DNA of 64,000 nt from Beijerinckiaceae bacterium (GTDB taxonomy: Bacteria > Pseudomonadota > Alphaproteobacteria > Rhizobiales > Beijerinckiaceae), in the NCBI GenBank assembly GCA_947452455.1, contig CANGBX010000004.1, forward strand, positions 1-64,000. The letters are read 5' to 3'. Below, in pieces: positions 1-64,000 of this stretch. The notes under the pieces are model-generated. The model was not told the origin of the DNA. It saw only the letters and a list, made by a program, of their open reading frames with translations, and did not search any database. Every line of letters begins with the position of its first letter. Positions within the stretch are counted from its first letter, which is position 1. A program made the position numbers and the translations under genes.

Positions 1-164
1 GCCGCAAAGTCTCAGATGAATTTACCGTGCCGCTTTGCGCCACTCACCACCATGAGCTCCACATGCGTGGCAACGAGAAAGACTGGTGGGCCGAAAGACA
101 AATTGAGCCGCTTTCCGTTGCGGAAGATCTATGTAAGGAAAGTTTTCCGACCACAAGGAGCTAA
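1..164 (+). CDS. C-terminal fragment of an HNH-like Cys/His protein (5' end outside window)
   Basis: Reading from base 3, an open frame enters from before the window and stops at TAA 162-164, giving about 53 residues. It contains VPLCATHHHELHMRGNEKDW followed by an acidic and aliphatic tail. The pattern V-P-L-C-x-x-H-H-x-E-L-H followed by a tryptophan pair is, from memory, the end of an HNH-like protein common in Rhizobiales. The catalytic or zinc-binding role is inferred from the Cys/His spacing only. Whether the gene is intact cannot be judged because its start lies outside the window. The overlapping frame that starts at base 16 is not credible as a protein. Confidence 0.55.
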   Translation, partial: RKVSDEFTVPLCATHHHELHMRGNEKDWWAERQIEPLSVAEDLCKESFPTTRS

Positions 165-362
165 ATGTTCAGGCTCGTATGGTTGCGGGGAGGCGCTGCC
201 ACCTCTACCGAACAACTTTGAGATGTTGTGCCCGAGCTTGATCTGAATTGACCAAGATTAGCGGCCACTCAGGGACGCTCCGCACCGATGTTGCGCGACC
301 TTATCAACGAGGCGTGGCTAGACCCCACGAGGTGATCCAATTCGAATATGCAACGACATTTT
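165..362. other. Intergenic stretch with no recognised gene
   Basis: Both strands carry only short frames with unconvincing composition. The stretch lies between the end of the HNH-like fragment and the end of the thiamine operon. The piece near 180-200 begins GGTTGCGGGGA, as some reverse-strand tRNA 3' ends do, but no T-arm or cloverleaf follows. No promoter or terminator could be assigned. Confidence 0.5.
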
Positions 363-1010
363 TCAGCGGGAACCAAAGGAGGGTCCGCATCTCTTGGCTC
401 CATGAATTGCCAACAGAACAGTTCGGATATTAGCGCCAACATCAGCACCCCGCATGGCGGCGCCCATAAGAGCAACGCCTGAAGCGCCTGCCGACATAAC
501 TTCAAGAATATTTTTTGGCTCAACTCCCCCAAGCGCCATAACATGGATATCGAGGGCAGCAGCCGCCGCCAAAGCTGACAATCCAATTTCCGGTCCATAA
601 CCAGGCTTACTTTGTGTCGCAAAGATAGGGCTCAGAGTAACATAATTCGCGCCGAGACTTTTTGCTGCAAGCACATCAGCGAGTGAATGAGCGGATACCC
701 CAATTAGCGCTTCCGCTCCGAGCTTTGCGCGCACTGCCTTAACATCCGTCGACATCGGAAGATGAACTGAGCTCACGCCCACATCACGTGCCAAATCCAC
801 ATCTGCACCGATGCTGAGAACGGCTCGTTTCCCAATCATCTTTTGAATTCGACGCGCGAGTTCAAATCGCTCTACCCGCTCAAGATCCTTATCACGAAAC
901 CAGACCCAGCCCGCACCTGCACTTACAGCCTCATCAATCACATCGAGCAAATCGCGATGAGTGAGATGACGATTTGTAACAATCAGAAGAGGGCTTGGCA
1001 GAAGCGTCAT
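363..1010 (-). CDS. tenI: Thiamine phosphate synthase/TenI family protein, probably a TenI-like thiazole tautomerase
   Basis: This 215-residue TIM-barrel protein is the last gene of the thiO-thiS-thiG operon and overlaps the end of thiG by 4 bases. It carries the family pattern FRDKD near residue 38, a VSAHS segment near 105, [13 protein letters not shown] near 126-138, and a C-terminal GGV phosphate-binding loop. True ThiE proteins usually show an Asn-Asp-Arg segment, a GQED-type segment and a TPTK-type segment. Here the first is replaced by IGADVDLA, the second by HLPMSTD, and the third by TQSK. The pattern resembles B. subtilis TenI, which aromatises the thiazole product of ThiG, and a tautomerase beside thiG makes sense. 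An active ThiE role is not excluded. Confidence 0.8.
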
Positions 1011-1774
1011 GAACCCACCAATCCCATTTGTGGGCTTGAGGGCTCTGCACGCCCGCGCCGCGGTATGCGCCCAGCTCGATAGGCCAAGCGTCCGGACTGC
1101 ACTGCATGTTTCATAGCACCCGCCATCAGTACAGGATCATCAGATTTGGCGACTGCCGTATTGAGCAAAACGGCCGATGCGCCAAGCTCCATTGCAATCA
1201 CAGCATCTGATGCGGTTCCGATACCAGCATCTACGATGACAGGAACCGGTGAGCGCTTGCAAATATGTTCGATGTTTGCGGGATTGGCGACGCCTAGCCC
1301 CGATCCGATCATCGAGCCCATCGGCATGACGGCTGCAGCCCCGGCATCTGCCAGCCGCATGCACAAAACCGGATCATCATTGCAATAAGGCAAAACAACG
1401 AAACCCATATCAACGAGTTTTCTTGTGGCTTGCAGCAATTCACTAGTGTCGGGATAAAGCGTCTCCCGATCACCAATCACCTCCAGCTTGATCCAGTTTG
1501 TCTCCAGGGCCTCTCGTGCAAGTTCAGCTGTGAGAATGGCGTCACGGGCTGTTTCGCATCCCGCTGTATTTGGCAATAATCGATATTTCGAAAGAAGTTC
1601 AATGGTATCTGTGCCATGCCCTTCCAGTGAAATTCGTCGGATCGAGACTGTGACCACTTCACATCCGCTCACTTGAACTGCGTCACGCAGAATTCTCTGG
1701 CTTGGATAACCAGCAGTTCCGAGAAGTAAACGCGAGCTCAGGGTCACGCCAGCGATCACAAATTCATCTTTCAT
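1007..1774 (-). CDS. thiG: Thiazole synthase ThiG
   Basis: This 255-residue protein matches ThiG along its whole length. ThiG condenses 1-deoxy-D-xylulose 5-phosphate, dehydroglycine from ThiO and ThiS thiocarboxylate sulfur into the thiazole phosphate of thiamine, in the cytosol. The Schiff-base lysine region (IKLEVIGD near residue 95), the PYCNDDP segment, the [11 protein letters not shown] phosphate-binding loop and the [10 protein letters not shown] motif are all present. It starts two bases after the thiS stop codon and overlaps the TenI-like gene by 4 bases. It is expected to be controlled by the TPP riboswitch upstream of thiO. Confidence 0.96.
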
Positions 1775-1775
1775 A

Positions 1776-1988
1776 TTAACCTCCCGACATCGCTCGCACG
1801 ATTTCTATTTTATCGTTGGTGTTAATGGATGTTGTTGACCATTCACGCTTTGGGACGAGAGCGCCATTTCTGGCGATGGCAAATCCTCTTGAGGAATCGA
1901 GCTCACGCTCGGCCTGCTCCCTGTTCCAGAGATCCTGAATGGTGAAGCAGTCAACCTCAGTATTCTTGCCATTGAGATAGATCTTCAT
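1776..1988 (-). CDS. thiS: Sulfur carrier protein ThiS
   Basis: This 70-residue ubiquitin-like protein begins MKIYLNG and ends in the Gly-Gly tail (RAMSGG) that ThiF adenylates and that carries the thiocarboxylate to ThiG. The length and beta-grasp pattern fit ThiS. Its start overlaps the thiO stop by 4 bases, and thiG begins 2 bases after it, so the three are translationally coupled. No thiF is present in the window, so the adenylating enzyme must be encoded elsewhere. Confidence 0.95.
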
Positions 1989-3214
1989 GATGCGCTTCCG
2001 AAACGTTGGAGGTTTAGAGGCTCCGCAGAATGAGGGATGTCTTGCCCTAAGGCGTAAGCAACAAGAGCATCGGCAGTCGATGGTGCCAGCAAAATGCCAT
2101 TGCGATGGTGACCAACCGCCAGCAGCAAGCCGGGCACTCCAGAGGCTCCGAGAATTGGTGCATCATCCTGTGATGTTGGACGAAAGCCAGACCAGACAGC
2201 CTCGAGCGCAATATCTTCGAGTGCTGGCAAGGCGCGACGCGACGCCTCCAGCAGGGCAAAGAGGCCACCAACGGTCACATCAGGATTAAAGCCTGCTTCC
2301 TCGACCGTCGCACCTACAATCAATCGACCACCTGATTTTTGGGCCATATGCACCTGCTCCGTCCAGATAACGTGCTGCAGCAAGGGAGGATGTCTCTCAG
2401 GTATACGCAGGCAGATAGACTGGCCGCGCAGGGGGCGAATTGGAATTTTAAGTGATTGAGGAAGAAATGATCTGCGGCCAGCGTCGGCACCCGTTGTCAC
2501 AATGACGAGAGGTGCACGACACTCACGCTTCCCTGAAATAATGCCATCAACAGCACCTGCTTGCATCACGAGACTATCGACTGACGCTTCTTCAATAATC
2601 GCTACACCAGCCCCACGCGCCGCCTTCTCAAGCGCTGGAATGAGAAGCCGAGGATCAATCTGAAAATCGAGCGGACAAAAAATCCCAGCATTAACGGAGG
2701 GCCTTAGCCCACCCTCAAGCTCGCGCACAGCCTCTCCGCTCAGCCACTGCACTGACAGGCCCGCTTTAGCCTGCATTTCAAAACGACTTCGTAGATGCGC
2801 TGTTTCATCACGCGTCAAAGAGACGAGAAGTGTGCCGCTCTTGTCAAAATCCAAATCCATTCCTGAGCCCTGCTCTAGCTCAGTCGCAAAGGTCTCCCAG
2901 CGCCGCTGGCTCTCAAGGGCAAATGCAATCAGGATCTCCCCACCGGCCTCATATTCAGCGGCAGCTGCCAACATGCCTGTGGCTGCAAGGCTGGCACCTG
3001 AGCCAATCCTGGCCTTTTCGATCACCACAACTTTTTGCCCCAGAAGCGCCAGTCGCCAGGCAATCGAGAGGCCGATGATACCACCCCCCACAATGATGAC
3101 ATCCGCGCGGACGGGCAGGTCTTGTCCGGCCACCGGCACTGTGGTCGAGCGCAACTCTTCAGGCGAAAACAGTCGCTGGCCAGCCAAGATTTCAATGGAG
3201 GTGTTCTGATACAT
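1985..3214 (-). CDS. thiO: Glycine oxidase ThiO
   Basis: ThiO is an FAD enzyme that oxidises glycine to the imine used by ThiG in the aerobic route to the thiamine thiazole. From the ATG at 3214 the protein has 409 residues. The dinucleotide-binding motif VIIVGGGIIGLSIAWRLA lies near residues 40-57 and an ADAGRRS segment in the middle. The C-terminal part carries GLLLAVGHHRNGILLAP, as in DAO-family oxidases. An upstream in-frame extension to 3382 was rejected because it runs through the conserved TPP riboswitch. No strong Shine-Dalgarno sequence precedes 3214, which may reflect riboswitch control of translation. It is the first gene of thiO-thiS-thiG-tenI. Confidence 0.93.
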   Translation of the reverse strand: MYQNTSIEILAGQRLFSPEELRSTTVPVAGQDLPVRADVIIVGGGIIGLSIAWRLALLGQKVVVIEKARIGSGASLAATGMLAAAAEYEAGGEILIAFALESQRRWETFATELEQGSGMDLDFDKSGTLLVSLTRDETAHLRSRFEMQAKAGLSVQWLSGEAVRELEGGLRPSVNAGIFCPLDFQIDPRLLIPALEKAARGAGVAIIEEASVDSLVMQAGAVDGIISGKRECRAPLVIVTTGADAGRRSFLPQSLKIPIRPLRGQSICLRIPERHPPLLQHVIWTEQVHMAQKSGGRLIVGATVEEAGFNPDVTVGGLFALLEASRRALPALEDIALEAVWSGFRPTSQDDAPILGASGVPGLLLAVGHHRNGILLAPSTADALVAYALGQDIPHSAEPLNLQRFGSAS

Positions 3215-3256
3215 ACCAAAGCTGCCAAAAAAGGCGCAACGGTCGCAGGTATCGAG

Positions 3257-3376
3257 AAAGGCTCCGATCCCTACGCCGGTGCTAACCGGGTCAGGTTCGA
3301 AGGATTTCCGCGCTGACAATCTCGTTAAAAAGACTGTCCAGCGGTTTCTCAGCCTCTTGTCGAGGATCTCCCTGGA
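3257..3376 (-). promoter_or_regulatory. TPP riboswitch (THI element)
   Basis: Read on the minus strand, the segment holds the pyrimidine-sensing GGCTGAGA (about 3342-3350), then AACCTGACCCGGTTAGCACC and GGCGTAGGGA near 3300-3268, the two halves of the conserved aptamer. It ends about 45 bases before the thiO start. TPP binding is expected to switch off the operon, by Shine-Dalgarno sequestration or early termination. A short T-rich run lies between aptamer and start codon. The identification rests directly on the conserved sequence. Confidence 0.95.
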
Positions 3377-3668
3377 ACACATTCTTGTTGGGCGAGGAGA
3401 CCCAACAAGTCAACCCCCGAGACCTCTAATGCGGAAGCCCCCATCGCAGGTCAAAGCTCAATGACAGCCCGAATAATATACTTATCAATACTGATTAGGT
3501 CTGCGACAACGAGCACATCAAAACAAAAAACGTCCTAAAGCTTTTACTCACGGGGCGTTTTGGATTTTGTTTATTTTTAGGATTTGGTTGCTCGGAGATG
3601 CAACAACACCTGTTTGACCCCACCATGCCGCGCGCTTACGCTACGTCATGCGTAACGCGCGGAAGCAC
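3377..3668. other. Divergent intergenic region upstream of the thiamine operon
   Basis: There is no gene in this stretch. On the minus strand, TTGTCG and GATAAG with a 17-base spacer (about 3508-3480) could be the -35 and -10 boxes for the thiamine operon, but the match is moderate. Between 3525 and 3592 lies an AT-rich imperfect inverted repeat, in which AAAACAAAAAACG pairs loosely with CGTTTTGGATTTTGTTT. Its role is unknown; it might be a weak terminator or a regulatory hairpin. Confidence 0.4.
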
Positions 3669-3929
3669 ATGCAAAAATTACTTTTGCTCTCAATTCTGAT
3701 CGGGATGGGCTGGGCCTCCGCCGCGCTGGCCGGCGATCCGAACCTGTGCGCCATGCAGGCGCGTGACTATGCCAATGTCATGGCCCCGCGCACCGGCGCC
3801 CCCGCCCTCAAGCAGCAACCCGGTCTGCCCGTGCCGAACCAGCGCGACCAGCGGCCAGAGGACGTGCGCATGGTGCCCAATCAGGACGCCTACCGGCGCG
3901 CCTATGAGGCGTGCATGAGCCGCGGCTAG
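3669..3929 (+). CDS. Small secreted protein of unknown function
   Basis: From the ATG at 3669 the protein has 86 residues. The first 21 or so form a signal peptide (MQKLLLLSILIGMGWASAALA, cut after Ala-Leu-Ala). The mature part has two cysteines, a proline- and glutamine-rich centre and a C-terminal YRRAYEACMSRG helix. The start at 3669 is preceded by GGAAG. An upstream ATG at 3648 has no ribosome site and would put charged residues before the signal peptide. I do not recognise the family. It stands alone, converging with the acetyltransferase gene 5 bases away. A periplasmic location is inferred. Confidence 0.65.
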   Translation: MQKLLLLSILIGMGWASAALAGDPNLCAMQARDYANVMAPRTGAPALKQQPGLPVPNQRDQRPEDVRMVPNQDAYRRAYEACMSRG

Positions 3930-3934
3930 GCCGC

Positions 3935-4198
3935 TCAGGCCAGAAGATCGGCATAATCAAGATGACGGCTGAACCAGGCCACGGCATAGCCGCACAATGG
4001 GGTCACGGCCTGTCCGTGAGCTCGAGCATAGTCAGCTATCTCCTGCATCAGGCGAGCAGCCTCTCCCGTCCCGCGGAGCGGTCTTGGCGCCTCGACATGG
4101 GTAATCAGTAAGCGCCCGACCGCGTGGCGGAAATTGGCGAAGACGACCTCGTCCTCGACCAACCTCTCAAACCGCATGAGAGCCTCGTTCACCTGCAT
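3935..4198 (-). CDS. Small GNAT-like N-acetyltransferase domain protein (COG2388/YjdJ type)
   Basis: This 87-residue protein has the short GNAT-like fold of COG2388. It shows LITHVEAPRPLRGTGEAARL, where R-G-T-G is the acetyl-CoA phosphate loop, then a helix (MQEIADYARAHG) and the typical ending PLCGYAVAWFSRHLDYADLL with its conserved cysteine. Family members are commonly single-domain proteins of 90-100 residues. The substrate is unknown. The gene is monocistronic as far as visible and converges on the small secreted protein. Confidence 0.85.
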   Translation of the reverse strand: MQVNEALMRFERLVEDEVVFANFRHAVGRLLITHVEAPRPLRGTGEAARLMQEIADYARAHGQAVTPLCGYAVAWFSRHLDYADLLA

Positions 4199-4391
4199 GC
4201 AACGCCCCCGCTTTGCCTCATTCCTTCGGCCAAGGCCGCCAGAATGATCCCCAAAAGGGGGATCTGGTAGTTAAAGCATAACCTTTTTAAGCCGTTATTA
4301 GAACGGAAGCCTGTCCTGCGTCTGGTTCACGGGGCCTTGGCCTCTGCCCGGCGCTGGCTGGGCTTGTGTTGCGTTCCGGGTTTGTGCGTCC

Positions 4392-5228
4392 ATGGCTCAT
4401 CCGCTTGTCGGAAAATACGAAACAACCGACCTCACCGCGCTTTCGCCGGAGGATCGGGTTTTCGCACGCACGGAAATCAAAGACGCGCTCTCGGGGAAGA
4501 GTAAGTCGAAACTGAGCCCTGAGGACCGCGTTATCCTTCTCCGACTCTGGATGGAGACGTTCGAGCGCGCGGCACAGCCTCCTACGGCGGCTGAAATTGC
4601 CAATGGTCCTGCACCAGTTGCACCTCGCGAAAAAACACCCGCCAAAACCGCTTCGCGCCGCATGCCCAGCGTGCAAATCCCGAAATTTACGACCGTTCGC
4701 GCAATCTTCCGCGCACTTGCTATTCTGCGCCTTCCTGATCTCATTTTCATCTGCTTCTGCGGAGCCATCACGACTTTCGTGATTATGCTGGGTGCGCACG
4801 CCATGCAGGAAGCGCTCCGTATCGAAGCAGTCAAACGAGAGGCCGAGGTCGTAGTTGCCTGGATCAAAGAGAATGGCGGCGATAAGCGAGCGGAAGAAAC
4901 TTTCAATCCTGCAGCTTGCATCAAAACTTCAAATGAAAACTGGAAGGGCTGCCTTACTGCAATGACCTCTGAAGGTGGGCCCTTTGCAAATAAGAAAAAC
5001 CATTTTGAAAATGGTCGCGATTTCTTTGCTGCTAAATGCGATATGAGCAACCCTGATACGGTCGGGACGATCATTGTTGAAAGAGGCTCAGTGCCGCTAG
5101 GCTCTACCGCTCTCACCTATACAGCCTTTGACGGAACTGAAAGCATTGCCAAGGACCTGACGCTGCGCGTCATCGTCTGTGGTCGCGGCTTCCATCTGAT
5201 CAAAGTCGCGACAGACTTGACCTTCTGA
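4392..5228 (+). CDS. Single-pass membrane protein of unknown function, upstream of ion channel
   Basis: The 278-residue protein starts with a soluble, charged N-terminus in which LSPEDRV occurs twice (near 17 and 41). A Pro/Ala-rich linker follows, then one predicted membrane helix around residues 114-136. The C-terminal domain of about 140 residues is probably periplasmic and has four or five cysteines that could form disulfides. I do not recognise the family. It ends 11 bases before the ion channel gene on the same strand, so the two are probably co-transcribed and it may be an accessory subunit. There is no good Shine-Dalgarno sequence before 4392, so the start is uncertain. Confidence 0.75.
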   Translation: MAHPLVGKYETTDLTALSPEDRVFARTEIKDALSGKSKSKLSPEDRVILLRLWMETFERAAQPPTAAEIANGPAPVAPREKTPAKTASRRMPSVQIPKFTTVRAIFRALAILRLPDLIFICFCGAITTFVIMLGAHAMQEALRIEAVKREAEVVVAWIKENGGDKRAEETFNPAACIKTSNENWKGCLTAMTSEGGPFANKKNHFENGRDFFAAKCDMSNPDTVGTIIVERGSVPLGSTALTYTAFDGTESIAKDLTLRVIVCGRGFHLIKVATDLTF

Positions 5229-5239
5229 AGGATGAGCCA

Positions 5240-6967
5240 ATGAGCACCCCGACGAAGGACACAACACCTGAGAGCGCCACCGCAACAACTGCGCCTGCGC
5301 CAAAAAAAGCACCGGTGAAGCCGCAAAAGCCTGCGGGCAAGCCGCTGCGTCGCATCGTTTATGAATGGCTTTACAAGCCTAAAGGTGGCGTGCCGACCAG
5401 CAAAAATTTTGAAAACTATCTCTCCATTCTGATCATTGCGAATGTCGCGAGCATGATCTTGGAGACGATTCCGGCCCTCGCGCCTTATGAACGCTGGCTC
5501 CACCTTTTTGAAAATATCTCAATCGGCATCTTTACCGGCGAATATCTTATTCGTCTGCTCATTGCGCCCGAAGATCCTGATTTTAAAGAGGCCAAAAGCC
5601 CACGCCTGAAATATCTTTGTTCGTTCTTTGCCATTATCGACGCGTTGGTGATTGTGCCCTTTTTCATGGGCTCTATGGCACCTTTTGATTTGCGTTTCTT
5701 GCGTATTTTGCGCCTGCTCAAGCTGCTGCGCATTTTGCTTCCAGCTTTTGAAGAATTTCGTCAACTCAACGAGGGGCGCACATTTCGACAGCGCATCCAT
5801 GCGCTTGTCTTTCCGAGCCCTTATGGTGGTCAATTACACCATTTCTTCGACCTCTTTATCGTAGTTTGGGTGCTGATTTCCGTTCTCGCCGTGATTTTGG
5901 AATCGGTTGATTCAATCCATTACAATCTGTCGGTCGAGTTTATCGTGCTCGACGCCGTTGCCGTGCTCGTCTTCTCGTTTGAATATATGATGCGCCTCTA
6001 TTCCTGCGTCGAGGAACCGCGCTTTCAGCGCACAATAGTCGGTCGCTTGAGTTATGCATCCAAGCCTGTTGCTGTTATCGACTTTCTTGCGATCATTCCG
6101 TTCTTCCTGGAAGTCTTCCTGCATCATTTGATCGACTTGCGCTTCTTGCGTTCGTTCCGATTGATGCGTCTGTTCAAACTCGCGCGTTATACTGGCTCCA
6201 CGAATACGCTTTTTGCTATCATACGTCGCGAAGCGCCGATTCTAGCAACAACAGCCTTTACTCTGATGCTTCTTGTCGTGTTGGTCGCCAGCCTTGGCTA
6301 TCTCTTCGAGCATGAAGCGCAGCCAGAAAAATTTGAAAATATTCCGACATCGATTTACTGGGCGGTGATCACACTGGCTTCGGTTGGGTATGGTGATATT
6401 TCGCCCATTACTCCCCTGGGCCGCATGATGACGACCTTGATGGCGCTCATCGGCCTTGGCCTGTTTGCGATCCCTGCATCCATTCTCTCATCAGCCTTTA
6501 CCCAAGAACTGCAATCGCAGCGCCAAGCCATTGAGAACCAGCTCTTTGATATGCTCGCTGACGGAGTCCTGTCCGAGGAAGAGCTTGTCGAAGTCAAAGC
6601 CCTCGCCCGAAAAATGAATATGTCGGAAGAGCAGCTTGAGATTTTGATCGATAAAGCCAAGCGCGAATCCGAAGAGCGGGCACGCAATGACATTTTTATT
6701 CCCGCTGATTTTCTGGCAGTTCACTCAAATATTGCCGCCGCCCAGTACCGCGTCTTGTTTGAACAGATCAAGCGCATCGCGCATTTACCCAATGCATCGG
6801 ATATTTCCCGTCACCTCTTGACGAGCCATGATGTTGGCGATGTTGAGCGCAATCTCTGGCATGCTTTGCATGGGCCGCAGAACAAATCGGGCGGATTGGC
6901 AGAACCAAAACCAGCGCCCAAAAAGAAGACGAAACCACCAAAGGCGGAGCCTTCACCGAGCTCATAA
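5240..6967 (+). CDS. Voltage-gated potassium-channel-like protein with two voltage-sensor domains and one pore
   Basis: 575 residues. A proline- and lysine-rich N-terminus (1-45) precedes four membrane helices ending in the arginine-rich S4-like LRFLRILRLLKLLRIL (about 57-166). About 35 residues later a second four-helix block ends in a similar S4 (LRFLRSFRLMRLFKLAR, near 300-316). The pore follows, with selectivity filter TLASVGYGD (378-386) and the inner helix. The C-terminal 150 residues are soluble and acidic to helical, with a Lys/Pro tail. Filter and S4 charges indicate a K+-selective voltage-gated channel of the inner membrane. The first voltage-sensor block has no pore after it, giving the order VSD-VSD-pore. 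AAGGA precedes the ATG. Confidence 0.9.
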   Translation: MSTPTKDTTPESATATTAPAPKKAPVKPQKPAGKPLRRIVYEWLYKPKGGVPTSKNFENYLSILIIANVASMILETIPALAPYERWLHLFENISIGIFTGEYLIRLLIAPEDPDFKEAKSPRLKYLCSFFAIIDALVIVPFFMGSMAPFDLRFLRILRLLKLLRILLPAFEEFRQLNEGRTFRQRIHALVFPSPYGGQLHHFFDLFIVVWVLISVLAVILESVDSIHYNLSVEFIVLDAVAVLVFSFEYMMRLYSCVEEPRFQRTIVGRLSYASKPVAVIDFLAIIPFFLEVFLHHLIDLRFLRSFRLMRLFKLARYTGSTNTLFAIIRREAPILATTAFTLMLLVVLVASLGYLFEHEAQPEKFENIPTSIYWAVITLASVGYGDISPITPLGRMMTTLMALIGLGLFAIPASILSSAFTQELQSQRQAIENQLFDMLADGVLSEEELVEVKALARKMNMSEEQLEILIDKAKRESEERARNDIFIPADFLAVHSNIAAAQYRVLFEQIKRIAHLPNASDISRHLLTSHDVGDVERNLWHALHGPQNKSGGLAEPKPAPKKKTKPPKAEPSPSS

Positions 6968-6984
6968 CAGCTTGGCCGGAGCCA

Positions 6985-7311
6985 TTAATTCCGGCAGCTA
7001 TCCTCAACGACACTGCCGTTGCCATAGAAATAGCGCACCCATTTCTCGCGCCCGAATAAGGCGAGCGCGTCACGCTCTCCGAAATGCGTCAGAACAGAGG
7101 TCCAAATCAGGGCGCCATCTTCATCGACCTGTGTGCGTTTGATCTTCCAAGGCGGCGCAAACTGCGGATTATTATTGGTGAATGCATTGCGCCCGGCGTC
7201 ATAAACGACAAGGTAGACGCCCTTTTCACCGCGACAAGTCATGCGAAATTCTTGCGCACGCACTGCCGTGCCCATCATGAGCGTTGCAAAAAAGACGGCA
7301 CAAATTCTCAC
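6985..7311 (-). CDS. Small secreted protein of unknown function
   Basis: With a GTG start at 7311 (preceded by AGGGG at good spacing) the protein has 108 residues. It opens with a signal peptide (VRICAVFFATLMMGTAVRAQ) cut after the R-A-Q. The mature part (about 88 residues) has two cysteines, one in MTCRGEKG near its start and one in the last four residues, suggesting a disulfide-closed beta domain. In-frame ATG and GTG codons further upstream lack a ribosome site. I do not recognise the family. It converges on the ion channel gene 17 bases away. Confidence 0.7.
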   Translation of the reverse strand: MRICAVFFATLMMGTAVRAQEFRMTCRGEKGVYLVVYDAGRNAFTNNNPQFAPPWKIKRTQVDEDGALIWTSVLTHFGERDALALFGREKWVRYFYGNGSVVEDSCRN

Positions 7312-7421
7312 GAAGAGACCCCTCACTGAATCAGAGCGTCTATATTGCTTGGGCGGCTCCACAGGGTCAATGCATCCTTGTCAGGCTTATCAGGTAGATA
7401 TCTCATGTCTCATGGCCCAAA

Positions 7422-7460
7422 GCGGGGATTTGAATAAGAGGGCGCGGGAATTGGATTGGC
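7422..7460 (+). repeat. Two direct copies of a G-rich/AT element upstream of the FAD monooxygenase
   Basis: GCGGGGATTTGAATAAG at 7422 and GCGGGAATTGGATTGGC at 7444 are related sequences 22 bases apart, about 95-130 bases upstream of the start at 7555. A very similar pair sits at 10789-10825, before the SGNH hydrolase. The spacing of two helical turns suggests a dimeric regulator, but no consensus of a known protein is recognised. Confidence 0.4.
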
Positions 7461-7554
7461 TTTCGTAGGCGCGCACGTCATTTTAGGGTCGAAAGATCAC
7501 GGAGCTTTGACTTCGAAGAAAACCCACGGGTCTATGGCCCCAAGGAGGACATAA

Positions 7555-8763
7555 ATGTCGCGCTGCAGAATTGCCATTATCGGTGGTGGGCTCGCTGGAC
7601 TTGCGGCTGCCAATGCGCTGCGCACCCACGGCATTCAGGCCGAAGTTTTTGAGGCGGCTTCCGAACTTGGCGAAATCGGCGCATCGGTGAATTGCAGCCC
7701 GCAGGCCGTGAAAGCTTTGCATGCAGTGGGCGTGGGCCCGCAGGTGGATGCAATCGGCCACAAGTCACCGGGGCCTGTAACGCGCAATATGATCACGGGC
7801 GAGTTTCTCGAATATACCAATCGCTTCGAACTCGCTGAACGCTATGGAATGCCCTATTATTGCTTCCACCGCGCGGACCTCATTGACGCATTGGCTGAGC
7901 CGCTTGACCGCGGTCACATTCACCTTGGCCACCGCTTGAAAAGCGCTGACATGCGTGAGGATGGCGTTACGCTGCATTTCACCAATGGCAAATCGGTCGA
8001 GGCTGAATATGTGATCGCAGCAGATGGTGTGAAATCTGTCATGCGCCAGACGCTTTATGGTGATGACAATCCAACCTTCACCGGCCAAATGGTCTGGCGC
8101 GCGCTTCTCAAAGCCGAAGATGTGCCAGCCGATTGCCTAGAACCACATGGGCACGTGCAATGGGTCGGTCCCGGCCGCCATCTGATCGCCTATTACATTC
8201 GCCAGAACCGGCTTGTGAATGTCGTTTCGCAGGTCGATACCGACGTGTGGGAAGAAGAGGGCTGGGCAATCAAAGGCGATCCGGATTTGATGCGCGCGAG
8301 CTATCCCAATGCGGAACCAAATCTTTTGAAGCTTTTGAGCACGATCAAGGAATGCTCGAAGTGGGGCCTATTCACGCGCCCGATCACCAATAATTGGGGG
8401 CATGGACGCATCCAGCTGATCGGCGATGCCGCGCATGCGATGGTGCCAAGTGTGGGCCAAGGTGCCTGCATGGCCTTTGAAGATTCCTATGTGCTGGGCC
8501 GCTGGATGCAGACATGTGCAGACCCGAAAGAGGCTTTTGAAAATTTCCGTAAAGTGCGAATTCCGCGCGTTCATGGCGTGCAGAATCTCTCTAACTCGGC
8601 CAATAAGTTCAAACATATGGCCGACCAGGACAAGCAGAAGAAAGAAATCAAATCCGGCAATGGCACGCATGGCAAGATTGCCTGGGTGTGGGGATTTGAG
8701 CCAGAGCAAGATTGGGACAAGGTTCCCGACAATGTGCCGGACGCTTATCGCACACCGGCTTGA
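7555..8763 (+). CDS. FAD-dependent aromatic monooxygenase (salicylate hydroxylase/6-hydroxynicotinate monooxygenase type)
   Basis: This 402-residue class A flavoprotein monooxygenase hydroxylates an aromatic ring with NAD(P)H and O2, often with decarboxylation. It shows the FAD motif IAIIGGGLAGLAAANAL (5-21), the ASVNCSPQAVKAL substrate-cap region, the DG motif (AADGVKSVMRQ near 161) and the GDAAHAM ribityl-binding motif near 292. The C-terminus is of the salicylate-hydroxylase/NicC kind. An AAGGAGG lies 6 bases before the ATG. It is followed by a strong terminator and converges on a TctC-type binding protein. The true substrate is unknown; salicylate, 3-hydroxybenzoate and 6-hydroxynicotinate enzymes all share these motifs. 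Confidence 0.9.
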   Translation: MSRCRIAIIGGGLAGLAAANALRTHGIQAEVFEAASELGEIGASVNCSPQAVKALHAVGVGPQVDAIGHKSPGPVTRNMITGEFLEYTNRFELAERYGMPYYCFHRADLIDALAEPLDRGHIHLGHRLKSADMREDGVTLHFTNGKSVEAEYVIAADGVKSVMRQTLYGDDNPTFTGQMVWRALLKAEDVPADCLEPHGHVQWVGPGRHLIAYYIRQNRLVNVVSQVDTDVWEEEGWAIKGDPDLMRASYPNAEPNLLKLLSTIKECSKWGLFTRPITNNWGHGRIQLIGDAAHAMVPSVGQGACMAFEDSYVLGRWMQTCADPKEAFENFRKVRIPRVHGVQNLSNSANKFKHMADQDKQKKEIKSGNGTHGKIAWVWGFEPEQDWDKVPDNVPDAYRTPA

Positions 8764-8778
8764 CATAAAGCGCATATA

Positions 8779-8808
8779 AAAAAGGCCGGGATCACTCCCG
8801 GCCTTTTT
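8779..8808. terminator. Rho-independent terminator, usable in both directions
   Basis: A perfect 8-base-pair stem, GGCCGGGA (8784-8791) with TCCCGGCC (8796-8803), closes a TCAC loop and is flanked by an A-run before and TTTTT after. It sits between the converging monooxygenase and binding-protein genes and can stop both transcripts. Confidence 0.93.
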
Positions 8809-8826
8809 GTTTGTGGTCTGCGCAGC

Positions 8827-9843
8827 TTATTCCGAAATGCGCTTCACATCTTCATAGAAGCTCTTGGGCTTCTTCGACAAAGCTTCCATGGTTGCTTGAA
8901 TATCCTGCGCGGAAACAGGGTGGATCGACATGCCGATCTTCTGCGCCTCGCCCAAGAACTCCTTGTCCTTCAGCGTTTCCGGCAAAGCCTTGCGCAGTGC
9001 TGCAAGGCGATCCGCGGGGACGCCAGCGGGCGCGGCAATCGGGCGACCAATCGCCAGGTCCTTGAAGAAGAAGCTCAGCATATCTTTGGTATTTTGATCC
9101 TTCGCATAATCAAAAACGCTCGGCATTTTGCCGAATTCTTCTGTCGTCGAGCGACCCATTTGAACAATCAGATTGATCTTCTTTTCCTTGAAGGGTTCCG
9201 CGAGATTGGTACGCAGAATCATTTCTGAAACACCACACACACCAAACACCTCACCACGATCCATGGCCAAGCGAATGGCCGGCATGCCCGGATAGCCCGA
9301 TACAAGCTTCATTTTCGCGCCAAGCAGATTTTTAATGACGGCGCTGAAGCGGAAAATATCGGTCGCTGGTGCGCTCGATCCGAATGTCACTTCTTTTTGT
9401 AACAGCTCATCGAAATTCTTTACGCCCGCATCGCCCTGCAACATGCAGAACTGGATTTCCTGCGACATGCTGCCGATCCATGACAGCTTCACCGGATCAA
9501 ACATGGCAGACGAATTGCCGAGATAAGGTTCAATGGCAGCCTGCGATGTGAACATGGAAATGGTCGTTCCATCGGCAGGCGCTTTGAATAGATGATTGGC
9601 CGCGAGCAATGTGCCAGCGCCCGGCATGTTGGAAATCATAGTCTGCGGATTGCCCGGTAAGTATTTACCGATATGGCGACCCAAGAGACGCAGCTGAATA
9701 TCATTCTCGCCATTGGGCGTGAAGCCGGAGACCATGGTGAGAGTCTTGCCCTTGTAAAAGTCAGCAACAGCATCTGCTTTGGCAGTGCCGGATGAGAGCA
9801 AACCGACCGCAACGACGGCCAAAACCTTATTCATCATGCGCAT
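8827..9843 (-). CDS. TctC-type (tripartite tricarboxylate transporter) periplasmic binding protein
   Basis: The 338-residue protein has a signal peptide (about residues 1-24, ending GTAKA) followed by VADFYKGKTLTMVSGFTPNG, the typical N-terminus of TctC/Bug binding proteins. The MPGAGTLLAANHLF motif near residue 68 lines the carboxylate pocket. The length fits the family (about 320-340 residues). Proteins of this family bind carboxylates such as nicotinate, glutamate or aromatic acids. AAGGAG precedes the ATG at 9843. The gene is downstream of the secreted class II aldolase in the same operon. No TctA or TctB gene is present in the window. Confidence 0.92.
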   Translation of the reverse strand: MRMMNKVLAVVAVGLLSSGTAKADAVADFYKGKTLTMVSGFTPNGENDIQLRLLGRHIGKYLPGNPQTMISNMPGAGTLLAANHLFKAPADGTTISMFTSQAAIEPYLGNSSAMFDPVKLSWIGSMSQEIQFCMLQGDAGVKNFDELLQKEVTFGSSAPATDIFRFSAVIKNLLGAKMKLVSGYPGMPAIRLAMDRGEVFGVCGVSEMILRTNLAEPFKEKKINLIVQMGRSTTEEFGKMPSVFDYAKDQNTKDMLSFFFKDLAIGRPIAAPAGVPADRLAALRKALPETLKDKEFLGEAQKIGMSIHPVSAQDIQATMEALSKKPKSFYEDVKRISE

Positions 9844-9884
9844 ATGAGCGCTCCTTCCGTAATGAGATGATCTGGGCTTGTGGC

Positions 9885-10721
9885 TCAGCGCTTTTCTTGT
9901 GTTTGGGTGAGACCAAATTGTGAGCGATCAATCGCCGCCTTGGCAGCCGGATCGAGTGTCTTCTGACGGAAATGCTCCCATGGACGATTGATGTCGAATT
10001 CATCTTCCGTGAACAACTCGGGCGTGTTCATGGTCTTGATATTTTTTGAGATATTGAGTGCCTGTGTCTGCATCTTGGCGTTGATGTCGATGTAAACTGC
10101 AAAGACAACCGCCTGCTTGATCGACTTCCCAACGACCGTTTCACCGTGACCACGCATCAGCGCCACGGGATTTGGCCCCAAAACTTTAGCAAGAGCCGCA
10201 CCACGCTTGCTATCCGTGATCTGCATACCGCGCCCACCAGGCTCGCGCGCATCCCGAATTTCGAAGGTTGGCGATTCCAAAGGCAGGAAACCCGCCTGAG
10301 CCACCACAGGCTTCAACTTGATCGGTGTCAGGCTAAGAGGAATCACGCCCATCGAATGGGAATGGATGACGGCTCTCACATCCGGCCGCACCTTATAAAT
10401 TTCACCGTGAATATAGCGCTCGCCATTGACACGGCGACCCTTGGGATCAATCGGTTGGCTATCGTTGACGCGGACTTCGAGAATATCTGCCTTAGTCACC
10501 AAAGCCGGTGGCATGGCTTGCGGCATAAGAAAGACATTCTGATCTTTATTAGAACGCGCAGTCACGTGGCCGAAAGAATCGAGGATTCCCTCATTCACAA
10601 GAATTTTGTAGGCAGTGACAATATCTTCTTTGAGCGCATCATCAGGGTCGGCGGGCGCCTGTGCCCAAGCATTTCCTGAAACACCGATTAAAAGCGCAAG
10701 TGCCATTATGGTCTTGGCCAT
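9885..10721 (-). CDS. Secreted class II aldolase/adducin family protein
   Basis: This 278-residue protein opens with a clear signal peptide (MAKTIMALALLIGVSGNAWA, cut after Ala-Trp-Ala). The class II aldolase domain follows: GHVTAR near residue 52 (phosphate-binding loop), the metal-binding HSHS near 122 (AVIHSHSMGVIPLS) and RGHGETVVG near 191 (third histidine). The fold normally makes or cleaves sugar phosphates or decarboxylates in the cytosol. A signal peptide is unusual because sugar-phosphate substrates do not occur in the periplasm. It could be a periplasmic hydratase/decarboxylase or a binding protein. GGAGGATTGC precedes the ATG. The TctC-type gene follows 41 bases later. Confidence 0.88.
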   Translation of the reverse strand: MAKTIMALALLIGVSGNAWAQAPADPDDALKEDIVTAYKILVNEGILDSFGHVTARSNKDQNVFLMPQAMPPALVTKADILEVRVNDSQPIDPKGRRVNGERYIHGEIYKVRPDVRAVIHSHSMGVIPLSLTPIKLKPVVAQAGFLPLESPTFEIRDAREPGGRGMQITDSKRGAALAKVLGPNPVALMRGHGETVVGKSIKQAVVFAVYIDINAKMQTQALNISKNIKTMNTPELFTEDEFDINRPWEHFRQKTLDPAAKAAIDRSQFGLTQTQEKR

Positions 10722-10788
10722 GCAATCCTCCCCCCATTTTTATTGGCAAAATTAGAGCGGCCTTTGCGCGGTTAAGCAATGGCATAGG

Positions 10789-10825
10789 GAGGGAATTGAA
10801 TAAGCCAAGCGGGATTTGGATTGGC
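10789..10825 (+). repeat. Direct-repeat pair matching the element at 7422-7460
   Basis: GAGGGAATTGAATAAGC (10789) and GCGGGATTTGGATTGGC (10809) are 20 bases apart and closely match the two copies before the FAD monooxygenase. The second copy differs from the one at 7444 by one base in the first 17. The region lies between the divergent class II aldolase operon and the SGNH hydrolase, and either promoter could be the target. Confidence 0.4.
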
Positions 10826-10885
10826 CGCCATGAAAGACTGAGATCAGGCTCTCTATCAAAATCTCAAGCTTTGGGAGAAACGCCC

Positions 10886-11683
10886 ATGACGCGCCTTCGA
10901 TTTGCTGCTGCCCTTGCTGCAACACTCACTTTCACCTACGGCCAAGCCTTCGCTCAGATGGCGCCAAATCCGATTGTGAAAGAGGCCAAGGTCGATTCTC
11001 CCAAGCGTATCCTCTTCATCGGCAACAGCTTGATGTATTACAGTGGCGGCTTGCAAACGCATTTGCATCGCATGGCGGGCGCTGGCAGCCCGCCCGTCGA
11101 TCTCAAAGATGGTTATAAATCGGTACATATTACAGGTGCCAATCTCACCAATTATCCGATCGAGTTTTTGGTAAAGCCCGGCAATGTCGGTGTGAAAGAG
11201 CCCTTCGAATTGGTTGTTTTTGCGTCCAATTCTTTGGATGCCAACAGTGATCAGGGCAAAACGACCTATCTACAAAAATCAAAAGAATGGATTCAAGTGA
11301 TCCGTGCAGAGGGTGCCGAACCCGTACTCTATTGGTTGCCAGCGACTGTGAAACCCCATCCACTGGCTGGCAGCGACCTTGGGGCCAAGACCGAAGAGAT
11401 GATGCTTAAAGCCGCGAATGAAAATAATGTTTTAGTTTTACCCGTCGCGCTGGCTTTCCGCGAAGCTTATCGCCAACGCCCCGACATCAAGCTGCAAGTG
11501 TATGACGGCAATCACCCGACTGTCGCAGGCCAATATCTCGCGGCCGCCGTGGCTTATGCTACTTTCTATAAGCAATCGCCTGTCGGCAATCCGTATGATT
11601 ATTTCGGCGCTCTGGATGCCGACACGAAAACCTTTGTGCAGAAGATCGCTGACGACACAGTCAAGACGTTCTTCGGGCGCTAA
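10886..11683 (+). CDS. Secreted SGNH-hydrolase-like protein
   Basis: From the ATG at 10886 (preceded by GGGAGAAA) the protein has 265 residues with a signal peptide ending AFA|QM near residue 22. RILFIGNSLMYYSGG (residues 41-55) is the GDSL-like block I with the nucleophile serine. YDGNHPTVAGQYLA near residue 210 carries the Asp and His of the catalytic triad. An ASNS segment near residue 114 may be the oxyanion block. The fold is that of SGNH esterases. The substrate is unknown and the protein is expected in the periplasm. It is divergent from the class II aldolase operon and abuts the end of the ten-gene operon 12 bases downstream. Confidence 0.82.
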   Translation: MTRLRFAAALAATLTFTYGQAFAQMAPNPIVKEAKVDSPKRILFIGNSLMYYSGGLQTHLHRMAGAGSPPVDLKDGYKSVHITGANLTNYPIEFLVKPGNVGVKEPFELVVFASNSLDANSDQGKTTYLQKSKEWIQVIRAEGAEPVLYWLPATVKPHPLAGSDLGAKTEEMMLKAANENNVLVLPVALAFREAYRQRPDIKLQVYDGNHPTVAGQYLAAAVAYATFYKQSPVGNPYDYFGALDADTKTFVQKIADDTVKTFFGR

Positions 11684-11695
11684 GGCACCCGAAAC

Positions 11696-12712
11696 TTAAT
11701 TGCTTCCCAGAAGCTGTTTGGCCAGATCAACCACTTCGGGTGGTGAATTGATGATTTCGCGGGCGATATGATCAAGCACCGCTCCGTCTGTCGGCTCTAT
11801 TTCCATTTTGAGCTTTTCAGACTCTTGCAAGAAAGCTTTGTCGACCATGGTCGCATCAAACGCTTTGCGCAAAATAGCAACGCGATCTGCGGGTGTGCCT
11901 GGCGGCACAAAGAAAGCGCGAGCGAATTGACCTGAGGCGGAAATCAACCGCACGGCAGCTTTTTCTTTCTCGCCCTGCGCGAGCTCAAGCAAGGTTGGAA
12001 CATTCGGCAAAGTGGGATCACGCGTCAGGCCATCCACGACCAAAACATTGAACGTCTTATTCTCGATATATTGAGGCGCTGAAATCACAACGCTGATCCA
12101 ATTGGCGCCGCGTCCTTGGATCTCGCCCCTCTCCATCGCAAGATTGAGATCGGCTGTGCCATTATAGCCCAGCACAATCTTATATTTTGTACCGAGCAAT
12201 TGGTTAAGCGCAGCAGGAACCGTATAGGTCGGAGAATTTCGCCCTGTGGCACCGATAATCGTTTCCGTCTTTTTCGCTGCTTCTAATGTTTGCGCAGGTG
12301 CCGTGTGCCAAACACCCAGCATATTGCGCAAAGGTGCCATATTGCCGATCCAATGCCACTTCGTGACATCATAACGGCCCTTAACTTCGGCTTCCGTAAT
12401 CTGACCGGTCACATTGGTTTGCTGAACGATGCCGATGGTGAGGCCGTCTTTGGCAACGGAATGTTCCATTTGAACAGCTGTTGCCACGCCACCGCCCACA
12501 CCACCCGCGATCTTGACGATCATTTGCGGCTGGCCGGGAATATAACGCGCCATGTGATTTGCTAGCGTGCGGGCATAAACATCATAAGAGCCGCCGGCAC
12601 CTGCGCCCACCAGCACTGACACGCTTTTGCCGGCATAAAAATCCTGAGCAGCAACGGGGGCTGCGCAAGACAGGAGGGACATTCCGGCAAGACAGACAAG
12701 CCTCAGTGACAT
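11696..12712 (-). CDS. TctC-type periplasmic binding protein, last gene of ten-gene operon
   Basis: From the ATG at 12712 (CAGGAGG 8 bases upstream) the protein has 338 residues. The signal peptide is followed by DFYAGKSVSVLVGAGAGGSYD. The family loop with GGVGGG near residue 70 and the C-terminal helix (EIINSPPEVVDLAKQLL) fit TctC/Bug proteins. It lies 28 bases after the alpha/beta hydrolase stop and shares the operon that starts with the ABC importer. This operon therefore has both an ABC importer and an orphan TctC-type receptor. A second ATG further upstream was rejected because it lacks a ribosome site and would place the signal peptide internally. Confidence 0.9.
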   Translation of the reverse strand: MSLRLVCLAGMSLLSCAAPVAAQDFYAGKSVSVLVGAGAGGSYDVYARTLANHMARYIPGQPQMIVKIAGGVGGGVATAVQMEHSVAKDGLTIGIVQQTNVTGQITEAEVKGRYDVTKWHWIGNMAPLRNMLGVWHTAPAQTLEAAKKTETIIGATGRNSPTYTVPAALNQLLGTKYKIVLGYNGTADLNLAMERGEIQGRGANWISVVISAPQYIENKTFNVLVVDGLTRDPTLPNVPTLLELAQGEKEKAAVRLISASGQFARAFFVPPGTPADRVAILRKAFDATMVDKAFLQESEKLKMEIEPTDGAVLDHIAREIINSPPEVVDLAKQLLGSN

Positions 12713-12740
12713 GATTTCCCTCCTGTGATTGAAGTTAAAC

Positions 12741-13541
12741 TCAGCCGTGGCGCTTGCACCAATCGATGACGATTTGATTGAAGCCATCCGGATCTTCGAT
12801 ATTGGGCAAATGACGCGCCTTCGGAATGGCAAGGAATTCTCCATGCTGGACCGTTTGTGCGATCATCTTGTTTTCTTCCGGATTGGCGCCCGGATCATCT
12901 TCACCGCACAGAACATAAGTCGGTGCAGAAATTTTGGAGAGCTGATCCGTCCATTTGAAATTCTGGATCGCCGCCGCGCAGCCAATGTAACCGGATGGCG
13001 TGCATGAGGCGACAGTCTCGCGAATTTGCTGCCATCGGCCAGGATTACGCGCCTTAAATTCGGGGCTCAGCCAGCGCCCTAAAGTTGTATCGGCAATCGG
13101 CTCCAATGAATTTTCGCGGCGGATATGCACAATGCGATCACCCCAACGCTTTTGCGCATCTGCGGGCGATTGGCTCTGCGTGTCGCACAGGATCAGTGAG
13201 TGCAAGCGCGAGGGATGGTTGATCCCCAGCCCCTGCCCGATCATGCCGCCAATGGATAGACCGCAAAAATGCACTTTCTCAATGCCAAGCCGATCCATGG
13301 CTTCAACCGCGTCATTGACGAGATCATCCATCAGATAAAGACCGGGCGCTGCATCGCTGCCGCCATGCCCGCGCAAGTCAACCCGCAACACACGAAAGCC
13401 TGCTGCGGTGAAGGCTGCAACTTGCTCTGCCCACATTCCCATGTCTGAGGCGAGCGCATGAGCGAAATAAACAACTGGCGCTTTTTCATGACCCACCAGA
13501 TCATAAGCAATGCGCAGGCCGTTGGCTTTTCTGTAAAGCAT
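12741..13541 (-). CDS. Alpha/beta hydrolase (3-oxoadipate enol-lactonase-like)
   Basis: From the ATG at 13541 (AAGGGG upstream) the protein has 266 residues. The alpha/beta hydrolase pattern is complete: the oxyanion loop HALASDMGMW near residue 30, the nucleophile elbow GLSIGG near residue 92, the acid in CGEDDPG near 213, and the histidine in KARHLPNIE near 243. The sequence resembles PcaD lactonases and meta-cleavage hydrolases, which hydrolyse ring-cleavage products in the cytosol. The start lies 10 bases after the FAH-family gene. Exact substrate is not decided by sequence. Confidence 0.9.
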   Translation of the reverse strand: MLYRKANGLRIAYDLVGHEKAPVVYFAHALASDMGMWAEQVAAFTAAGFRVLRVDLRGHGGSDAAPGLYLMDDLVNDAVEAMDRLGIEKVHFCGLSIGGMIGQGLGINHPSRLHSLILCDTQSQSPADAQKRWGDRIVHIRRENSLEPIADTTLGRWLSPEFKARNPGRWQQIRETVASCTPSGYIGCAAAIQNFKWTDQLSKISAPTYVLCGEDDPGANPEENKMIAQTVQHGEFLAIPKARHLPNIEDPDGFNQIVIDWCKRHG

Positions 13542-13551
13542 ATCGCGCCCC

Positions 13552-14415
13552 TTAGGCCTGATGCGCGCGCACCGGCACATCCATGCGGCCGATGAGCGGG
13601 CTTTCCAGCGTGATCACATCACCCGGCTTGACCGGACCCACGCCCGAGCATGTGCCCGTGTAAATCACATCACCCGGATAGAGCGTATAAAACGAGGTCG
13701 CGAATTCAATGAGGCGGACGACGTTGTAAATCAAATAAGCCGTATTGGTTTTTTGGCGCGTCTCGCCATTCACCTTCAGCTCCAGCGGCACATCGGTGGG
13801 ATCGGGTACTTCATCTGCCGTCACCATCCAAGGACCGAGCACGGCATAACCATCGGGTGACTTGCGGAAGGACCGATCTTCCGGACCGCGGATCGTCATG
13901 TCGAGACCCAGCGAATAACCCGCCACATAATTCAGCGCATCTGCCTGTGTGACATTTGTGCATTGCTTGCCGATGACAACCACGAGCTCAAGCTCGTGAT
14001 CCGTGCGACGCTCAGGGAAACGCACCGGCACGCCTTCTGACGGGCCGACCAGCGAGGTCGGCGCCTTCAAGAACAAACCATCGGTCCCAATCTTGGCGGT
14101 ATGCTTGGATCCACCGGCCTGACGGGCGGCTTCCATTTCGATGATGTGATCCTGATAATTTGTGGGAGCCGCAACAATCTTTGGCACGCGCGCCACAGGC
14201 GACAATAGCTTCACGCTCGCTACATCAAGACCCGGTGCTTTTTTGGCAGCTTCCATAAGGCGATCTTTGATCTGCGGAAGAGCCGCAATAACGGCATCAC
14301 ATATCGCCGTATAGGGCGTCTTGGCACGCACTTCTGTCTGGATATCTGTCACATCATGGATCTTGTCGCCGATCACAACACCAAGGCGATCGTCTCCGAA
14401 ACGGCAAATACGCAT
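13552..14415 (-). CDS. Fumarylacetoacetate hydrolase (FAH) family protein
   Basis: From the ATG at 14415 (GAAAGGAAAAG upstream) the protein has 287 residues. The FAH fold is recognisable by its metal and carboxylate-binding segment, RRTDHELELVVVIGK (near 155-168) with its acidic residues, and by the following NYVAGYSLGLDMTIRG. The C-terminal GDVIYTGTCSGVGPVKPGD (near 243-261) completes the active site. Relatives hydrolyse acylpyruvates, hydrate 2-oxopent-4-enoate or decarboxylate 2-oxoacids. In this operon it would act on a ring-cleavage or dicarboxylate product. The 17-base gap to the hydrolase start indicates co-transcription. Confidence 0.92.
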   Translation of the reverse strand: MRICRFGDDRLGVVIGDKIHDVTDIQTEVRAKTPYTAICDAVIAALPQIKDRLMEAAKKAPGLDVASVKLLSPVARVPKIVAAPTNYQDHIIEMEAARQAGGSKHTAKIGTDGLFLKAPTSLVGPSEGVPVRFPERRTDHELELVVVIGKQCTNVTQADALNYVAGYSLGLDMTIRGPEDRSFRKSPDGYAVLGPWMVTADEVPDPTDVPLELKVNGETRQKTNTAYLIYNVVRLIEFATSFYTLYPGDVIYTGTCSGVGPVKPGDVITLESPLIGRMDVPVRAHQA

Positions 14416-14440
14416 GGGCTTTTCCTTTCGTGATTCCGGC

Positions 14441-15838
14441 CTAGGCCTGCAAGGCCTTTGCAATGTCCTGCGCGCTGGTGAGCCTTTCGGCATTCATGAC
14501 GAGATCGATGATCTTGTCAGTCTTCTCACGCGAGAATTGCGTTTCTGACAATTTGCGGAATTTTGCGATCACATCCTCTTCGGTCGCGAATTTATGCTCG
14601 CTACCGCGCGGGGCCTCAACCGTCTCTTCCTGCACATCACCCTGTTTGAAGCGAATTTCCACACGCACCTTGTGACGGAAGCGCGAACCGAGTGCCGTAA
14701 TGGCTGGGTCTTCCACCACGTCAACAAGCTTGGAGACTTCGATACGTTCCGGATCAGCCACTTTGTCTTCGGTGAATTGCGCAACGAAGGCATCGCCTTC
14801 GAGCAAATAGGTGGCGATGCAATAGGGCAGATTGAGCTGCGCCGAGGTGAGCCCCTGCGGCTTATAAGGCCAGCCCACATGATCAGCTGTTACGCGTGAA
14901 CCATGAACGATGATCTTTTCAACATCAGCCAAAGTGAAGGGACGGCGCGCCTGAATGTCGCGAATGCCATCGAGCGTTGTGTGGTTCGAGCCCACGCATG
15001 AATAGAATTTGAGTGCGATTTGCATCGTCTCAAAGCGTTCGCCCAAACCATCTGACAAGGCCGCCATATTGAAGCGATCTGTCGAGCGCGAGAAGGTCGT
15101 GCAAAAGCCGCCATATTCGCTCTCCAGCACATCTTGAATGCCGGTGAAGCCTTTCTTGGCCAGCAATGCACCATAATAGCCTGACTGCGCCGAGCGGCCG
15201 GCATGCATGCGCTTGACCATAGAGCCATATTGCGCGGCCATGAGACCTGCAGCCTGCGTGCCGCCAATGCCCAGAGCATTCACTGTCTGGCCTGCATCCA
15301 GACGCATGGCGCGTGCAGAACCTGCAGCAGCCGAGAAGACGCCGAGCGTGGCGCCCGAATGCCAGCCCTGGCCGATATGTTCTTGCCCCATGCAAATGCC
15401 AACACGCGGGCCGATTTCATAACCTGCCACTGTCGCAGCCAAAAACTCTTTGCCGGAGATGGAAGCATCTTTCTCAAGCACGGCGAAAATGCCGGGCAAA
15501 GTGACAGCGCCCACATGCAGCACACCAACGCGGTGCACATCATCAAGCTCGAAGCTTTGCACCAGAGAGCCATTGATCAGCACAGCATGCGGCGAAGACA
15601 GCTTTTCTTTCGTGCCCCAAACAGAGGAATCAGCCGTCTTGTCCACTTCGCCGAGCGTTTCACGCAGAATGCGGCTCCATGGCAGATTGATGCCGTAAAT
15701 CGCGCAGCCCAGTGAATCGAGCGTCAGTAATTTGATGCGCTTCAGCACATCGGCTGGAATCCGCTCATAAGTAAAACCGCTGACAAATTCTGCCATCGCG
15801 CGGGTGTGTGGATTATCACCATTATGGGACTTGGCCAT
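14441..15838 (-). CDS. MmgE/PrpD family protein (first of a tandem pair of dehydratase-like genes)
   Basis: The 465-residue protein is of MmgE/PrpD type, the family of 2-methylcitrate and related hydro-lyases and isomerases. It has the N-terminal helical domain (LKRIKLLTLDSLGCAIYG near residues 32-49) and the family segments DDVHRVGVLHVGA and GWHSGATLGVFSAAA, then MKRMHAGRSAQSGYYGALLA near residue 205 with its conserved basic residues. CVGSNHTTLDGI lies near 285. It differs from the second PrpD protein, so they are not a recent duplication. It starts 18 bases after the stop of that gene. The substrate is not predicted. Confidence 0.9.
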   Translation of the reverse strand: MAKSHNGDNPHTRAMAEFVSGFTYERIPADVLKRIKLLTLDSLGCAIYGINLPWSRILRETLGEVDKTADSSVWGTKEKLSSPHAVLINGSLVQSFELDDVHRVGVLHVGAVTLPGIFAVLEKDASISGKEFLAATVAGYEIGPRVGICMGQEHIGQGWHSGATLGVFSAAAGSARAMRLDAGQTVNALGIGGTQAAGLMAAQYGSMVKRMHAGRSAQSGYYGALLAKKGFTGIQDVLESEYGGFCTTFSRSTDRFNMAALSDGLGERFETMQIALKFYSCVGSNHTTLDGIRDIQARRPFTLADVEKIIVHGSRVTADHVGWPYKPQGLTSAQLNLPYCIATYLLEGDAFVAQFTEDKVADPERIEVSKLVDVVEDPAITALGSRFRHKVRVEIRFKQGDVQEETVEAPRGSEHKFATEEDVIAKFRKLSETQFSREKTDKIIDLVMNAERLTSAQDIAKALQA

Positions 15839-15856
15839 GATTTTTCCTTTTCTTGT

Positions 15857-17191
15857 TTAGCAAAGCCAGTCGATCTGGCGTTCATCTTCGATTTTAAGAA
15901 GCCGCGCAAAAATGCCGGTGGCATCGCCCGCATAATCACGTGTCATAATATCAAATCGCTCGCGCAATTGCGTTGGTGTAAGCGGCATGCCGGGCGTACC
16001 AGGGAATTCAGCTGTTTCCTGTTCAAAGACGCGTCCATCTTTCAGCGTCAGAACAGAGCGCGTCATCCAATCAGAATGGCTTTCACGGCCATCACTCACA
16101 ACACTGATATTCTTGGCCAGAGTCATCACTGTTGCATCTTGCAATTTCGATGGATCGAAACTGGCAGGATCAGCAGCATTGCCTGTCAAAGCGCAAGCCA
16201 GCGAGAAGGGGATCGAATAATTCGCTAGTGCCGGATCACTCGGCGCCTGATTGCCATTAAGCTCAGCCATGCGGCTCGTGCCATGCACAATAACGCTCGC
16301 TACTTGATCAGCTTTGAGGCCAATTTCGCGCTGCCAGCATTCAGCTGCGTAAATCGCTGTATGCGCAGTGATGTGGCACGGATAGCGTTTCAAACAGATT
16401 TTCAGCGTCTCGAAATCTTCGCCCAATCCACCTGTGAGCTTGGCGAGATCTTGCTTGCCACAAAACGTGGCGAGAAATCCGCGCTTGCCTTCGAGCGATT
16501 CATGCGGACCTTCATATCCACGCTCTGCCATCTGCGCAGCAAAGACGCCATTTTGTGCCGCGCGTCCGATATGCAGGCGCTTGACCATGGCGCCCTGTCC
16601 TTCATAGGCAAATTGCATCACGCCCGCTGAAAGCGAAACTGCGATGCCGAAGGCAGAATTCATGCGGCTCGCATCAAGCCCGTAGATTTTGCCTGCTGCC
16701 ACCGCTGCACCAAACGGGCCTGTCAGCCCCGGTGCATGAAATCCGCGCGGCTCTGCGGAATGCAGCGTGGCCGCACCAATGCGCATCATCACTTCAAAGC
16801 CCGCAATAATAGCCTCCAGCAAAGCGCGGCCTGAGGCGTTTCGCTCTTGTGCGGCAGCCAAAGCGGCAGCTACGACAATGGCGCCAGGATGCACACCGGC
16901 GCCGGGCTTGCGCAGGGAATCCAGTTCCAACGCATGGGCCAAAAGACCGTTGGCAAACGCCGCTTGTTCAGCTGCAAGCCTGGCATCCGGAATACCGATG
17001 AGGCGACAATTGCCTTGCGATTGCCGCGCTTGTGCCACAGCCAACCCGCCCCATGTTGTCTTTTGCCCTCGTACCGCAATGGCAAATGTATCAATGAGGC
17101 ACTCACGCGCGCGCGCAATGACATGCGCAGGCACATGATCGAGTGAAAAGTCAGCAGCAAATTGAGCGAGCTTTGCGCTTTCGTGAGCCAT
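15857..17191 (-). CDS. MmgE/PrpD family protein (second of the pair)
   Basis: The 444-residue MmgE/PrpD protein has the family marks ELDSLRKPGAGVHPGA near residue 92, a glycine-rich RGFHAPGLTGPFGAAVAAG segment and MVKRLHIGRAAQNGVFAAQMA near residue 197. YPCHITAHTAIYAAE near 265 is the counterpart of CVGSNHTTLDGI in the neighbouring protein. Differences are large enough for different substrates or a hetero-complex. It starts 4 bases after the CapA-like gene and ends 18 bases before the other PrpD gene. The start at 17191 fits the family N-terminus, though no strong ribosome site is visible. Confidence 0.9.
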   Translation of the reverse strand: MAHESAKLAQFAADFSLDHVPAHVIARARECLIDTFAIAVRGQKTTWGGLAVAQARQSQGNCRLIGIPDARLAAEQAAFANGLLAHALELDSLRKPGAGVHPGAIVVAAALAAAQERNASGRALLEAIIAGFEVMMRIGAATLHSAEPRGFHAPGLTGPFGAAVAAGKIYGLDASRMNSAFGIAVSLSAGVMQFAYEGQGAMVKRLHIGRAAQNGVFAAQMAERGYEGPHESLEGKRGFLATFCGKQDLAKLTGGLGEDFETLKICLKRYPCHITAHTAIYAAECWQREIGLKADQVASVIVHGTSRMAELNGNQAPSDPALANYSIPFSLACALTGNAADPASFDPSKLQDATVMTLAKNISVVSDGRESHSDWMTRSVLTLKDGRVFEQETAEFPGTPGMPLTPTQLRERFDIMTRDYAGDATGIFARLLKIEDERQIDWLC

Positions 17192-17195
17192 GAAT

Positions 17196-18239
17196 TCACG
17201 CCTGCTTCAAGACGATTTCATTGCCATCACGGGCAATCTGCGTTCCCATATCCCGAGAGCGCTTTTCAATATCTTTGAACTCGCTTTCTTCATGGGACAG
17301 ATCACAAACATAGCTTTCATTCTGCTCATTGTGGCGTACGAATTCAAAAGCTGCCCGTTCAATTCCGGCATCTCCGAATTGGACTTTGGCCAGCATGCCG
17401 ATCCAGTCACCATGGGTGATGCCGCCATGACCTGTATGGAAGGAGAAGGAACCAAGCCCATAATAAATCGGCTTGCCCTTATACATTTCGACACCCAGCG
17501 AATAATGCGGGCCATGGCCGATGACGACATCCGCGCCGCCATCAATCGCCGCATGTGCGATTTCTTGCATATAATCCAGTACATCCTTGTGCAGACCCCA
17601 ATGGAAAGAGCAAACAACAATATCAGCTTGCTTACGGGCTTCCGCGAGATCTGCCTGGAACTTTTCGAGATAGGCTTTATCGGCCCATGTCAAAATATAG
17701 GGCGGAATACCAGGCCGGTTCATCGGCGGAATTTCGCGCTTCATTTTATACATGGGTACCTGATAGGCCGTATGGCCACGAATGACCGCAATGCCAGCAG
17801 AATGTTTTGTCGCTTCGTGATTGGTCGCCCAATAGACTGAGCTGCGCTGCAAAAACGCGATCTTCTTGCCGTTGCGCTCGATGATCGCGGGCTTGCGTGC
17901 GGCTGCATCATTGGCGCCGGCACCTGTGTGCAGAAAGCCGGCACGGTCGAGATAGGCAATCGATTCATTGATCGCCTGCTCGCCATAATTGACATTATTG
18001 GCAAGCCCGACGACTTCGATGCGGGCCTGTTTCAAAGCTTTTTCTGTCACATCCGGATCAGAGAAAAAGCCCTCAACGCTCGTTGAGCCCTCATTGAGGC
18101 GCGACGTCAGGCAGCATTCGAGATTTGAGAAAACGAGATCGGCCTTGTCAAAAGTGCCGCGCACTTTGCGAAACGGCACATTTGCATCGGTGACGTTCAT
18201 CAGGTTCACGTCGCCAGTCAGCATCAGGGTGAAGGTCAT
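17196..18239 (-). CDS. CapA-family metallophosphatase-like protein
   Basis: The ATG at 18239 (AAAGAAAAGG upstream) gives 347 residues without a signal peptide, so the protein is expected to be cytosolic. It matches PGA_cap/CapA proteins: TGDVNLM (residues 8-14), VFSNLECCLTS near 40, LANNVNYGEQ near 75, SFHWGLH near 205 and VVIGHGPHYSLGVEMY near 232. In most family members the third block is LANNH, with a metal-binding histidine that is Val here. An altered or lost phosphatase activity is possible. CapA itself is tied to poly-gamma-glutamate capsule synthesis; a catabolic operon is an unusual setting. Confidence 0.85.
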   Translation of the reverse strand: MTFTLMLTGDVNLMNVTDANVPFRKVRGTFDKADLVFSNLECCLTSRLNEGSTSVEGFFSDPDVTEKALKQARIEVVGLANNVNYGEQAINESIAYLDRAGFLHTGAGANDAAARKPAIIERNGKKIAFLQRSSVYWATNHEATKHSAGIAVIRGHTAYQVPMYKMKREIPPMNRPGIPPYILTWADKAYLEKFQADLAEARKQADIVVCSFHWGLHKDVLDYMQEIAHAAIDGGADVVIGHGPHYSLGVEMYKGKPIYYGLGSFSFHTGHGGITHGDWIGMLAKVQFGDAGIERAAFEFVRHNEQNESYVCDLSHEESEFKDIEKRSRDMGTQIARDGNEIVLKQA

Positions 18240-18252
18240 CCTTTTCTTTCCC

Positions 18253-19254
18253 TTAATCAGCAATTTCATTCAGGCCGGGGACGACCAGTGAGGAGATGGG
18301 GATCATTTTTTCCATATCTTTGATCGCCACCATATCGCGCATCATATTTTCCAATGGCTTGCGATGTATGGTGCTGGTGCGTGCAAAAAACTCGATGCGA
18401 CGCAGGAAATCATATGAGTCAGCTATTTCCTTACGATCTCCCTTCGAGGCTTCGGTCAGAATATCAATCGCTTCTTCACGGTTCTTATCATCATAGAACC
18501 AGGCCACAGCCTCATCGACGGCTGTATTGATCTCCCGCGCTTCTTTCATATTGGCTTTGGCCCAGCGCTGCGAGACCTGCATGCCGGTCTGTGGCAGGTC
18601 GGGAGCAAAATCGCGTACGAGACCCAGATCTTTGAACCCATTCTTGATGGCCGTGAAATTAAACGGCGGCACCAACATGGTCGCATCCACGGAACCCGAT
18701 TGCATAGCGGCAAAGCGCGCACCGGTTGCACCAATCACGATAATATCGAAATCGGAATCTTTCAGGCCTGTCTGCGCCATCACACGATCAAAATAGATCT
18801 TGTTAATGTCGCGCAATCCACCAAGGGCTACTTTCTTGCCCTTCAGATCTTCAAGCTTGGTGATGTTCTTGCCACCAATCATCACATAATTGGTTGTCTG
18901 GCCCATAATCCGCATGATGGCGACAGGTGCACCTTTTTCAACCGCATGCAGCGGCTCGGCCAGACCATTCAGCGCGATCATATCAATCGAGCCTGCAGTT
19001 AATTGCTGCACGAGGCCCGGCGCTGTGGGGACAAAGACAACGTCATGCTTAATGCCATGACGGGAAAACAGGCCTTTCTTTTGTGCAATCAGGAACGGCC
19101 AAAGGCCAGATGTCCAAGAGCCCAAAACGCCTGTGACCACGACTTTTTCAGCCGCCGCCGCTGAAGGTGCCGCAACAGGCAAAAGAGACAAAGCCGCGGC
19201 GCAGAGGCCTGCAGCGAGCGTGCGATGCAAGGCTTTACGATTTGTCCATGCCAT
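18253..19254 (-). CDS. ABC transporter substrate-binding protein (NMT1/THI5-like, SsuA/TauA type)
   Basis: The ATG at 19254 has GGGAGGAG at good spacing; an ATG six bases upstream is too close to it. The 333-residue protein has a signal peptide (cut after PSAAAA). The NMT1-type domain follows with VLGSWTSGLWPFLIAQKKGL, the LTAGSIDMIALNG segment near 90 and LKGKKVALGG near 143. Such receptors feed ABC importers for taurine, sulfonates, nitrate, hydroxymethylpyrimidine or phthalate. It follows the ATPase and permease genes of the same operon by 27 bases. A second receptor-like protein opens the operon. Confidence 0.9.
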   Translation of the reverse strand: MAWTNRKALHRTLAAGLCAAALSLLPVAAPSAAAAEKVVVTGVLGSWTSGLWPFLIAQKKGLFSRHGIKHDVVFVPTAPGLVQQLTAGSIDMIALNGLAEPLHAVEKGAPVAIMRIMGQTTNYVMIGGKNITKLEDLKGKKVALGGLRDINKIYFDRVMAQTGLKDSDFDIIVIGATGARFAAMQSGSVDATMLVPPFNFTAIKNGFKDLGLVRDFAPDLPQTGMQVSQRWAKANMKEAREINTAVDEAVAWFYDDKNREEAIDILTEASKGDRKEIADSYDFLRRIEFFARTSTIHRKPLENMMRDMVAIKDMEKMIPISSLVVPGLNEIAD

Positions 19255-19287
19255 GACCATCTCCTCCCGTAATCGGCTTGTCGCCTG

Positions 19288-20061
19288 TTAGATTTTCTCT
19301 ACCAGCACGCTTTCGCGCACATCATTCTCGATCAATCGCCAGATGCGATCAACCAATGCCACAAATTCGGGGCGGCGCTTGGTTGCCATATTGCGCGGGC
19401 GCGGCAAATCAATCCGAATATCTTCCAGCAACCGACCGGGGCGGCGTGCAAAAACCAGCACACGATCAGCCAAAAATACGGCCTCATCGATTTGATGGGT
19501 GACGAAGAGCACGGTCTTGCGACCTTCTTCCCAGATACGCTGCAATTCTGTCTGCATGATTTCGCGTGTTTGCGCATCAAGCGCCGAAAACGGCTCGTCC
19601 ATTAGCAAGACTTTGGGGTCGATAGCGAGCGCACGCGCAAGATTGACGCGCTGGCGCATGCCACCTGAGAGCTGACGCGGGTGATAATTTTCAAACCCCG
19701 CAAGCCCTACAAGCTCCAGTAATTTGCGCACACGTGCCGTCTCTGTTGCGTCGAGCCGCCCGGCAAGCTCGAGACCCACAACTGTGTTCTCCATGACGGT
19801 GCGCCAAGGCAGAAGGCTGTCTTGTTGAAAGACAAAGCCGCGGTCACGACCCGGGCCTTCGATTTTCTTGTCCGCTAAATAGACTGCACCTTCGTCAGCC
19901 GCCTCGAGACCGGCAACGGTGCGCAAGAATGTCGTCTTGCCGCAGCCTGAGGGGCCAACGAGGGCTACAAATTCGCCGTCTTCAACGGTGAGATTGACAT
20001 CGGCCAAGGCCTGCAAATCGCCAAACCATTTTGAAAGACCAGATGAGACGAGCTTTGACAT
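19288..20061 (-). CDS. ABC transporter ATP-binding protein (SsuB/TauB type)
   Basis: From the ATG at 20061 the protein has 257 residues. Walker A is GPSGCGKTT near residue 37, the Q-loop is in FVFQQD, the signature is LSGGMRQR near 137, Walker B is VLLMDEPFSALD near 157 and the H-loop is in VTHQIDEA near 192. This is the nitrate/sulfonate/taurine class of importer ATPase. It sits between permease and binding protein genes in a usual importer arrangement, 7 bases after the permease stop. An upstream ATG at 20112 overlaps the permease and was not chosen. Confidence 0.94.
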   Translation of the reverse strand: MSKLVSSGLSKWFGDLQALADVNLTVEDGEFVALVGPSGCGKTTFLRTVAGLEAADEGAVYLADKKIEGPGRDRGFVFQQDSLLPWRTVMENTVVGLELAGRLDATETARVRKLLELVGLAGFENYHPRQLSGGMRQRVNLARALAIDPKVLLMDEPFSALDAQTREIMQTELQRIWEEGRKTVLFVTHQIDEAVFLADRVLVFARRPGRLLEDIRIDLPRPRNMATKRRPEFVALVDRIWRLIENDVRESVLVEKI

Positions 20062-20068
20062 GATGACC

Positions 20069-20854
20069 TTAATCCTTCGTCCAAGGAACAAGGCGCGCCT
20101 CAAGCCAAGCAAAGGCGCTGTTCATGGCAATACCGCTAGCAGCCAGAATACTCACAGCCGCAAATAATTCTGGCATATTAAAACTATCGGCTGATGCACC
20201 GATCAGGCGGCCAAGGCCCAGGCGCGAGCCAAACAATTCGGCAACCACGACACCGATCAAACCGCGCCCAATACCAAGCTTGAGCCCAGCCAGAATGAAT
20301 GGCGTAGCTGATGGCAGTGAGACCTTGAAGAAGAGCTGACGCGGTGTCGCGCCAAAGGCCCGCATCATTTCGAGATAGCGCTCACTCGTCGAGCGGATTC
20401 CGGCTTCTGTATTGATGATGACCGCAAAAACGACCAGCAAAAATACGATGACAATTTTCGACCAGACACCAATGCCAAGCCAAAGAATAAAGAGCGGACC
20501 AAGCGCAACGGTAGGTGTGGCATAAAAGCCGGAAATCCAAGGTTGCAGCCAATGTTTGGCAAATGCACTCGTCGCGATCAGCAGTCCGACGCAAATGCCG
20601 ATCACCGCCGCAATGGCATAACCTGCGAAAAACTCAATGCCGCTCGTATAGACATGCTTCCAGAGTTCGCCTGTTTCAATCAGGCGCATGAGCGCTTTCA
20701 CAACTTGCAGAGGTGAGGCAAGAAACAAAGGATTGGCGATGACATAGTCCGAAATCATCTGCCAAACAAAAAGCCCGCTCGTCACTGACAGAAGCGAGAT
20801 CTGCCAAGGCGCGAGCCCTTGTTTTTTGACAACAGACTGCGCCTTGCCGCTCAT
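20069..20854 (-). CDS. ABC transporter permease (SsuC/TauC type)
   Basis: The 261-residue inner-membrane protein has about six membrane helices. The cytoplasmic EAA loop is near residues 165-185 (ERYLEMMRAFGATPRQLFFK, then SLPSATPFILAGLKLGIG), matching the BPD_transp_1 family of taurine/sulfonate/nitrate importers. It overlaps the preceding receptor-like gene by 4 bases, which indicates translational coupling. With the ATPase and NMT1-type receptor it forms a complete importer whose substrate is unknown. Confidence 0.94.
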   Translation of the reverse strand: MSGKAQSVVKKQGLAPWQISLLSVTSGLFVWQMISDYVIANPLFLASPLQVVKALMRLIETGELWKHVYTSGIEFFAGYAIAAVIGICVGLLIATSAFAKHWLQPWISGFYATPTVALGPLFILWLGIGVWSKIVIVFLLVVFAVIINTEAGIRSTSERYLEMMRAFGATPRQLFFKVSLPSATPFILAGLKLGIGRGLIGVVVAELFGSRLGLGRLIGASADSFNMPELFAAVSILAASGIAMNSAFAWLEARLVPWTKD

Positions 20855-21774
20855 TTTGTCCCGCCTTGCAAAAGCTTCATTGCAGCCGTGTGGAACGAGA
20901 GATCGTAATAATCTTCTGGCTGGCCGCAGCGACTTTGCGGATCAAAGAAGCGGCGCAAATTAAGGGTGTTCTCAACAGCCCCACGGTCCATGGCAGCTGT
21001 CGGATCAAGACCATATTTCGGCACACGCAACAATCGCACGGCTTCATCGGCCATGGACGGATCAATCTTCAATTTGCGGATACAAATGTCGGCGCACAGA
21101 GCCTGATTGGCAGGATCAAGTACGAAAGACAGGCACTCCACATAAGCTGCAATATAGCGAATGGTGAGTTCCTGATGGGAATCAAACCAAGAACGCAGAC
21201 CAAAAGCGGACCCTGCCTGATAGGGACCGATGAAATCGGTCGTGTCGCCCAGCGAGCGCATGCCCATGGCTTTGGTCTCGAGCGAATAAGGCACGTTGAG
21301 AACAGCCGATGATTTGACCGGATTGTTTTTCAGGGCCTCCACGCGCAATTCACCGCGCCCGACCGCCACAACTTCATAATCGGCGTCCCTCACCAAGCCC
21401 TTATCCGCAAAAATGCGATAGGCCTGCAAAGCAAAGGCTGTGTCCGGTGCATCGACAAAGAGGCGCCCGCCTTTGATCTCTTCGATCTTTTGAATGTCCG
21501 GCGTGACAATCAGCTCATTCATGCCCGGATCGCCGCCCATCACAGCGACAACATCGACCCCGTCATCATCGCGCATCGACACTGCATTATCGATGGCGAC
21601 ATGGACGATCTGGAAGTCGCCATTGGCGATACCATCGCGCTGGGCGCGGGAAGAATTGGTGGAGACAAGCTCAAGCGCAATGCCGCGCCGCTCGAAAATG
21701 CCCTGCGCCAGGCCTGCATGGAAGGGAAGCGCCTTGGCGGTCGGGTTACTATTGACGATGAGACGGTCAGCCAC
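20851..21774 (-). CDS. ABC-transporter-receptor-like protein without a signal peptide, first gene of the ten-gene operon
   Basis: The protein has 307 residues from a GTG at 21774 (VADRLIVNSNPTAKALPFHA). It is related to nitrate/sulfonate/NMT1 substrate-binding proteins (GLAQGIFERRGIALELV, DFQIVHVAIDNAV, DGVDVVAVMGG). No hydrophobic signal is encoded, so either it is cytosolic or the real 5' end is elsewhere. Upstream, GGGAGGAAAG and ATG at 21841 form a strong start in another frame that ends 8 bases into this gene. The in-frame TTG at 21813 is a weaker alternative. This gene overlaps the permease by 4 bases. Confidence 0.8.
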   Translation of the reverse strand: MADRLIVNSNPTAKALPFHAGLAQGIFERRGIALELVSTNSSRAQRDGIANGDFQIVHVAIDNAVSMRDDDGVDVVAVMGGDPGMNELIVTPDIQKIEEIKGGRLFVDAPDTAFALQAYRIFADKGLVRDADYEVVAVGRGELRVEALKNNPVKSSAVLNVPYSLETKAMGMRSLGDTTDFIGPYQAGSAFGLRSWFDSHQELTIRYIAAYVECLSFVLDPANQALCADICIRKLKIDPSMADEAVRLLRVPKYGLDPTAAMDRGAVENTLNLRRFFDPQSRCGQPEDYYDLSFHTAAMKLLQGGTK

Positions 21775-21841
21775 GGGTTCCAACCCCGCTTTTCTTTTGT
21801 GTGCACTGCACAAAAAGAGCCCTTGGCTGAATGGCCTTCAT
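21767..21841 (-). CDS. Candidate 24-residue leader peptide (or frameshifted true start) of the ten-gene operon
   Basis: An ATG at 21841 follows the best ribosome site in the operon (GGGAGGAAAG). The reading frame (MKAIQPRALFVQCTQKKSGV and four more residues) ends at TGA 21769-21767, which overlaps the GTG start at 21774 of the receptor-like gene. It may be a leader that couples translation into the operon. Alternatively, a single-base frame error or mutation has separated the natural start from the receptor gene. Confidence 0.4.
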   Translation of the reverse strand: MKAIQPRALFVQCTQKKSGVGTRG

Positions 21842-21917
21842 CTTTCCTCCCGCCACTTTCATGATGGACAGCGCAGAGCGCGCCGCCTAGTTTATTGGTC
21901 AGGGGGAAGTCTCGTCT

Positions 21918-21944
21918 TTTCAGTGGCAACAAGCCAATCTGAAA
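21918..21944. promoter_or_regulatory. Inverted repeat, candidate operator of the LysR regulator
   Basis: TTTCAGTGGC (21918-21927), a five-base spacer, then GCCA-AT-CTGAAA (21933-21944) form an almost perfect inverted repeat. It lies between the divergent LysR gene (start 21996) and the ten-gene operon (start near 21841). The location and the dyad are as expected for a LysR-type activation site. A second pair, ATTGG at 21894 and CCAAT at 21934, overlaps it. Confidence 0.45.
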
Positions 21945-21995
21945 CGGACGCGATCTCATAAAATTTCTGCACCGGGGACAAAAGCGTGCGCCGCC

Positions 21996-23249
21996 ATGAG
22001 TGAGCGAATCCCGAGTTTTCGGCACTTGCGCGTCTTTGATGCGATTGCGCAGTGCAAGAACTTCAGCCGTGGCGCAGCCGCTGTCCATTTGTCGCAACCA
22101 GCCGCGACCCAGGCCATTCTCAATCTCGAAAAATGGGCCGAGGCCTCGCTTTTTTACCGCAATAAGGGCGGCACCTATCTCACAGAAGAAGGTGGCGTGC
22201 TGCAAGAAGCCGTTCAGCGCATGTTTGATCGCGTTGAAAAAACACTGGCCAGCGAGGTCTTTGAAGGCTCGACAGAGAAGGCCCGTTTTGCCTCCTCGCG
22301 CATCAAATCCTCGCATGTCAAAGTTTTGCGTGCGATCTCGGAGTTTTCCTCCCTCGAAATGGCAGCCAATTCGCTCAAACTCTCGCGCCCGGCGGTGCAA
22401 CGCATTGCGCGTGATTTTGAAATGAGCCTTGGCATTCAGCTGTTTGAGCGCACGCCGCGGGGTGTTTGTGCCACGCCGCTGGGCTCACGTATCAGCCAAT
22501 CCTTCCAACAAGCCGCTTTTGAGCTATCGGCTGCCCTTGATGAAATTGCCCTTCTGCAGCAGCGTTTTTCGATGCAGCTCTTCATCGGCGCGCAGCCTTT
22601 GTGCTCAACCTCGCTGCTTGCGGCCAGCATCAATGACCTTCTGGTTATCTATCCGCAAATGCAGGTGCGCATTATTGAGGGCTCCTATCATTATCTTCTG
22701 AACGAACTCCAGAATGGCCGCATCGACATGATGTTCGGGGCGTTAAAGCGCCCTGATACTGTCGAGAATGTGCGCGAAATTCCCCTCTTCCAAGAGCCCT
22801 ATTGTATTGCTGCGCGGATGGATCATCCGTTGATGAGCAAGCACAGAGTGACACTCAAAGACATTGCGGCTTGTGATTGGGTTCTCTCAGGCCCGAGCAC
22901 GCAACGCCGCCGTACATTCGAGCTGATGTTCAAAAATTCACCTGTGCGCCCGACCACACAGATCGAAGCCACTTCCGTTTCCGCACAGATCGCATTTCTC
23001 GCCTCCAGCAATCGCCTAGCCTTGCTGACGCCGCTTGAACTCGAGTTCGATCCGCATATGGGCAAGATCGGCAAGCTCGATTATGACACCGGCATTACCC
23101 GTATTCCGGATGGATTGACCGTTCGCACCGAATGGAAGCCTACAGGCGTGCAAGGGCGCTTCGTCGCATGCCTGCGCAGCCGCATCGTCGATATGCAGCG
23201 CCTGCCTGAGGATCTGCCGGACGATTTGCAGCTCAGCATGAGCGAGTGA
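21996..23249 (+). CDS. LysR-family regulator with two tandem HTH domains
   Basis: The 417-residue protein is about 110 residues longer than ordinary LysR regulators because it has two DNA-binding domains. The first is at residues 6-66 (FRHLRVFDAIAQCKNFSRGA, then HLSQPAATQAILNLEKW). The second is at 104-165 (SHVKVLRAISEFSSLEMAAN, then LSRPAVQRIARDFEMSLGIQ). A typical effector-binding domain follows from about 195 (MQLFIGAQPL). It is transcribed divergently from the ten-gene operon and lies upstream of the VOC and PrpB-like genes, so it probably controls both sides. The start at 21996 fits the HTH1 N-terminus; no strong ribosome site is seen. Confidence 0.92.
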   Translation: MSERIPSFRHLRVFDAIAQCKNFSRGAAAVHLSQPAATQAILNLEKWAEASLFYRNKGGTYLTEEGGVLQEAVQRMFDRVEKTLASEVFEGSTEKARFASSRIKSSHVKVLRAISEFSSLEMAANSLKLSRPAVQRIARDFEMSLGIQLFERTPRGVCATPLGSRISQSFQQAAFELSAALDEIALLQQRFSMQLFIGAQPLCSTSLLAASINDLLVIYPQMQVRIIEGSYHYLLNELQNGRIDMMFGALKRPDTVENVREIPLFQEPYCIAARMDHPLMSKHRVTLKDIAACDWVLSGPSTQRRRTFELMFKNSPVRPTTQIEATSVSAQIAFLASSNRLALLTPLELEFDPHMGKIGKLDYDTGITRIPDGLTVRTEWKPTGVQGRFVACLRSRIVDMQRLPEDLPDDLQLSMSE

Positions 23250-23373
23250 CCCGCCTCATTCGGATTAGGCTCAGACTCATTGACTTTTCGCTATAGCGCC
23301 TCGCTTTTTGCGGAGACTCCGGCCATTCTGTAAAAGAGCAAAATCACCGGGCAGCGCCCGCAAGGAGGACATC

Positions 23374-24321
23374 ATGACCGAGATCCGTGTCAACGGCCTG
23401 CGCGGGGTCGAACTCGCCGTCTTCAATCTCAAGGAAACAGCCGATTTCTACGCGCAAGCCTGGGGCTTGTCGGAAGTCGCCTCCGCCAATGGCACGGCTT
23501 ACATGCGCGCTGCCGGCAATGAACATCACGTGCTGAGCCTTCATGAGGCCCCGCGCGCCGGACTTATTGCAATCAATTTCTCCGCACCCTCGCGCATCGC
23601 GGTTGATGGCCTGCATGCGAAAGCCAAAGCCATGGGCTGCGAGATTGTCTCAGGCCCAGCCGAGCTCGCAGCGATTGCAGGTGGCGGCTATGGCTTCTCG
23701 GTCAAAACGCCCGAAGGCCAGACGCTGAATATTTCAGCCGACGTCGTCCAGCATGGCGCAGGCAATTTTCATGATCATTCGCGCCCGACCAAGCTGTCGC
23801 ATGCCGTGCTCAATGTCGCTGACGTCGATAAGCAGAGGAACTTCTTTATCGATGTGCTCGGCTTCCGCCTGACAGATTCAACAGCACGCATGGATTTCGT
23901 GCGCTGCTCGTCCTACCACCACTCCATCGCACTTGCCCGTGCGCAGGGCGCCGGCCTCAACCACATGGCCTATGAAGTTGAAAACTTCGACGGCCTGATG
24001 CGCGGTGCTGGCCGCATGAAAAAGCATGGCTTTAAAATCGGCTGGGGTGTTGGCCGCCACGGGCCTGGCAATAATCTCTTCTCATACTTCATCGAGCCGA
24101 ATGGTTTCGTCACCGAATATACGGCGGAAGTCGATTATATTGACGAAGCCAAGCATATTGTCGGCACGCCGGATTACTGGGCCAAGATCATGAATGGCCC
24201 CGATCGCTTCGGCTTGGCTGATCCGTCGCCCGAATTGCGCGATGCGATGGCTGGCAAAATTCTCGATGAACGCAACAAGGCTTGCGAAGAGATCATCTCG
24301 AAGAAACTCGCCTCCGCTTAA
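23374..24321 (+). CDS. VOC-family protein of extradiol ring-cleavage dioxygenase type
   Basis: The ATG at 23374 follows AAGGAGG by 5 bases, giving 315 residues. It has two VOC repeats (about residues 8-118 and 138-260), as in catechol 2,3-dioxygenase/BphC-type enzymes. In the second repeat the likely Fe(II) ligands are the histidine in LSHAVLNV near 142, the one in LNHMAYEV near 195 and the glutamate in VTEYTAEVD near 247. Such enzymes cleave catechols or other vicinal diols next to the hydroxyls, in the cytosol. The gene is 124 bases after the LysR gene and 24 bases before the PrpB-like gene. The substrate cannot be told. Confidence 0.9.
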   Translation: MTEIRVNGLRGVELAVFNLKETADFYAQAWGLSEVASANGTAYMRAAGNEHHVLSLHEAPRAGLIAINFSAPSRIAVDGLHAKAKAMGCEIVSGPAELAAIAGGGYGFSVKTPEGQTLNISADVVQHGAGNFHDHSRPTKLSHAVLNVADVDKQRNFFIDVLGFRLTDSTARMDFVRCSSYHHSIALARAQGAGLNHMAYEVENFDGLMRGAGRMKKHGFKIGWGVGRHGPGNNLFSYFIEPNGFVTEYTAEVDYIDEAKHIVGTPDYWAKIMNGPDRFGLADPSPELRDAMAGKILDERNKACEEIISKKLASA

Positions 24322-24345
24322 CAAACAAGAAAAACGGAACACAAC

Positions 24346-25242
24346 ATGTATCTTCTGGGCGAATCCCATCCCTCAGCCCCGGCGGGGCATCGCTTTCGCG
24401 ACATGGTGCGCAAAGGTGAAATTCTCGGTATTCCCGGCGCGCATAATGGCTTGTGCTCATTGCAGGCCAAGCGGGCTGGCTTCAAAGCCGTCTATCTCTC
24501 GGGCGCAGCCGTTTCAGCATCCATGGGCCTGCCTGATCTTGGCATTCTCACCATCGAAGATATGGCGTTTTACATTCGCCAAGTCTCGCGCGCGTCCGGC
24601 CTGCCTGTGCTTGTGGACGGCGACACCGGCTATGGCGAAGCGCTCAATGTGATGAATATGGTGCGCTGCTTTGAAGATGCCGGCGCTGGCGCGGTGCATC
24701 TCGAAGATCAGATTTTGCCTAAAAAATGCGGCCATTTGAGCGACAAGAAACTTGCCAGCAAAGATGATATGGCTGCCAAAGTAGCGGCGGCCGCGCGTGC
24801 ACGCCGCCATCTTTACATTATTGCCCGCACGGATGCGGCTGCCAGTGAAGGATTGGATGGTGCGGTTGAGCGCGCCAAAGCCTACATCGCCGCAGGTGCT
24901 GATGCGATTTTCCCTGAAGCACTGACCGATGAAAGCATGTTCCGCGAATTCGCGCGCCGTATTGATGCGCCGCTTCTCGCCAATATGACGGAATTTGGCC
25001 GCACGCCCTTCTTTACCAAAGAGCAATTCCGCGAGATGGGCTATCAAATGGTCATTTGGCCGGTAAGCTCTCTGCGCATCTCTGCAAAGGCCTCGGAATC
25101 GATCTATGCGACAATCCGCGACAAGGGCTCAACAGAAACCTTGCTGCCGCAAATGCAAACACGCGCGGAACTTTATGATCTGATCGGCTATCATGATTTT
25201 GAATCTCTGGACCAATCGATTGCCAAATCGATTATTCCCTGA
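24346..25242 (+). CDS. Isocitrate lyase/PEP mutase family lyase, methylisocitrate-lyase-like (PrpB-like)
   Basis: This 298-residue protein is close to PrpB throughout. It has LVDGDTGYGEALNV near 85-98, LEDQILPKKCGHLSDKKLAS near 122-141 with the catalytic Lys-Lys-Cys-Gly-His, ARTDAAASEGLDGAV, FPEALT and a LLANMTEFGRTP loop. PrpB cleaves 2-methylisocitrate to pyruvate and succinate. Because it follows an extradiol dioxygenase-like gene rather than prpC, it may cleave another substituted 2-hydroxy diacid. The catalytic residues for retro-aldol lyase activity are all present. A terminator follows directly. GGAA before the ATG is weak. Confidence 0.92.
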   Translation: MYLLGESHPSAPAGHRFRDMVRKGEILGIPGAHNGLCSLQAKRAGFKAVYLSGAAVSASMGLPDLGILTIEDMAFYIRQVSRASGLPVLVDGDTGYGEALNVMNMVRCFEDAGAGAVHLEDQILPKKCGHLSDKKLASKDDMAAKVAAAARARRHLYIIARTDAAASEGLDGAVERAKAYIAAGADAIFPEALTDESMFREFARRIDAPLLANMTEFGRTPFFTKEQFREMGYQMVIWPVSSLRISAKASESIYATIRDKGSTETLLPQMQTRAELYDLIGYHDFESLDQSIAKSIIP

Positions 25243-25272
25243 GGATCTTTTCGGCTCAACTTCAGACAAAGA

Positions 25273-25298
25273 AAAGCCCGGCTATGCCGGGCTTTTTT
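25273..25298. terminator. Rho-independent terminator after the PrpB-like gene, usable in both directions
   Basis: AAAGCCCGGC (25273-25282) pairs perfectly with GCCGGGCTTT (25286-25295) over a TAT loop, and the stem is followed by more T residues (25293-25298). On the minus strand the preceding A-run becomes a U-tract, so it also ends the exporter operon, whose stop codon lies in the T-run. Confidence 0.95.
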
Positions 25299-28200
25299 AT
25301 TGTCCCTCTGAAATGCCTTCGCGTGCTGTTTTGTTGAAGACAAAGCGACCGAAGGCGAGGCCGATAGCACATACCAAAGCCACCAGCACAAAAGCGACAA
25401 GGCCCGTCTCAGCAGAAACAGACAGCTGTGTCGGCAGATAATTCATGACCGTCTGTAATTGGCGCATATCCCAAACAACTTTGGTAATCCCAAAGCCAAC
25501 CGCCAGACTGACCAGCGCACCAATAACAAAGCCGACCAATGATGGCCCAATCACATTGGGCAGGAAGAAACGCACGACAGCACCAGGGCCTGCACCACGA
25601 ATGCGCAAGAGGCCGAGCGTGCGACGATCCTCGACATAATTGGCGTAGGCCACAGCGAAAATGCCGATGAAGGCCAATATCAAACCGCCAAACAGATAGA
25701 TCTGCACATTCTGACGGGCGAGAAAGATGAACATATCCGAGCCGAGTCGTGCGATTTCGGTCTGGGCGTCGCGCAAATCAAGCGGCTGCACACCAATCAC
25801 TTCTGATACGCGCTGACGCAAAGCATCCGACGATGTGCCAGGCTTGGCAACAATCATCAGAACAACGCGCGGCAGCAGAATATCAAGATTGTCGAAATGA
25901 GGATTGGTGGCCGAAGCGACAAGATAGGGACTCGAAGAGAAGAGATGGTTGAGATAGTCCACGCGTGCGCTGATAAAGCCCTCACGATCATTGACAGTCT
26001 TCAGAGGCAGACCCGGCAGGAAGCGAAGCGAGCCGCCAAATGGTGCGCGCTCCATTTGCTGCGCAACATTGCGACCAATAGGCATAGGTCCACCTATGGC
26101 GCGCTTGTAGAATTTGGTCACCGATGATGAAGCCAAGATTTCATCGCGTGGCAGACGTGCGATCAGCGGATCGAAATTCTCGCTCTCGCCCAATCCTTGC
26201 TCTGCATGAACGGCAGCCCGATAGGCCATCGCATCGCCCAAAAGATAGATAGGCAGGCCGGAGAAACCACGGTCGGGCATATAAACGCCTTCCGTAATTC
26301 CCTCGACCATATAATCAACGCTTTGGACGCCCGCCTGTCCCTTGAGCTTTTCGATCAACGGCAAGAGCCGTTCATTCAAAACGGCCAGGCGCTGTTTCAT
26401 GCCGCCGCGTGATTGCGCTTCAGCAGGCATGAGATCAAGCGCATTCAGCGTGACTTGCAAATCAGAGCCGAGCTGCGCACGCGCACCTCGCTCGGTCTTA
26501 TTATCAAAGACCGCCGTCATGACCGTGGGATACAGCGCCAACGTCGACAGCATGGCAACAATAAGCAGGAAGGACGCCGCACGATGGCGACGGATGCCCA
26601 TGTGCTTGAGGGAGGCGACACGCAAAGGTCCGGCCAGCAGATAAGTTGCCGGTGCCATCAGCTTCGACATCACACTTTCACGCGAGGCAATGAGGCTCAC
26701 AAAACCGTAAACCAGCAGCGGAAAGGCGATAAAATCAAGCGCGCGATCAGCCTCGAATATCCAAGGACCGGCGATCACATCACTCAGCGACCAGCTGCCA
26801 ATCCAACCCGCCAGTTTGACGAGACCAATCACCAGAGCGAGCGCCTGCAAAAAACCGAAACGTGTTGATGAAGCGCGCGCTTCAAAAGTCGCAACACGCC
26901 TTGAGGCTTCGAGCGGCGACACGCGCGAGGCTTCACGCACAAGCCGCCAACCGCTCATCAGGGCAATGATAATCCCGATGATCAGAAAAGCGCCGAGATA
27001 AAGAGGCTCTTGAATTTTGAGCGCAAGCTCAAGTGTCGGAAGGCGACCCATGTAAAGCCACATGGGTAGAACGGAACCCAGAACCGCGCCTAACAGACCG
27101 CCAAAAACACCCCCCGCACCAATGGCGGTGAGAAGCGTGCGCGCAATATCCGAGCTCTTCACGCCGCGCAGACGCAACAACCCGAGCTTGCGCCGCTCAT
27201 TGAGCAAAAGGAGGCTGGCGAGATTGCCCAATAAAATGCCTGCAATAATCAAAAGCGGCAGCGAGACGAGCAATGCAATGAGCGCAATCTTGCGGGCGAT
27301 ATCGGCCATGCGGATGAACATGGCGCCAAGATTATGATCAACCGCCGCGCTTTGCGTCATGTCCTGCACATCATCCGTGATGAGCGAACCAGTGCGCACA
27401 ATCCTCGTCAGCGAGCCATCAATATCCCAACCGGAGACGAGCTTGTCGCGATTGATGCGCGCCAGATGAATGACTTCAGGAAAATATTTGCCCGGATCGC
27501 CATGCACATCAGCATGATCATGAACATGAATGATGCCGCGTGAAATGGCATCGAAATCGTCCAGTCTTTTGAAATTATATGGCGTGACAAGAATGAGCCC
27601 GAGCTCGGGCACAAGAGTGGGCGACGATGTTTGCTCCATATACCAACGATTGATCTCGTTGGAATCAACCCGGATCACACGCTCAATGGGCGTCTCGACA
27701 ATAATGTAGCCCTTCTTTTTATGGCTATGGGCATGGCTATGGCCTGCTTCGCCACCATGGGCATCATCAGCCTCGTGGTGATGATCATCATCATCTTCAT
27801 CCGCGAGATCTTTACGATCAACAACGAGACGGAACTGCTTCTTATTTTGCAAACGCAGATAAGCGTCCCCCATCTGCGCTTTTGAACCCACAAGAACCAA
27901 AACGGCCGCATTGCCCGAGGGGCGAATATCAGGCGGCAACATGGATGGGTCGGTCGGCGACAAGAATGACACCCAAGGCGAGCGAATTTGTTCACCGTCA
28001 ATCTCGGGCTTGGTCGTGTAGGGGAGAATGGTGCGCAGGAAATAGAGACGCTGCGTCTGCGTCACGCCCTCAACCTTGGCAAGCGCCTCTGATAATTTCG
28101 CTGAAAGACCGATTTCAGCTGTCTGATAGACTGAAATATCCCACGGCACGCGCTCAATCTGATCAGCTACATAACGCTGCATGGCATGACGCGATGTCAC

Positions 28201-28302
28201 CGTGATCGCAGCAAGCAAAAAGACGATGAGGCCCGTCACCAGCGCGAAGACGGCGAAGGGGCGACGACCAAGAACGGCGTGAAGGAGGCGAGCTGGCGAC
28301 AT
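25297..28302 (-). CDS. FtsX-like ABC exporter permease with His/Asp-rich periplasmic loop
   Basis: With the ATG at 28302 the protein has 1001 residues. There is an N-terminal membrane helix (about 16-38), then a large periplasmic domain, a first FtsX block (about residues 340-450), another periplasmic domain and a second FtsX block near 870-990. The pattern is of MacB/LolC/ABC3-type permeases with two FtsX repeats. In the first periplasmic domain lies a 27-residue insert (about 168-194) with eight histidines and many Asp/Glu residues, for example DEDDDDHHHEADDAHGG. This suggests metal binding. The gene starts one base after the ATPase stop. A TTG start 18 bases upstream is possible. Confidence 0.92.
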   Translation of the reverse strand: MSPARLLHAVLGRRPFAVFALVTGLIVFLLAAITVTSRHAMQRYVADQIERVPWDISVYQTAEIGLSAKLSEALAKVEGVTQTQRLYFLRTILPYTTKPEIDGEQIRSPWVSFLSPTDPSMLPPDIRPSGNAAVLVLVGSKAQMGDAYLRLQNKKQFRLVVDRKDLADEDDDDHHHEADDAHGGEAGHSHAHSHKKKGYIIVETPIERVIRVDSNEINRWYMEQTSSPTLVPELGLILVTPYNFKRLDDFDAISRGIIHVHDHADVHGDPGKYFPEVIHLARINRDKLVSGWDIDGSLTRIVRTGSLITDDVQDMTQSAAVDHNLGAMFIRMADIARKIALIALLVSLPLLIIAGILLGNLASLLLLNERRKLGLLRLRGVKSSDIARTLLTAIGAGGVFGGLLGAVLGSVLPMWLYMGRLPTLELALKIQEPLYLGAFLIIGIIIALMSGWRLVREASRVSPLEASRRVATFEARASSTRFGFLQALALVIGLVKLAGWIGSWSLSDVIAGPWIFEADRALDFIAFPLLVYGFVSLIASRESVMSKLMAPATYLLAGPLRVASLKHMGIRRHRAASFLLIVAMLSTLALYPTVMTAVFDNKTERGARAQLGSDLQVTLNALDLMPAEAQSRGGMKQRLAVLNERLLPLIEKLKGQAGVQSVDYMVEGITEGVYMPDRGFSGLPIYLLGDAMAYRAAVHAEQGLGESENFDPLIARLPRDEILASSSVTKFYKRAIGGPMPIGRNVAQQMERAPFGGSLRFLPGLPLKTVNDREGFISARVDYLNHLFSSSPYLVASATNPHFDNLDILLPRVVLMIVAKPGTSSDALRQRVSEVIGVQPLDLRDAQTEIARLGSDMFIFLARQNVQIYLFGGLILAFIGIFAVAYANYVEDRRTLGLLRIRGAGPGAVVRFFLPNVIGPSLVGFVIGALVSLAVGFGITKVVWDMRQLQTVMNYLPTQLSVSAETGLVAFVLVALVCAIGLAFGRFVFNKTAREGISEGQ

Positions 28303-28303
28303 G

Positions 28304-28996
28304 TTACGACACGCGCTCAATCACGCCGTCACGCATGTAACAGACGCGCGGAAAAATCTCGACGACTTTGGGGTCATGCGAGGCGACAATCACCGTCTTG
28401 TTCTTTTGTGCCGCTAGATCGATCAGAATATTTGTAATGATCTTGGCATTATGGCTATCGAGATTGCCGGTTGGCTCATCTGCCAGAATGATCGGCGGAT
28501 CATTGACCAGCGCCAAACAGACGGCCACGCGCTGCTGCTCACCACCTGACAATTCTTCCGGCCGCTTAAATCCTTTGGCTTTGAGCCCGACGCTGTCGAG
28601 CAGGCTTTCGGCGCGGTGCTTGCGTTCTTCTTCCGGCAGACCTGCCATCAGCATCGGCAATTCAAGATTTTCAAAAGCCGAAAGGCTCGGAATGAGGTTG
28701 AAAAACTGGAAGACGAAACCAATTTTTTGGAGACGATAATCTTCCAGCTGGCGCTCATTCATCTCGCCGACATTCACACCACCGGCAAAGACGCCCCCTT
28801 TGGTGGGACGGTCCATGCCGCCCAGCAGATTGAGAATGGTCGACTTGCCACAGCCCGATGGCCCCATCAGCGCAACCGCTTCTCCGGGGCTCACGCTCCA
28901 TGAGAGATTTTCCAAAGCGGTGACACGCTGCGCAGTGGTCTCATAATATTTAGAAACAGACACCAACCGAACGCTGGCTTGTTGTTCTTGCGTCAT
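28304..28996 (-). CDS. ABC exporter ATP-binding protein (MacB/LolD type)
   Basis: From the ATG at 28996 the protein has 230 residues. Walker A is GPSGCGKST near residue 46, followed by the LolD-type FVFQFFNLIPSLSA, the signature LSGGEQQRVA near 144, Walker B IILADEPTGNLD near 164 and an ASHD H-loop. This is the MacB/LolD/FtsE class, which works with FtsX-like permeases to export proteins, lipoproteins or small molecules across the cell envelope. It lies 13 bases after the second secreted paralogue and 1 base before the giant permease. An upstream extension to 29113 overlaps the previous gene and was rejected. Confidence 0.94.
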   Translation of the reverse strand: MTQEQQASVRLVSVSKYYETTAQRVTALENLSWSVSPGEAVALMGPSGCGKSTILNLLGGMDRPTKGGVFAGGVNVGEMNERQLEDYRLQKIGFVFQFFNLIPSLSAFENLELPMLMAGLPEEERKHRAESLLDSVGLKAKGFKRPEELSGGEQQRVAVCLALVNDPPIILADEPTGNLDSHNAKIITNILIDLAAQKNKTVIVASHDPKVVEIFPRVCYMRDGVIERVS

Positions 28997-29009
28997 GACT
29001 CTCGTCCCA

Positions 29010-30818
29010 TCAGGGCTTGAAATATTCGTAAGTGCCGCCGTTGATCTTATTCGCCCATTGCGTCCAATAAGCTCCCGGGTTGCGGGCGTAGTCCTCATAT
29101 TTTCCGGGCGCATTAATGCCCGGAAGGGCTGGAATATAATCGCGGCGCAAGATCACATCGGGATTGCCATAGCGAGAGGCAAGCGCCCGCACACCAACAT
29201 CATTCAGCGCGGAAAGCCCGCCATGCTCAACAAGGGTTGCCCATTGATCAAGATCGCGCAAACGCAGCTGATAGGTTGGCAAAAGATTGTGCTGATGCAT
29301 CGAATGTCCGCGCGGCACATTATGCTTGATCGCGAATTCATTCGTCTCTTTTGACCATTCACGCGTGTCATTGGGGCCCTGCGCTGCTTCGGCGCCAAAG
29401 GCCCAGTGAATCACGCCAGCCGCATTGCGCTCCGACAGATTATTACCTTCGAGCACTTCACCCGGATGTTTGAAATATTTCGGATTGGTGCCCATGCCAG
29501 CTTCAAACAGCCACCAATAGCCGGGCTTTGGCGCATAGGGCCATTGCAGATCTTGGGTACCTGGATAATTTTGAAACAGCTTCAACCCTTCGCCATAAAG
29601 ACCACCGCCCTTGATCTCGGCGACCTTGCCGCTGCGGATTTTAACTTCAACGCGGGGATAGGTAGCCGCATGGCTGGATGTGGACGCGACCACACCATTC
29701 ACTTCCGGCAAAATTAAAGGCTGATAATTATCAATGACAGCCGGAAACTCGACGAGCGAGTAAGGGAAACGTCCAGAGGCTTGCGCCGGGAACATATAGA
29801 GATGGCCCTGATTATAAATGCCGGCGGCCCAGCTCTTGGCTTCTTTTTCTGACACATCATAACCAAAGGCTGTGCCTTCAGGATCGGTCACTTCAGCACG
29901 ATCGGCAAAACCAATGGGCTCGATGGTTTTGGTTTCAATCATACGCCAAACATCGGATGGGAAATCCGGCACCTGACTCATCAGATCATAAAGATCGAGA
30001 TAGGTGTAATTGCCGAGCAGCTTTTCGCCATGATGGCGCACGAATTTGCGCGTATTGGTGCGCCCGCCCGAGCGCCAGACAATCCAGTCAATCTCGGGAT
30101 GCTTGTCGAGCCAAGCGACCAAACGGTCCGGGACTTCCTTCACATAATCTTTGGCAAGCTTGGCATAATGGGCATTGTCATATTTTGGTGTCGGCCAAGT
30201 CGCTTCATAAAGCTCGCGATCCTGTTCGCGGATCCATTCGCGCCCCTTATCAGGGTCAGGCATAATGCCGGTGTAATTGAAAAAATATTCAAGCTCGCGC
30301 TGGCCATCGCCAATCGTATAAGTGCGAATGCCGGTGCGGAAATCGGCAAATTGCTCTTCACTCATCTCGAGCAAGTCCCAGACGGTGAGCACAGTTGTTT
30401 TGACACCGCGCTCTTCCATGGCGCGCTTGATCGCAGCCTGCACCATCATATTGGGGCGTGTATCGCGGATTTCACCCACGACGATCAGCAAATGCTTGCC
30501 CGCATCGACAAGGCCCAGCGGAGCACGGCCTTGGCTCTGGCGTGAAGCTGCACGCGCTGCTGGCATCAGCTGGTCAATCGTATCCGGCTTTTTCAAATAA
30601 GAGGGGAAGGCCGGCGGGGGCACAGGAGTTTTGGCGTCCGGACCAATCAATCCATATTCCTTACGCCGTGCAACCATGTCAGCGGGATCCCACGGCGCGT
30701 AGGATTGCTTGCGCTCGGCAATAGGCTGGCCTTTTTCTGAACGCGCTACATCAAAAGTGGCGAGTGTCGCCACAACACTGGCCGCAGCGAGGAGATGAAT
30801 GGCTTTCGGATTGATCAT
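29010..30818 (-). CDS. Secreted M29/NicX-like metalloenzyme paralogue (second of pair)
   Basis: From the ATG at 30818 (GGAG upstream) the protein has 602 residues with a signal peptide of about 28 residues. It is a full-length paralogue of the preceding gene, sharing TAFGYDVSEKEAK, GGGLYGEGLKLFQNYPGT and AGMGTNPKYFKHPGEV. The C-terminal half also resembles the M29/NicX fold of the protein at 61079: NPKY near residue 445, GVIHW near 473 and HQHN near 516 line up with NPKY, GCLHF and HTHQD there. Function unknown; a periplasmic metal-dependent hydrolase or oxygenase is inferred. The operon continues into an ABC exporter. Confidence 0.75.
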   Translation of the reverse strand: MINPKAIHLLAAASVVATLATFDVARSEKGQPIAERKQSYAPWDPADMVARRKEYGLIGPDAKTPVPPPAFPSYLKKPDTIDQLMPAARAASRQSQGRAPLGLVDAGKHLLIVVGEIRDTRPNMMVQAAIKRAMEERGVKTTVLTVWDLLEMSEEQFADFRTGIRTYTIGDGQRELEYFFNYTGIMPDPDKGREWIREQDRELYEATWPTPKYDNAHYAKLAKDYVKEVPDRLVAWLDKHPEIDWIVWRSGGRTNTRKFVRHHGEKLLGNYTYLDLYDLMSQVPDFPSDVWRMIETKTIEPIGFADRAEVTDPEGTAFGYDVSEKEAKSWAAGIYNQGHLYMFPAQASGRFPYSLVEFPAVIDNYQPLILPEVNGVVASTSSHAATYPRVEVKIRSGKVAEIKGGGLYGEGLKLFQNYPGTQDLQWPYAPKPGYWWLFEAGMGTNPKYFKHPGEVLEGNNLSERNAAGVIHWAFGAEAAQGPNDTREWSKETNEFAIKHNVPRGHSMHQHNLLPTYQLRLRDLDQWATLVEHGGLSALNDVGVRALASRYGNPDVILRRDYIPALPGINAPGKYEDYARNPGAYWTQWANKINGGTYEYFKP

Positions 30819-30832
30819 GGATTCAACTCCGC

Positions 30833-32635
30833 TCACGGTTTGAAATAAGCGTTCTTGCCATCTTCAATACTGGCCGCCCATTTGGTCCACCAAGCACCGG
30901 GATTGCGTGCATATTCATCATAGTTTCCGGGCGCATTGATGCCTGGAATTTCGGCTACATAATCGCGGTTCAACACGCGGTCAGGATTGCCATAGCGCGA
31001 GGCAAGCGCGCGCACATAAGTATCTTTCAACGATGTCAGACCGCCGTGCTCCAGCAGCGTAATCCATTGATCAAGATCGCGTACACGCACCTGATAGGTC
31101 GGCAGAAGATTGTGCTGGTGCATGGAATGGCCCTTGGGCACATTATGCTTGGTCGCAAAATCTTCCGTCTCTTGCGCCCATGGCCCGACAATATCCGGCC
31201 CCATCGCGACTTCTGCGCCAAACGCCCAGTGAATGACGCCAGCCACATTGCGTTCCGACAAATTATTGCCGTCGTTCACTTCACCCGGATGCTTGAAGTA
31301 TTTCGGATTGGTGCCCATGCCTGCTTCATAAAGCCACCAATAGCCGGGCTTTTTCTGCATCGGCCATGTCAGCTCTTTGGTGCCGGGATAATTTTGGAAG
31401 AGCTTCAGCCCTTCGCCATAAAGGCCGCCGCCATTCACATCCGAGATGAGGCCATCCTTCACACGCACTTCGATGCGCGGATAAGTGGCGGCATGGCTTG
31501 AGGTGGATGCAATAATGCCCTGCACTTCCGCTTGCACGGGGGCAATATAACGACCCTTCATCACCGGATATTCCACCATGGAATAGGGTGTGCGGCCCGT
31601 AGCCTGTGGCGGGAACATGTAAAGATGTCCCTGATTATAGACGCCCTCCGCCCAGCCCTTCGCGGCTTCTTCGCTGATGTCATAACCAAAGGCTGTGCCT
31701 TCGGGGTCGGTGACTTCCGCACGATCAACATGGCCCAGTGGCTCAATGGTTTTTGATTCCACCAAGCGCCAAACGTCCGCCGGGAAATCCGGCACCTGAC
31801 CCATCAGATCAAACAGATCGACATAGGTGTAATTGCCCAAAAATCTTTCGCCATGCTGCTTGAGCATTTTGCGCGTATTGGGGCGATTGCCGGAGCGCCA
31901 CACAATCCAGCTGATCTCTGGATGTTTATCGAGCCATTCATTCAAGCGTGCGGGAACGAGCTCGTTATAATCTTTGGCAATCTGCGAATAGCGCGGATTG
32001 TCATATTTTGGCGCGGCCCATGTCGCCTGATATAATTCGGGGTCTTGCTGGCGAACCCAATCGCGCCCCTTTGGCGGATCAGGCACAAAGCCGGTGAAGT
32101 TGAAGAAATATTCAAGCTCGCGCTGACCATCGGCAATTGTGTAAGTGCGAATGCCATTGCGATATTCGTAATATTCAGCCTCGGTGAGGCCGAGCAATTC
32201 CCACACGGTGAGGATAGTGGTTTTCACACCGCGCTCTTCCATCGCGCGCTTGATGGCTTCCTGCACCATCATATTGGGCTTGGAATCACGAACTTCGCCA
32301 ACAACAATCAGCAATTGCTTACCCGCTTCGACAAGACCAAGCGGCGTGCGCCCGCCTGTCTGGCGCGCTGCCGAGCGCGCAGACGGCATGAGTTTTTCAA
32401 TTGTGTCTGGCTTCTTCAGATAAGAGGGGAAAGCGGGTGCCGGAAACGGCGCCGTCGTGCCCGGACCGATCAACCCCTGCTCTTGCCGACGCTTGACCAT
32501 GTCAGCCGGATTCCAAGGCGCATAAAGCGCCTTGCGCTCGGCCAAAGGCTGGCTTTTGTCTGCCAGTGCAACGCCAGGCAAAACAAACAGGCCGGACATG
32601 AAAGCCGCCAAAAGGGCGCGCGGACGGGTGATCAT
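30833..32635 (-). CDS. Secreted M29/NicX-like metalloenzyme paralogue (first of pair)
   Basis: The 600-residue protein has a signal peptide (about 24 residues, ending VALA|DK). It is followed by SQPLAERKALYAPWNPADMV, shared almost residue for residue with the second paralogue. The N-terminal half has LLIVVGEVRDSKPNMMVQEA, and the C-terminal half carries AGMGTNPKYFKHPGEVNDG, GVIHWAFGAE and SMHQHNLLPTYQVR, where His and Asn/Asp residues could bind metal. No database family is recalled for the whole protein; the M29/NicX relation is inferred from the ordered motifs. GGAGGAGC lies 8 bases upstream of the ATG. The end of this gene overlaps an upstream in-frame ATG of the next. Confidence 0.75.
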   Translation of the reverse strand: MITRPRALLAAFMSGLFVLPGVALADKSQPLAERKALYAPWNPADMVKRRQEQGLIGPGTTAPFPAPAFPSYLKKPDTIEKLMPSARSAARQTGGRTPLGLVEAGKQLLIVVGEVRDSKPNMMVQEAIKRAMEERGVKTTILTVWELLGLTEAEYYEYRNGIRTYTIADGQRELEYFFNFTGFVPDPPKGRDWVRQQDPELYQATWAAPKYDNPRYSQIAKDYNELVPARLNEWLDKHPEISWIVWRSGNRPNTRKMLKQHGERFLGNYTYVDLFDLMGQVPDFPADVWRLVESKTIEPLGHVDRAEVTDPEGTAFGYDISEEAAKGWAEGVYNQGHLYMFPPQATGRTPYSMVEYPVMKGRYIAPVQAEVQGIIASTSSHAATYPRIEVRVKDGLISDVNGGGLYGEGLKLFQNYPGTKELTWPMQKKPGYWWLYEAGMGTNPKYFKHPGEVNDGNNLSERNVAGVIHWAFGAEVAMGPDIVGPWAQETEDFATKHNVPKGHSMHQHNLLPTYQVRVRDLDQWITLLEHGGLTSLKDTYVRALASRYGNPDRVLNRDYVAEIPGINAPGNYDEYARNPGAWWTKWAASIEDGKNAYFKP

Positions 32636-32802
32636 GACATGCTCCTCCCATAGATCCAGCGTCTCGAGGCGCTGTTTGATCCCGATTATAGCAAGCTTGA
32701 GCGCAGAGTCAGGCCCCTGTTTGCATTGCCAACCACGGCGAACGGCGATTAAATATGGAATGAGGCGTCTTCAAAAGAACGCCGGTCTGGGGAGTTGAGA
32801 CG

Positions 32803-33915
32803 ATGGCCGCTCGCAACCGCGACGAAACGCGGATTTATAATAAGAACAAATTCAAACTCGGCCTCTTTGGCATGAACTGCTCGGGCGGGCTCAGCCTGAC
32901 ACTCGCCCCCGAGCGCTGGGATGCCAGCTGGGACAATAATGTCAAAGCCGCCCGCCTGGCCGATGAGGCGGGGCTGGAATTTCTCCTGCCGATTGGCCGC
33001 TGGCATGGCTATCAGGGCCAGAGCGACACGCAGGGCACCACATTCGAAACGCTCACCTGGGCTTGCGGGCTTCTCGCCTCGACGCAGGAGATTACCACAT
33101 TCGGCACGCTCCATGTGGCTTTCTGCAATCCGGTCTTTTCCGCCAAGCAAATGGTGACGGCTGATCATATCGGCCACGGCCGCTTTGGCCTCAACATTGT
33201 CTCGGGCTGGAACCCGGTTGAATTCGGGATGATGGGCGTTGACCTCAAAGAGCACGACGACCGCTATGCCTATAGCCAGGAATGGATTGAAATCGTCAAA
33301 CGCATCTGGGCGGAGAACGAGCCTTTCGATCACGACGGGCAAATGTTCAAGCTGAAAGGCGTGCTCGGAAAGCCCAAGCCCTATTGGGGCTCACGCCCTA
33401 TTCTGGTCAGCGCTGGCAATTCTCCGACAGGCCGTGAATTTGCGGCTGGCAATGCCGATTGCCTCTTCACCTCCATTCCGAAACTCGATGATCTGAAGCC
33501 TAAAATTGATGGCTTCCGCGCAGCCGCGCCTCCTGGACAACTCCGCAATATTTTTGCCAGCTGCCATTTGATGGTGCGCAAAACCCGCAAGGAAGCGCAG
33601 GATTATCACCATTACATCGTGCATGAGAAAGGTGATTGGGAAGCGGCTGCCTATGCGGCTGACTTCCGAGGCAATCGCCTCAACACATGGATGAAAGAGC
33701 AGACCGACCTGAAGGCACGCCTCATCTCGGGTGCCGGCTATCCGATGGTTGGCTCTTATGATGATGCGGTGGAGACATTCCTCAAGCTCAATGAAATGGG
33801 CCTGGATGGTCTTGCCTGCGGGATGATCAATTATATTGATGACTTCCCGCACATTCGCGATGAGCTGCTCCCGCGCATGGAACGCGCAGGTCTGCGCGAG
33901 CCGGTGAAGAGCTAA
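32803..33915 (+). CDS. LLM-class flavin-dependent monooxygenase (RutA/SsuD-like)
   Basis: The 370-residue bacterial-luciferase-like protein has GLFGMNCSGG near residue 20, the FMN-binding strand FGTLHVAFCNPVFSAK near 99-114, then GRFGLNIVSGWN near 126-137 and ILVSAGNSPTGREF near 203. These match RutA/alkanesulfonate-monooxygenase relatives, which use FMNH2 and O2 for ring opening or C-S cleavage in the cytosol. It is transcribed divergently from the secreted metalloprotein operon and converges on a permease gene, with a hairpin between them. It stands alone, with no flavin reductase seen nearby. Confidence 0.92.
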   Translation: MAARNRDETRIYNKNKFKLGLFGMNCSGGLSLTLAPERWDASWDNNVKAARLADEAGLEFLLPIGRWHGYQGQSDTQGTTFETLTWACGLLASTQEITTFGTLHVAFCNPVFSAKQMVTADHIGHGRFGLNIVSGWNPVEFGMMGVDLKEHDDRYAYSQEWIEIVKRIWAENEPFDHDGQMFKLKGVLGKPKPYWGSRPILVSAGNSPTGREFAAGNADCLFTSIPKLDDLKPKIDGFRAAAPPGQLRNIFASCHLMVRKTRKEAQDYHHYIVHEKGDWEAAAYAADFRGNRLNTWMKEQTDLKARLISGAGYPMVGSYDDAVETFLKLNEMGLDGLACGMINYIDDFPHIRDELLPRMERAGLREPVKS

Positions 33916-33926
33916 CAGAAATCATC

Positions 33927-33962
33927 CGCGGCGATATCAGACAGTTAGCTGATGTCGCCGCG
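33927..33962. terminator. Long hairpin between converging genes
   Basis: CGCGGCGATATCAG (33927-33940) and CTGATGTCGCCGCG (33949-33962) form a 14-base-pair stem with one wobble pair and an 8-base loop. The stem contains the stop codon of the minus-strand permease. It lacks a T-run, so it may be a Rho-assisted terminator or an mRNA-stabilising structure. Confidence 0.4.
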
Positions 33963-35676
33963 TCAACATGTGGAAGGTAATGCTGACGCAGGTCATCAGC
34001 ATGATCCAGAGAACGCCCATGGCAGCGAGTTCCGTGACCTGACCATTTTGCCAGAGCTCGAACAAAGTCACAGCCATCACCTCTGACCCCGGCCCGACCA
34101 GCAAGAGCGGCAGTGAGACGGCTTGCACCGAGAGCAAGAAAATCATCAACCACGAACTGACAAGTGTGGCTGCGAGCAACGGCATCAGGATGCGGAAAAA
34201 GATCTTGACCTTATTGGCGCCCGAGATGGTTGCCGCTTCTTCAAGATCGGAATGAATCTGCATCGCCCCCGCGAAAGCGTAACGCATGCCATAGGGCAGA
34301 TAGCGCACGGATGAGGCCAGAATCACCGAGAGCAAAGTGCCATAGAGCGGCAGCGACATATTCACGAAGACATCCAGAAACGCCACGCTGAGAATGATGG
34401 CCGGAAAGACAAGCGGCACAGAAGCAATCTGGTCGAGCATCCATGCGCCTGAGGCTCGGCGCACGACAAGCCACGCGCAAAGGGCGGTGAATGGCACAAC
34501 CAAGGTTGCCGTCATTGTGCCCAAAGTCAGCGTGTTCAAAATTGAATCACGGAACGAACCCGGCTTCAAAAGCGCTTCATAATTTTCCAGCGAAAGCCGA
34601 GTGAAAGCCTCCAGCGAAACACCGCCGTAGAAGGGTTGAAACGAGGTAAAAGCCAGCATCAGGACGGGAACGACCGTCACGCAGAGAAACAGAAAAACAA
34701 GAAGCGCTGATGCCGGAAAGCGCCAAATGCCCAGATCAATCACGCGCGGACGAAAACCCTTACCCGTTATGGTCTGATAGCGTTTGGCGTTTTTCGATAA
34801 TTGGTTCTGCCAGAACATCAGGCCGAGCAGAATGATGACAAGGCACACAGAATAAGCGCCCGCTTCACCATAATTAGCGGCGCCCGCTTGGCGCGAGCTT
34901 TGATAAATCATCGTTGTGAGCACGCTAACATTACCGGCTAAGCCCACAAGTGCTGGCACTTCGAATGATTCAAAAGCTTTCACGAAGATCAGCAGAGTCA
35001 GGCCAGCCAAAGCCGGGAAGGCCATCCGCAGGCTGATGCGCATGAAAGCGCCAAATGGGCTTGAGCCCGACATCATGGCAGCTTCTTCAAATGAGGCATC
35101 GGTCGAGCGCAACACAGAAGACATGAGCAGGAAGGTGAGCGGCACAAAGCCGACGCCTTCAATCAGCATCATGCCCCAGAGCGAATAAACATCGAGCACT
35201 TGCGGGCGCTGAAAGATCGAGGCCAGCAAATCATTCACGGGTCCTGAGCGCCCGAGAAGCAAAAGCCAGGCAACCGTGTAGAGAATATGCGGCACGCCGA
35301 GTGAAATGATCGCAGCCAGAAAAGCGAGCTTTCGTCCCGGCGCATTGGTACGCTCCACAATCAAAGCTTGCGTTGTGCCAATCACAATTGCGATCAGCGC
35401 AGAACCGCAAGCATAGATGATTGTATTGATCAGGCTTGGCAGAAAGAGCTTTCCAGCCATCAATTGCTGATAAAAGCGCGTGGTGAAAGCGCCGGGTGAA
35501 CCGTCCGGCAAAGTCTCATGGAAACTTGCATTCACAAGAAAAATAGTTGGCGGCACGATAGCAAAGAGCAAAATCGCAATCAAAATAGCCACGACCGGCG
35601 ACACGCGCCAATGCTCAAAGCGATGAAAAAAACCGCCTGCGCCCACCAAAGATCTGTCTTCAACCTGTATCGTCAC
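33937..35676 (-). CDS. Fused ABC permease (AfuB/ThiP-type, two permease domains)
   Basis: The 579-residue inner-membrane protein has about twelve membrane helices in two BPD_transp_1 halves. Each half contains an EAA-type cytoplasmic loop: EEAAMMSGSSPFGAFMRISL near residue 197 and EEAATISGANKVKIFFRILM near 478. This layout belongs to ferric iron, thiamine, phosphonate and putrescine importers. A GTG at 35676 starts it, 14 bases after the stop of the receptor gene. No cognate ATPase gene occurs in the operon or in the window. A second copy of the arrangement is at 56531. Confidence 0.92.
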   Translation of the reverse strand: MTIQVEDRSLVGAGGFFHRFEHWRVSPVVAILIAILLFAIVPPTIFLVNASFHETLPDGSPGAFTTRFYQQLMAGKLFLPSLINTIIYACGSALIAIVIGTTQALIVERTNAPGRKLAFLAAIISLGVPHILYTVAWLLLLGRSGPVNDLLASIFQRPQVLDVYSLWGMMLIEGVGFVPLTFLLMSSVLRSTDASFEEAAMMSGSSPFGAFMRISLRMAFPALAGLTLLIFVKAFESFEVPALVGLAGNVSVLTTMIYQSSRQAGAANYGEAGAYSVCLVIILLGLMFWQNQLSKNAKRYQTITGKGFRPRVIDLGIWRFPASALLVFLFLCVTVVPVLMLAFTSFQPFYGGVSLEAFTRLSLENYEALLKPGSFRDSILNTLTLGTMTATLVVPFTALCAWLVVRRASGAWMLDQIASVPLVFPAIILSVAFLDVFVNMSLPLYGTLLSVILASSVRYLPYGMRYAFAGAMQIHSDLEEAATISGANKVKIFFRILMPLLAATLVSSWLMIFLLSVQAVSLPLLLVGPGSEVMAVTLFELWQNGQVTELAAMGVLWIMLMTCVSITFHMLTRRHQLTV

Positions 35677-35690
35677 GATGTGCTGTTACC

Positions 35691-36773
35691 TTATCGGAAG
35701 CGCTCTTCCCAAATTTTCTGGGAGGATTCGTAATAGCGATTGAGCTTTTCGGAGCCGACGAACAATTCCTGTACACCAGCACGCTTTGGCACGACGGGCG
35801 CAAGCGTCTCGAGCGGTGCGACATCAGGCCGAACAGGGAAATATTCAGCTTTTGCGAAAATCTCCTGCCCCTCTTTCGACAGAATGAAATCTGCCAAAAG
35901 CATAGCTGCATGAGGGTGGCGCACACCTTTGGGCACCACCATTGTGCCTGCGGTCGATGGCACGGGATCGAGCAAGACCGTATTGACCGGCGCGCCCTTG
36001 GCTTTGCTGATCAGCGGATGATGGGCAAAAATATTCAGAGCAATCGGAATCTCGCCTGCGATCACGCGGTCAACCAGCGTGCGCGCGCTGCCAGAGCCAA
36101 AATTGATGATCTTCTGCTCGGCAAGCTTGGCGAAATATTCCTGCGCCTTGTCTTCACCACGCGACAAGCGAATGGTGGTGATGAAAAGCGGCGTGCCGCT
36201 TGATGTGCCAATCCGCCAAGCAATCTTGCCCTTCCATTTGGGGTCGAGCAGATCGTCATAGGTCTTTGGCACCTGATCCGGCGGCACCAGCTTGGTATTA
36301 TAGGCCATGCCGAAATAGCTGATACGCGAACTCGCCCAATTACCACGCGGATCGCGGTACATTTCCGGCAACTCATCGGTGGCGGGCGTTGAATAAGGCA
36401 CTGTCAGGCCTGTTTCGACCGCAAGCTCGCCAACGCCTGTGCCCTCGACAAGATCGGCCACGACATTTTTGGCGCGCACTTCGGCGGAAAGTTTGGCGAC
36501 AATTTCTTCCGTATCCGCGCGCCAATAGGTGAGCTTCACGAAAGGATATTTTTTCATGAAAGCTTCTGCCATCGGACGCAGAGCCTGATTGACGATAGCC
36601 GCCGAATAAATGACGACCTGTCCTTCTTTCTTCGCACCCTCAATCAGCAACCGCTCGCGATCTGGCGAACGATTGGTGAGAATCGACAAATCCTGCGCCT
36701 GCGCCGCTGTCGCGCAGATCAGGCTTGCCAACAGGCCCGCAAAAATCAGGCTCTTTGTCTGACGCTTGTCCAT
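35691..36773 (-). CDS. AfuA/FbpA-type ABC substrate-binding protein (non-ferric type)
   Basis: The 360-residue protein has a signal peptide (to about residue 26, ending AAQA|QD) and a typical extracellular solute-binding domain beginning with LLIEGAKKEGQVVIYSA. It shows VNQALRPMAEAFMKKYPFVK and the KTYDDLLDPKWKGKIAW segment near 170. The place where ferric-binding relatives carry a Tyr-Tyr pair instead reads LNIFAHHPLISK near 248. The three relatives in this window all keep this HHP. Iron is therefore doubtful as ligand; an organic acid is more likely given the enolase-superfamily neighbour. AAAGGA precedes the ATG. Confidence 0.88.
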   Translation of the reverse strand: MDKRQTKSLIFAGLLASLICATAAQAQDLSILTNRSPDRERLLIEGAKKEGQVVIYSAAIVNQALRPMAEAFMKKYPFVKLTYWRADTEEIVAKLSAEVRAKNVVADLVEGTGVGELAVETGLTVPYSTPATDELPEMYRDPRGNWASSRISYFGMAYNTKLVPPDQVPKTYDDLLDPKWKGKIAWRIGTSSGTPLFITTIRLSRGEDKAQEYFAKLAEQKIINFGSGSARTLVDRVIAGEIPIALNIFAHHPLISKAKGAPVNTVLLDPVPSTAGTMVVPKGVRHPHAAMLLADFILSKEGQEIFAKAEYFPVRPDVAPLETLAPVVPKRAGVQELFVGSEKLNRYYESSQKIWEERFR

Positions 36774-36791
36774 CGAAAATCCTTTCGCCGA

Positions 36792-37871
36792 TCAGGCGTG
36801 GTCAGGGCCCTTCCAGCACGCGCCGGAACCGGGGCCTGTGGTCAGATGCAGAACACCATTTTCAATTTCAATGCCATCGAAGGGATCATCGAGCAGGCGC
36901 GCAAATTCGCCTAATTCGCAGGCATAATCGACGCCCGGCAGAGCGCAAGCCAGATGCAAAGCATGAGCTGACAGCAAACGCGAGCCCACTGCAGCGCCCA
37001 TGCGATAAGACACGCCCGCCTGTTCACAGAGCCGTGCAGCAGCAATGGTGTTGCGCAAGCCGCCGAGTTTTGGAATTTTCAAACTGACAGCATCGACCGC
37101 GCGTTTTGTGACGAGCTGATAAATCTCTGCCAGCGAGCCCGCAGCTTCATCCGCTTCAACCTTCACAGGCACGGTGCGCGTGACGTGGGCCAGACCTTCA
37201 AAATCATCGGCTGGCACGGGCTGCTCGACGAGATCGATATTGTAATCAGCCATGCGGTTGATCGCGATAATCGCGTTCTTCACCGTATAGGACTGGTTGG
37301 CATCAATCGTCAGATGCACATCATCGCCGACGCGCTTGCGAATAGCCGCCACGCGCTGCACGTCGAGATCAACTTCGCCATGCACTTTGATTTTCAAATA
37401 GCGATAACCCTGATCGACGAGCTTCTTGGCTTGGGTTGCCATATCTTCGGGCGACTTGATCGCCAGAATGCGCAGGATCGGAACCTGATCGCGAATCTGG
37501 CCGCCAAACAATTGGCACAGCGGCACATTGAGACGGCGCGCCAACAATTCATGCAAAGCGCAATCAACGGCGGCTTTCGCCTGCGGCGCGCCGCGCATCG
37601 CGCGGTCCAAAGCAGCACCAATGGCTTCGATATGATCGCCATCCTGGCCCAGCACATGCGGCTTGAAATACTCAAGTTCAGCTTCGAGCGTTGCGGCAAT
37701 CGCACCCATATGCGGCGTCGCCGAGGCATAGCCGAAGCCCTCGTTCCCGGCCTCGTCAACAAGGCGCAGAATTGAGCCCTCGGTCACGGGGCTCGCGCCC
37801 AAAGCAAATTTCCAAGTCGGATCTTCTTTGCGCATCACACTGGGATGCGAAGCAAAGTCGCTGATAATCAC
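36792..37871 (-). CDS. Mandelate racemase/muconate lactonizing enzyme (enolase superfamily) protein
   Basis: The GTG at 37871 follows GAGGGAGG by 5 bases and yields 359 residues; the ATG one frame over is a dead end. The metal and acid-base residues of the MLE subgroup are all present: KIKVHG near 152, IDANQSY near 182, VEQP near 208, EADE near 233 and LKIPKLGG near 257 (second lysine). These enzymes abstract the alpha proton of a carboxylate, giving racemisation, cyclisation or dehydration. It is a paralogue of the gene at 54337. It sits between two AfuA-type receptor genes, so its substrate is probably imported by them. Confidence 0.93.
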   Translation of the reverse strand: MIISDFASHPSVMRKEDPTWKFALGASPVTEGSILRLVDEAGNEGFGYASATPHMGAIAATLEAELEYFKPHVLGQDGDHIEAIGAALDRAMRGAPQAKAAVDCALHELLARRLNVPLCQLFGGQIRDQVPILRILAIKSPEDMATQAKKLVDQGYRYLKIKVHGEVDLDVQRVAAIRKRVGDDVHLTIDANQSYTVKNAIIAINRMADYNIDLVEQPVPADDFEGLAHVTRTVPVKVEADEAAGSLAEIYQLVTKRAVDAVSLKIPKLGGLRNTIAAARLCEQAGVSYRMGAAVGSRLLSAHALHLACALPGVDYACELGEFARLLDDPFDGIEIENGVLHLTTGPGSGACWKGPDHA

Positions 37872-37946
37872 GGCATCCTCCCTCTCACGCCTGTTCTCGG
37901 CGTTTTTTTCTATTATTCGGTGCCAGGGCGGTGCTGGCAAGCCAGA

Positions 37947-39044
37947 TCATGGCTTCTTGGCCATCAAGGCCCCAATCATCTCCTCTGAGCTGGCTGTATA
38001 TTTATTGAGCGCTTCCGGGGACACAAATTGCTCAGAAACGCGCGTCAGCGCCTCTGTGATCGGGGCAAGATCTGCGCGCGTAGGCACGTCCGTGCGACTG
38101 GGGAAATAGCCGGCCTCCGCCAGTATCTCCTGACCCTCACGCGAGAGAATGTAATCGATGAGCAGCATGGCGGCATTCGGGTGGCGCGCGCCCTTGGGCA
38201 CGATCATCGTGCCGACGGTGCTCGCCACAGGATCCAGCAAAACAGAGCTCACAGGCGCGCCTTTTGAGGCGCTGATCAGCGGATGATGGGCAAATATATT
38301 CAAGGCCAGCCCCAATTCGCCGGCAATGACACGGTCCACCAGCCCGCGCGCACTCGCCCCACTCAGCGAAATGACATTCTGCTCGGCAAGCTTTTGCAAA
38401 TAAGCGCGGGCGGCATCCTCGCCCCATTTCATGCGCAAATTGGTGACGAATAAATCAGCACCGCTGGCACTGCCGGCGTGCCAAGCCATGCGGCCCTTCC
38501 AGCGCGGGTCGAGCAGATCGGCATAGGTTTTGGGCAAATCAGCCGTAGCTGTTGCCTTGGTATTGTAGCCAATCCCGAAGAAACTACGCCGCGTCGGTGT
38601 CCAGATATGGTTGGGATCACGGTATTTTTCGGGAATCTCTTGAATCAGCGGCGTGTCATAGGGCTGCGCAAAACCGGCTTGAATCACCGCTTCACCAACA
38701 CCTGTTCCCTCCACCACATCGGCCATCACTTTATTGGCGCGCACTTCGGCTGAGAGCTTGGTGAAAATGCCCGCCGATTCCGCGCGCCAGTAATTCACCT
38801 TGATGAAGGGATATTTCTTCATGAAGGCTTCTGAGACAGGCCGCAGCGCCTGATTGACGATCATGGCCGAATAAAAAACGACCTCACCTTCGGCTTTGGC
38901 GCCTTCGACGAGCTTGGCCTGACGGTCTGGCCCCAGATAGGTCAAAGGGTCCGCGCCAGCGGGTGCAGGCAGGCAAAAGGCGGAGGCAAAAAGATAGGCT
39001 GCGAGCGGCTTGAGTGCCCAAATCCGATTGGTTGTCCGGATCAC
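37947..39044 (-). CDS. AfuA-type ABC substrate-binding protein, first gene of the operon
   Basis: The GTG start at 39044 follows AGGGAGGGG. The 365-residue protein has a signal peptide ending PAGA|DP near residue 32. The solute-binding domain has VNQALRPVSEAFMKKYPFIK, an FFGIGYNTK segment near 157 and LALNIFAHHPLISASKG near 248. The sequence is very close to the receptor at 35691, to which it is probably related by duplication. Both have His-His-Pro in place of the ferric tyrosines. It heads the operon receptor, enolase, receptor, permease. Divergent from the bicupin gene, it likely shares a control region with it at 39045-39159. Confidence 0.88.
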   Translation of the reverse strand: MIRTTNRIWALKPLAAYLFASAFCLPAPAGADPLTYLGPDRQAKLVEGAKAEGEVVFYSAMIVNQALRPVSEAFMKKYPFIKVNYWRAESAGIFTKLSAEVRANKVMADVVEGTGVGEAVIQAGFAQPYDTPLIQEIPEKYRDPNHIWTPTRRSFFGIGYNTKATATADLPKTYADLLDPRWKGRMAWHAGSASGADLFVTNLRMKWGEDAARAYLQKLAEQNVISLSGASARGLVDRVIAGELGLALNIFAHHPLISASKGAPVSSVLLDPVASTVGTMIVPKGARHPNAAMLLIDYILSREGQEILAEAGYFPSRTDVPTRADLAPITEALTRVSEQFVSPEALNKYTASSEEMIGALMAKKP

Positions 39045-39159
39045 CGGCCCCTCCCTGACGATGCGCCCTTGTTGTGCGGCGCTTATTCGTCCAATAACTT
39101 AGCCATAAGGCGAAGGGCTTGTCACCCTTGGACCATTGAAAAACAAGGGAGGAGGCCAC

Positions 39160-40272
39160 ATGAGCGACGAAGTCGCCACCGCACGCTATGGCATTGATGC
39201 CTATCTTGACTGGGTCCACGCCGAGGGCATGCCCGTGATCGAAGGGGATTATGCGGTTGATCTCTTCGGGGTCGAAACGGGGCATTGGGCGCGCGTAGGC
39301 TGCAAGGGCGCGGCCGTCCACCTCAAAGGGCGCGGCGATTTCTGCAATATGTTCCTGTTCGAACTAGCGCCCGGCACCTCCAGCGCGCCGCTACGCCACC
39401 TCTATGAGGATATTTATTACGTCCTCGATGGCCATGGCTCCACACAAGTCGAACTGCCCGACGGCACGAAGCGCAGCTTCGAATGGTCGCCAAAATCCAT
39501 GTTCTCGATTCCGATCAACATGCCCCACCGCCATTTCAATGCGGGCGGGCGCGAGCGGGCCCTGCTCGTCTCGACGACCAACATCCCGTTGTTGATGAAC
39601 ACATTCCACAATGATGCGTTTATCTTCGACAATGCTTTCAGCTTCCGCGACCGCATCGGCAAAGAAAATTACTGGTCGGGCGAAGGCGATTTCATCCCGA
39701 TCCGTCCGGGCAATCATTTGTGGGAGACCAATTTCGTCCCCGATATGGCAAATATCAAACTGCACGAATATGCAGATCGCGGCGGCGGATCGAGCAATAT
39801 CAAATTCGTTCTGGCCGATGGCATTATGTCCGGCCATATGTCGGAAATGCCGGTTGGCACTTACAAGAAAGCCCACAGGCACGGGCCTGGAACGCATGTT
39901 ATCTGCGTCACCGGCCATGGCTATTCACTGCTCTGGTATGAGGGTGATGCGGATTATACGCGCATCGAATGGCAACATGGCGTTGTCTTTCCACCGTGCC
40001 AAAGTCAGATTCACCAGCACTTCAACACGAGCAATGAGCCCGCACGCTATCTCGCCATGGGCATTGGCAATGTGCGCTATCCTTTCACCTTGCAAAAGCG
40101 CCAGACCATGATCGGCGAAAAGGGGGCCAAGCAGCGCTCATCCTTGTCGATCAAACAGGGCGGCAACCAAATCGAATTTGAAGATCAGGATCCGCGTATT
40201 CACGCGCTCTGGCTCGACGAAATGCGAAAAGCCGGCATTACGCCGCGCATGGAAAAATATTTCCCCGAATAA
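39160..40272 (+). CDS. Bicupin protein (gentisate-dioxygenase-like fold)
   Basis: The ATG at 39160 follows GGGAGGAGG by 5 bases and gives 370 residues. The first cupin (about 60-150) has the YYVLDGHGST strand and PHRHFN. The second (about 215-330) has AHRHGPGTHVICVTGHGYSL and HQHFNTSNEPARYLAMG, with the paired histidines that bind a metal. Two-cupin proteins of this size include gentisate 1,2-dioxygenase and ethanolamine ammonia-lyase activators. The ligand histidines of both cupins appear intact, so an enzyme is possible. It ends at a strong bidirectional terminator, beyond which a second bicupin gene runs the other way. Confidence 0.88.
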   Translation: MSDEVATARYGIDAYLDWVHAEGMPVIEGDYAVDLFGVETGHWARVGCKGAAVHLKGRGDFCNMFLFELAPGTSSAPLRHLYEDIYYVLDGHGSTQVELPDGTKRSFEWSPKSMFSIPINMPHRHFNAGGRERALLVSTTNIPLLMNTFHNDAFIFDNAFSFRDRIGKENYWSGEGDFIPIRPGNHLWETNFVPDMANIKLHEYADRGGGSSNIKFVLADGIMSGHMSEMPVGTYKKAHRHGPGTHVICVTGHGYSLLWYEGDADYTRIEWQHGVVFPPCQSQIHQHFNTSNEPARYLAMGIGNVRYPFTLQKRQTMIGEKGAKQRSSLSIKQGGNQIEFEDQDPRIHALWLDEMRKAGITPRMEKYFPE

Positions 40273-40277
40273 AAAAG

Positions 40278-40306
40278 GGGCCGGACAATTGTCCGGCCCT
40301 TTTTTT
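40278..40306. terminator. Rho-independent terminator between two converging bicupin genes
   Basis: GGGCCGGAC (40278-40286) pairs with GTCCGGCCC (40291-40299) over an AATT loop, followed by seven T residues (40300-40306) and preceded by an A-run. It can end transcription from either side. Confidence 0.96.
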
Positions 40307-40307
40307 A

Positions 40308-41537
40308 TCAGAAGAGATCTTTTGGCTGGTCGATGCTGGCTGTTGCCTCATCATACCAGCGCGGATCCATGCGTGATTGAGCCCCTTCTTTGGCCAAAGT
40401 GGCCTCGAATTCGACACGCAAATGCGGATCTTCCTCATGATAGGGAATGGCGCCGCCGCCCTTTTTAATGTCGATGGCGCCGCGATCGGTAATTTGCTCG
40501 CCCGGACGCCCCGGCTTGCGCGATGTCGAATTATTGGGGCCAAACCAGGCAGACAGGCGCAGCGGATCTTTGCTGACGCCAAAATGCTGGTGGAACCAAT
40601 CGCCCGACATAGGTGCGGCTGAGACAATCCCGCCCAATTCATAATCTTGGCGACGAACCTGATCCGCCTTGCCAGCTTCCCACGGGCGCGTGCCCAAAGC
40701 TTCAGGCCATGTATAGGTATAGCCCTTGCCTTTGAGGCAAACGAGAATGGCGGCTGAGGCGTGTTTATGCGCTTTGGAATAGCGCCCCGTCTCATGCTGG
40801 CCGACCCAGAGATAAAAGCGATTACCAGCCATATGCGGCTCGATGCGGCGATAGCCGGGTGAGCGGCGATTATCGAGCGGCAATTCGCAATTGATCACAT
40901 CGGGCACAAGATTGGTTTTCTTCATCGCCAATCCGCGCACTGGATCGGGCGCAATATCATCTTGCGGGGTGAAATAATCGCTCGCGCCCGAATAGCGGTC
41001 TGTAAAGTCAAACGGGCATTCGAAGATGAACTTCGGATTGTCGAGCAGATTGAACATATTCGGCGCGCTGGTGCCGCACAGCAAAATCGCCGGGCTGTTC
41101 GTTGCATTGACGAAGCGATGATAGGCATTGATCGGAATGGAAAAGAGCGAGCCCTTCTGCCATTCAAAATGCTGCTTTTTAGAATTGCCTTCCTGCCAGA
41201 CTTCCGTCGAGCCACGGCCTTCCACGACGAGCACTATCTTCTCATAGACATGATGCTCGATGTTGAGCGCGCCACCCGGCGGCACTTCAATCACATACAT
41301 GCCCCAAAGACCTTCGGTGCCGTAGAGCTGGATGTAAGAACCACGCCCGCCGAGCCGCTTCCATGGCTTCATCGGCAGATCGAGAACTGTGCGCACGCCA
41401 ATGTCGCGGTAGATCGGCACGCCTTCCGATTCCATGAATTGATCATAGGGCATAGCGGGGCGCGCAAATTTGCCAAGGCCTGCCATTTTATCGGCTGTCG
41501 GCTCGTGCCAATGCGAACCTTTATCATCATGTGGCAT
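40308..41537 (-). CDS. Bicupin protein, second paralogue
   Basis: The 409-residue protein follows GGGAGGAGAGACAC before its ATG. First cupin: HHVYEKIVLVVEGRGSTEVW near residue 90 and AYHRFVNATNSPAILLCG near 138. Second cupin: KAHKHASAAILVCLKGKGYT near 255 and WFHQHFGVSKDPLRLSAWFG near 316. It resembles the bicupin at 39160 in order and spacing, but has an N-terminal extension, so the two are old paralogues. It is followed in the operon by nothing else; the TctC-type gene at 41564 lies upstream on the same strand. A dioxygenase activity is inferred only from the fold. Confidence 0.88.
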   Translation of the reverse strand: MPHDDKGSHWHEPTADKMAGLGKFARPAMPYDQFMESEGVPIYRDIGVRTVLDLPMKPWKRLGGRGSYIQLYGTEGLWGMYVIEVPPGGALNIEHHVYEKIVLVVEGRGSTEVWQEGNSKKQHFEWQKGSLFSIPINAYHRFVNATNSPAILLCGTSAPNMFNLLDNPKFIFECPFDFTDRYSGASDYFTPQDDIAPDPVRGLAMKKTNLVPDVINCELPLDNRRSPGYRRIEPHMAGNRFYLWVGQHETGRYSKAHKHASAAILVCLKGKGYTYTWPEALGTRPWEAGKADQVRRQDYELGGIVSAAPMSGDWFHQHFGVSKDPLRLSAWFGPNNSTSRKPGRPGEQITDRGAIDIKKGGGAIPYHEEDPHLRVEFEATLAKEGAQSRMDPRWYDEATASIDQPKDLF

Positions 41538-41563
41538 GTGTCTCTCCTCCCGTTATTTTGTTT

Positions 41564-42622
41564 TTAGTTCAGGTTTGGAACCAGTTTTTTGACATTTTCA
41601 ATGAGCTCTGGCGGCGTCTTATACAAAGTCGCCGTAATGCGTTCCAAATCTTCTGGTGAGCGCCAGGCCATATCGACCTGTGCTTTTTCAGCTTCAGCAA
41701 TCAGCTCCGGATCAGCCACTGCTTCAGCCAAGGCTTTGCGCATCGCCGCCACGCGCGAAGCGGGAACCTCGGGCGGCAAAACATAAGGCCTGCCATATTC
41801 GGTGCTGGCAAAGACAAAGCGCATGAACTGGCGCTGCTCTTCGGTCTTGGCAAAATCATAAATGGATTGCGCATTCGGATAATCCATCATCTTGGCTTCT
41901 TCGGCGCGCAAAAGCACGCGCAGCTTGCCGCTGTCAATCGCCTGTGAGACAGCTCTGAACTGGCCGTTGGACGCGCACACGCCCTGCACTTCATCGCGCT
42001 CTATGGCGAGCAAAACATCGGCTGTGCCGCGATAACCTTCGATCAATTTGATCTTTGCGCCGAGCACATGATTGAACACGGTCGGCAAAGTATTGGTGGA
42101 ATTGCCCGGCCCCACCGAACCGAAGACGAGCTCTTTGGCAAAAATATCAGCGGCTGCGGTGGCCGGCGCTTTCTGCCCCACCACGCAAATGCGCCCCGGG
42201 AAAGACGTGCTGCCAAGCCAGATGAATTTCTGCGGTTCCGCCACCAGATTGGGGTGACCAAACAAAGCCTGATTGACGATGTTGCGTGTGACAGCGCCAA
42301 TCACTGTGCCATCGCGCGGAGCCTGCGAATAGACGAAATTGGCCGCCACAATGCTGGCCGCTTGGGGCATGTTCTGGACGATGATATTGGGATTGCCCGG
42401 CAGATGACGCGTATAGTGTCGCGCGAGCAGGCGGGCGCCCAGATCATATTCATTGCCGGCCGGAAAGCCGACCACGAGACGAATCTGCTTACCCTTGAAA
42501 AATTCAGCCTCGGTCTCCGCCTGTCCGGGAGTGGCCATCAGCAGCAGGGGGGCGAGCAGAAAAGCGAGCCGCTTTCCTCCGGTCAGGCCATTTTTAAGCT
42601 GAGCGCTGAGCGGCTTTAACAT
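41564..42622 (-). CDS. TctC-type periplasmic binding protein, paired with bicupin
   Basis: From the ATG at 42622 (GGGGAGGA upstream) the protein has 352 residues. A twelve-residue charged start precedes the hydrophobic signal segment (LAFLLAPLLLMATPGQA). Then come FFKGKQIRLVVGFPAGNEYD, QNMPQAASIVAANFVY and the family C-terminus. The MPGAG motif of other members reads MPQAA here, perhaps altering the carboxylate loop. It ends 26 bases before the start of the bicupin gene in the same direction. No TctA/TctB neighbours are present. Confidence 0.9.
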   Translation of the reverse strand: MLKPLSAQLKNGLTGGKRLAFLLAPLLLMATPGQAETEAEFFKGKQIRLVVGFPAGNEYDLGARLLARHYTRHLPGNPNIIVQNMPQAASIVAANFVYSQAPRDGTVIGAVTRNIVNQALFGHPNLVAEPQKFIWLGSTSFPGRICVVGQKAPATAAADIFAKELVFGSVGPGNSTNTLPTVFNHVLGAKIKLIEGYRGTADVLLAIERDEVQGVCASNGQFRAVSQAIDSGKLRVLLRAEEAKMMDYPNAQSIYDFAKTEEQRQFMRFVFASTEYGRPYVLPPEVPASRVAAMRKALAEAVADPELIAEAEKAQVDMAWRSPEDLERITATLYKTPPELIENVKKLVPNLN

Positions 42623-42668
42623 TCGTCCTCCCCAATCTTCTGCCAAGCATGGCTGGCACGCGGGTTTT

Positions 42669-42696
42669 TTGACTTGATCTTCCCGCTCTCTATCCT
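42669..42696 (+). promoter_or_regulatory. Possible sigma70-like promoter of the LeuC-like operon
   Basis: TTGACT (42669-42674) and TATCCT (42691-42696) with a 16-base spacer point toward the LeuC-like gene starting at 42763. An inverted repeat GCGGG ... CCCGC overlaps the -35 side. The -10 match is moderate. Confidence 0.35.
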
Positions 42697-42762
42697 GAGA
42701 TTCCTAACCTCGCCGCGGGCCCCTGTCCAGCGCACGCGAGACGACGGCAAGAGACAAGAAGA

Positions 42763-44181
42763 ATGAACACAAGCCAAAAACCACGGACCATGTTCGACCG
42801 CATCTGGGACGCGCATTATGTCGCGACCCGAATCGATGGTCGCGATCTCGTCTATATTGATCGGCACGTCCTGCACGATCTGCACGCCCCCCATGCCTTC
42901 GAGAAGCTCGCATCTGCCGCGCGCGCCGTTCGCCGCCCTGATCTGACCTTTTCCATGCAGGACCATACGGTCGCCACCAAACCGGGACGTGACGAGAACA
43001 CCAATCCGGACGGAGCGCATTTCCAACGCGCCATGCGCGAGGGATCGCAGCGCAACGGGATTCGTATTTTCGATCTGGGTGATCCCGAGCAAGGCATTTC
43101 GCATGTCGTGGCGCCAGAGCTTGGTCTTGTTTTGCCGGGCTCCATGCATGCTGTGCCCGATAGTCATGCCTGCACTGTGGGCGGGTTAGGCGCAATCGGC
43201 CTTGGCTGCGGCACAAGCGAACTCGAACATATTCTCGCCACACAGACGATTGCGCTGAAGCGGCCCAAAACCATGCGCATCTGGCTCGATGGCCATTTGC
43301 GCCCCGGCGTTGGCGCGAAAGATGTCTCGCTGAAAATCATTGCGGCGCTGGGCACAGCGGTCGGTCGTGGTTATGCCATCGAATTTGCAGGCCCCATTGC
43401 ACAAGCGCTCTCAGTCGAAGCGCGCTTGACCCTCTGCAATATGACCATTGAAATGGGCGCACGCTCCGGCTTCATCGCGCCAGATGATAAAGTTTTCGCC
43501 TATCTCGAAGGCCGCCCCTATATGCCGCGCGGCGCGGAATGGGAAATGGCCCGCGCGCAATGGCTTGGCTTGGCGAGTGATGAACATGCCGTCTTTGACA
43601 AAGAACATCGCGTCGATTGCGGAGATCTTGCGCCCCAGATCACATGGGGGACAGACCAGAGCCAAACCATTTCCATCACAGAAAAGCTTCCTGCACTTCC
43701 GCAAGAAGCGGATGCACGCCTCAAAATGGAACGTGCTTTTGCTTATATGGGGCTTGAGCCTGATACGCCTGTACAAGGCGTGAAAGTGGATCGTGTTTTC
43801 ATCGGTTCTTGCACCAATGCGCGCCTATCTGATCTGCGCATGGCAGCCAGCATGGTGAAAGGCAAACGCGTGCATGAGGGCGTGACAGCCATGGTTGTGC
43901 CGGGCTCAACAAGCGTGAAACGCGCCGCTGAACAAGAGGGCCTCGACCGCATCTTCAAAGAAGCAGGCTTCTTCTGGGGTGAATCGGGCTGCTCCATGTG
44001 TGCAGGCGGCAATGGGGATCGCGGGCGCCCGCAAGAGCGCATCGTCTCGACCACCAATCGCAATTTCGAAGGACGGCAGGGCAAAGGTGTGCGCACGCAT
44101 CTGGCCGGCCCCGAGTTGGCTGCTGCTTGCGCTTTGGCGGGGCATATTGCCGATCCGCGTGATTATCTGGAGCGCGCGTGA
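42763..44181 (+). CDS. Aconitase-superfamily hydro-lyase, large subunit (LeuC/DmdA-like)
   Basis: The 472-residue protein has the LeuC layout, with HVLHDLHAPHAF near residue 36 and the CTVGGLGAIGLGCGTSELEH loop near 138. The three cluster cysteines lie in GSCTN near 348 and GCSMC near 409, so a 4Fe-4S cluster is expected. Such enzymes isomerise 2-isopropylmalate or hydrate related acids such as dimethylmaleate, maleate or citraconate. The segment WGESGCSMCAGGN differs from the usual LeuC form, so the substrate may differ. It is followed by a LeuD-like gene overlapping by one base and a lyase gene, and the operon does not carry leuA or leuB. Confidence 0.9.
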   Translation: MNTSQKPRTMFDRIWDAHYVATRIDGRDLVYIDRHVLHDLHAPHAFEKLASAARAVRRPDLTFSMQDHTVATKPGRDENTNPDGAHFQRAMREGSQRNGIRIFDLGDPEQGISHVVAPELGLVLPGSMHAVPDSHACTVGGLGAIGLGCGTSELEHILATQTIALKRPKTMRIWLDGHLRPGVGAKDVSLKIIAALGTAVGRGYAIEFAGPIAQALSVEARLTLCNMTIEMGARSGFIAPDDKVFAYLEGRPYMPRGAEWEMARAQWLGLASDEHAVFDKEHRVDCGDLAPQITWGTDQSQTISITEKLPALPQEADARLKMERAFAYMGLEPDTPVQGVKVDRVFIGSCTNARLSDLRMAASMVKGKRVHEGVTAMVVPGSTSVKRAAEQEGLDRIFKEAGFFWGESGCSMCAGGNGDRGRPQERIVSTTNRNFEGRQGKGVRTHLAGPELAAACALAGHIADPRDYLERA

Positions 44182-44825
44182 TGAAAGCTTTTTCCACCAT
44201 CACCGGCATTGCTGTTCCTTTTCTCGAAGATGACGTCAATACGGATCAGATTGCGCCCATTCCCACCAAGCGCAGTTTGAAGCCGGATTACCGCGAGATG
44301 TTCTTCCATCGTGCCCGCCGCTTGGGTGATGACACGCTCAATCCTGATCAGGTTTTCAATCGCCCGCAATTTGCGTCACCCTCCATTCTCGTAGCGGGTC
44401 GTAATTTTGGCTGCGGCTCTTCACGTGAAGGCGCGGTCTGGACCATGCAGGCTGTGGGCATCCATGTTTTGATTGCCCGCTCCATTGCCGATCTCTATCG
44501 CGAAAACTGCTTGCAGAATGGGCTTCTGCCAATTGAATTGCCGGATGACAAAGCAAGTGACATCGAACAGCGTGTGTCGGCTGCAAATGGCCGAGCGCCC
44601 TTCACTGTTGATCTGGTGACCCAGATGATCAGCGGTCCGGGTGGTGCTGATATTCATTTCGACATTAGCGCGGCAGATCGCATGCGTCTGCTTGAAGGGC
44701 TCGATGATATTGGCTTGAGCCTCAAACATGAGGCTGCGATTGCCGCCTTTGAATCCAATATGAAACAAACCTCGCCTTGGTTGCAGCGTGCCCTCCGCGC
44801 GCCCGGCACGGAGCCAAAAATATGA
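44181..44825 (+). CDS. Aconitase-superfamily hydro-lyase, small subunit (LeuD/DmdB-like)
   Basis: The ATG at 44181 overlaps the TGA of the large-subunit gene, giving 214 residues. The small-subunit features are DDVNTDQIAPIPTKRSLK near residue 18, GRNFGCGSSREGAVWTMQAV near 74 and ENCLQNGLLPIEL near 108. LeuD normally has Ser-Arg-Glu-His-Ala in the second motif; here it is SREGA, so a histidine near the substrate pocket is missing. This argues against ordinary isopropylmalate isomerase. It overlaps the following lyase gene by 4 bases. Confidence 0.9.
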   Translation: MKAFSTITGIAVPFLEDDVNTDQIAPIPTKRSLKPDYREMFFHRARRLGDDTLNPDQVFNRPQFASPSILVAGRNFGCGSSREGAVWTMQAVGIHVLIARSIADLYRENCLQNGLLPIELPDDKASDIEQRVSAANGRAPFTVDLVTQMISGPGGADIHFDISAADRMRLLEGLDDIGLSLKHEAAIAAFESNMKQTSPWLQRALRAPGTEPKI

Positions 44826-45712
44826 CCTCTGCCCGAAAAGCTTTCCGCGCGCTGCTGGCCAAGCCCGGATTGACGCTCATCCCCGGCGCTTATGATGCGC
44901 TATCCGCGCGCATCATTGAGGAACAAGGTTTTGAGGCAATTGTCGGGGGTGGCTATGCCGCCGCTGGAAGCTTGCTCGGCCAGCCCGATACCGGCCAATC
45001 GAACATGCGCGATTTTGCAGATCATTATGCGCGCATCTGCGATGCCGTTGAGATTCCCGTTTATGCCGATGGCGACACGGGTTTTGGCGGCGTGAATAAT
45101 GTGCGCCAAATGGTAAAGGCTTTCGAAAAAGCAGGCGTAGCAGCACTTTTCTTCACCGATCAGGTTTTCCCCAGCCGCTGCGGCTATCTGCCCGGCAAGC
45201 AAGTGATCCCGCTGGAAAACATGCTCGCCAAACTCAAAGCAGCGCTTGATGCGCGCAGTGACGAGAGCATGATGATTTGCGCACGCACAGATGTGTTTGC
45301 ATTAGAAGGTGAAGATGCAGCCATTCACCGCTGCCAGCTTTTTATGGAGGCGGGCGCCGACATGGCCAAGCCACAAGGCATCGACAAGCCGCAAGGCATC
45401 ACGCGCGTTTTGCGCGAGGTGAAAGGCCCGCATATTGCGACCTTGTCGCAAGCTGCAGGCCCCGCACACACAAGCCCTGCTGAACTCGAAAAGCTCGGCG
45501 TGAGCGCAGCCACGCTGCCATCGCTCACTCTATTCGCCGCCGCCAAAGCGGTGCGCGACAGTCTTGCGCTCCTCAAACGCGACCGCGCTCTGGATCATCT
45601 GCAAGACCGGCTGATCCCGCTCGATGATTATTACAAAATTGTACGTCTGGATGAGCAGCAGGCGCGCGAGAAGGCCTGCGATGATGCAGGCCTTGCTCTG
45701 ACGAAAAAATAA
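44822..45712 (+). CDS. Isocitrate lyase/PEP mutase family protein (dimethylmalate-lyase-like)
   Basis: From the ATG at 44822 the protein has 296 residues. The fold is shown by YADGDTGFGGVNNV near residue 80, ALFFTDQVFPSRCGYLPGKQ near 106-125, ICARTDVFALEGED near 150 and LPSLTLFAAAKAVRDS. The PrpB/isocitrate lyase active-site loop is KKCGH or KRCGH; here it is SRCGYLPGKQ, with Tyr for His, and the acidic LEDQ motif is FTDQ. It is therefore a lyase or mutase of unusual type. Next to LeuC-like and LeuD-like subunits it recalls the dimethylmaleate hydratase/dimethylmalate lyase set of nicotinate fermentation, an inference only. Confidence 0.88.
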   Translation: MTSARKAFRALLAKPGLTLIPGAYDALSARIIEEQGFEAIVGGGYAAAGSLLGQPDTGQSNMRDFADHYARICDAVEIPVYADGDTGFGGVNNVRQMVKAFEKAGVAALFFTDQVFPSRCGYLPGKQVIPLENMLAKLKAALDARSDESMMICARTDVFALEGEDAAIHRCQLFMEAGADMAKPQGIDKPQGITRVLREVKGPHIATLSQAAGPAHTSPAELEKLGVSAATLPSLTLFAAAKAVRDSLALLKRDRALDHLQDRLIPLDDYYKIVRLDEQQAREKACDDAGLALTKK

Positions 45713-46432
45713 TCAGGACCGGACGAGCGCCAAAAGCGTACCGGCATATTCCGACTGCTGCGCAGCCGACATATCCTGCGCATGCGTCATGAATTTTTTG
45801 ATCGTCTCAAGGACAAGACGCGGACGCGAGGCAAGCTCTGCCAAAAATGTATCTGTATCCGCTTTAAACGTGGCGGCGGGATAGATTTTGCTGACAAGAC
45901 CCATCGGCACGCCTTCAGAAGCGCTCACGTCCGACCCTGAGAAAATGAGCCAATACAGGGCTTTTTGCGGCACTTTCTTCATGACTGCAGCCATGGCCAA
46001 AGTCGGCGGAATGCCGTGCTTCACTTCCGAAAATGCAAAAGTCGTTTGATCAGTGGCAAGCGTCATATCGCAGCCCGACGCCAAAGCAGCACCAAAACCG
46101 ATGGCTGGTGCATGAACCAAAGACACAACCGGAACGGGGCACGCGCCAATCGCAGCATAGACGCCCAGGACCGCGCCCATCATCTGTTCGCGCACTTCAT
46201 GCGGGCGTAAGCCCTCGGTGCTTTCTCCGCGTCCGTCACGCCCTTTGCAGAAATGTGCGCCGCGACCTTCAATTACCACGACCTGATTGGCTGGATCGGC
46301 ACCGGCTTTGCGAATCTCTTCAGCCAGATCGCGCATCATACCGCGTGTCAGCGAATTGCCTTCTTCGGGGCGACCGAGATCAATGCGGACAATGCCCGCC
46401 GCGCGCGTCACGGGAAATGCGAAACCAGCCAT
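45713..46432 (-). CDS. Enoyl-CoA hydratase/isomerase (crotonase) family protein
   Basis: From the ATG at 46432 (GAGG upstream) the protein has 239 residues. The crotonase oxyanion segments are GRGAHFCKGRDGRG near 56 and APAIGFGAALASGCDMTLAT near 110. The acidic residue of FSEVKHG near 134 is kept, but the usual first glutamate of the GGGCEL-type loop reads GAALA, so hydratase chemistry may be altered. The stop codon abuts that of the lyase gene at 45712. Upstream ATGs give an unlikely arginine-rich extension that overlaps the next gene's promoter region. Confidence 0.88.
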   Translation of the reverse strand: MAGFAFPVTRAAGIVRIDLGRPEEGNSLTRGMMRDLAEEIRKAGADPANQVVVIEGRGAHFCKGRDGRGESTEGLRPHEVREQMMGAVLGVYAAIGACPVPVVSLVHAPAIGFGAALASGCDMTLATDQTTFAFSEVKHGIPPTLAMAAVMKKVPQKALYWLIFSGSDVSASEGVPMGLVSKIYPAATFKADTDTFLAELASRPRLVLETIKKFMTHAQDMSAAQQSEYAGTLLALVRS

Positions 46433-46583
46433 GCTATCCTCACCTAGAAACGGGCGTGATCCTTCGTGCCGCGCCGCGCACCCCACATTAATCAAAAGCG
46501 CAACATGTGGAAAGCCACGCGCGAGGGGGTGAAGAAGGACGCAGCGCAGCTTAATCTGCGCCCGCATCAAGGGAGAGTGGATA

Positions 46584-47375
46584 ATGTCAGGTTCGGTCGA
46601 ACGCAAAATGGTCACGCGCGGCGCAGTGCAATTAGAAGTGCTGGCGCAGGGCAAGGGGCCGATCATGGTTCTGCTGCCATCTCTCGGGCGTGGTGCGGAA
46701 GATTTCGACCCCATGGCTGATGTGCTTGCGCAAGAAGGCTATCGCGTCCTGCGCCCGCAGCCGCGCGGCATCGGCGCATCAAGTGCTGCCCCCGTCTATG
46801 CCGATCTGCATGATTGTTCGAATGACATCGCCGCCGTGATTGAAGCGGAAGGCAATGGTCCGGCGGTGATGGTGGGTCACGCCTTCGGCAATCGTGTCTC
46901 GCGTTTGCTCGCCACCATCCGGCCAGATCTCGTCAGCGGCGTTGTGCTGGTGGCGGCCAATGTCGGCCATGCGCCGAGCCCGCCCAAAGTGCGCGAAGCC
47001 ATTCGCAACAGTGCCAATCCGGCGCTGCCTGATGATGTGCGATTGGACGCTTTACGATACGCTTTTTTTGCGCCCGGAAATGATGCCGTGCCATGGCTCA
47101 AAAATTGGTATCCGGATGTTTTGGCGGCGCAGCGCATCGCGGGCGACCAGACCGCACGCACCATCGATTATGCCTCCGGCAGCGTTCCCGTTCTTTACAT
47201 GCAGCCAAGCCATGACCCTTTGGCGCATGCAGAAGATGCGGTGGAATATAAGGCAGCCCTTGGCGATCGTTTGACGGTGGTCAAAATTCCGCAATCAAGC
47301 CATGCGGCCATTGCTGAACAGCCGGAGTTTATTGCGCGCGAAATCGCTAGCTGGGCCAAAAAAATCGCACGCTGA
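46584..47375 (+). CDS. Alpha/beta hydrolase fold protein with the nucleophile serine replaced by alanine
   Basis: The 263-residue protein has a well-formed alpha/beta hydrolase pattern: LLPSLGRGAEDFDP near residue 30, QPRGIGASSA near 58, an acid residue in QPSHDPLAHA near 209 and the histidine in QSSHAAIAEQPE near 238. The nucleophile elbow VMVGHAFGNRV near 91 reads G-H-A-F-G, so the serine is alanine; the codon is GCC. It is thus not a normal hydrolase, but could bind a ligand or use another nucleophile. It is divergent from the crotonase gene and ends 2 bases before the convergent GST gene. Confidence 0.88.
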   Translation: MSGSVERKMVTRGAVQLEVLAQGKGPIMVLLPSLGRGAEDFDPMADVLAQEGYRVLRPQPRGIGASSAAPVYADLHDCSNDIAAVIEAEGNGPAVMVGHAFGNRVSRLLATIRPDLVSGVVLVAANVGHAPSPPKVREAIRNSANPALPDDVRLDALRYAFFAPGNDAVPWLKNWYPDVLAAQRIAGDQTARTIDYASGSVPVLYMQPSHDPLAHAEDAVEYKAALGDRLTVVKIPQSSHAAIAEQPEFIAREIASWAKKIAR

Positions 47376-47377
47376 TC

Positions 47378-47977
47378 TCAATGCTCTGCTTTTGTCTCAT
47401 CAAAAGCAGGATATGTGGCGCGGAAATGTTCCAGCCAATCAACCAGCGCCGGGTATTCCTTGCGCCAGTCGATCTGCTTGCGCCAATCAAAATAACCCAG
47501 CGCACAGGCCAGCGAAATCGAGCCTGCATCTGCCACGCGTGGATCAGGCGCTTCGCGCACAAGGCTCGCCAATCCGCGTTGTAATTTGCTCAGCTGGTGA
47601 TCAATCCAAGGCTCATAGCAAAATTCGGTCGGCCGGCGCAGCCGCTCATAGGCGATGAGAACACCCGCATCCATCATGCCGCCAGCCAGCGCATGCATGA
47701 CTTGCACATCGAGGCGACGCGCTTTCGGGAAGAGTTTTGGCTCATCCAGCAGCGTATCAAAATAATCGAGGATCACGCCTGAATCATACACGGCCTTGCC
47801 GTTGGGCAAGACAAGCGCTGGCATTTTTCCAAGCGGATTGGTCTGGCGCAAAATATCGCCTTCCGTCCAAGGATCACCCTTTTCAACTTTAATGCGATCC
47901 ATCAGACCGAAAATACGGGCGGCCATTTTCACTTTGCGGCCAAAAGGCGAGGTGGGCGTGGAAATCAAAATCATCAT
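47378..47977 (-). CDS. Glutathione S-transferase family protein
   Basis: The 199-residue protein has an N-terminal thioredoxin-like domain with SPTSPFGRKVKMAARI near residues 6-22. The serine is in the catalytic region, and the KMPAL-x-LPNGKAVYDSGVI pattern near 51-69 holds the cis-proline and the Asp-Ser glutathione site. The helical C-domain has ISLACALGYFDWR near 153. It may be an isomerase or dehalogenase in aromatic or organic acid catabolism. It is the last gene of its strand here; the TctC-type protein and an SDR lie upstream, though with a 56-base gap. Confidence 0.9.
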   Translation of the reverse strand: MMILISTPTSPFGRKVKMAARIFGLMDRIKVEKGDPWTEGDILRQTNPLGKMPALVLPNGKAVYDSGVILDYFDTLLDEPKLFPKARRLDVQVMHALAGGMMDAGVLIAYERLRRPTEFCYEPWIDHQLSKLQRGLASLVREAPDPRVADAGSISLACALGYFDWRKQIDWRKEYPALVDWLEHFRATYPAFDETKAEH

Positions 47978-48033
47978 ATGGGTCCGATCAAAATATGAGC
48001 ATTGCGCCTTTGTCGCGCAGCCTCAAGAAGCAG

Positions 48034-49056
48034 TCAATCGCCGCGCGCGGCTTTAGCAAGCGTCACCACATTGGCCGAGACTTTCATCGTCTCATCGACG
48101 AGTGCCTTCAATTCATTACCGGTCAAAATCGGGCCGATATCAATCTTTTTTTCTTGCGTGAAACTCACCAATTCCGGATCGCGCATCGTCTCGACAAAAG
48201 CCTTTTGCAAAGCCACCAACCGATCAGCAGGGATAGCGGGCGTGCCCATGATCGAGCGCCCCATCGCATTGCCCATAGCAAAGAGGTTGAGCGCGTGGCG
48301 CTCATCTTCTGTGCGGCCCAGTTCCATCATCAAAGGCACGTCTGGAAGATCCGCGTCACGGGCTGTTGCATATTGAACGAGGATATTGACCTTCTTCTCG
48401 CGCAACCAATCACCATTATCGACTTTCATCGAAGCCCAGGCCTTGCTGCCACCTTCCACCTCGCCGCGCTGCATGGCGAGATTGGTTTCAGCATTGCTGG
48501 GATAGGCCGGAATGATTCTGAATTTTGTTCCCGCCAATTGGTTGAGCGCTTTCAAATAAAAGACCGTCGGCGAAGCCGCACCAGAGCCACCCATGACCGT
48601 TTCGCGCTTTTGCGCATCTGCCAAATTTTTAGTGGGTGATGTGTGCCATGTGTACGTCACTTCCACCACGGGCGCGACACGGCCGATCCAGGAAAATTGG
48701 CGTGCGTCATATTGCACGCCTTCGGTGCCCAGCAATTGTTCGATGGCCACTGATTGCGGCGCCGTGGCGATCACCGTGCCATCCCGTGCAGCCGCACCAT
48801 AGACCCAATTGGTCATGCGCAAATGGCCGGCACCGGGCATGTTTTTCACAACAATGGTCGGGCTGCCCGGCACATGTTTACCCATGTAGCGAGCGACCAG
48901 GCGACCATAAAGATCATAGCCGCCACCCGGATCTGTGCCGACATAAAGCTCCATCGTTTTGGTGCGATAAAAAGCTTCAGGAGTTTGTGCCTGTGCGCTT
49001 GTGTGCACAAAAGCAAAAGCGGCAACAGACATCAGGCCGATGCGTGGAATCTGCAT
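48034..49056 (-). CDS. TctC-type periplasmic binding protein, paired with SDR
   Basis: The ATG at 49056 (GGGAGGGG upstream) gives 340 residues; earlier in-frame ATGs lie within a non-signal-like extension. The signal peptide ends near SAQA|QT, followed by AFYRTKTMELYVGTDPGGGY, VKNMPGAGHLRMTNWVYGAA and the C-terminal ETMKVSANVVTLAKAA. The DPGGGYD and NMPGAG loops are as in carboxylate-binding TctC receptors. It lies 29 bases after the SDR gene in the same direction. No tripartite permease is near. Confidence 0.9.
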   Translation of the reverse strand: MQIPRIGLMSVAAFAFVHTSAQAQTPEAFYRTKTMELYVGTDPGGGYDLYGRLVARYMGKHVPGSPTIVVKNMPGAGHLRMTNWVYGAAARDGTVIATAPQSVAIEQLLGTEGVQYDARQFSWIGRVAPVVEVTYTWHTSPTKNLADAQKRETVMGGSGAASPTVFYLKALNQLAGTKFRIIPAYPSNAETNLAMQRGEVEGGSKAWASMKVDNGDWLREKKVNILVQYATARDADLPDVPLMMELGRTEDERHALNLFAMGNAMGRSIMGTPAIPADRLVALQKAFVETMRDPELVSFTQEKKIDIGPILTGNELKALVDETMKVSANVVTLAKAARGD

Positions 49057-49085
49057 ATTCCCCTCCCTTGATTTTTTATGTGCTC

Positions 49086-49826
49086 TTAGACAGGCGCTTG
49101 AAAATCCATCAGACGATTCTGCGGAAAATCGTAAAGGCGACCATTCTCGTTCCATTTTGGCAGACACATAGCGACAACTTTCGGCGCCACATCTGCAGGC
49201 GTTTGCAAAATCATCGGGTCTTCACCCGGTGCGGCTTGCGCACGCAAAGACGTGCGGATAGGGCCCGGATTACACAGCATCACGCGCATCTGTGTCTCAT
49301 CGACTTCGGAGGCATAGCTGCGAATAAGTGCATCCAAAGCCGTTTTTGAAATAGCGTAAGCGCCGCGCCCCGATGCCATGCGCGCACGACTGCCCGCACC
49401 CGATGTCATGAAGACAGCGCGGCCATGAGGTGCTGCGCGCAAAAGATGATCGAAATTCTTGATCAACCGCCAATTGGCCTCGACATTCGTGCCGATGACA
49501 TCGCGCCAATCTTGCTCTTCCAGTTCTGCGAGATAAGTACGGCGGCCCATAATCGCGGCATTGCCCACCAAGACATCGAGCCGGCCAAATGTTGATTCAA
49601 TCTGCGCTCGCAAAGCGCTCATTTCAGCTGGCGAGCCAAGATCGCAGGCAACAGCGGTGCAGGCTGGCCCAAGGTCTTTTTGCAGCTGCGCAAGCTTTTC
49701 GTGATCCCGCGCCACAGCCACGACATGGGCACCTTGTTTGATGAGTTCTGCCACAATAGCTGCGCCAATGCCGCGCGAAGCGCCGGTCACAAGCGCGACA
49801 GACCCCAATAATGGCTGATCCGCCAT
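49086..49826 (-). CDS. Short-chain dehydrogenase/reductase
   Basis: The 246-residue protein has TGASRGIG (residues 14-21) for NAD(P) binding, NAAIMG near 89, the serine in MTSGAGSR near 141 and the YAISK catalytic pair near 156, with a PGPIRTSLRAQA segment. It is a classical SDR using NAD(P) to oxidise or reduce an alcohol or ketone; the substrate is unknown. GGGAGGGG lies upstream of the ATG. It heads the pair SDR, TctC receptor and diverges from the racemase-like operon at 50148. Confidence 0.92.
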   Translation of the reverse strand: MADQPLLGSVALVTGASRGIGAAIVAELIKQGAHVVAVARDHEKLAQLQKDLGPACTAVACDLGSPAEMSALRAQIESTFGRLDVLVGNAAIMGRRTYLAELEEQDWRDVIGTNVEANWRLIKNFDHLLRAAPHGRAVFMTSGAGSRARMASGRGAYAISKTALDALIRSYASEVDETQMRVMLCNPGPIRTSLRAQAAPGEDPMILQTPADVAPKVVAMCLPKWNENGRLYDFPQNRLMDFQAPV

Positions 49827-50019
49827 CTCATCCCCTCCCGATTTTATCTTTATTTGAGCTCAGGCTCGCCGCAGGCTGGGGCGCGGTCAAGTGGACTTTC
49901 GCCCAGACCCTCCCAGATATGACTAAAAACCTATTCTGGGTTCTTTGAGAAAAGCACCGCGGCTTGGAAGCGGGGAAGAAGCCGTGTTAGCCTTTCAAAA
50001 AACAACACGGGGAAACGCC
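49827..50019. promoter_or_regulatory. Divergent control region with overlapping hairpins
   Basis: Three inverted repeats lie in front of the racemase-like operon. CCCAGA at 49912 pairs with TCTGGG at 49935. CGGCTT (49960-49965) pairs with AAGCCG (49979-49984). CCGTGTT (49982-49988) pairs with AACACGG (50004-50010). The last two share bases and cannot form together, an arrangement like an attenuator, but no ligand-binding fold is recognised. Confidence 0.35.
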
Positions 50020-50133
50020 ATGAGAGGAGAACCACTCCTCGGCAATCTGGGGCATCAAGCGCATCTGACGCTGATCAACACGCGCAATAGTCTGCGCGCT
50101 GATCTTTCGCCTCCCAACAACATTCAACAATAA
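50020..50133 (+). CDS. Possible 37-residue leader ORF before the racemase-like operon
   Basis: GGGGAAACGCC precedes an ATG at 50020, giving a 37-residue frame that ends TAA at 50131-50133, just 14 bases before the next start. The peptide (MRGEPLLGNLGHQAHLTLIN and 17 more) resembles no family I know. With the overlapping hairpins just upstream, it could be a leader peptide, or it may be noise. Confidence 0.25.
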   Translation: MRGEPLLGNLGHQAHLTLINTRNSLRADLSPPNNIQQ

Positions 50134-50147
50134 TCTAGGAGGAACCT

Positions 50148-50888
50148 ATGACGCTCCCACCCAATCTTATGTATGGCCACCGCGCGCGCATCGGCTACAC
50201 ATCGCCGCCATTGACGACCGAAGTCTTCCCTTATGAATTTTATAAAATCGTGCCAGACGGTGTGTCGCTGGTTGTGACCAGCCTCGCCATTACCACGCGC
50301 ACGAAAGAAGAAATCGACCGCTCTTATGACATCAGCATGGCAGCCGCGCGTGAAATGGCGGCCTCCAAATGCGATCTCATCATGCTGGGCGGTGTGCCAA
50401 TCAACCTGTCACGCGGCACGAAAAATGCCGAGCAAATGGTTGATGATCTTGAAGCAGAATTGGGTGTGAAGGTTTCAACCAGCCAAACCGCGCAAATCAA
50501 AGCCGCACGCGCTTTGGGCTCGAAGAAGATGGTCGTCGCGCATCCTTATGGCGAGGAAAATACCACGCGTATTTCCTCCTATAATGAGCATATGCATTGC
50601 GAGACTTTGGGCGCTATGGCTTTTGGGTCTCCCTTCAACCAGATCGGCCGCATTCCGCGTGACGGCGCGCTGCAGCTCGGCCGCGCCTTGATGAAGAAGT
50701 ATCCGGATGCGGATACGATCATCATGCCGTCTCCGCACTGGCCGACGATTGAAAGCATCGAGCCACTCGAGCGCGAATTCGGCGTCAATGTCATGACGGC
50801 GCTTCAAGTCATTGTCTGGGATGCGTTGCGTCGCTGCGGCATCAACGACAAAATTCAAGGTTATGGCCGTCTTTTCAGCGAATTTTAA
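50148..50888 (+). CDS. Asp/Glu racemase-superfamily protein (maleate isomerase/arylmalonate decarboxylase-like)
   Basis: The 246-residue protein starts after AGGAGG. It has the racemase-fold N-terminus MYGHRARIGYTSP, DLIMLGGVPINLSRG near residue 76, SKKMVVAHPYGEENT near 125 and MPSPHWPTIESIEPLEREFG near 190. Maleate isomerases and AMDase relatives use one or two catalytic cysteines here; both sites lack cysteine (Gly/Val/Pro and Ser). The protein at 60142 is a paralogue and keeps one cysteine. The cofactor-independent racemase chemistry is thus unlikely to be standard. It is co-directional with a TctC-type receptor 31 bases downstream. Confidence 0.85.
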   Translation: MTLPPNLMYGHRARIGYTSPPLTTEVFPYEFYKIVPDGVSLVVTSLAITTRTKEEIDRSYDISMAAAREMAASKCDLIMLGGVPINLSRGTKNAEQMVDDLEAELGVKVSTSQTAQIKAARALGSKKMVVAHPYGEENTTRISSYNEHMHCETLGAMAFGSPFNQIGRIPRDGALQLGRALMKKYPDADTIIMPSPHWPTIESIEPLEREFGVNVMTALQVIVWDALRRCGINDKIQGYGRLFSEF

Positions 50889-50919
50889 AACAAGATAAGC
50901 AAAGGGAGGGGATGAAGTC

Positions 50920-51963
50920 ATGAAACACATCAAGAAAAATCTTCTGATTTCTGCCCTCTCTTTTGTAGCCTTCGCAGGACCAGCTGCGGCTGACCCTGTG
51001 GCTGATTTTTACAAAGGCAAGTCCATCACCATGCTGGTCGCCAGTGGTGTGGGTGGTGGATATGACACTTATGCCCGTGTCTTTGCGCGCTATGCGATCA
51101 AACATATCCCCGGCAATCCAAATATCATTGCCAAAAATATGCCGGCAGCGGGTGGTCTCGCAGCGGCCAGCACGCTCTATAACAATGCTGATCGTGATGG
51201 CTTGAACATTGGTGCCTTTGCCAATGTGTCGACACTTGATCCGCTGTTTGGGAATCCAGGCGCGCGTTACGATTCCCGCAAATTCGGCTGGATTGGCTCC
51301 ATCGGCAAATTGCAGAATGTCTGCGCGAGCTGGCACACAAGCTCGGTCAAAACGATTGATGATGCCAAGAAGCGTGAAATGATCGTTGCAGGCGCGGGTG
51401 CTGCTTCCAATACGGCTGTCGTGCCGCGTATTGTCAATGAAGTATTGGGTACAAAATTCAAAGTTGTCTCGGGCTATGATCCCGCAGGCGGTCTGACCTT
51501 GGCCGTTGAAAGCGGCGAAGCCGAAGGCATCTGCGGCCTTTCATGGTCAACCATGAAAGCCTCACGCCCTGATTGGATCTCCGGCAAAAAACTCAATGTG
51601 ATTGTGCAGATGAGCATGGAGCGCCTGCCAGAATTGCCAGACGTGCCCAGCGTGCTTGATCTCGTCACAGATCCTGAGCGCAAACGCGTCTTGGAATTGA
51701 TCCTCATCCGGCAGGAAACGGGTCGCCCCTTTGCCACCGCGCCCGACACGCCCAAAGAGCGACTAGCTGCTTTGCGCAAAGCTTTTGAATTAACCATGAA
51801 GGATGCGGAATTCCTGGCCGATGCCGAGCGCAACCAAATGGAAATCGAGCCGCTGACCGGCGCGCAGATCGAGGATTTTCTCACCAAAGCCTATTCGGCT
51901 CCGCCCGACATTATTGCCAAAGCGGCCGCCTTGGTTGAGCCAGCCGGCCAGAAGCCGCGCTGA
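50920..51963 (+). CDS. TctC-type periplasmic binding protein, paired with racemase-like protein
   Basis: GGGAGGGGATGAAGTC precedes the ATG. The 347-residue protein has a signal peptide ending PAAA|DP near residue 25, then VADFYKGKSITMLVASGVGG and the NMPAAGGLAAASTLY motif. The C-terminus (LTKAYSAPPDIIAKAAALVE) is of the family type. It is close in pattern to the receptors at 8827 and 59112. The pairing with a racemase-like gene is repeated at 59112-60858 in the reverse order. Confidence 0.92.
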   Translation: MKHIKKNLLISALSFVAFAGPAAADPVADFYKGKSITMLVASGVGGGYDTYARVFARYAIKHIPGNPNIIAKNMPAAGGLAAASTLYNNADRDGLNIGAFANVSTLDPLFGNPGARYDSRKFGWIGSIGKLQNVCASWHTSSVKTIDDAKKREMIVAGAGAASNTAVVPRIVNEVLGTKFKVVSGYDPAGGLTLAVESGEAEGICGLSWSTMKASRPDWISGKKLNVIVQMSMERLPELPDVPSVLDLVTDPERKRVLELILIRQETGRPFATAPDTPKERLAALRKAFELTMKDAEFLADAERNQMEIEPLTGAQIEDFLTKAYSAPPDIIAKAAALVEPAGQKPR

Positions 51964-52079
51964 ATAGCCCGTTAACTACGACTTTTGTTGACCTGATTGG
52001 CGATTTCCGACAGAACACGCGGGCAGAATAGCCCTGCGTGACAGCCCCTTTTTAACCCGCAACCGACGACCGGAAGCCG

Positions 52080-54191
52080 ATGCCCGTGCCCGCCGAGCCT
52101 AGCGCCGCTTTGCCCATTGCCGCCCCTCCGGTTGTGCCCGAGGCGAAGCCGCTTTTCTCCTATCGCAAATATTGGGCGCACCGTTTCGGTGTCGCGCCCT
52201 TCTTCCCCATGTCGCGCGCCGAGATGGACACGCTTGGCTGGGATTCCTGCGACATCATTCTCGTCACGGGTGACGCTTACATTGACCACCCAAGCTTTGG
52301 CATGGCGCTGATTGCCCGCTTGCTTGAATCGCAAGGCTTTCGCGTCGGCATGATTGCGCAGCCTGATTGGCGCGATGCATCTGCTTTCAAAGAACTCGGC
52401 AAACCCAATCTGTTTTTCGGTGTCACTTCCGGAAATATGGATTCCATGGTGAACCGCTACACGTCGGATCGCCGCCTGCGTCACAACGATAGCTACACGC
52501 CAGATGGTGAAGGCGGCAAACGCCCTGACCGTGCAGTCATCGTTTATGCGCAACGCTGCCGTGAAGCCTTTCCTGATGCACCCGTCGTGCTGGGTGGCAT
52601 TGAAGCCTCTCTGCGCCGCATTGCGCATTATGACTATTGGTCAGACAAGGTTCGTCGCTCGATCATCGTCGATGCAAAAGCCGATCTCTTGCTTTACGGC
52701 AATGCCGAACGCGCTCTGGTAGAAGTGGCTCATCGCATCGGCAAGGGCGGCATCAAGCAGGATTTCAGCGATGTGCGCGGCGTAGCCTTTATTCGCAATG
52801 GAACGCCCGAAGGCTGGCTTGAAGCATCGGCCGATGACATTGACAGCCCCGATGAAGGTATTCGTCGCAAACATATGCGCGATATGCCAACCGTCATCCG
52901 CATGCCCGCTTACGAACAAGTGGCCGCCGATAAGGAACTTTATGCACGCGGCTCACGCGTGCTGCATAAAGAATCTAACCCCGGCAATGCGCTGCCATTA
53001 ATCCAGCGCCATGGCGATAAGGAAGTCTGGCTGACGGCACCGCCCATTCCTCTGACAACAGAGGAAATGGATGGCGTTTATGATCTACCCTATGCGCGCG
53101 CACCTCATCCTGCTTATGAGGGCCAGAAAATCCCGGCTTGGGAAATGATCCGCCATTCGGTGACGATCATGCGCGGCTGTTTTGGCGGCTGCTCTTTCTG
53201 CTCGATCACCGAGCATGAAGGCCGCATCATCCAATCGCGTTCAGAAAAATCCATTCTGAAAGAGATCGAAACGATCCGCGACAAGACCGAAGGTTTTACG
53301 GGCGTGATTTCCGACATTGGCGGGCCGACTGCCAATATGTATCGCATCGCCTGCAAGGACAAAGAAACAGAAGCTTTGTGCCGCAAGCCTTCTTGCGTCT
53401 ATCCCGACATTTGCAAAAATCTGAACACGAGCCACGATCCGCTGATCCAGCTCTACCGCAAAGTGCGCGCAGTGCCGGGCGTGAAGAAGGTCAATGTGGC
53501 TTCAGGCGTGCGCTATGATCTGGCTGTTGAAAGCCCTGAATATGTGAAAGAACTCGTCGAACACCATGTCGGCGGCTATCTGAAAATTGCGCCAGAACAT
53601 ACCGAAGACGGCCCGCTTTCAAAAATGATGAAGCCGGGCATCGGCACTTATGATGCTTTCAAGAAACTCTTCGATGCGGCAGCCAAAAAAGCCGGCAAGA
53701 AATATTTCCTCATCCCCTATTTCATCGCTGCCCATCCCGGCACGACGGATGAGGATATGATGAATTTGGCGCTTTGGCTGAAGACAAATGGCTATCGCGC
53801 CGATCAGGTGCAGACTTATTTGCCTTCGCCCATGGCGCTTTCGACCGCCATGTATCACACAGGCTTCAACCCGCTGAAGCCCGTACGCCGCGGCGCCTCC
53901 GAGCCGATTGAAACCGTGCGCGGCCTGCGCCAACGCCGCTTGCACAAAGCTTTCTTGCGCTATCACGACGCAGAAAACTGGCCTCTCTTGCGCGAGGCTT
54001 TGAAAAGCATGGGCCGCGCCGATCTGATTGGTCCGGGTAAACATCAGCTCGTGCCAGCTTGGCAGCCTGCAGGCACAGGCGTGCAAGGCGAGGGCAAGCG
54101 CATCGGCCACAAAGGCCGTCAACGTCCAGGAGAAGCGAAAAAGTTTCTCACCAAAGGCGTGATACCGCGCCGCCCGTCTGGAAAGAGCTGA
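52080..54191 (+). CDS. YgiQ family radical SAM protein
   Basis: The 703-residue protein has a long N-terminal cobalamin-binding-like domain (VILGG near 155), then the radical SAM motif CFGGCSFC near residues 364-371. This is followed by an [12 protein letters not shown] segment near 404, and [16 protein letters not shown] near 506. The lysine- and glycine-rich tail is typical. YgiQ proteins are widely conserved but their reaction is not known. It stands alone between a binding-protein operon and an enolase operon and is likely not part of either. GGAAG precedes the ATG. Confidence 0.95.
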
Positions 54192-54336
54192 ATCGACGCT
54201 CCCCTCAGAGAGACCAGCAAGTCAGGGCGCATCACAAACCACCCATTTTAGGTGAAAGCGCTCTCGCCCATGTTGCCGATGGGTCAGATGCCAAGTAGCC
54301 TATCCCAAAAGAAGAATATCAGGGATGGGGGAAACG

Positions 54337-55419
54337 ATGCGCATTGACGGCATCGGCATCATGCCAATCGAAATGCCGCTGCATGACAAGGATTGGGCCT
54401 TTGCCCTAGCCACAGTGTCATCAGCAAGGGGCTACGCCATCCGGCTCAGCAGTGGTGGCGTGCATGGTTATGGCTATGCGCCGGCCATTCCGCATATGGG
54501 TTCCACTTTTGAAGGCCTACCCATCGAACTGGCCCGATTTGCACCTCTCATTAAAGAGTTTGACCCGCGCGATATTGAAGGCCTGCTGCAAAAGCTTGAT
54601 CGCTCTCTTCACGGAGCGCCACAGGCAAAAGCTGCCATAGAATGTGCGGCTCATGATCTGGTTGCACGCGCCTTTGGCACACCCCTTTGGGGCTTGCTTG
54701 GCGGTAAAAGGACCGAACGCGTGCCGGTTATTCGCATTCTAGCGCTCAAGCCTCCCGACGAAATGGCCGCTAAAGCGGAAGAATTGTTTCGTGAAGGCTA
54801 TCAATATTTCAAAATCAAAGTTCATGGCGACATCCATGAAGATGTGGCTCGCGTGAAAGCCATTCGTGAGCGCGTGGGCGAAGACGCCCATCTCACCATT
54901 GATGCCAATCAATCCTATTCACCCAAAGAAGCCATTCTAGCGATTGAGCAAATGGCGCGCTATCGCGTCGATCTGTTTGAGCAACCCGTTCATCGCTTTG
55001 ATCTAAAGGGTCTTGCCATGGTGACGCGCGAATCGCCTGCCCTGATCGAAGCCGATGAAGCAGCCGGTACACTCGAAGAGATTGCCGTCATCGTCAAAGA
55101 TCGCTTGGCTGATGCTGTCAGCCTGAAAATTCCAAAGCTTGGCGGCTTACGTAATGCGCGCGCTGCCGCACGACTCTGCGCGACTTATGGCGTCAAATAT
55201 CGTGTGGGCGCACATGTGGGAACCCGCCTACTCAATGCCCATGGATTACATCTGGCGGTGAGCTGTCCTGAGATTGATTACGCCTGTGAGCTAGGTGAAT
55301 TCGCGCGTATGGATGGCGATCCTTTTACAGGTCTGGAAGTTGAAAATGGACATGTAGAACTTCCCAAAGACAATGGCTGCGGCGTGCAGCCAATCCATCA
55401 TTCCTGGCAAGTGATTTAA
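54337..55419 (+). CDS. Mandelate racemase/muconate lactonizing enzyme family protein, second copy
   Basis: The ATG at 54337 (GGGGGAAACG upstream) gives 360 residues; an ATG 12 bases earlier is less well placed. It is a paralogue of the enolase-superfamily protein at 36792, with SLHGAPQAKAAIECAAHDLV near residue 88, KIKVHG near 153, IDANQSY near 183, FEQP near 210, EADEAAG near 233 and LKIPKLGGLRNARAAA near 258. The metal ligands and both lysines are intact. It is the first gene of the operon enolase, receptor, permease, with 13-base gaps. Confidence 0.93.
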   Translation: MRIDGIGIMPIEMPLHDKDWAFALATVSSARGYAIRLSSGGVHGYGYAPAIPHMGSTFEGLPIELARFAPLIKEFDPRDIEGLLQKLDRSLHGAPQAKAAIECAAHDLVARAFGTPLWGLLGGKRTERVPVIRILALKPPDEMAAKAEELFREGYQYFKIKVHGDIHEDVARVKAIRERVGEDAHLTIDANQSYSPKEAILAIEQMARYRVDLFEQPVHRFDLKGLAMVTRESPALIEADEAAGTLEEIAVIVKDRLADAVSLKIPKLGGLRNARAAARLCATYGVKYRVGAHVGTRLLNAHGLHLAVSCPEIDYACELGEFARMDGDPFTGLEVENGHVELPKDNGCGVQPIHHSWQVI

Positions 55420-55432
55420 GGACTTTCGTGAC

Positions 55433-56515
55433 ATGAGAAACATCATCCTCGCCGCCACGCTGAGCATTTCTGCACTTGTCGGCCTTTCGAATGCTCAGGC
55501 CGTAGAGGTCAAAGATCTCAACCAGCTCCAAGGCGCAGAGCGCGAACGCATCCTCGTTGAAGGGGCACGCAAAGAAGGCAAAGTGGTGATGTATTCAGCC
55601 ATGATTGAAAATCAGGCTTTACGTCCGCTGAAAGAAGCTTTTCAAAAAAAATATCCCTTTATTGAAGCAGAATTTTGGCGTGCTGATACGCGCGATTTGA
55701 TCAACAAGGCTTTGGCTGAAGCACGTGCGCGCAACATGGTCGTCGATGTTGTTGAAGGCGGCGGCGTCTCTGAGGCACTGCTGCGCGCCAATGCGCTTGA
55801 ACCATTCAAGCTTCCGGGCTCGGCACGATTGCCCGCCGCCATGATTGACCCGAAAGGATTTTGGGTCGCAACACGCGTCAGTTATTTCGGCATGGGATAT
55901 AATACAAAGCTCGTGCCTGAGAACGAAGTTCCCAAAACCTATCAGGACTTGCTTGACCCCAAATGGAAAGGTCGCATGGCATGGACGGCGGAGGCCGAAA
56001 CGGGCAGCGCCACGATGTTTATTAGTTTCATCCGCGGCTATATGGGCGAAGCAAAAGCTGAGGATTATCTGCGCGAACTTGGCAAACAAGACATTGCCAA
56101 CATCACCGCCAGCCCGCGAGAAGTGGTCAATAAGGTTATGGCAGGCGAATATGCCATCGCTTTGAATGTCTTTCTCCACCACCCCATCATCAGCGCAAAG
56201 CAAGGTGCACAAGTCTCATCACAGCCCATGGATCCAATTCTTGGCAATGCTTCGGTGATGGTGCTTGCCAAAGGCGCCCCCCACCCACATGCAGCTCTTC
56301 TCTTGATGGATTATCTGATTTCACCGGAAGGCCAAGCCGTCATTCAAAAGGCTGATTATTTTCCAGCTGACCCCACGCTTGAGATTGAGCCCAGTGTGGC
56401 GCGCATTGTGCCCTCGAAAAACGGCATGAATATGTATTTCTTGTCCGAAGAAGAACTCTTCAAAAGCCGCGCCAAATCGATTGATTTGCAGAAAAAATAC
56501 TTTCGGCGGCGATGA
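55433..56515 (+). CDS. AfuA-type ABC substrate-binding protein, second module
   Basis: The 360-residue protein has a signal peptide (to about residue 24, ending NAQA|VE). It has RILVEGARKEGKVVMYSAMI, QALRPLKEAFQKKYPFIEAE, RVSYFGMGYNTK and ALNVFLHHPIISAK near residue 242. The His-His-Pro-x-Ile-Ser motif is the same as in the receptors at 35691 and 37947 and replaces the tyrosine pair of ferric receptors. It follows the enolase gene by 13 bases and precedes the permease by 15. Confidence 0.88.
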   Translation: MRNIILAATLSISALVGLSNAQAVEVKDLNQLQGAERERILVEGARKEGKVVMYSAMIENQALRPLKEAFQKKYPFIEAEFWRADTRDLINKALAEARARNMVVDVVEGGGVSEALLRANALEPFKLPGSARLPAAMIDPKGFWVATRVSYFGMGYNTKLVPENEVPKTYQDLLDPKWKGRMAWTAEAETGSATMFISFIRGYMGEAKAEDYLRELGKQDIANITASPREVVNKVMAGEYAIALNVFLHHPIISAKQGAQVSSQPMDPILGNASVMVLAKGAPHPHAALLLMDYLISPEGQAVIQKADYFPADPTLEIEPSVARIVPSKNGMNMYFLSEEELFKSRAKSIDLQKKYFRRR

Positions 56516-56530
56516 AGGACTGATTGCAGA

Positions 56531-58249
56531 ATGGATAGCTCTCAGGTCGGTCGCACCAAGGCGGGAAGCCAAGATCATGTTTCGCCATGGACCATTTCAT
56601 TGGTGGCGATTCTTATCTGCTTGGTCGTCCCGCCAATTTTCTATCTGCTAAAAACGAGTGTTTATACAACTGAGGCAGATGGATCGTTCGGTGTCTTTAC
56701 GCTTGAGAATTACACCTCGCTATTCGAAAGCGGCCATACACTTGAAGATCTCGTTAATTCACTGATCTTCGCATTTGGGTCTGCTGTTCTGGCTATTTCT
56801 GGAGGTCTCCTCCAAGCTTGGATTGTTGAGCGCACAGATGCCCCCCTGCGCCAGTACGTTTTTCTTGTCTCGATCATTTCGCTTGGGATCCCCCATGTTC
56901 TTTACACGGGCGCCTGGCTTTTGATCCTTGGTCGAAATGGGCCGCTCAATCTCCTTCTCATGGCACTCACGGGCTCAAACCAGCCGGTTTTTGATGTCTA
57001 TTCGATGACCGGCATGATCCTGATTGAAGGCATGCTCTGGATGCCTTTGGCATTTCTTTTGATGGGGAATGTCTTTCGCAATATGGATGGCGCCTTTGAA
57101 GATGCCGCCATGATGTCAGGCGCAAGCCTTTTGCAAACACTTCGACGCGTCACGCTACCCCTTTCCACTCCGGGGCTTTTAGCTCTTTTCCTGCTTATCT
57201 TTATTCGGGCCTTTGAGGCTTTTGATATTCCAGCACTCATCGGCGGCGTTGGTGATGTGATGGTGTTGAGCACACAGATTTTCGCCAGCATCAGAAAGGA
57301 ACTCCCATCCAATTTCGGTCAGGCGGGGTCTTTCTCAATGGTGCTGATGTGCATCGTCGTCTTTCTACTTTGGGTGCAAAGACGCATTCTTGCGCGGGGC
57401 GATAAATTCCAAACGGTCACCGGAAAAGGCTATCGTCCACGCATCAAGCAATTGGGTCGCTGGCGATTTTTTGCGACTGGCCTTTTGGGCCTGATCACGG
57501 TCCTGCTCTTGGTTTTGCCACTTGGCATGATTGCGCTGATTTCCCTCGTGCCTTTTTATGATGGCCTGAGCGAAGCCATGCTGTCGCGCATCTCGGCTTC
57601 AAATTATATACTGGCTGCCAACAATCCACATTTCAGAACCGCCGTTTTCAACACGCTCCTTTATGCCTTCGGGACAGCAACTTTTGTAGCTCTCATGACA
57701 ACAGGCAGCGCCTGGATGTCTGCGCGCCGTATGCGTGGCTCTCTCTTGCTAGAACAATTAACCTCAGCACCTTTGGCATTTCCTGCCATCGTTTTGGGGG
57801 TTGCTTTCATGCAAACATTTTTGAACATGCCATTTGCTATTTATGGAACGCTCATCTCGCTGGTGATCGCATCCACAGTTCAATATCTGCCCTACGGCAT
57901 GCGCTTTTCCCATTCGGCTGCCATGCAGATTCACCGTGAATTAGAAGAAGCTGGCGCAAGTGCGGGGGCCACACGTTTTCAGATTTTCAGCCGAATTGTA
58001 TTGCCTCTGCTGATGCCTGTCGTTCTCATGAGCTGGCTTTTCGTTGTCTTGCTCTGCGTGCGCGGCGTTGCTCTGCCCATTCTCTTGGCGGGGCCCAATT
58101 CTCAGGTCGTCTCCGTCATGCTTTATGATCTGTGGGTGAATGGACAGGTCAATGAATTGGCGGCTTTTGGCATCATATGGTCAGCTCTGATGATTGGCAT
58201 CGGCGTCTGCCTCTATATGCTCTCGCGCAAGACGGGTGTCCGTCTTTAA
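56531..58249 (+). CDS. Fused ABC permease (two domains), second module
   Basis: The 572-residue protein has about twelve membrane helices and two EAA loops: EDAAMMSGASLLQTLRRVTL near residue 196 and EEAGASAGATRFQIFSRIVL near 475. It is the counterpart of the permease at 33937, completing the set enolase, receptor, permease. As in the first module no ATPase gene is present, and no other AfuC/FbpC-type ATPase is seen in the window. Gene order is opposite in strand and the modules are paralogous. Confidence 0.92.
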   Translation: MDSSQVGRTKAGSQDHVSPWTISLVAILICLVVPPIFYLLKTSVYTTEADGSFGVFTLENYTSLFESGHTLEDLVNSLIFAFGSAVLAISGGLLQAWIVERTDAPLRQYVFLVSIISLGIPHVLYTGAWLLILGRNGPLNLLLMALTGSNQPVFDVYSMTGMILIEGMLWMPLAFLLMGNVFRNMDGAFEDAAMMSGASLLQTLRRVTLPLSTPGLLALFLLIFIRAFEAFDIPALIGGVGDVMVLSTQIFASIRKELPSNFGQAGSFSMVLMCIVVFLLWVQRRILARGDKFQTVTGKGYRPRIKQLGRWRFFATGLLGLITVLLLVLPLGMIALISLVPFYDGLSEAMLSRISASNYILAANNPHFRTAVFNTLLYAFGTATFVALMTTGSAWMSARRMRGSLLLEQLTSAPLAFPAIVLGVAFMQTFLNMPFAIYGTLISLVIASTVQYLPYGMRFSHSAAMQIHRELEEAGASAGATRFQIFSRIVLPLLMPVVLMSWLFVVLLCVRGVALPILLAGPNSQVVSVMLYDLWVNGQVNELAAFGIIWSALMIGIGVCLYMLSRKTGVRL

Positions 58250-58285
58250 AGCCTCAGATACTAAGACACACATATGATATCGCCA

Positions 58286-59017
58286 TCATCCACGCGGCAG
58301 ATGCGACAACAAATATCCATATCCCTCACGCGGGGCATGGACATGCAAGCGCTGTAAAATTTCCCATGCGGTTGCCACACCCGGATGCAAAACGGGTATG
58401 CCGAGATCTCGTTCGAGCGTCTCGACAATATCCAACATGCGCAATTTACCGCCTTGAATATAAATCCCCTCGGCTTGCGGATGTTTCAGCACGATCTGTT
58501 TGATCAGTCGGTAGATCTCTTGCGATGACAACATACCGACATCTTCCCAGCGACCCGGCAATCGCTCCAACGCGAGAACATCAAATCCTGCATCGGTGAA
58601 ATACCGCTGCACGGGGGTCATATCTTCAAAGTCATAACCAATGCCGACAAACTTTTTTACATGCAGCGCCTTCAGGGCTCGCACCTGATTAGTGCCTGAG
58701 GTGAAAATCGGAATACCCCAGCGCTTCTCCCAAGCGGCGATCAAATCTTGCTCACCCTTATAGCCAATGAGCATGAAGGGTGGCGTTCCGGCTGGATGAA
58801 TGAGATCAACGCCGTCTTCGGCCAATTCAGCGATTTTCTCTTCATAGGAAGGAATGGCGCCGCCAAACTCTTGCAGCGTGCCACGCCGGATATTGTTGAA
58901 GAGCGGCAGAACGCCAACTCCCTCGGGCAACATGCGGATCAATTCTTCTAGCGAGCCGGAGCCTTTCGTCGGCTTGATGGTTCCAACCATCCCCCGCCAT
59001 GCACCGCCAAATCCCAT
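58286..59017 (-). CDS. Asp/Glu racemase-superfamily protein (arylmalonate decarboxylase/maleate isomerase-like), divergent type
   Basis: The 243-residue protein belongs to the same fold as those at 50148 and 60142 but is more distant. Its N-terminus (MGFGGAWRGMVGTIKPTKGS) and HPAGTPPFM loop near residue 75 resemble AMDase-like proteins. The second active-site strand reads YIQGGKLRMLD near 187, without cysteine. No cysteine remains at either catalytic position. A GGGGG upstream of the ATG at 59017 may be its ribosome site. It is divergent from the TctC-type receptor gene at 59112. Its stop lies 36 bases from the convergent permease stop. Confidence 0.82.
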   Translation of the reverse strand: MGFGGAWRGMVGTIKPTKGSGSLEELIRMLPEGVGVLPLFNNIRRGTLQEFGGAIPSYEEKIAELAEDGVDLIHPAGTPPFMLIGYKGEQDLIAAWEKRWGIPIFTSGTNQVRALKALHVKKFVGIGYDFEDMTPVQRYFTDAGFDVLALERLPGRWEDVGMLSSQEIYRLIKQIVLKHPQAEGIYIQGGKLRMLDIVETLERDLGIPVLHPGVATAWEILQRLHVHAPREGYGYLLSHLPRG

Positions 59018-59111
59018 TCTAGCCCCCTAATCTTCAAAGCTGCTTGCCAGCCTCGCCTCACCCGCGTCATTATTCGGGCACCAGCGGAAATCTACAAGAC
59101 TGGAGATTATT

Positions 59112-60140
59112 ATGAATTCCTCCATCCGGCGTCTTCTGGGCGGCGCCCTTGCCCTGACGGCTCTGACATCAAGTGCTGCCGCACAATCCGCTGCCGATTT
59201 CTATTCGGGCAAGACGATGTCGCTGGTGATCGGTTACCCGCCAGGGGGTGGATTTGATTCTTCCGCACGTATTTTGATGCGCCATATGAGCCGCTACATT
59301 CCGGCCCAACCAAGCATGGTTCCGCGCAATATGCCGGGCGCAGGCAGCCTTGTTGCCGCCAATCATCTCTACAATCTCGCCGCCAAAGACGGCACGGAAT
59401 TTGGCATTATCGGCGGGTCCGTACCCTTCGGTCCTTTGTGGAGCCGAGATGGTGTGAAATTCGAAGCCACCAAATTCAATTGGATCGGCAGCATGGATCG
59501 CTGGACAGGCATTGCTCTCATGTGGGGGCAAGCGCCGGTCACAACGCTCGACAAGGCATTCACCCAAGAAGTGACAGTCGGCGCAACAGGCAGCGGTGAT
59601 GTGACAAGCATCTATCCACGCGTACTCAATGCGCTCATTCAGACGCGCTTCAAAGTGGTAGGCGGTTATCAAGGCACATCTGATCTCAGCCTTGCGATGG
59701 AACGTGGTGAAATTTTCGGCCGTCTTGGTTGGTGCTGGGATTGCGTCAAATCCGAAAAGCCTGATTGGGTTGGCAACAATAAAATTAAAATCATGATGCA
59801 GCTTGGCATGGTCAAAGACCCAGAATTACCAGGCGTTCCGCATATTTTTGATCTCGTGAAAACGGAAGAAGACCGCCAAATCGTCAAACTTGTTTTTGGC
59901 AGTCAGGATATGGCCCGCCCCTTTCTTGCGCCGCCCGACGTGCCAAAAGAGCGTGTAGCGACTTTGCGTAAGGCTTTCGAAGACACGCTTGCTGATAAGG
60001 AATTTCTGGCAGAAGCCCAACGCATGAACATGCCCATTAAACTCACGTCTGCTGATGAAATCGAAAAACTCATTTCCGAAGTCTATGCCACCCCACAACC
60101 GGTGATCGACCGCGCGGCCGCCATCATCGGGAGCAATTGA
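59112..60140 (+). CDS. TctC-type periplasmic binding protein, paired with racemase-like protein
   Basis: The ATG at 59112 is preceded by TGGAGATTATT. The 342-residue protein has a signal peptide ending SAAA|QS, then ADFYSGKTMSLVIGYPPGGG, RNMPGAGSLVAANHLYN and the C-terminal VYATPQPVIDRAAAIIG. It is typical of TctC/Bug receptors. The racemase-like gene starts 1 base after its stop. The cysteine-containing segment RLGWCWDCVKSEK near residue 200 is unusual for the family. Confidence 0.92.
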   Translation: MNSSIRRLLGGALALTALTSSAAAQSAADFYSGKTMSLVIGYPPGGGFDSSARILMRHMSRYIPAQPSMVPRNMPGAGSLVAANHLYNLAAKDGTEFGIIGGSVPFGPLWSRDGVKFEATKFNWIGSMDRWTGIALMWGQAPVTTLDKAFTQEVTVGATGSGDVTSIYPRVLNALIQTRFKVVGGYQGTSDLSLAMERGEIFGRLGWCWDCVKSEKPDWVGNNKIKIMMQLGMVKDPELPGVPHIFDLVKTEEDRQIVKLVFGSQDMARPFLAPPDVPKERVATLRKAFEDTLADKEFLAEAQRMNMPIKLTSADEIEKLISEVYATPQPVIDRAAAIIGSN

Positions 60141-60141
60141 C

Positions 60142-60858
60142 GTGTACGGACATCGCGCGCGCATCGGCTACACATCTGTTGCTTTCGTGTCGGAGGTCTT
60201 CCCCTATTCCTTCTATAAAATGGCACCGGATGGGGTGACGCTGGCACTGATCACCATCCAGCAATCCGAATTTTCCAAAAACGAAATGGATCGCCTCTAC
60301 GAAGATACAATGAAGGGGGCCGAAGCACTGGCGCGCTCTGGTGTTGATCTTCTGGTTCTGGGTGGTCGACCCGTGCTGCTCTCGCGGGGGGGAAAACTCG
60401 CCGATATTGAAAAATCTGTCAGCGATCGGCTCGGCGTGAAAGTCACAACCGATGCCAGCGCACAATTGGCGGCTTTTCACGCGCTCGGCAGCAAAACAAT
60501 TGCAACGGTCCACCCCTTTGCTGAAGGTGATAATGACCGCCACGACCGCATGATCGAACAATTGGGGCTCACTCCGGCGGGCTCGCTTGGCGGGGGGTGC
60601 GATCTGATTGGCCTGCCCAAATTGCCCCTTTCGAAAGCCCTAGAATGGGGCCGCGAAATGAAGAAGCGCAGTCCACAAGCCGACACGCTTCTTTTCCCCT
60701 GTCCGCATTGGGCGGTGGTCGAGGCGATTGACCCGCTTGAACAGGAATTGGGCGTGACCGTAGTGACCAATCTCCAAGCCACTCTTTGGCATGCTTTGCG
60801 GACCTTGGGGCTGAAAGACAAAATTGCCGGTTACGGGCGGCTTTTGCGCGAGCTTTGA
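60142..60858 (+). CDS. Asp/Glu racemase-superfamily protein (maleate isomerase-like)
   Basis: A GTG at 60142 starts the 238-residue protein, one base after the receptor stop. MYGHRARIGYTSV, DLLVLGGRPVLLSRG and LLFPCPHWAVVEAIDPLEQE show the same fold as at 50148. Here the second catalytic position keeps a cysteine (PCPHW), but the first reads LGGRP. One-cysteine enzymes in this family include arylmalonate decarboxylase, so decarboxylase or isomerase activity is possible. The pair repeats the receptor/racemase pairing. Confidence 0.86.
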   Translation: MYGHRARIGYTSVAFVSEVFPYSFYKMAPDGVTLALITIQQSEFSKNEMDRLYEDTMKGAEALARSGVDLLVLGGRPVLLSRGGKLADIEKSVSDRLGVKVTTDASAQLAAFHALGSKTIATVHPFAEGDNDRHDRMIEQLGLTPAGSLGGGCDLIGLPKLPLSKALEWGREMKKRSPQADTLLFPCPHWAVVEAIDPLEQELGVTVVTNLQATLWHALRTLGLKDKIAGYGRLLREL

Positions 60859-61043
60859 TCCAAATCCCCCTTTCCTTACGGGGCCTCTCTCGCTTATCCT
60901 TCATGAAACAGCGGCCTTCAAGAATGCCGCGAACAAGGGATGGAGAGGCTCTGGAGGAACTGCGCTGCTTTTCATGCGCGCCATTCTCCTGAACTCCGCT
61001 TTTGAAGCACCCGCCAGACCTTGCGTCTGGTTGGCAGATCGTC

Positions 61044-61057
61044 GCGCTCATGAGCGC
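61044..61057. promoter_or_regulatory. Perfect 14-base palindrome before the NicX-like gene
   Basis: GCGCTCATGAGCGC at 61044-61057 is self-complementary and ends 7 bases before the AGAAGG ribosome site and 21 bases before the ATG. A smaller hairpin, CCAGAC/GTCTGG at 61014-61030, lies upstream. The site could be an operator or a 5' UTR hairpin. Confidence 0.35.
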
Positions 61058-61078
61058 AGATAAAAGAAGGACAAGAAA

Positions 61079-62272
61079 ATGACCTTTGTTCCTCCAAGCT
61101 ATGAAGACATTGTCGCATCTCCCTATGCGACGGCTCTCCCGTCTCCATGGGTGTCGCCGTCCACCGAGACGCGCAACTACTTCCAGGCCATCGAAAACAT
61201 GATCAAGGTTTTCGCGGTCAAGCCGGGCGAGGAAATGCTCTTCCTCACCGACCCTCTGCTGGATCGGCGCGTGGTCGATGCCATCACGGGCGTTGCCAAT
61301 GCACGCGGCGTCTTCCCGCGCGAATATATGGCGCACACGACGCAGATTATGGATTGCCCGGACGAATGCCGCGCCATGGTCGAAAAGGCGGATTTCGTGG
61401 TGTCGTCTTGGTTCTGCTCGGTCAATGCCCCGCTGTTCAACAAGCTGCGCAAGGAAAAAGGGCAGCGCTGGGTCAAGATCACCTATTTCCGCAACCTTGA
61501 TTTGCTGCATACGCCCCAAGCGCGGTTCCCTGTTGAGCTTGTCGGCGAGATTATCCGCGCCACTGCGCGCATGTATCCCAAGACTGAAAACTTCACCATG
61601 TCCTTCTCGGATCCGCGCGGCACGGATTTGCAGATCAAATTCACACCCGACATGGTGAAGAATCTGCATCAGGGCAATCGCTGGCGCGGTAAAGATATTG
61701 CCGATGAAGCCGGCTGCTATGTCCACTATCTGCCAACACATGGCCCGAACATTTATGATCGTACCTGCTTCAAACGCGAGCCCGGCGCCCATGCCGATAT
61801 GCAAGGTGTGGTCTTTCCACAATGGGCGGTTGGCTTCAAAAAGCCTTTCACCGAGAAAATAGGCATCGAATATAAAGATGATCTTGTCGTGAAAGTGCAT
61901 GGCAAGTCGATGGAAGCGGAAATCTTGCGCGACATGCTGGTCGGCGTGAACGCGCATCTGCATGAGCTAGGCTGCGGTTTCAATCCGAAATATCCGCGCT
62001 TCAAAGCCTACCCGGCGGGCTCCAATGCGCCCGGCTGTTTGCATTTTGGTACCGACAGCGACAAGCGTAGCGACTTCATGAACCGTATGGTGCCGCGTTG
62101 GGAAGAACCCCATACGCACCAAGACTGCGTTGCTTTCGATATGACTGTGAAGCTCGGCAAGACAACGCTGATCGACAATGGCTTCCTCATGGCTTTGCGT
62201 GATCCGCAGGTCATTGCAGAAGCCAGCAAGCATGGTGATCCGGTGGAGCTGCTTGAAGCTTTCGTCGAATAA
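61079..62272 (+). CDS. M29/NicX-like metalloenzyme (2,5-dihydroxypyridine dioxygenase-like)
   Basis: The 397-residue protein follows AGAAGG. It has the aminopeptidase-T/NicX pattern with PGEEMLFLTD near 49, VVSSWFCSVNAP near 107, ENFTMSFSDPRGTDLQIKFT near 170, VVKVHGKSMEA near 270, NPKY near 302, a histidine in GCLHF near 322 and HTHQD near 345-349. NicX binds Fe(II) with two His and one Asp (HxD) and opens 2,5-dihydroxypyridine; the HTHQD site fits this. It lacks a signal peptide. Two TctC receptors follow in the same direction. The substrate is inferred, not proven. Confidence 0.85.
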   Translation: MTFVPPSYEDIVASPYATALPSPWVSPSTETRNYFQAIENMIKVFAVKPGEEMLFLTDPLLDRRVVDAITGVANARGVFPREYMAHTTQIMDCPDECRAMVEKADFVVSSWFCSVNAPLFNKLRKEKGQRWVKITYFRNLDLLHTPQARFPVELVGEIIRATARMYPKTENFTMSFSDPRGTDLQIKFTPDMVKNLHQGNRWRGKDIADEAGCYVHYLPTHGPNIYDRTCFKREPGAHADMQGVVFPQWAVGFKKPFTEKIGIEYKDDLVVKVHGKSMEAEILRDMLVGVNAHLHELGCGFNPKYPRFKAYPAGSNAPGCLHFGTDSDKRSDFMNRMVPRWEEPHTHQDCVAFDMTVKLGKTTLIDNGFLMALRDPQVIAEASKHGDPVELLEAFVE

Positions 62273-62286
62273 AAAGGGGAATGGGG

Positions 62287-63366
62287 ATGAGGTTCAAAAC
62301 TTTCCTGACAGCTGGCCTCCTGCTGGTAAGCGCCACATCGGCTATGGCCCAGACGCCCTTCTATCAGGGAAAAGTTCTCACCCTTCTCATCAATTACGGT
62401 GTCGGCGGCAATGCCGACACCGAAGCGCGCGTCTATCAGCGCCATCTCGCCAAACATATTCCGGGCAAGCCAGACATTATCATTCAGAATGCGCCGGGTG
62501 CCGGCGGCTTCACTGCGATGAACATGCTGGGGCTCGGTATCAATGTGAAAGCCGACGGCTTCACAGCCGGATATTTTACAACGAGCGCGATTGCCCCACT
62601 CATTGATGACCCTGCACTCAAAGTGAAAATGGCTGATTTTGCCATTATCGGGGGCGCGCGGGGCTGGAACATGGTCTATGCGCGCAAAGACCTCATTTCC
62701 AGCGGTCTGACAAAGCCAGAAGATTTTATCAAAGCTAAGTCGATTTATCTCGCGGGCTATAGCCGCGCGTCCTCGCACGACACACGTCTGCGTCTTGCGA
62801 TGGAAATTTTTGAAATGCCCTATACGGTAGTCACCGGTTTTCCGGGCACGGCGCAAATCAATAAGGCAATGCTGCAAAATGAGATCAATCTCACAGGCTC
62901 ATCACTACCCGGCTATATGACGCAGGTTATGCCCCAGATCATGCAGACCGGCGTTGGTGTGCCATTGTTCCAATATCCGGTGATCGGAAAAGACGGAAAA
63001 CCAGCGGGCAATCCTGCTCTTGGCAAGTTCGGTCTGGAAACGATGGACAAGGTTTATGAACGCGCTTTCGGTAAGCCGCCATCGGGACCGAAGTGGGAAG
63101 CATTGCTGCTGATGAGTGACATTGGTACGCAGATGCAGCGCGGATTGATGCTGCCAAAAGCTGCGCCGAAAGAAGCCGTCAGCGCGCTTCGTCTCGCCTT
63201 CGACGGCATTATGAAGGATCCGGCTTTCATTGAAGATTATAAGAAAGTCACCAGCGAAGAGCCTGACCTCGTGCGTGGCGAAGATCTACTTCCTCTATTT
63301 GATCGCATGAGCAAAGTGGATCCGGCCATCAGGAAGGTTCTGCGCGATTCTATCGGCAACGAATAA
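62287..63366 (+). CDS. TctC-type periplasmic binding protein, paired with NicX-like enzyme
   Basis: With the ATG at 62287 (AAAGGGGAATGGGG upstream) the protein has 359 residues. A signal peptide ends SAMA|QT near residue 22, followed by PFYQGKVLTLLINYGVGGNA and IQNAPGAGGFTAMNMLG. The NAPGAG loop replaces NMPGAG, and this protein is less like the other receptors. It lies 14 bases after the NicX-like gene. The next receptor gene is 11 bases downstream. Confidence 0.9.
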   Translation: MRFKTFLTAGLLLVSATSAMAQTPFYQGKVLTLLINYGVGGNADTEARVYQRHLAKHIPGKPDIIIQNAPGAGGFTAMNMLGLGINVKADGFTAGYFTTSAIAPLIDDPALKVKMADFAIIGGARGWNMVYARKDLISSGLTKPEDFIKAKSIYLAGYSRASSHDTRLRLAMEIFEMPYTVVTGFPGTAQINKAMLQNEINLTGSSLPGYMTQVMPQIMQTGVGVPLFQYPVIGKDGKPAGNPALGKFGLETMDKVYERAFGKPPSGPKWEALLLMSDIGTQMQRGLMLPKAAPKEAVSALRLAFDGIMKDPAFIEDYKKVTSEEPDLVRGEDLLPLFDRMSKVDPAIRKVLRDSIGNE

Positions 63367-63377
63367 AGGCGGGCCCC

Positions 63378-64000
63378 ATGCGTAAGCCCCTCTTTATCGC
63401 AGCCCTCGCACTTCTAGCCAGCCTTCCGGCGAAAGCTGATGCTCTCGTTGATTTCTATCGCGGCAAACAGCTGACAATCATTGTCGGATATGGCCCAGGT
63501 GGCGGCTATGATCTCTACGGCCGTCTTGTTGCGCGCCATATCAGCCGCCACATGCCGGGCGCCCCCAATGCAGTGGTGCAGAACATGCCGGGCGCCGGAA
63601 GCCTTCGCGCGGCAAACCATATTTACAATACAGCGCCACGTGACGGCACGGCCTTTGGCATATTCGCGCGCAATGTTCCGCTGATGGGGCTCTCAGGCCA
63701 TAATCCGGCTGTGCAATTTGATCCGCGTAAATTCAACTGGATCGGATCTTCCGCCAGCTTTGCTGATGACGCCTATCTTCTCTTTCTGCGCAAAGATGCG
63801 AAAAGTGGAACGATAGAAGCTGCCCGCAATTTGTCGGGAGCACCGATTATTCTCGGCTCAACGGGCGAAGGCTCACCCGGCTATGATGTGCCCAATTTGC
63901 TACGCGATATTCTCAAGCTCAATTTCAAAATGATTGCGGGCTTTCCGGATGGCGGCTCGGTCAATCTGGCGGCCGACCGCGGTGAAGTAGATGGACGAAT
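63378..64000 (+). CDS. TctC-type periplasmic binding protein (3' end outside window)
   Basis: An ATG at 63378 opens a frame that stays open to the last base of the window, so the protein is truncated at about 207 residues. The start MRKPLFIAALALLASLPAKA is a signal peptide. It is followed by DFYRGKQLTIIVGYGPGGGY and QNMPGAGSLRAANHIYN, and later NWIGSSASFADDAYLLF and GSPGYDVPNLLRD. It is the second receptor after the NicX-like gene. This is one of the best matches to the family in the window. Confidence 0.92.
   Translation, partial: MRKPLFIAALALLASLPAKADALVDFYRGKQLTIIVGYGPGGGYDLYGRLVARHISRHMPGAPNAVVQNMPGAGSLRAANHIYNTAPRDGTAFGIFARNVPLMGLSGHNPAVQFDPRKFNWIGSSASFADDAYLLFLRKDAKSGTIEAARNLSGAPIILGSTGEGSPGYDVPNLLRDILKLNFKMIAGFPDGGSVNLAADRGEVDGR

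Follow-up and report, generated by a model that had tools for sequence, protein, structure and literature searches.

Thirteen genes lie at 11696–25242 of the window, the 64-kb stretch of DNA that was analyzed, and their coordinates and families are those claimed in an earlier note. Ten of them are closely packed on the minus strand (11696–21813) and diverge from plus-strand genes for LysR, VOC, and PrpB-like proteins. Distances between the listed ORFs range from −104 to +27 bases and, with homologue-supported starts chosen by inspection (∼12712 for TctC and ∼14415 for FAH, the more likely ones, and ∼13541 for the hydrolase), every gap is ≤28 bases, as the note had stated. From left to right, the run encodes a TctC-type solute-binding protein (11696–12844; PF03401, 38.9 bits; also found in the related loci L007, L008, and L010), an α/β hydrolase resembling the 3-oxoadipate enol-lactonase PcaD (12741–13580), a FAH-family hydrolase resembling maleylpyruvate hydrolase (13552–14493; PF01557), two MmgE/PrpD-family enzymes identified by profile matches, PrpDa (14441–15838) and PrpDb (15857–17191), and a CapA/PGA_cap-like protein (17196–18269; PF09587). 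These are followed by an NMT1/SsuA-type ABC solute receptor with a leader peptide (18253–19260), an ABC transporter ATPase (19288–20112) and permease (20069–20854), all three assigned by profile matches, and a leaderless protein with a solute-binding protein (SBP) fold assigned by Pfam (20851–21813, start more likely at ∼21777). An intergenic region of 182 bases between listed ORFs (21814–21995) separates this run from the genes for a LysR regulator with two HTH_1 domains (21996–23249), a VOC-family enzyme (23308–24321), and a PrpB-like member of the methylisocitrate lyase family (24346–25242).

We compared 80 loci, in which the six with the closest CapA (L006–L011, 71–90% identity) all display the genes for the NMT1 receptor, CapA, PrpDb, PrpDa, and FAH in identical order and strand, the hydrolase gene coming next after FAH in the five that are not truncated. 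The synteny check on the CapA-PrpD-PrpD-FAH set proposed in the earlier note therefore shows a block that is not strain-specific, contrary to the outcome that the note had named as refuting. Its expected association with a dual-HTH LysR was seen in L007, L009, and L010 by Pfam and in L008 and L011 by length, and not in L081, where the LysR near the flavin monooxygenase gene has one HTH. Around the block, LysR, VOC, SBP, ABC, and PrpB genes are reshuffled in L009–L011; in L010, the permease is absent beside the block and the ATPase, at its edge, is only 44% identical. The remaining 74 of the 80 loci lack the block, with L081 carrying rearranged parts of it, and eight enzyme genes of the cluster were found again, rearranged, in a Paraburkholderia. 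The host is a freshwater bacterium, and the carriers are known here from metagenome assemblies only.

Since relatives also carry genes for a FAD monooxygenase (FMO) and a class II aldolase/adducin-fold protein (AldII), the cluster is probably larger than the interval first claimed, extending leftward to about 7555. This part encodes FMO (FAD_binding_3; 7555–8763, plus strand), a second TctC-type protein (8827–9843, minus strand; PF03401, 28.1 bits), AldII (9885–10721, minus strand), and a DUF4886-like protein of uncertain membership (10661–11683, plus strand; PF16227 below cut-off). FMO and AldII are not both present in every carrier. FMO homologues adjoin the cluster in L007, L008, and L009 (77–93%) and, at 62–64%, accompany homologues of VOC and of the hydrolase in three genomes of Burkholderiaceae; FMO, α/β hydrolase, and VOC genes lie mutually within ∼20 kb in seven of the nine genomes with an FMO homologue of at least 62%, its own included. 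FMO is on another contig in G636 and on an 8.1-kb contig in G632, and G637 (L011) has the block and no FMO homologue above 35%. From these neighborhoods and its PDB relatives, FMO is a probable cluster member. Relatives of the TctC protein at 8827–9843 lie beside FMO in L007, L008, L009, L106, and L108 (72–88%), whereas relatives of AldII were found in L007, L008, L108, L081, L114, and L116 and not in the L009, L010, or L011 loci. The DUF4886-like relative lies between TctC and AldII in L008 and elsewhere in L009 and L011.

The closest PDB relatives of FMO are decarboxylative hydroxylases (NicC, vanillate 1-hydroxylase, and 4-hydroxybenzoate decarboxylase) and tropone 2-monooxygenase. When aligned by inspection, its H209, Y213, and H294 correspond to NicC H211, Y215, and H302, the position of NicC H47 is occupied by Asn, and the Cys202 region differs; decarboxylative FAD hydroxylases (NicC, MNX1, and vanillate 1-hydroxylase) have such His and Tyr residues in the active site. 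AldII is identified by a profile match and has an N-terminal leader peptide as judged by hydropathy and inspection. Its best PDB match is Mlr6791, a pyridine-dicarboxylate decarboxylase (134 bits, the next match scoring 46 bits), and AldII, an exported protein by its leader, is possibly a decarboxylase. A class II aldolase encoded beside a Roseibium two-HTH LysR relative is 41% identical to it.

Type I extradiol dioxygenases are characterized by a 2-His-1-Glu metal triad in the C-terminal module and by second-shell His and Tyr residues. In the VOC protein, the triad (H165/H219/E270) and second-shell H204/H205, H251, and Y260 are invariant in 11 aligned rows, two of which are the same protein. 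By this full set of residues, VOC is type I extradiol dioxygenase-like, with scores below all equivalog cut-offs listed, e.g. 110.3 versus 320.2 bits for catechol 2,3-dioxygenase and 100.6 versus 321.4 for HpaD. Catalytic residues are likewise conserved in the hydrolase (S109/D229/H257), in FAH (H116/E119 and E167/E169/D198), and in PrpB. The hydrolase, related to PDB 2xua, scores 230.5 bits against the PcaD equivalog TIGR02427 (cut-off 255.85), and the best PDB match of FAH is the maleylpyruvate hydrolase 6jvv (173 bits). Ordinary protocatechuate is an improbable substrate of the cluster because the genome has intradiol- and LigB-type matches outside it.

PrpB scores above the methylisocitrate lyase cut-off (TIGR02317, 426.7 versus 354.4 bits; PDB 4iqd), has a conserved KxCGH loop, and has homologues in L007–L011 (83–92%). 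Both PrpD proteins score far below PrpD equivalog cut-offs, with best values of 38.0 and 55.4 versus 950 bits and 30.6 versus 458 bits. The sole citrate synthase of this 95.6% complete assembly scores 322.5 bits, below the cut-off of 421.3 for cit_synth_II, to which 2-methylcitrate synthase (PrpC) belongs; because of this, PrpB probably acts outside a standard methylcitrate cycle. Among six further alphaproteobacterial genomes that carry the block or PrpDa, five give one citrate synthase match and one gives none, and the cit_synth_II cut-off is exceeded in none of the six. PDB relatives of PrpDa are IDS-epimerase and cis-aconitate decarboxylases. PrpDa is 83–95% identical in L006–L011 and 62–66% in L031, L073, L081, and twice in G597; PrpDb is 68–84% identical in L006–L011 and 41–42% in L081 and L090. 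PrpDa homologues adjoin PrpB homologues in both G597 copies and in L073, and two of these three loci have a fumarate-reductase-like flavoprotein (identified by inspection), a pairing that would be expected of a polycarboxylate module.

CapA had been proposed to be a phosphatase, which both sequence and structure matches disfavor. Its best sequence match is the lasso-peptide epimerase MslH (20–21% identity), and its AlphaFold model (pLDDT 88.8) gives MslH as best Foldseek match (TM 0.78 when normalized to the query and 0.64 when normalized to the target length). The catalytic residues of MslH are D11 and H295. H255 of CapA, a position obtained by count, aligns with H295 and does not vary in any of the 80 rows compared; D20 probably corresponds to D11, the printed alignment beginning after D20. 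CapA is thus modeled as closer to a peptide epimerase than to a phosphatase, i.e. as a putative epimerase. Its family occurs in varied contexts: of 84 loci, 19 have a PrpD-family gene no more than four called genes away, and 27 have a TctC-like gene.

Two other transport-related claims did not hold. The product of 20851–21813 was taken for a receptor, yet a hydrophobic leader is absent in six of six orthologues. Foldseek ranks 3qsl first, then the CmpBCD regulatory domain, receptors, and THI5, and this protein may be a cytoplasmic sensor/regulatory domain or an enzyme. TctC, considered a distinctive part of the operon, is uninformative since the 3.05-Mb genome has 81 PF03401 matches. As for regulation, two HTH_1 matches were found by Pfam in LysR of the window, L007, L009, and L010 and in six of six distant relatives, and the intergenic region is a probable LysR operator/promoter, alignment with two relatives, L007 and L008, having revealed conserved blocks in it.

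Taken together, these genes look like a conserved set of about fifteen, resembling an aromatic-acid import and ring-opening pathway with an unusual exit into central metabolism. On balance, we favor a cluster under LysR control that would take up and degrade a hydroxylated aromatic carboxylic acid. From the observed gene set, its conservation, the residue sets, and the one citrate synthase match, we infer the substrate class, the order of steps, and every reaction as follows. AldII would remove a carboxyl group outside the cytoplasm, and the acid would be taken up via the TctC and/or NMT1-ABC receptors. FMO would hydroxylate it at the ipso position, probably with decarboxylation, to an ortho-diol, the ring of which VOC would open. 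The PcaD-like and FAH hydrolases would cut the open-chain product. PrpDa, PrpDb, and the MslH-like CapA would then dehydrate, isomerize, or epimerize a branched polycarboxylate, from which PrpB would release a C3 keto acid and a C4 acid. An ipso-decarboxylating FMO is hard to reconcile with a downstream tricarboxylate, unless the substrate bears extra carboxyl groups. The earlier proposal that an imported acid undergoes extradiol ring opening and cleavage thus survives as a catabolic system, in view of the synteny, the VOC residues, and the aromatic-acid-type transporter and esterase neighbors in Burkholderiaceae, without its phosphatase, its receptor at 20851–21813, its use of TctC, and its interval.

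In these Burkholderiaceae relatives, the best family match of the transporter is aromatic acid/H+ symport, with a score below the family cut-off. FAH, AldII, or PrpF genes also lie near FMO of relatives, as do a PrpB homologue and a MFS transporter in G757 and G801. Two genes for tannase/feruloyl esterase and one for a PcaR/PobR-like regulator flank the G757 copy, such esterase neighbors occurring in one of three Burkholderiaceae genomes. The pathway of these carriers may differ from that of the window because their VOC and FAH are only 33–40 and 34–35% identical, G757 and G801 have no PrpDa or CapA near FMO and a PrpB of only 37%, and in L081 PrpB was not seen and LysR has a single HTH. Much more tentatively, we propose a hitherto undescribed pathway common to freshwater Alphaproteobacteria and Burkholderiaceae, in which VOC opens a hydroxylated aromatic acid and the carbon exits via PrpD-type hydratase/isomerases, a MslH-like CapA epimerase whose substrate would be a small acid, and an enzyme of the methylisocitrate lyase type that no longer serves propionate metabolism; a class-II-aldolase-fold decarboxylase would act in the periplasm.

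A narrower version of the favored explanation, which we regard as rather unlikely, is a 4-oxalomesaconate-type route. VOC would directly open a trihydroxybenzoate-like ring of the gallate class to a C7 tricarboxylate, with a PrpD-family hydratase and a PrpB-type lyase in place of GalB/LigJ and GalC/LigK, and PrpF for GalD where present. Genes of aromatic ring cleavage are frequent neighbors of two-HTH LysR relatives, which also speaks for the favored explanation. The same regulator architecture occurs in a gallate dioxygenase cluster and in lig/fld clusters, and 15 of 24 plasmid loci have one or more genes of that pathway near a two-HTH LysR. The window regulators nevertheless form their own clade outside the gallate/protocatechuate 4,5-cleavage group; the 11-row tree set to which they belong (98/94) has one pathway-linked row only, L138, on a long branch, versus 18 of 25 rows opposite. 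VOC, PIG-L, CHA aldolase, and OMA tautomerase genes are combined in Rhizobium Q54 and two Thioclava loci, but the window VOC is only 21–24% identical to theirs, and none of six representatives (OMA tautomerase, LigK, PIG-L, LigA, LigB, and LigI) matches the window by tblastn. In the rest of the genome, LigB has one match and PrpF three, all outside the cluster, and among the loci tested a LigAB-like pair lies beside FMO in L009 only. A PrpF-like gene adjoins PrpB in L007, L109, L114, and L116, and the tannase genes flank the G757 copy, where PrpF scores as PrpF (732.6 bits) and not as OMA tautomerase (266.6 bits, cut-off 440). This route would leave a decarboxylating FMO without a role. In A. 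niger, gallate use requires a FAD monooxygenase similar to salicylate hydroxylase, and the intermediates are proposed to be aconitates (PMC10512348).

It is unlikely, in our estimation, that the locus houses two modules sharing only location and inducer, one for a tricarboxylate (PrpDa, PrpDb, CapA, and PrpB) and one for an aromatic compound (FMO, VOC, hydrolase, and FAH). The 62–66% PrpDa homologues of L031, L073, and G597 have no FMO or VOC homologue nearby, and the varied contexts of the CapA family point the same way. Against this, FAH, hydrolase, PrpDa, PrpDb, and CapA genes keep one order in the window and L007–L011, and a betaproteobacterial locus, L081, again unites genes for CapA, PrpDa, PrpDb, VOC, FMO, FAH, and the hydrolase. 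Still less probable is a route for a N-heteroaromatic or vitamin-B6-like compound, with FMO opening or hydroxylating a pyridine carboxylate and the α/β hydrolase freeing fragments, by analogy with the breakdown of nicotinate or pyridoxine. NicC is among the closest relatives of FMO, Mlr6791 is closest to AldII, the NMT1 receptor is distantly THI5-like, and PrpDa and CapA homologues in L031 occur with molybdopterin-binding dehydrogenase-like, Asp/Glu racemase-like, and (by inspection) amidase genes. Yet the pyridine ring-opening MHPCO scores ∼60 bits versus 172–190 for the six best PDB relatives of FMO, NicX- and NicF-type genes were not noticed when the annotations of the cluster genes were read through, the VOC residues indicate an ortho-diol, and FMO relatives in G757 neighbor tannase genes.

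If true, degradation of a hydroxylated aromatic carboxylic acid by this cluster would be a further way in which freshwater bacteria open the rings of aromatic acids of plant or humic origin. It would give roles to four vaguely annotated families (MmgE/PrpD, CapA-like, leaderless SBP-fold, and exported class II aldolase), turning the label "MmgE/PrpD family" into a testable reaction.

Among known systems, gallate/protocatechuate 4,5-cleavage clusters (gal, lig, and fld) share the two-HTH LysR, TTT receptors in several loci, and an extradiol dioxygenase (VOC in some), whereas the window has PrpD, PrpB, CapA, FAH, and PcaD-like genes instead of matches to LigA, LigB, PIG-L, LigK, LigI, or OMA tautomerase, and a regulator of a separate clade. 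The 2-methylcitrate cycle (prpBCD) shares PrpB, above the methylisocitrate lyase cut-off, and PrpD-family proteins, which here are far below equivalog cut-offs and accompanied by one citrate synthase below that of cit_synth_II. CapA resembles MslH, of the CapA/PGA_cap superfamily, in sequence, fold, and the retained His of GHGPH aligned with H295, but at 20–21% identity and with loss of the NNH-type motif (ANNVN). Vitamin B6 degradation by Mesorhizobium (mlr67xx) involves a FMO, a class-II-aldolase-type protein, and an α/β hydrolase, all three of which have counterparts in the window; here, however, FMO is not MHPCO-like, AldII has a leader, and a B6-type dehydrogenase or lactonase was not noticed when the gene annotations were read through. 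Finally, type I extradiol meta-cleavage pathways (catechol 2,3-dioxygenase, HpaD, and BphC) share the two-domain VOC with its H-H-E triad and His/Tyr second shell, as well as hydrolase and FAH partners, and differ in that the window VOC is below the listed equivalog cut-offs and a PrpB-type lyase is the candidate exit enzyme.

All thirteen genes that the earlier note had grouped as a candidate undescribed catabolic system were found at the coordinates and in the families it gave. A minus-strand run (11696-21813) diverges from a LysR gene with two HTH motifs (21996-23249), which is followed by a VOC-family gene (23308-24321) and a PrpB-like gene (24346-25242). Genes for a FAD monooxygenase (FMO, 7555-8763) and a class II aldolase/adducin-fold protein (AldII, 9885-10721) lie further left. 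The tight packing of the run also held: the listed ORFs lie -104 to +27 bases apart and, with starts supported by homologues, no gap exceeds 28 bases. A single transcript is presumed. The window is part of contig 4 of its genome assembly, which is 3.05 Mb in 13 contigs and 95.6% complete. The closest named relatives of the CapA-like gene (17196-18269) of the window are in four Beijerinckiaceae MAGs (83-90% identity) and two Hyphomicrobiales MAGs (71%), whose isolate names read as freshwater.

Conserved synteny, which the earlier note had proposed to look for, was found around the CapA-like gene. A scan returned 118 relatives of this gene, the best 80 of which were kept. Because ANNVN was one of the two peptide patterns used to gather the set, conservation of this motif is partly built in; the alignment of the set leaves out locus L025 and folds 39 rows. 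A crude script predicted the neighbouring genes; some of its errors (e.g. in L011 and L081) were corrected later, and the neighbour names fumarate-reductase-like flavoprotein, amidase, dihydroxyphthalate-decarboxylase-like and LeuC/LeuD were read from translated starts, not from HMM matches. In the six closest loci (L006-L011), NMT1, CapA, PrpDb (15857-17191 in the window), PrpDa (14441-15838) and FAH genes stand in the same order as in the window; this block was not seen in the remaining 74 of the best 80 loci. The α/β hydrolase gene follows FAH in five of the six, i.e. in every non-truncated locus. Homologues of LysR, VOC and PrpB lie inside the same 21-kb loci in L007-L011, in varying order and orientation, the VOC protein being 87-93% identical to that of the window in L007 and L008 and 39-40% in L009-L011. 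Close homologues are rare. Of 347 genomes in the order, two have PrpDa at E 1e-130, including the genome of the window; of 289 in the class, four, again including it, have the CapA-like gene at E 1e-30; and in the family to which G640 belongs, three of 299 genomes, G640 among them, have a close FMO homologue. Plasmid records contain PrpDa homologues in six cases, all below 60% identity, and no FMO homologue at E 1e-70.

The FMO gene adjoins the cluster in L007, L008 and L009. It adjoins the same TctC gene in L106, where the block is absent from the read stretch of the contig, and in L108, on a short contig; no FMO homologue above 35% was found in G637, the MAG containing L011. AldII adjoins FMO and TctC in L007, L008 and L108 and is absent from loci L009, L010 and L011. 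The best PDB relatives of FMO (172-190 bits) are a FAD-binding protein, NicC, tropone 2-monooxygenase, vanillate 1-hydroxylase and a 4-hydroxybenzoate decarboxylase. For AldII, the best is Mlr6791 (134 bits; next 46), which we take to be a decarboxylase of a pyridine dicarboxylate. A leader peptide is present in six of seven AldII proteins, window counted, as assessed on the first 45 residues by hydropathy, a figure unspecific for leaders (the non-exported FMO scores 2.07 via its Rossmann strand), and by eye. The seventh, in L108, has one only when a downstream ATG is taken as the start. Such a leader-bearing AldII also occurs among the Burkholderiaceae homologues; to our knowledge, export is unusual for proteins of this fold. 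In L009 (19101-20343; L107 7480-8722), a pair resembling LigAB-type protocatechuate 4,5-dioxygenase adjoins FMO, the only such case among the relatives tested.

Betaproteobacteria carry related sets. In Paraburkholderia sp. SG-MS1 (L081/L105), homologues of FAH, FMO, VOC, hydrolase, PrpDa, CapA and PrpDb stand together, followed by AldII in L081; no PrpB match was seen in this locus, and the LysR near FMO in L081 has one HTH. A second locus of this strain (L109) holds FMO, hydrolase, VOC and a PrpF-like gene. Two other genomes, G757 and G801, carry two FMO copies together with hydrolase, VOC, FAH, AldII, a PrpF-like gene and a PrpB homologue (37%), but neither PrpDa nor CapA near FMO. In a Burkholderiaceae genome (L117, 5516-8553), two MmgE/PrpD-family proteins with N termini that read as export-signal-like lie near a tannase/feruloyl esterase gene.

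The best PDB relative of VOC is 3b59 (197 bits), described only as glyoxalase/dioxygenase family, and the extradiol residues of VOC are invariant across the aligned relatives. The α/β hydrolase is nearest to 3-oxoadipate enol-lactonase, yet scores under that family's cut-off; FAH is nearest to maleylpyruvate hydrolase, PrpDa to iminodisuccinate epimerase and cis-aconitate decarboxylases, and PrpB scores above the methylisocitrate lyase cut-off. In alignments, VOC, hydrolase, FAH and PrpB keep the residue patterns that active enzymes should have. A propionate/methylcitrate cycle was set aside, as no second citrate synthase was found in the genome, whose single one falls under the cit_synth_II cut-off. 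Among eleven further genomes, several of them incomplete, three pass this cut-off (G801, G640 and G639). Five have one citrate synthase each, under it (G597, G634, G635, G636 and G637), G638 has two and G757 six (partly fragments), all under it, and G633 has no match. PrpF-family genes occur in three other places in the genome. Elsewhere in the window (42763-45712), what reads as a LeuC/LeuD-like dehydratase pair precedes a second PrpB-like gene, 32% identical to the first, a trio resembling a hydratase and lyase module for a branched malate.

Two assignments of the earlier note changed. It had called the CapA-like protein a phosphatase; both sequence and fold put MslH first. The sequence search matched MslH entries only (three distinct sequences); D11A and H295N mutants are among the entries, and MslH H295 corresponds to H255 of the window protein by hand count on the alignment. 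The model (pLDDT 88.8, pTM 0.90) has MslH as its closest match (E 3e-27, TM 0.78 by query length and 0.64 by target length), phosphatase-fold proteins ranking after it at E 2e-7 and weaker. On these grounds, and with PrpD- and TctC-like genes as recurring neighbours, a phosphatase or capsule protein was dropped. The protein may have an epimerase-like role on a small acid. CapA-family genes in L002 and L031 adjoin, as a second context of the family, Asp/Glu-racemase-like genes and a 293-aa protein, the L031 copy of which has no Pfam match. The protein at 20851-21813, noted as receptor-like, lacks a detectable leader in the window and in five orthologues. The best of its five models (mean pLDDT 84.6; the five span 55 to 85) resembles 3qsl, the CmpBCD regulatory domain, receptors and THI5. 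In L010 this protein stays next to the block, whereas the permease does not, and its role may therefore extend beyond the transporter. The TctC family has 81 matches in the 3.05-Mb genome (68 above cut-off, hand count), and TctC was therefore dropped as a sign of a tricarboxylate substrate. By this count, solute-binding proteins of the family are greatly expanded in the genome; PMC5994714, on Rhodoplanes, may serve for comparison. Two plus-strand genes (50148-50888 and 60142-60858) read as Asp/Glu-racemase- or arylmalonate-decarboxylase-like, each adjoining a TctC-like gene.

The regulator bears on the choice of pathway. It has two HTH_1 matches, and its halves align at 26% over 66 residues. 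Two HTH_1 matches are present in all six genome LysR loci tested; across the class, at least 6 of 289 genomes, the window's included, have a two-HTH homologue at E 1e-50 (at most six candidates were scored per genome), and 117 plasmid records match, 116 covering at least 80% of the query. This architecture is therefore not new. Its neighbourhoods made it attractive at first to place the cluster in the 4-oxalomesaconate route of gallate/protocatechuate 4,5-cleavage (gal, lig, fld). A gene of that route lies near the LysR in 15 of 24 distinct plasmid loci read, a non-random sample picked by hand from the 117 records to span lineages (L150 shows L143 with wider flanks, and the two count as one locus; L133 and L137 are near-copies), and in four of six genome loci, read 1.5 kb each side only. 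Among the 15, one cluster contains a gene annotated as gallate dioxygenase and another contains fld genes; the link is a PIG-L gene at the edge in L142, a tblastn match in L128 and a class III dioxygenase in L133 and L137. Nine have no such gene (L129, L131, L136, L139, L140, L141, L143, L145 and L151). In the LysR tree, however, the window clade stands apart, and the 11-row set to which it belongs includes a single row linked to the route, the long-branched L138. As the regulator of the window falls outside the group linked to the route, we demoted the 4-oxalomesaconate route to a rival that we consider unlikely. The tree neighbours L129 and L143 have amidohydrolase-like, HpcH-like and SBP-fold genes (names partly by reading), L143 also a VOC (23% to the window's) and a FAH (33%). 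Ordinary protocatechuate degradation was rejected: one LigB and three intradiol-type matches lie elsewhere in the genome, and LigAB representatives have no match in the window. On balance, the cluster is real, conserved and catabolic, and we lean towards an extradiol pathway for an aromatic acid, with an atypical exit, as what it probably encodes. Three findings count slightly against both this reading and the 4-oxalomesaconate one: G637 lacks a close FMO, three loci lack AldII, and the LysR of L081 has a single HTH.

The gene set is described in no paper title or abstract opening found by our literature search, whose coverage excludes most subscription journals. For comparison, the canonical syringate/gallate steps are set out in PMC12314914. 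According to PMC10512348, gallate use in A. niger requires a FAD monooxygenase resembling salicylate hydroxylase, a strain lacking 17 ring-cleavage genes (selected by three domains, VOC not among them) still grows on gallate, and aconitates are cited as proposed intermediates of the gallate route. Every part of the cluster has a known family, and their combination is new as far as our searches reach.
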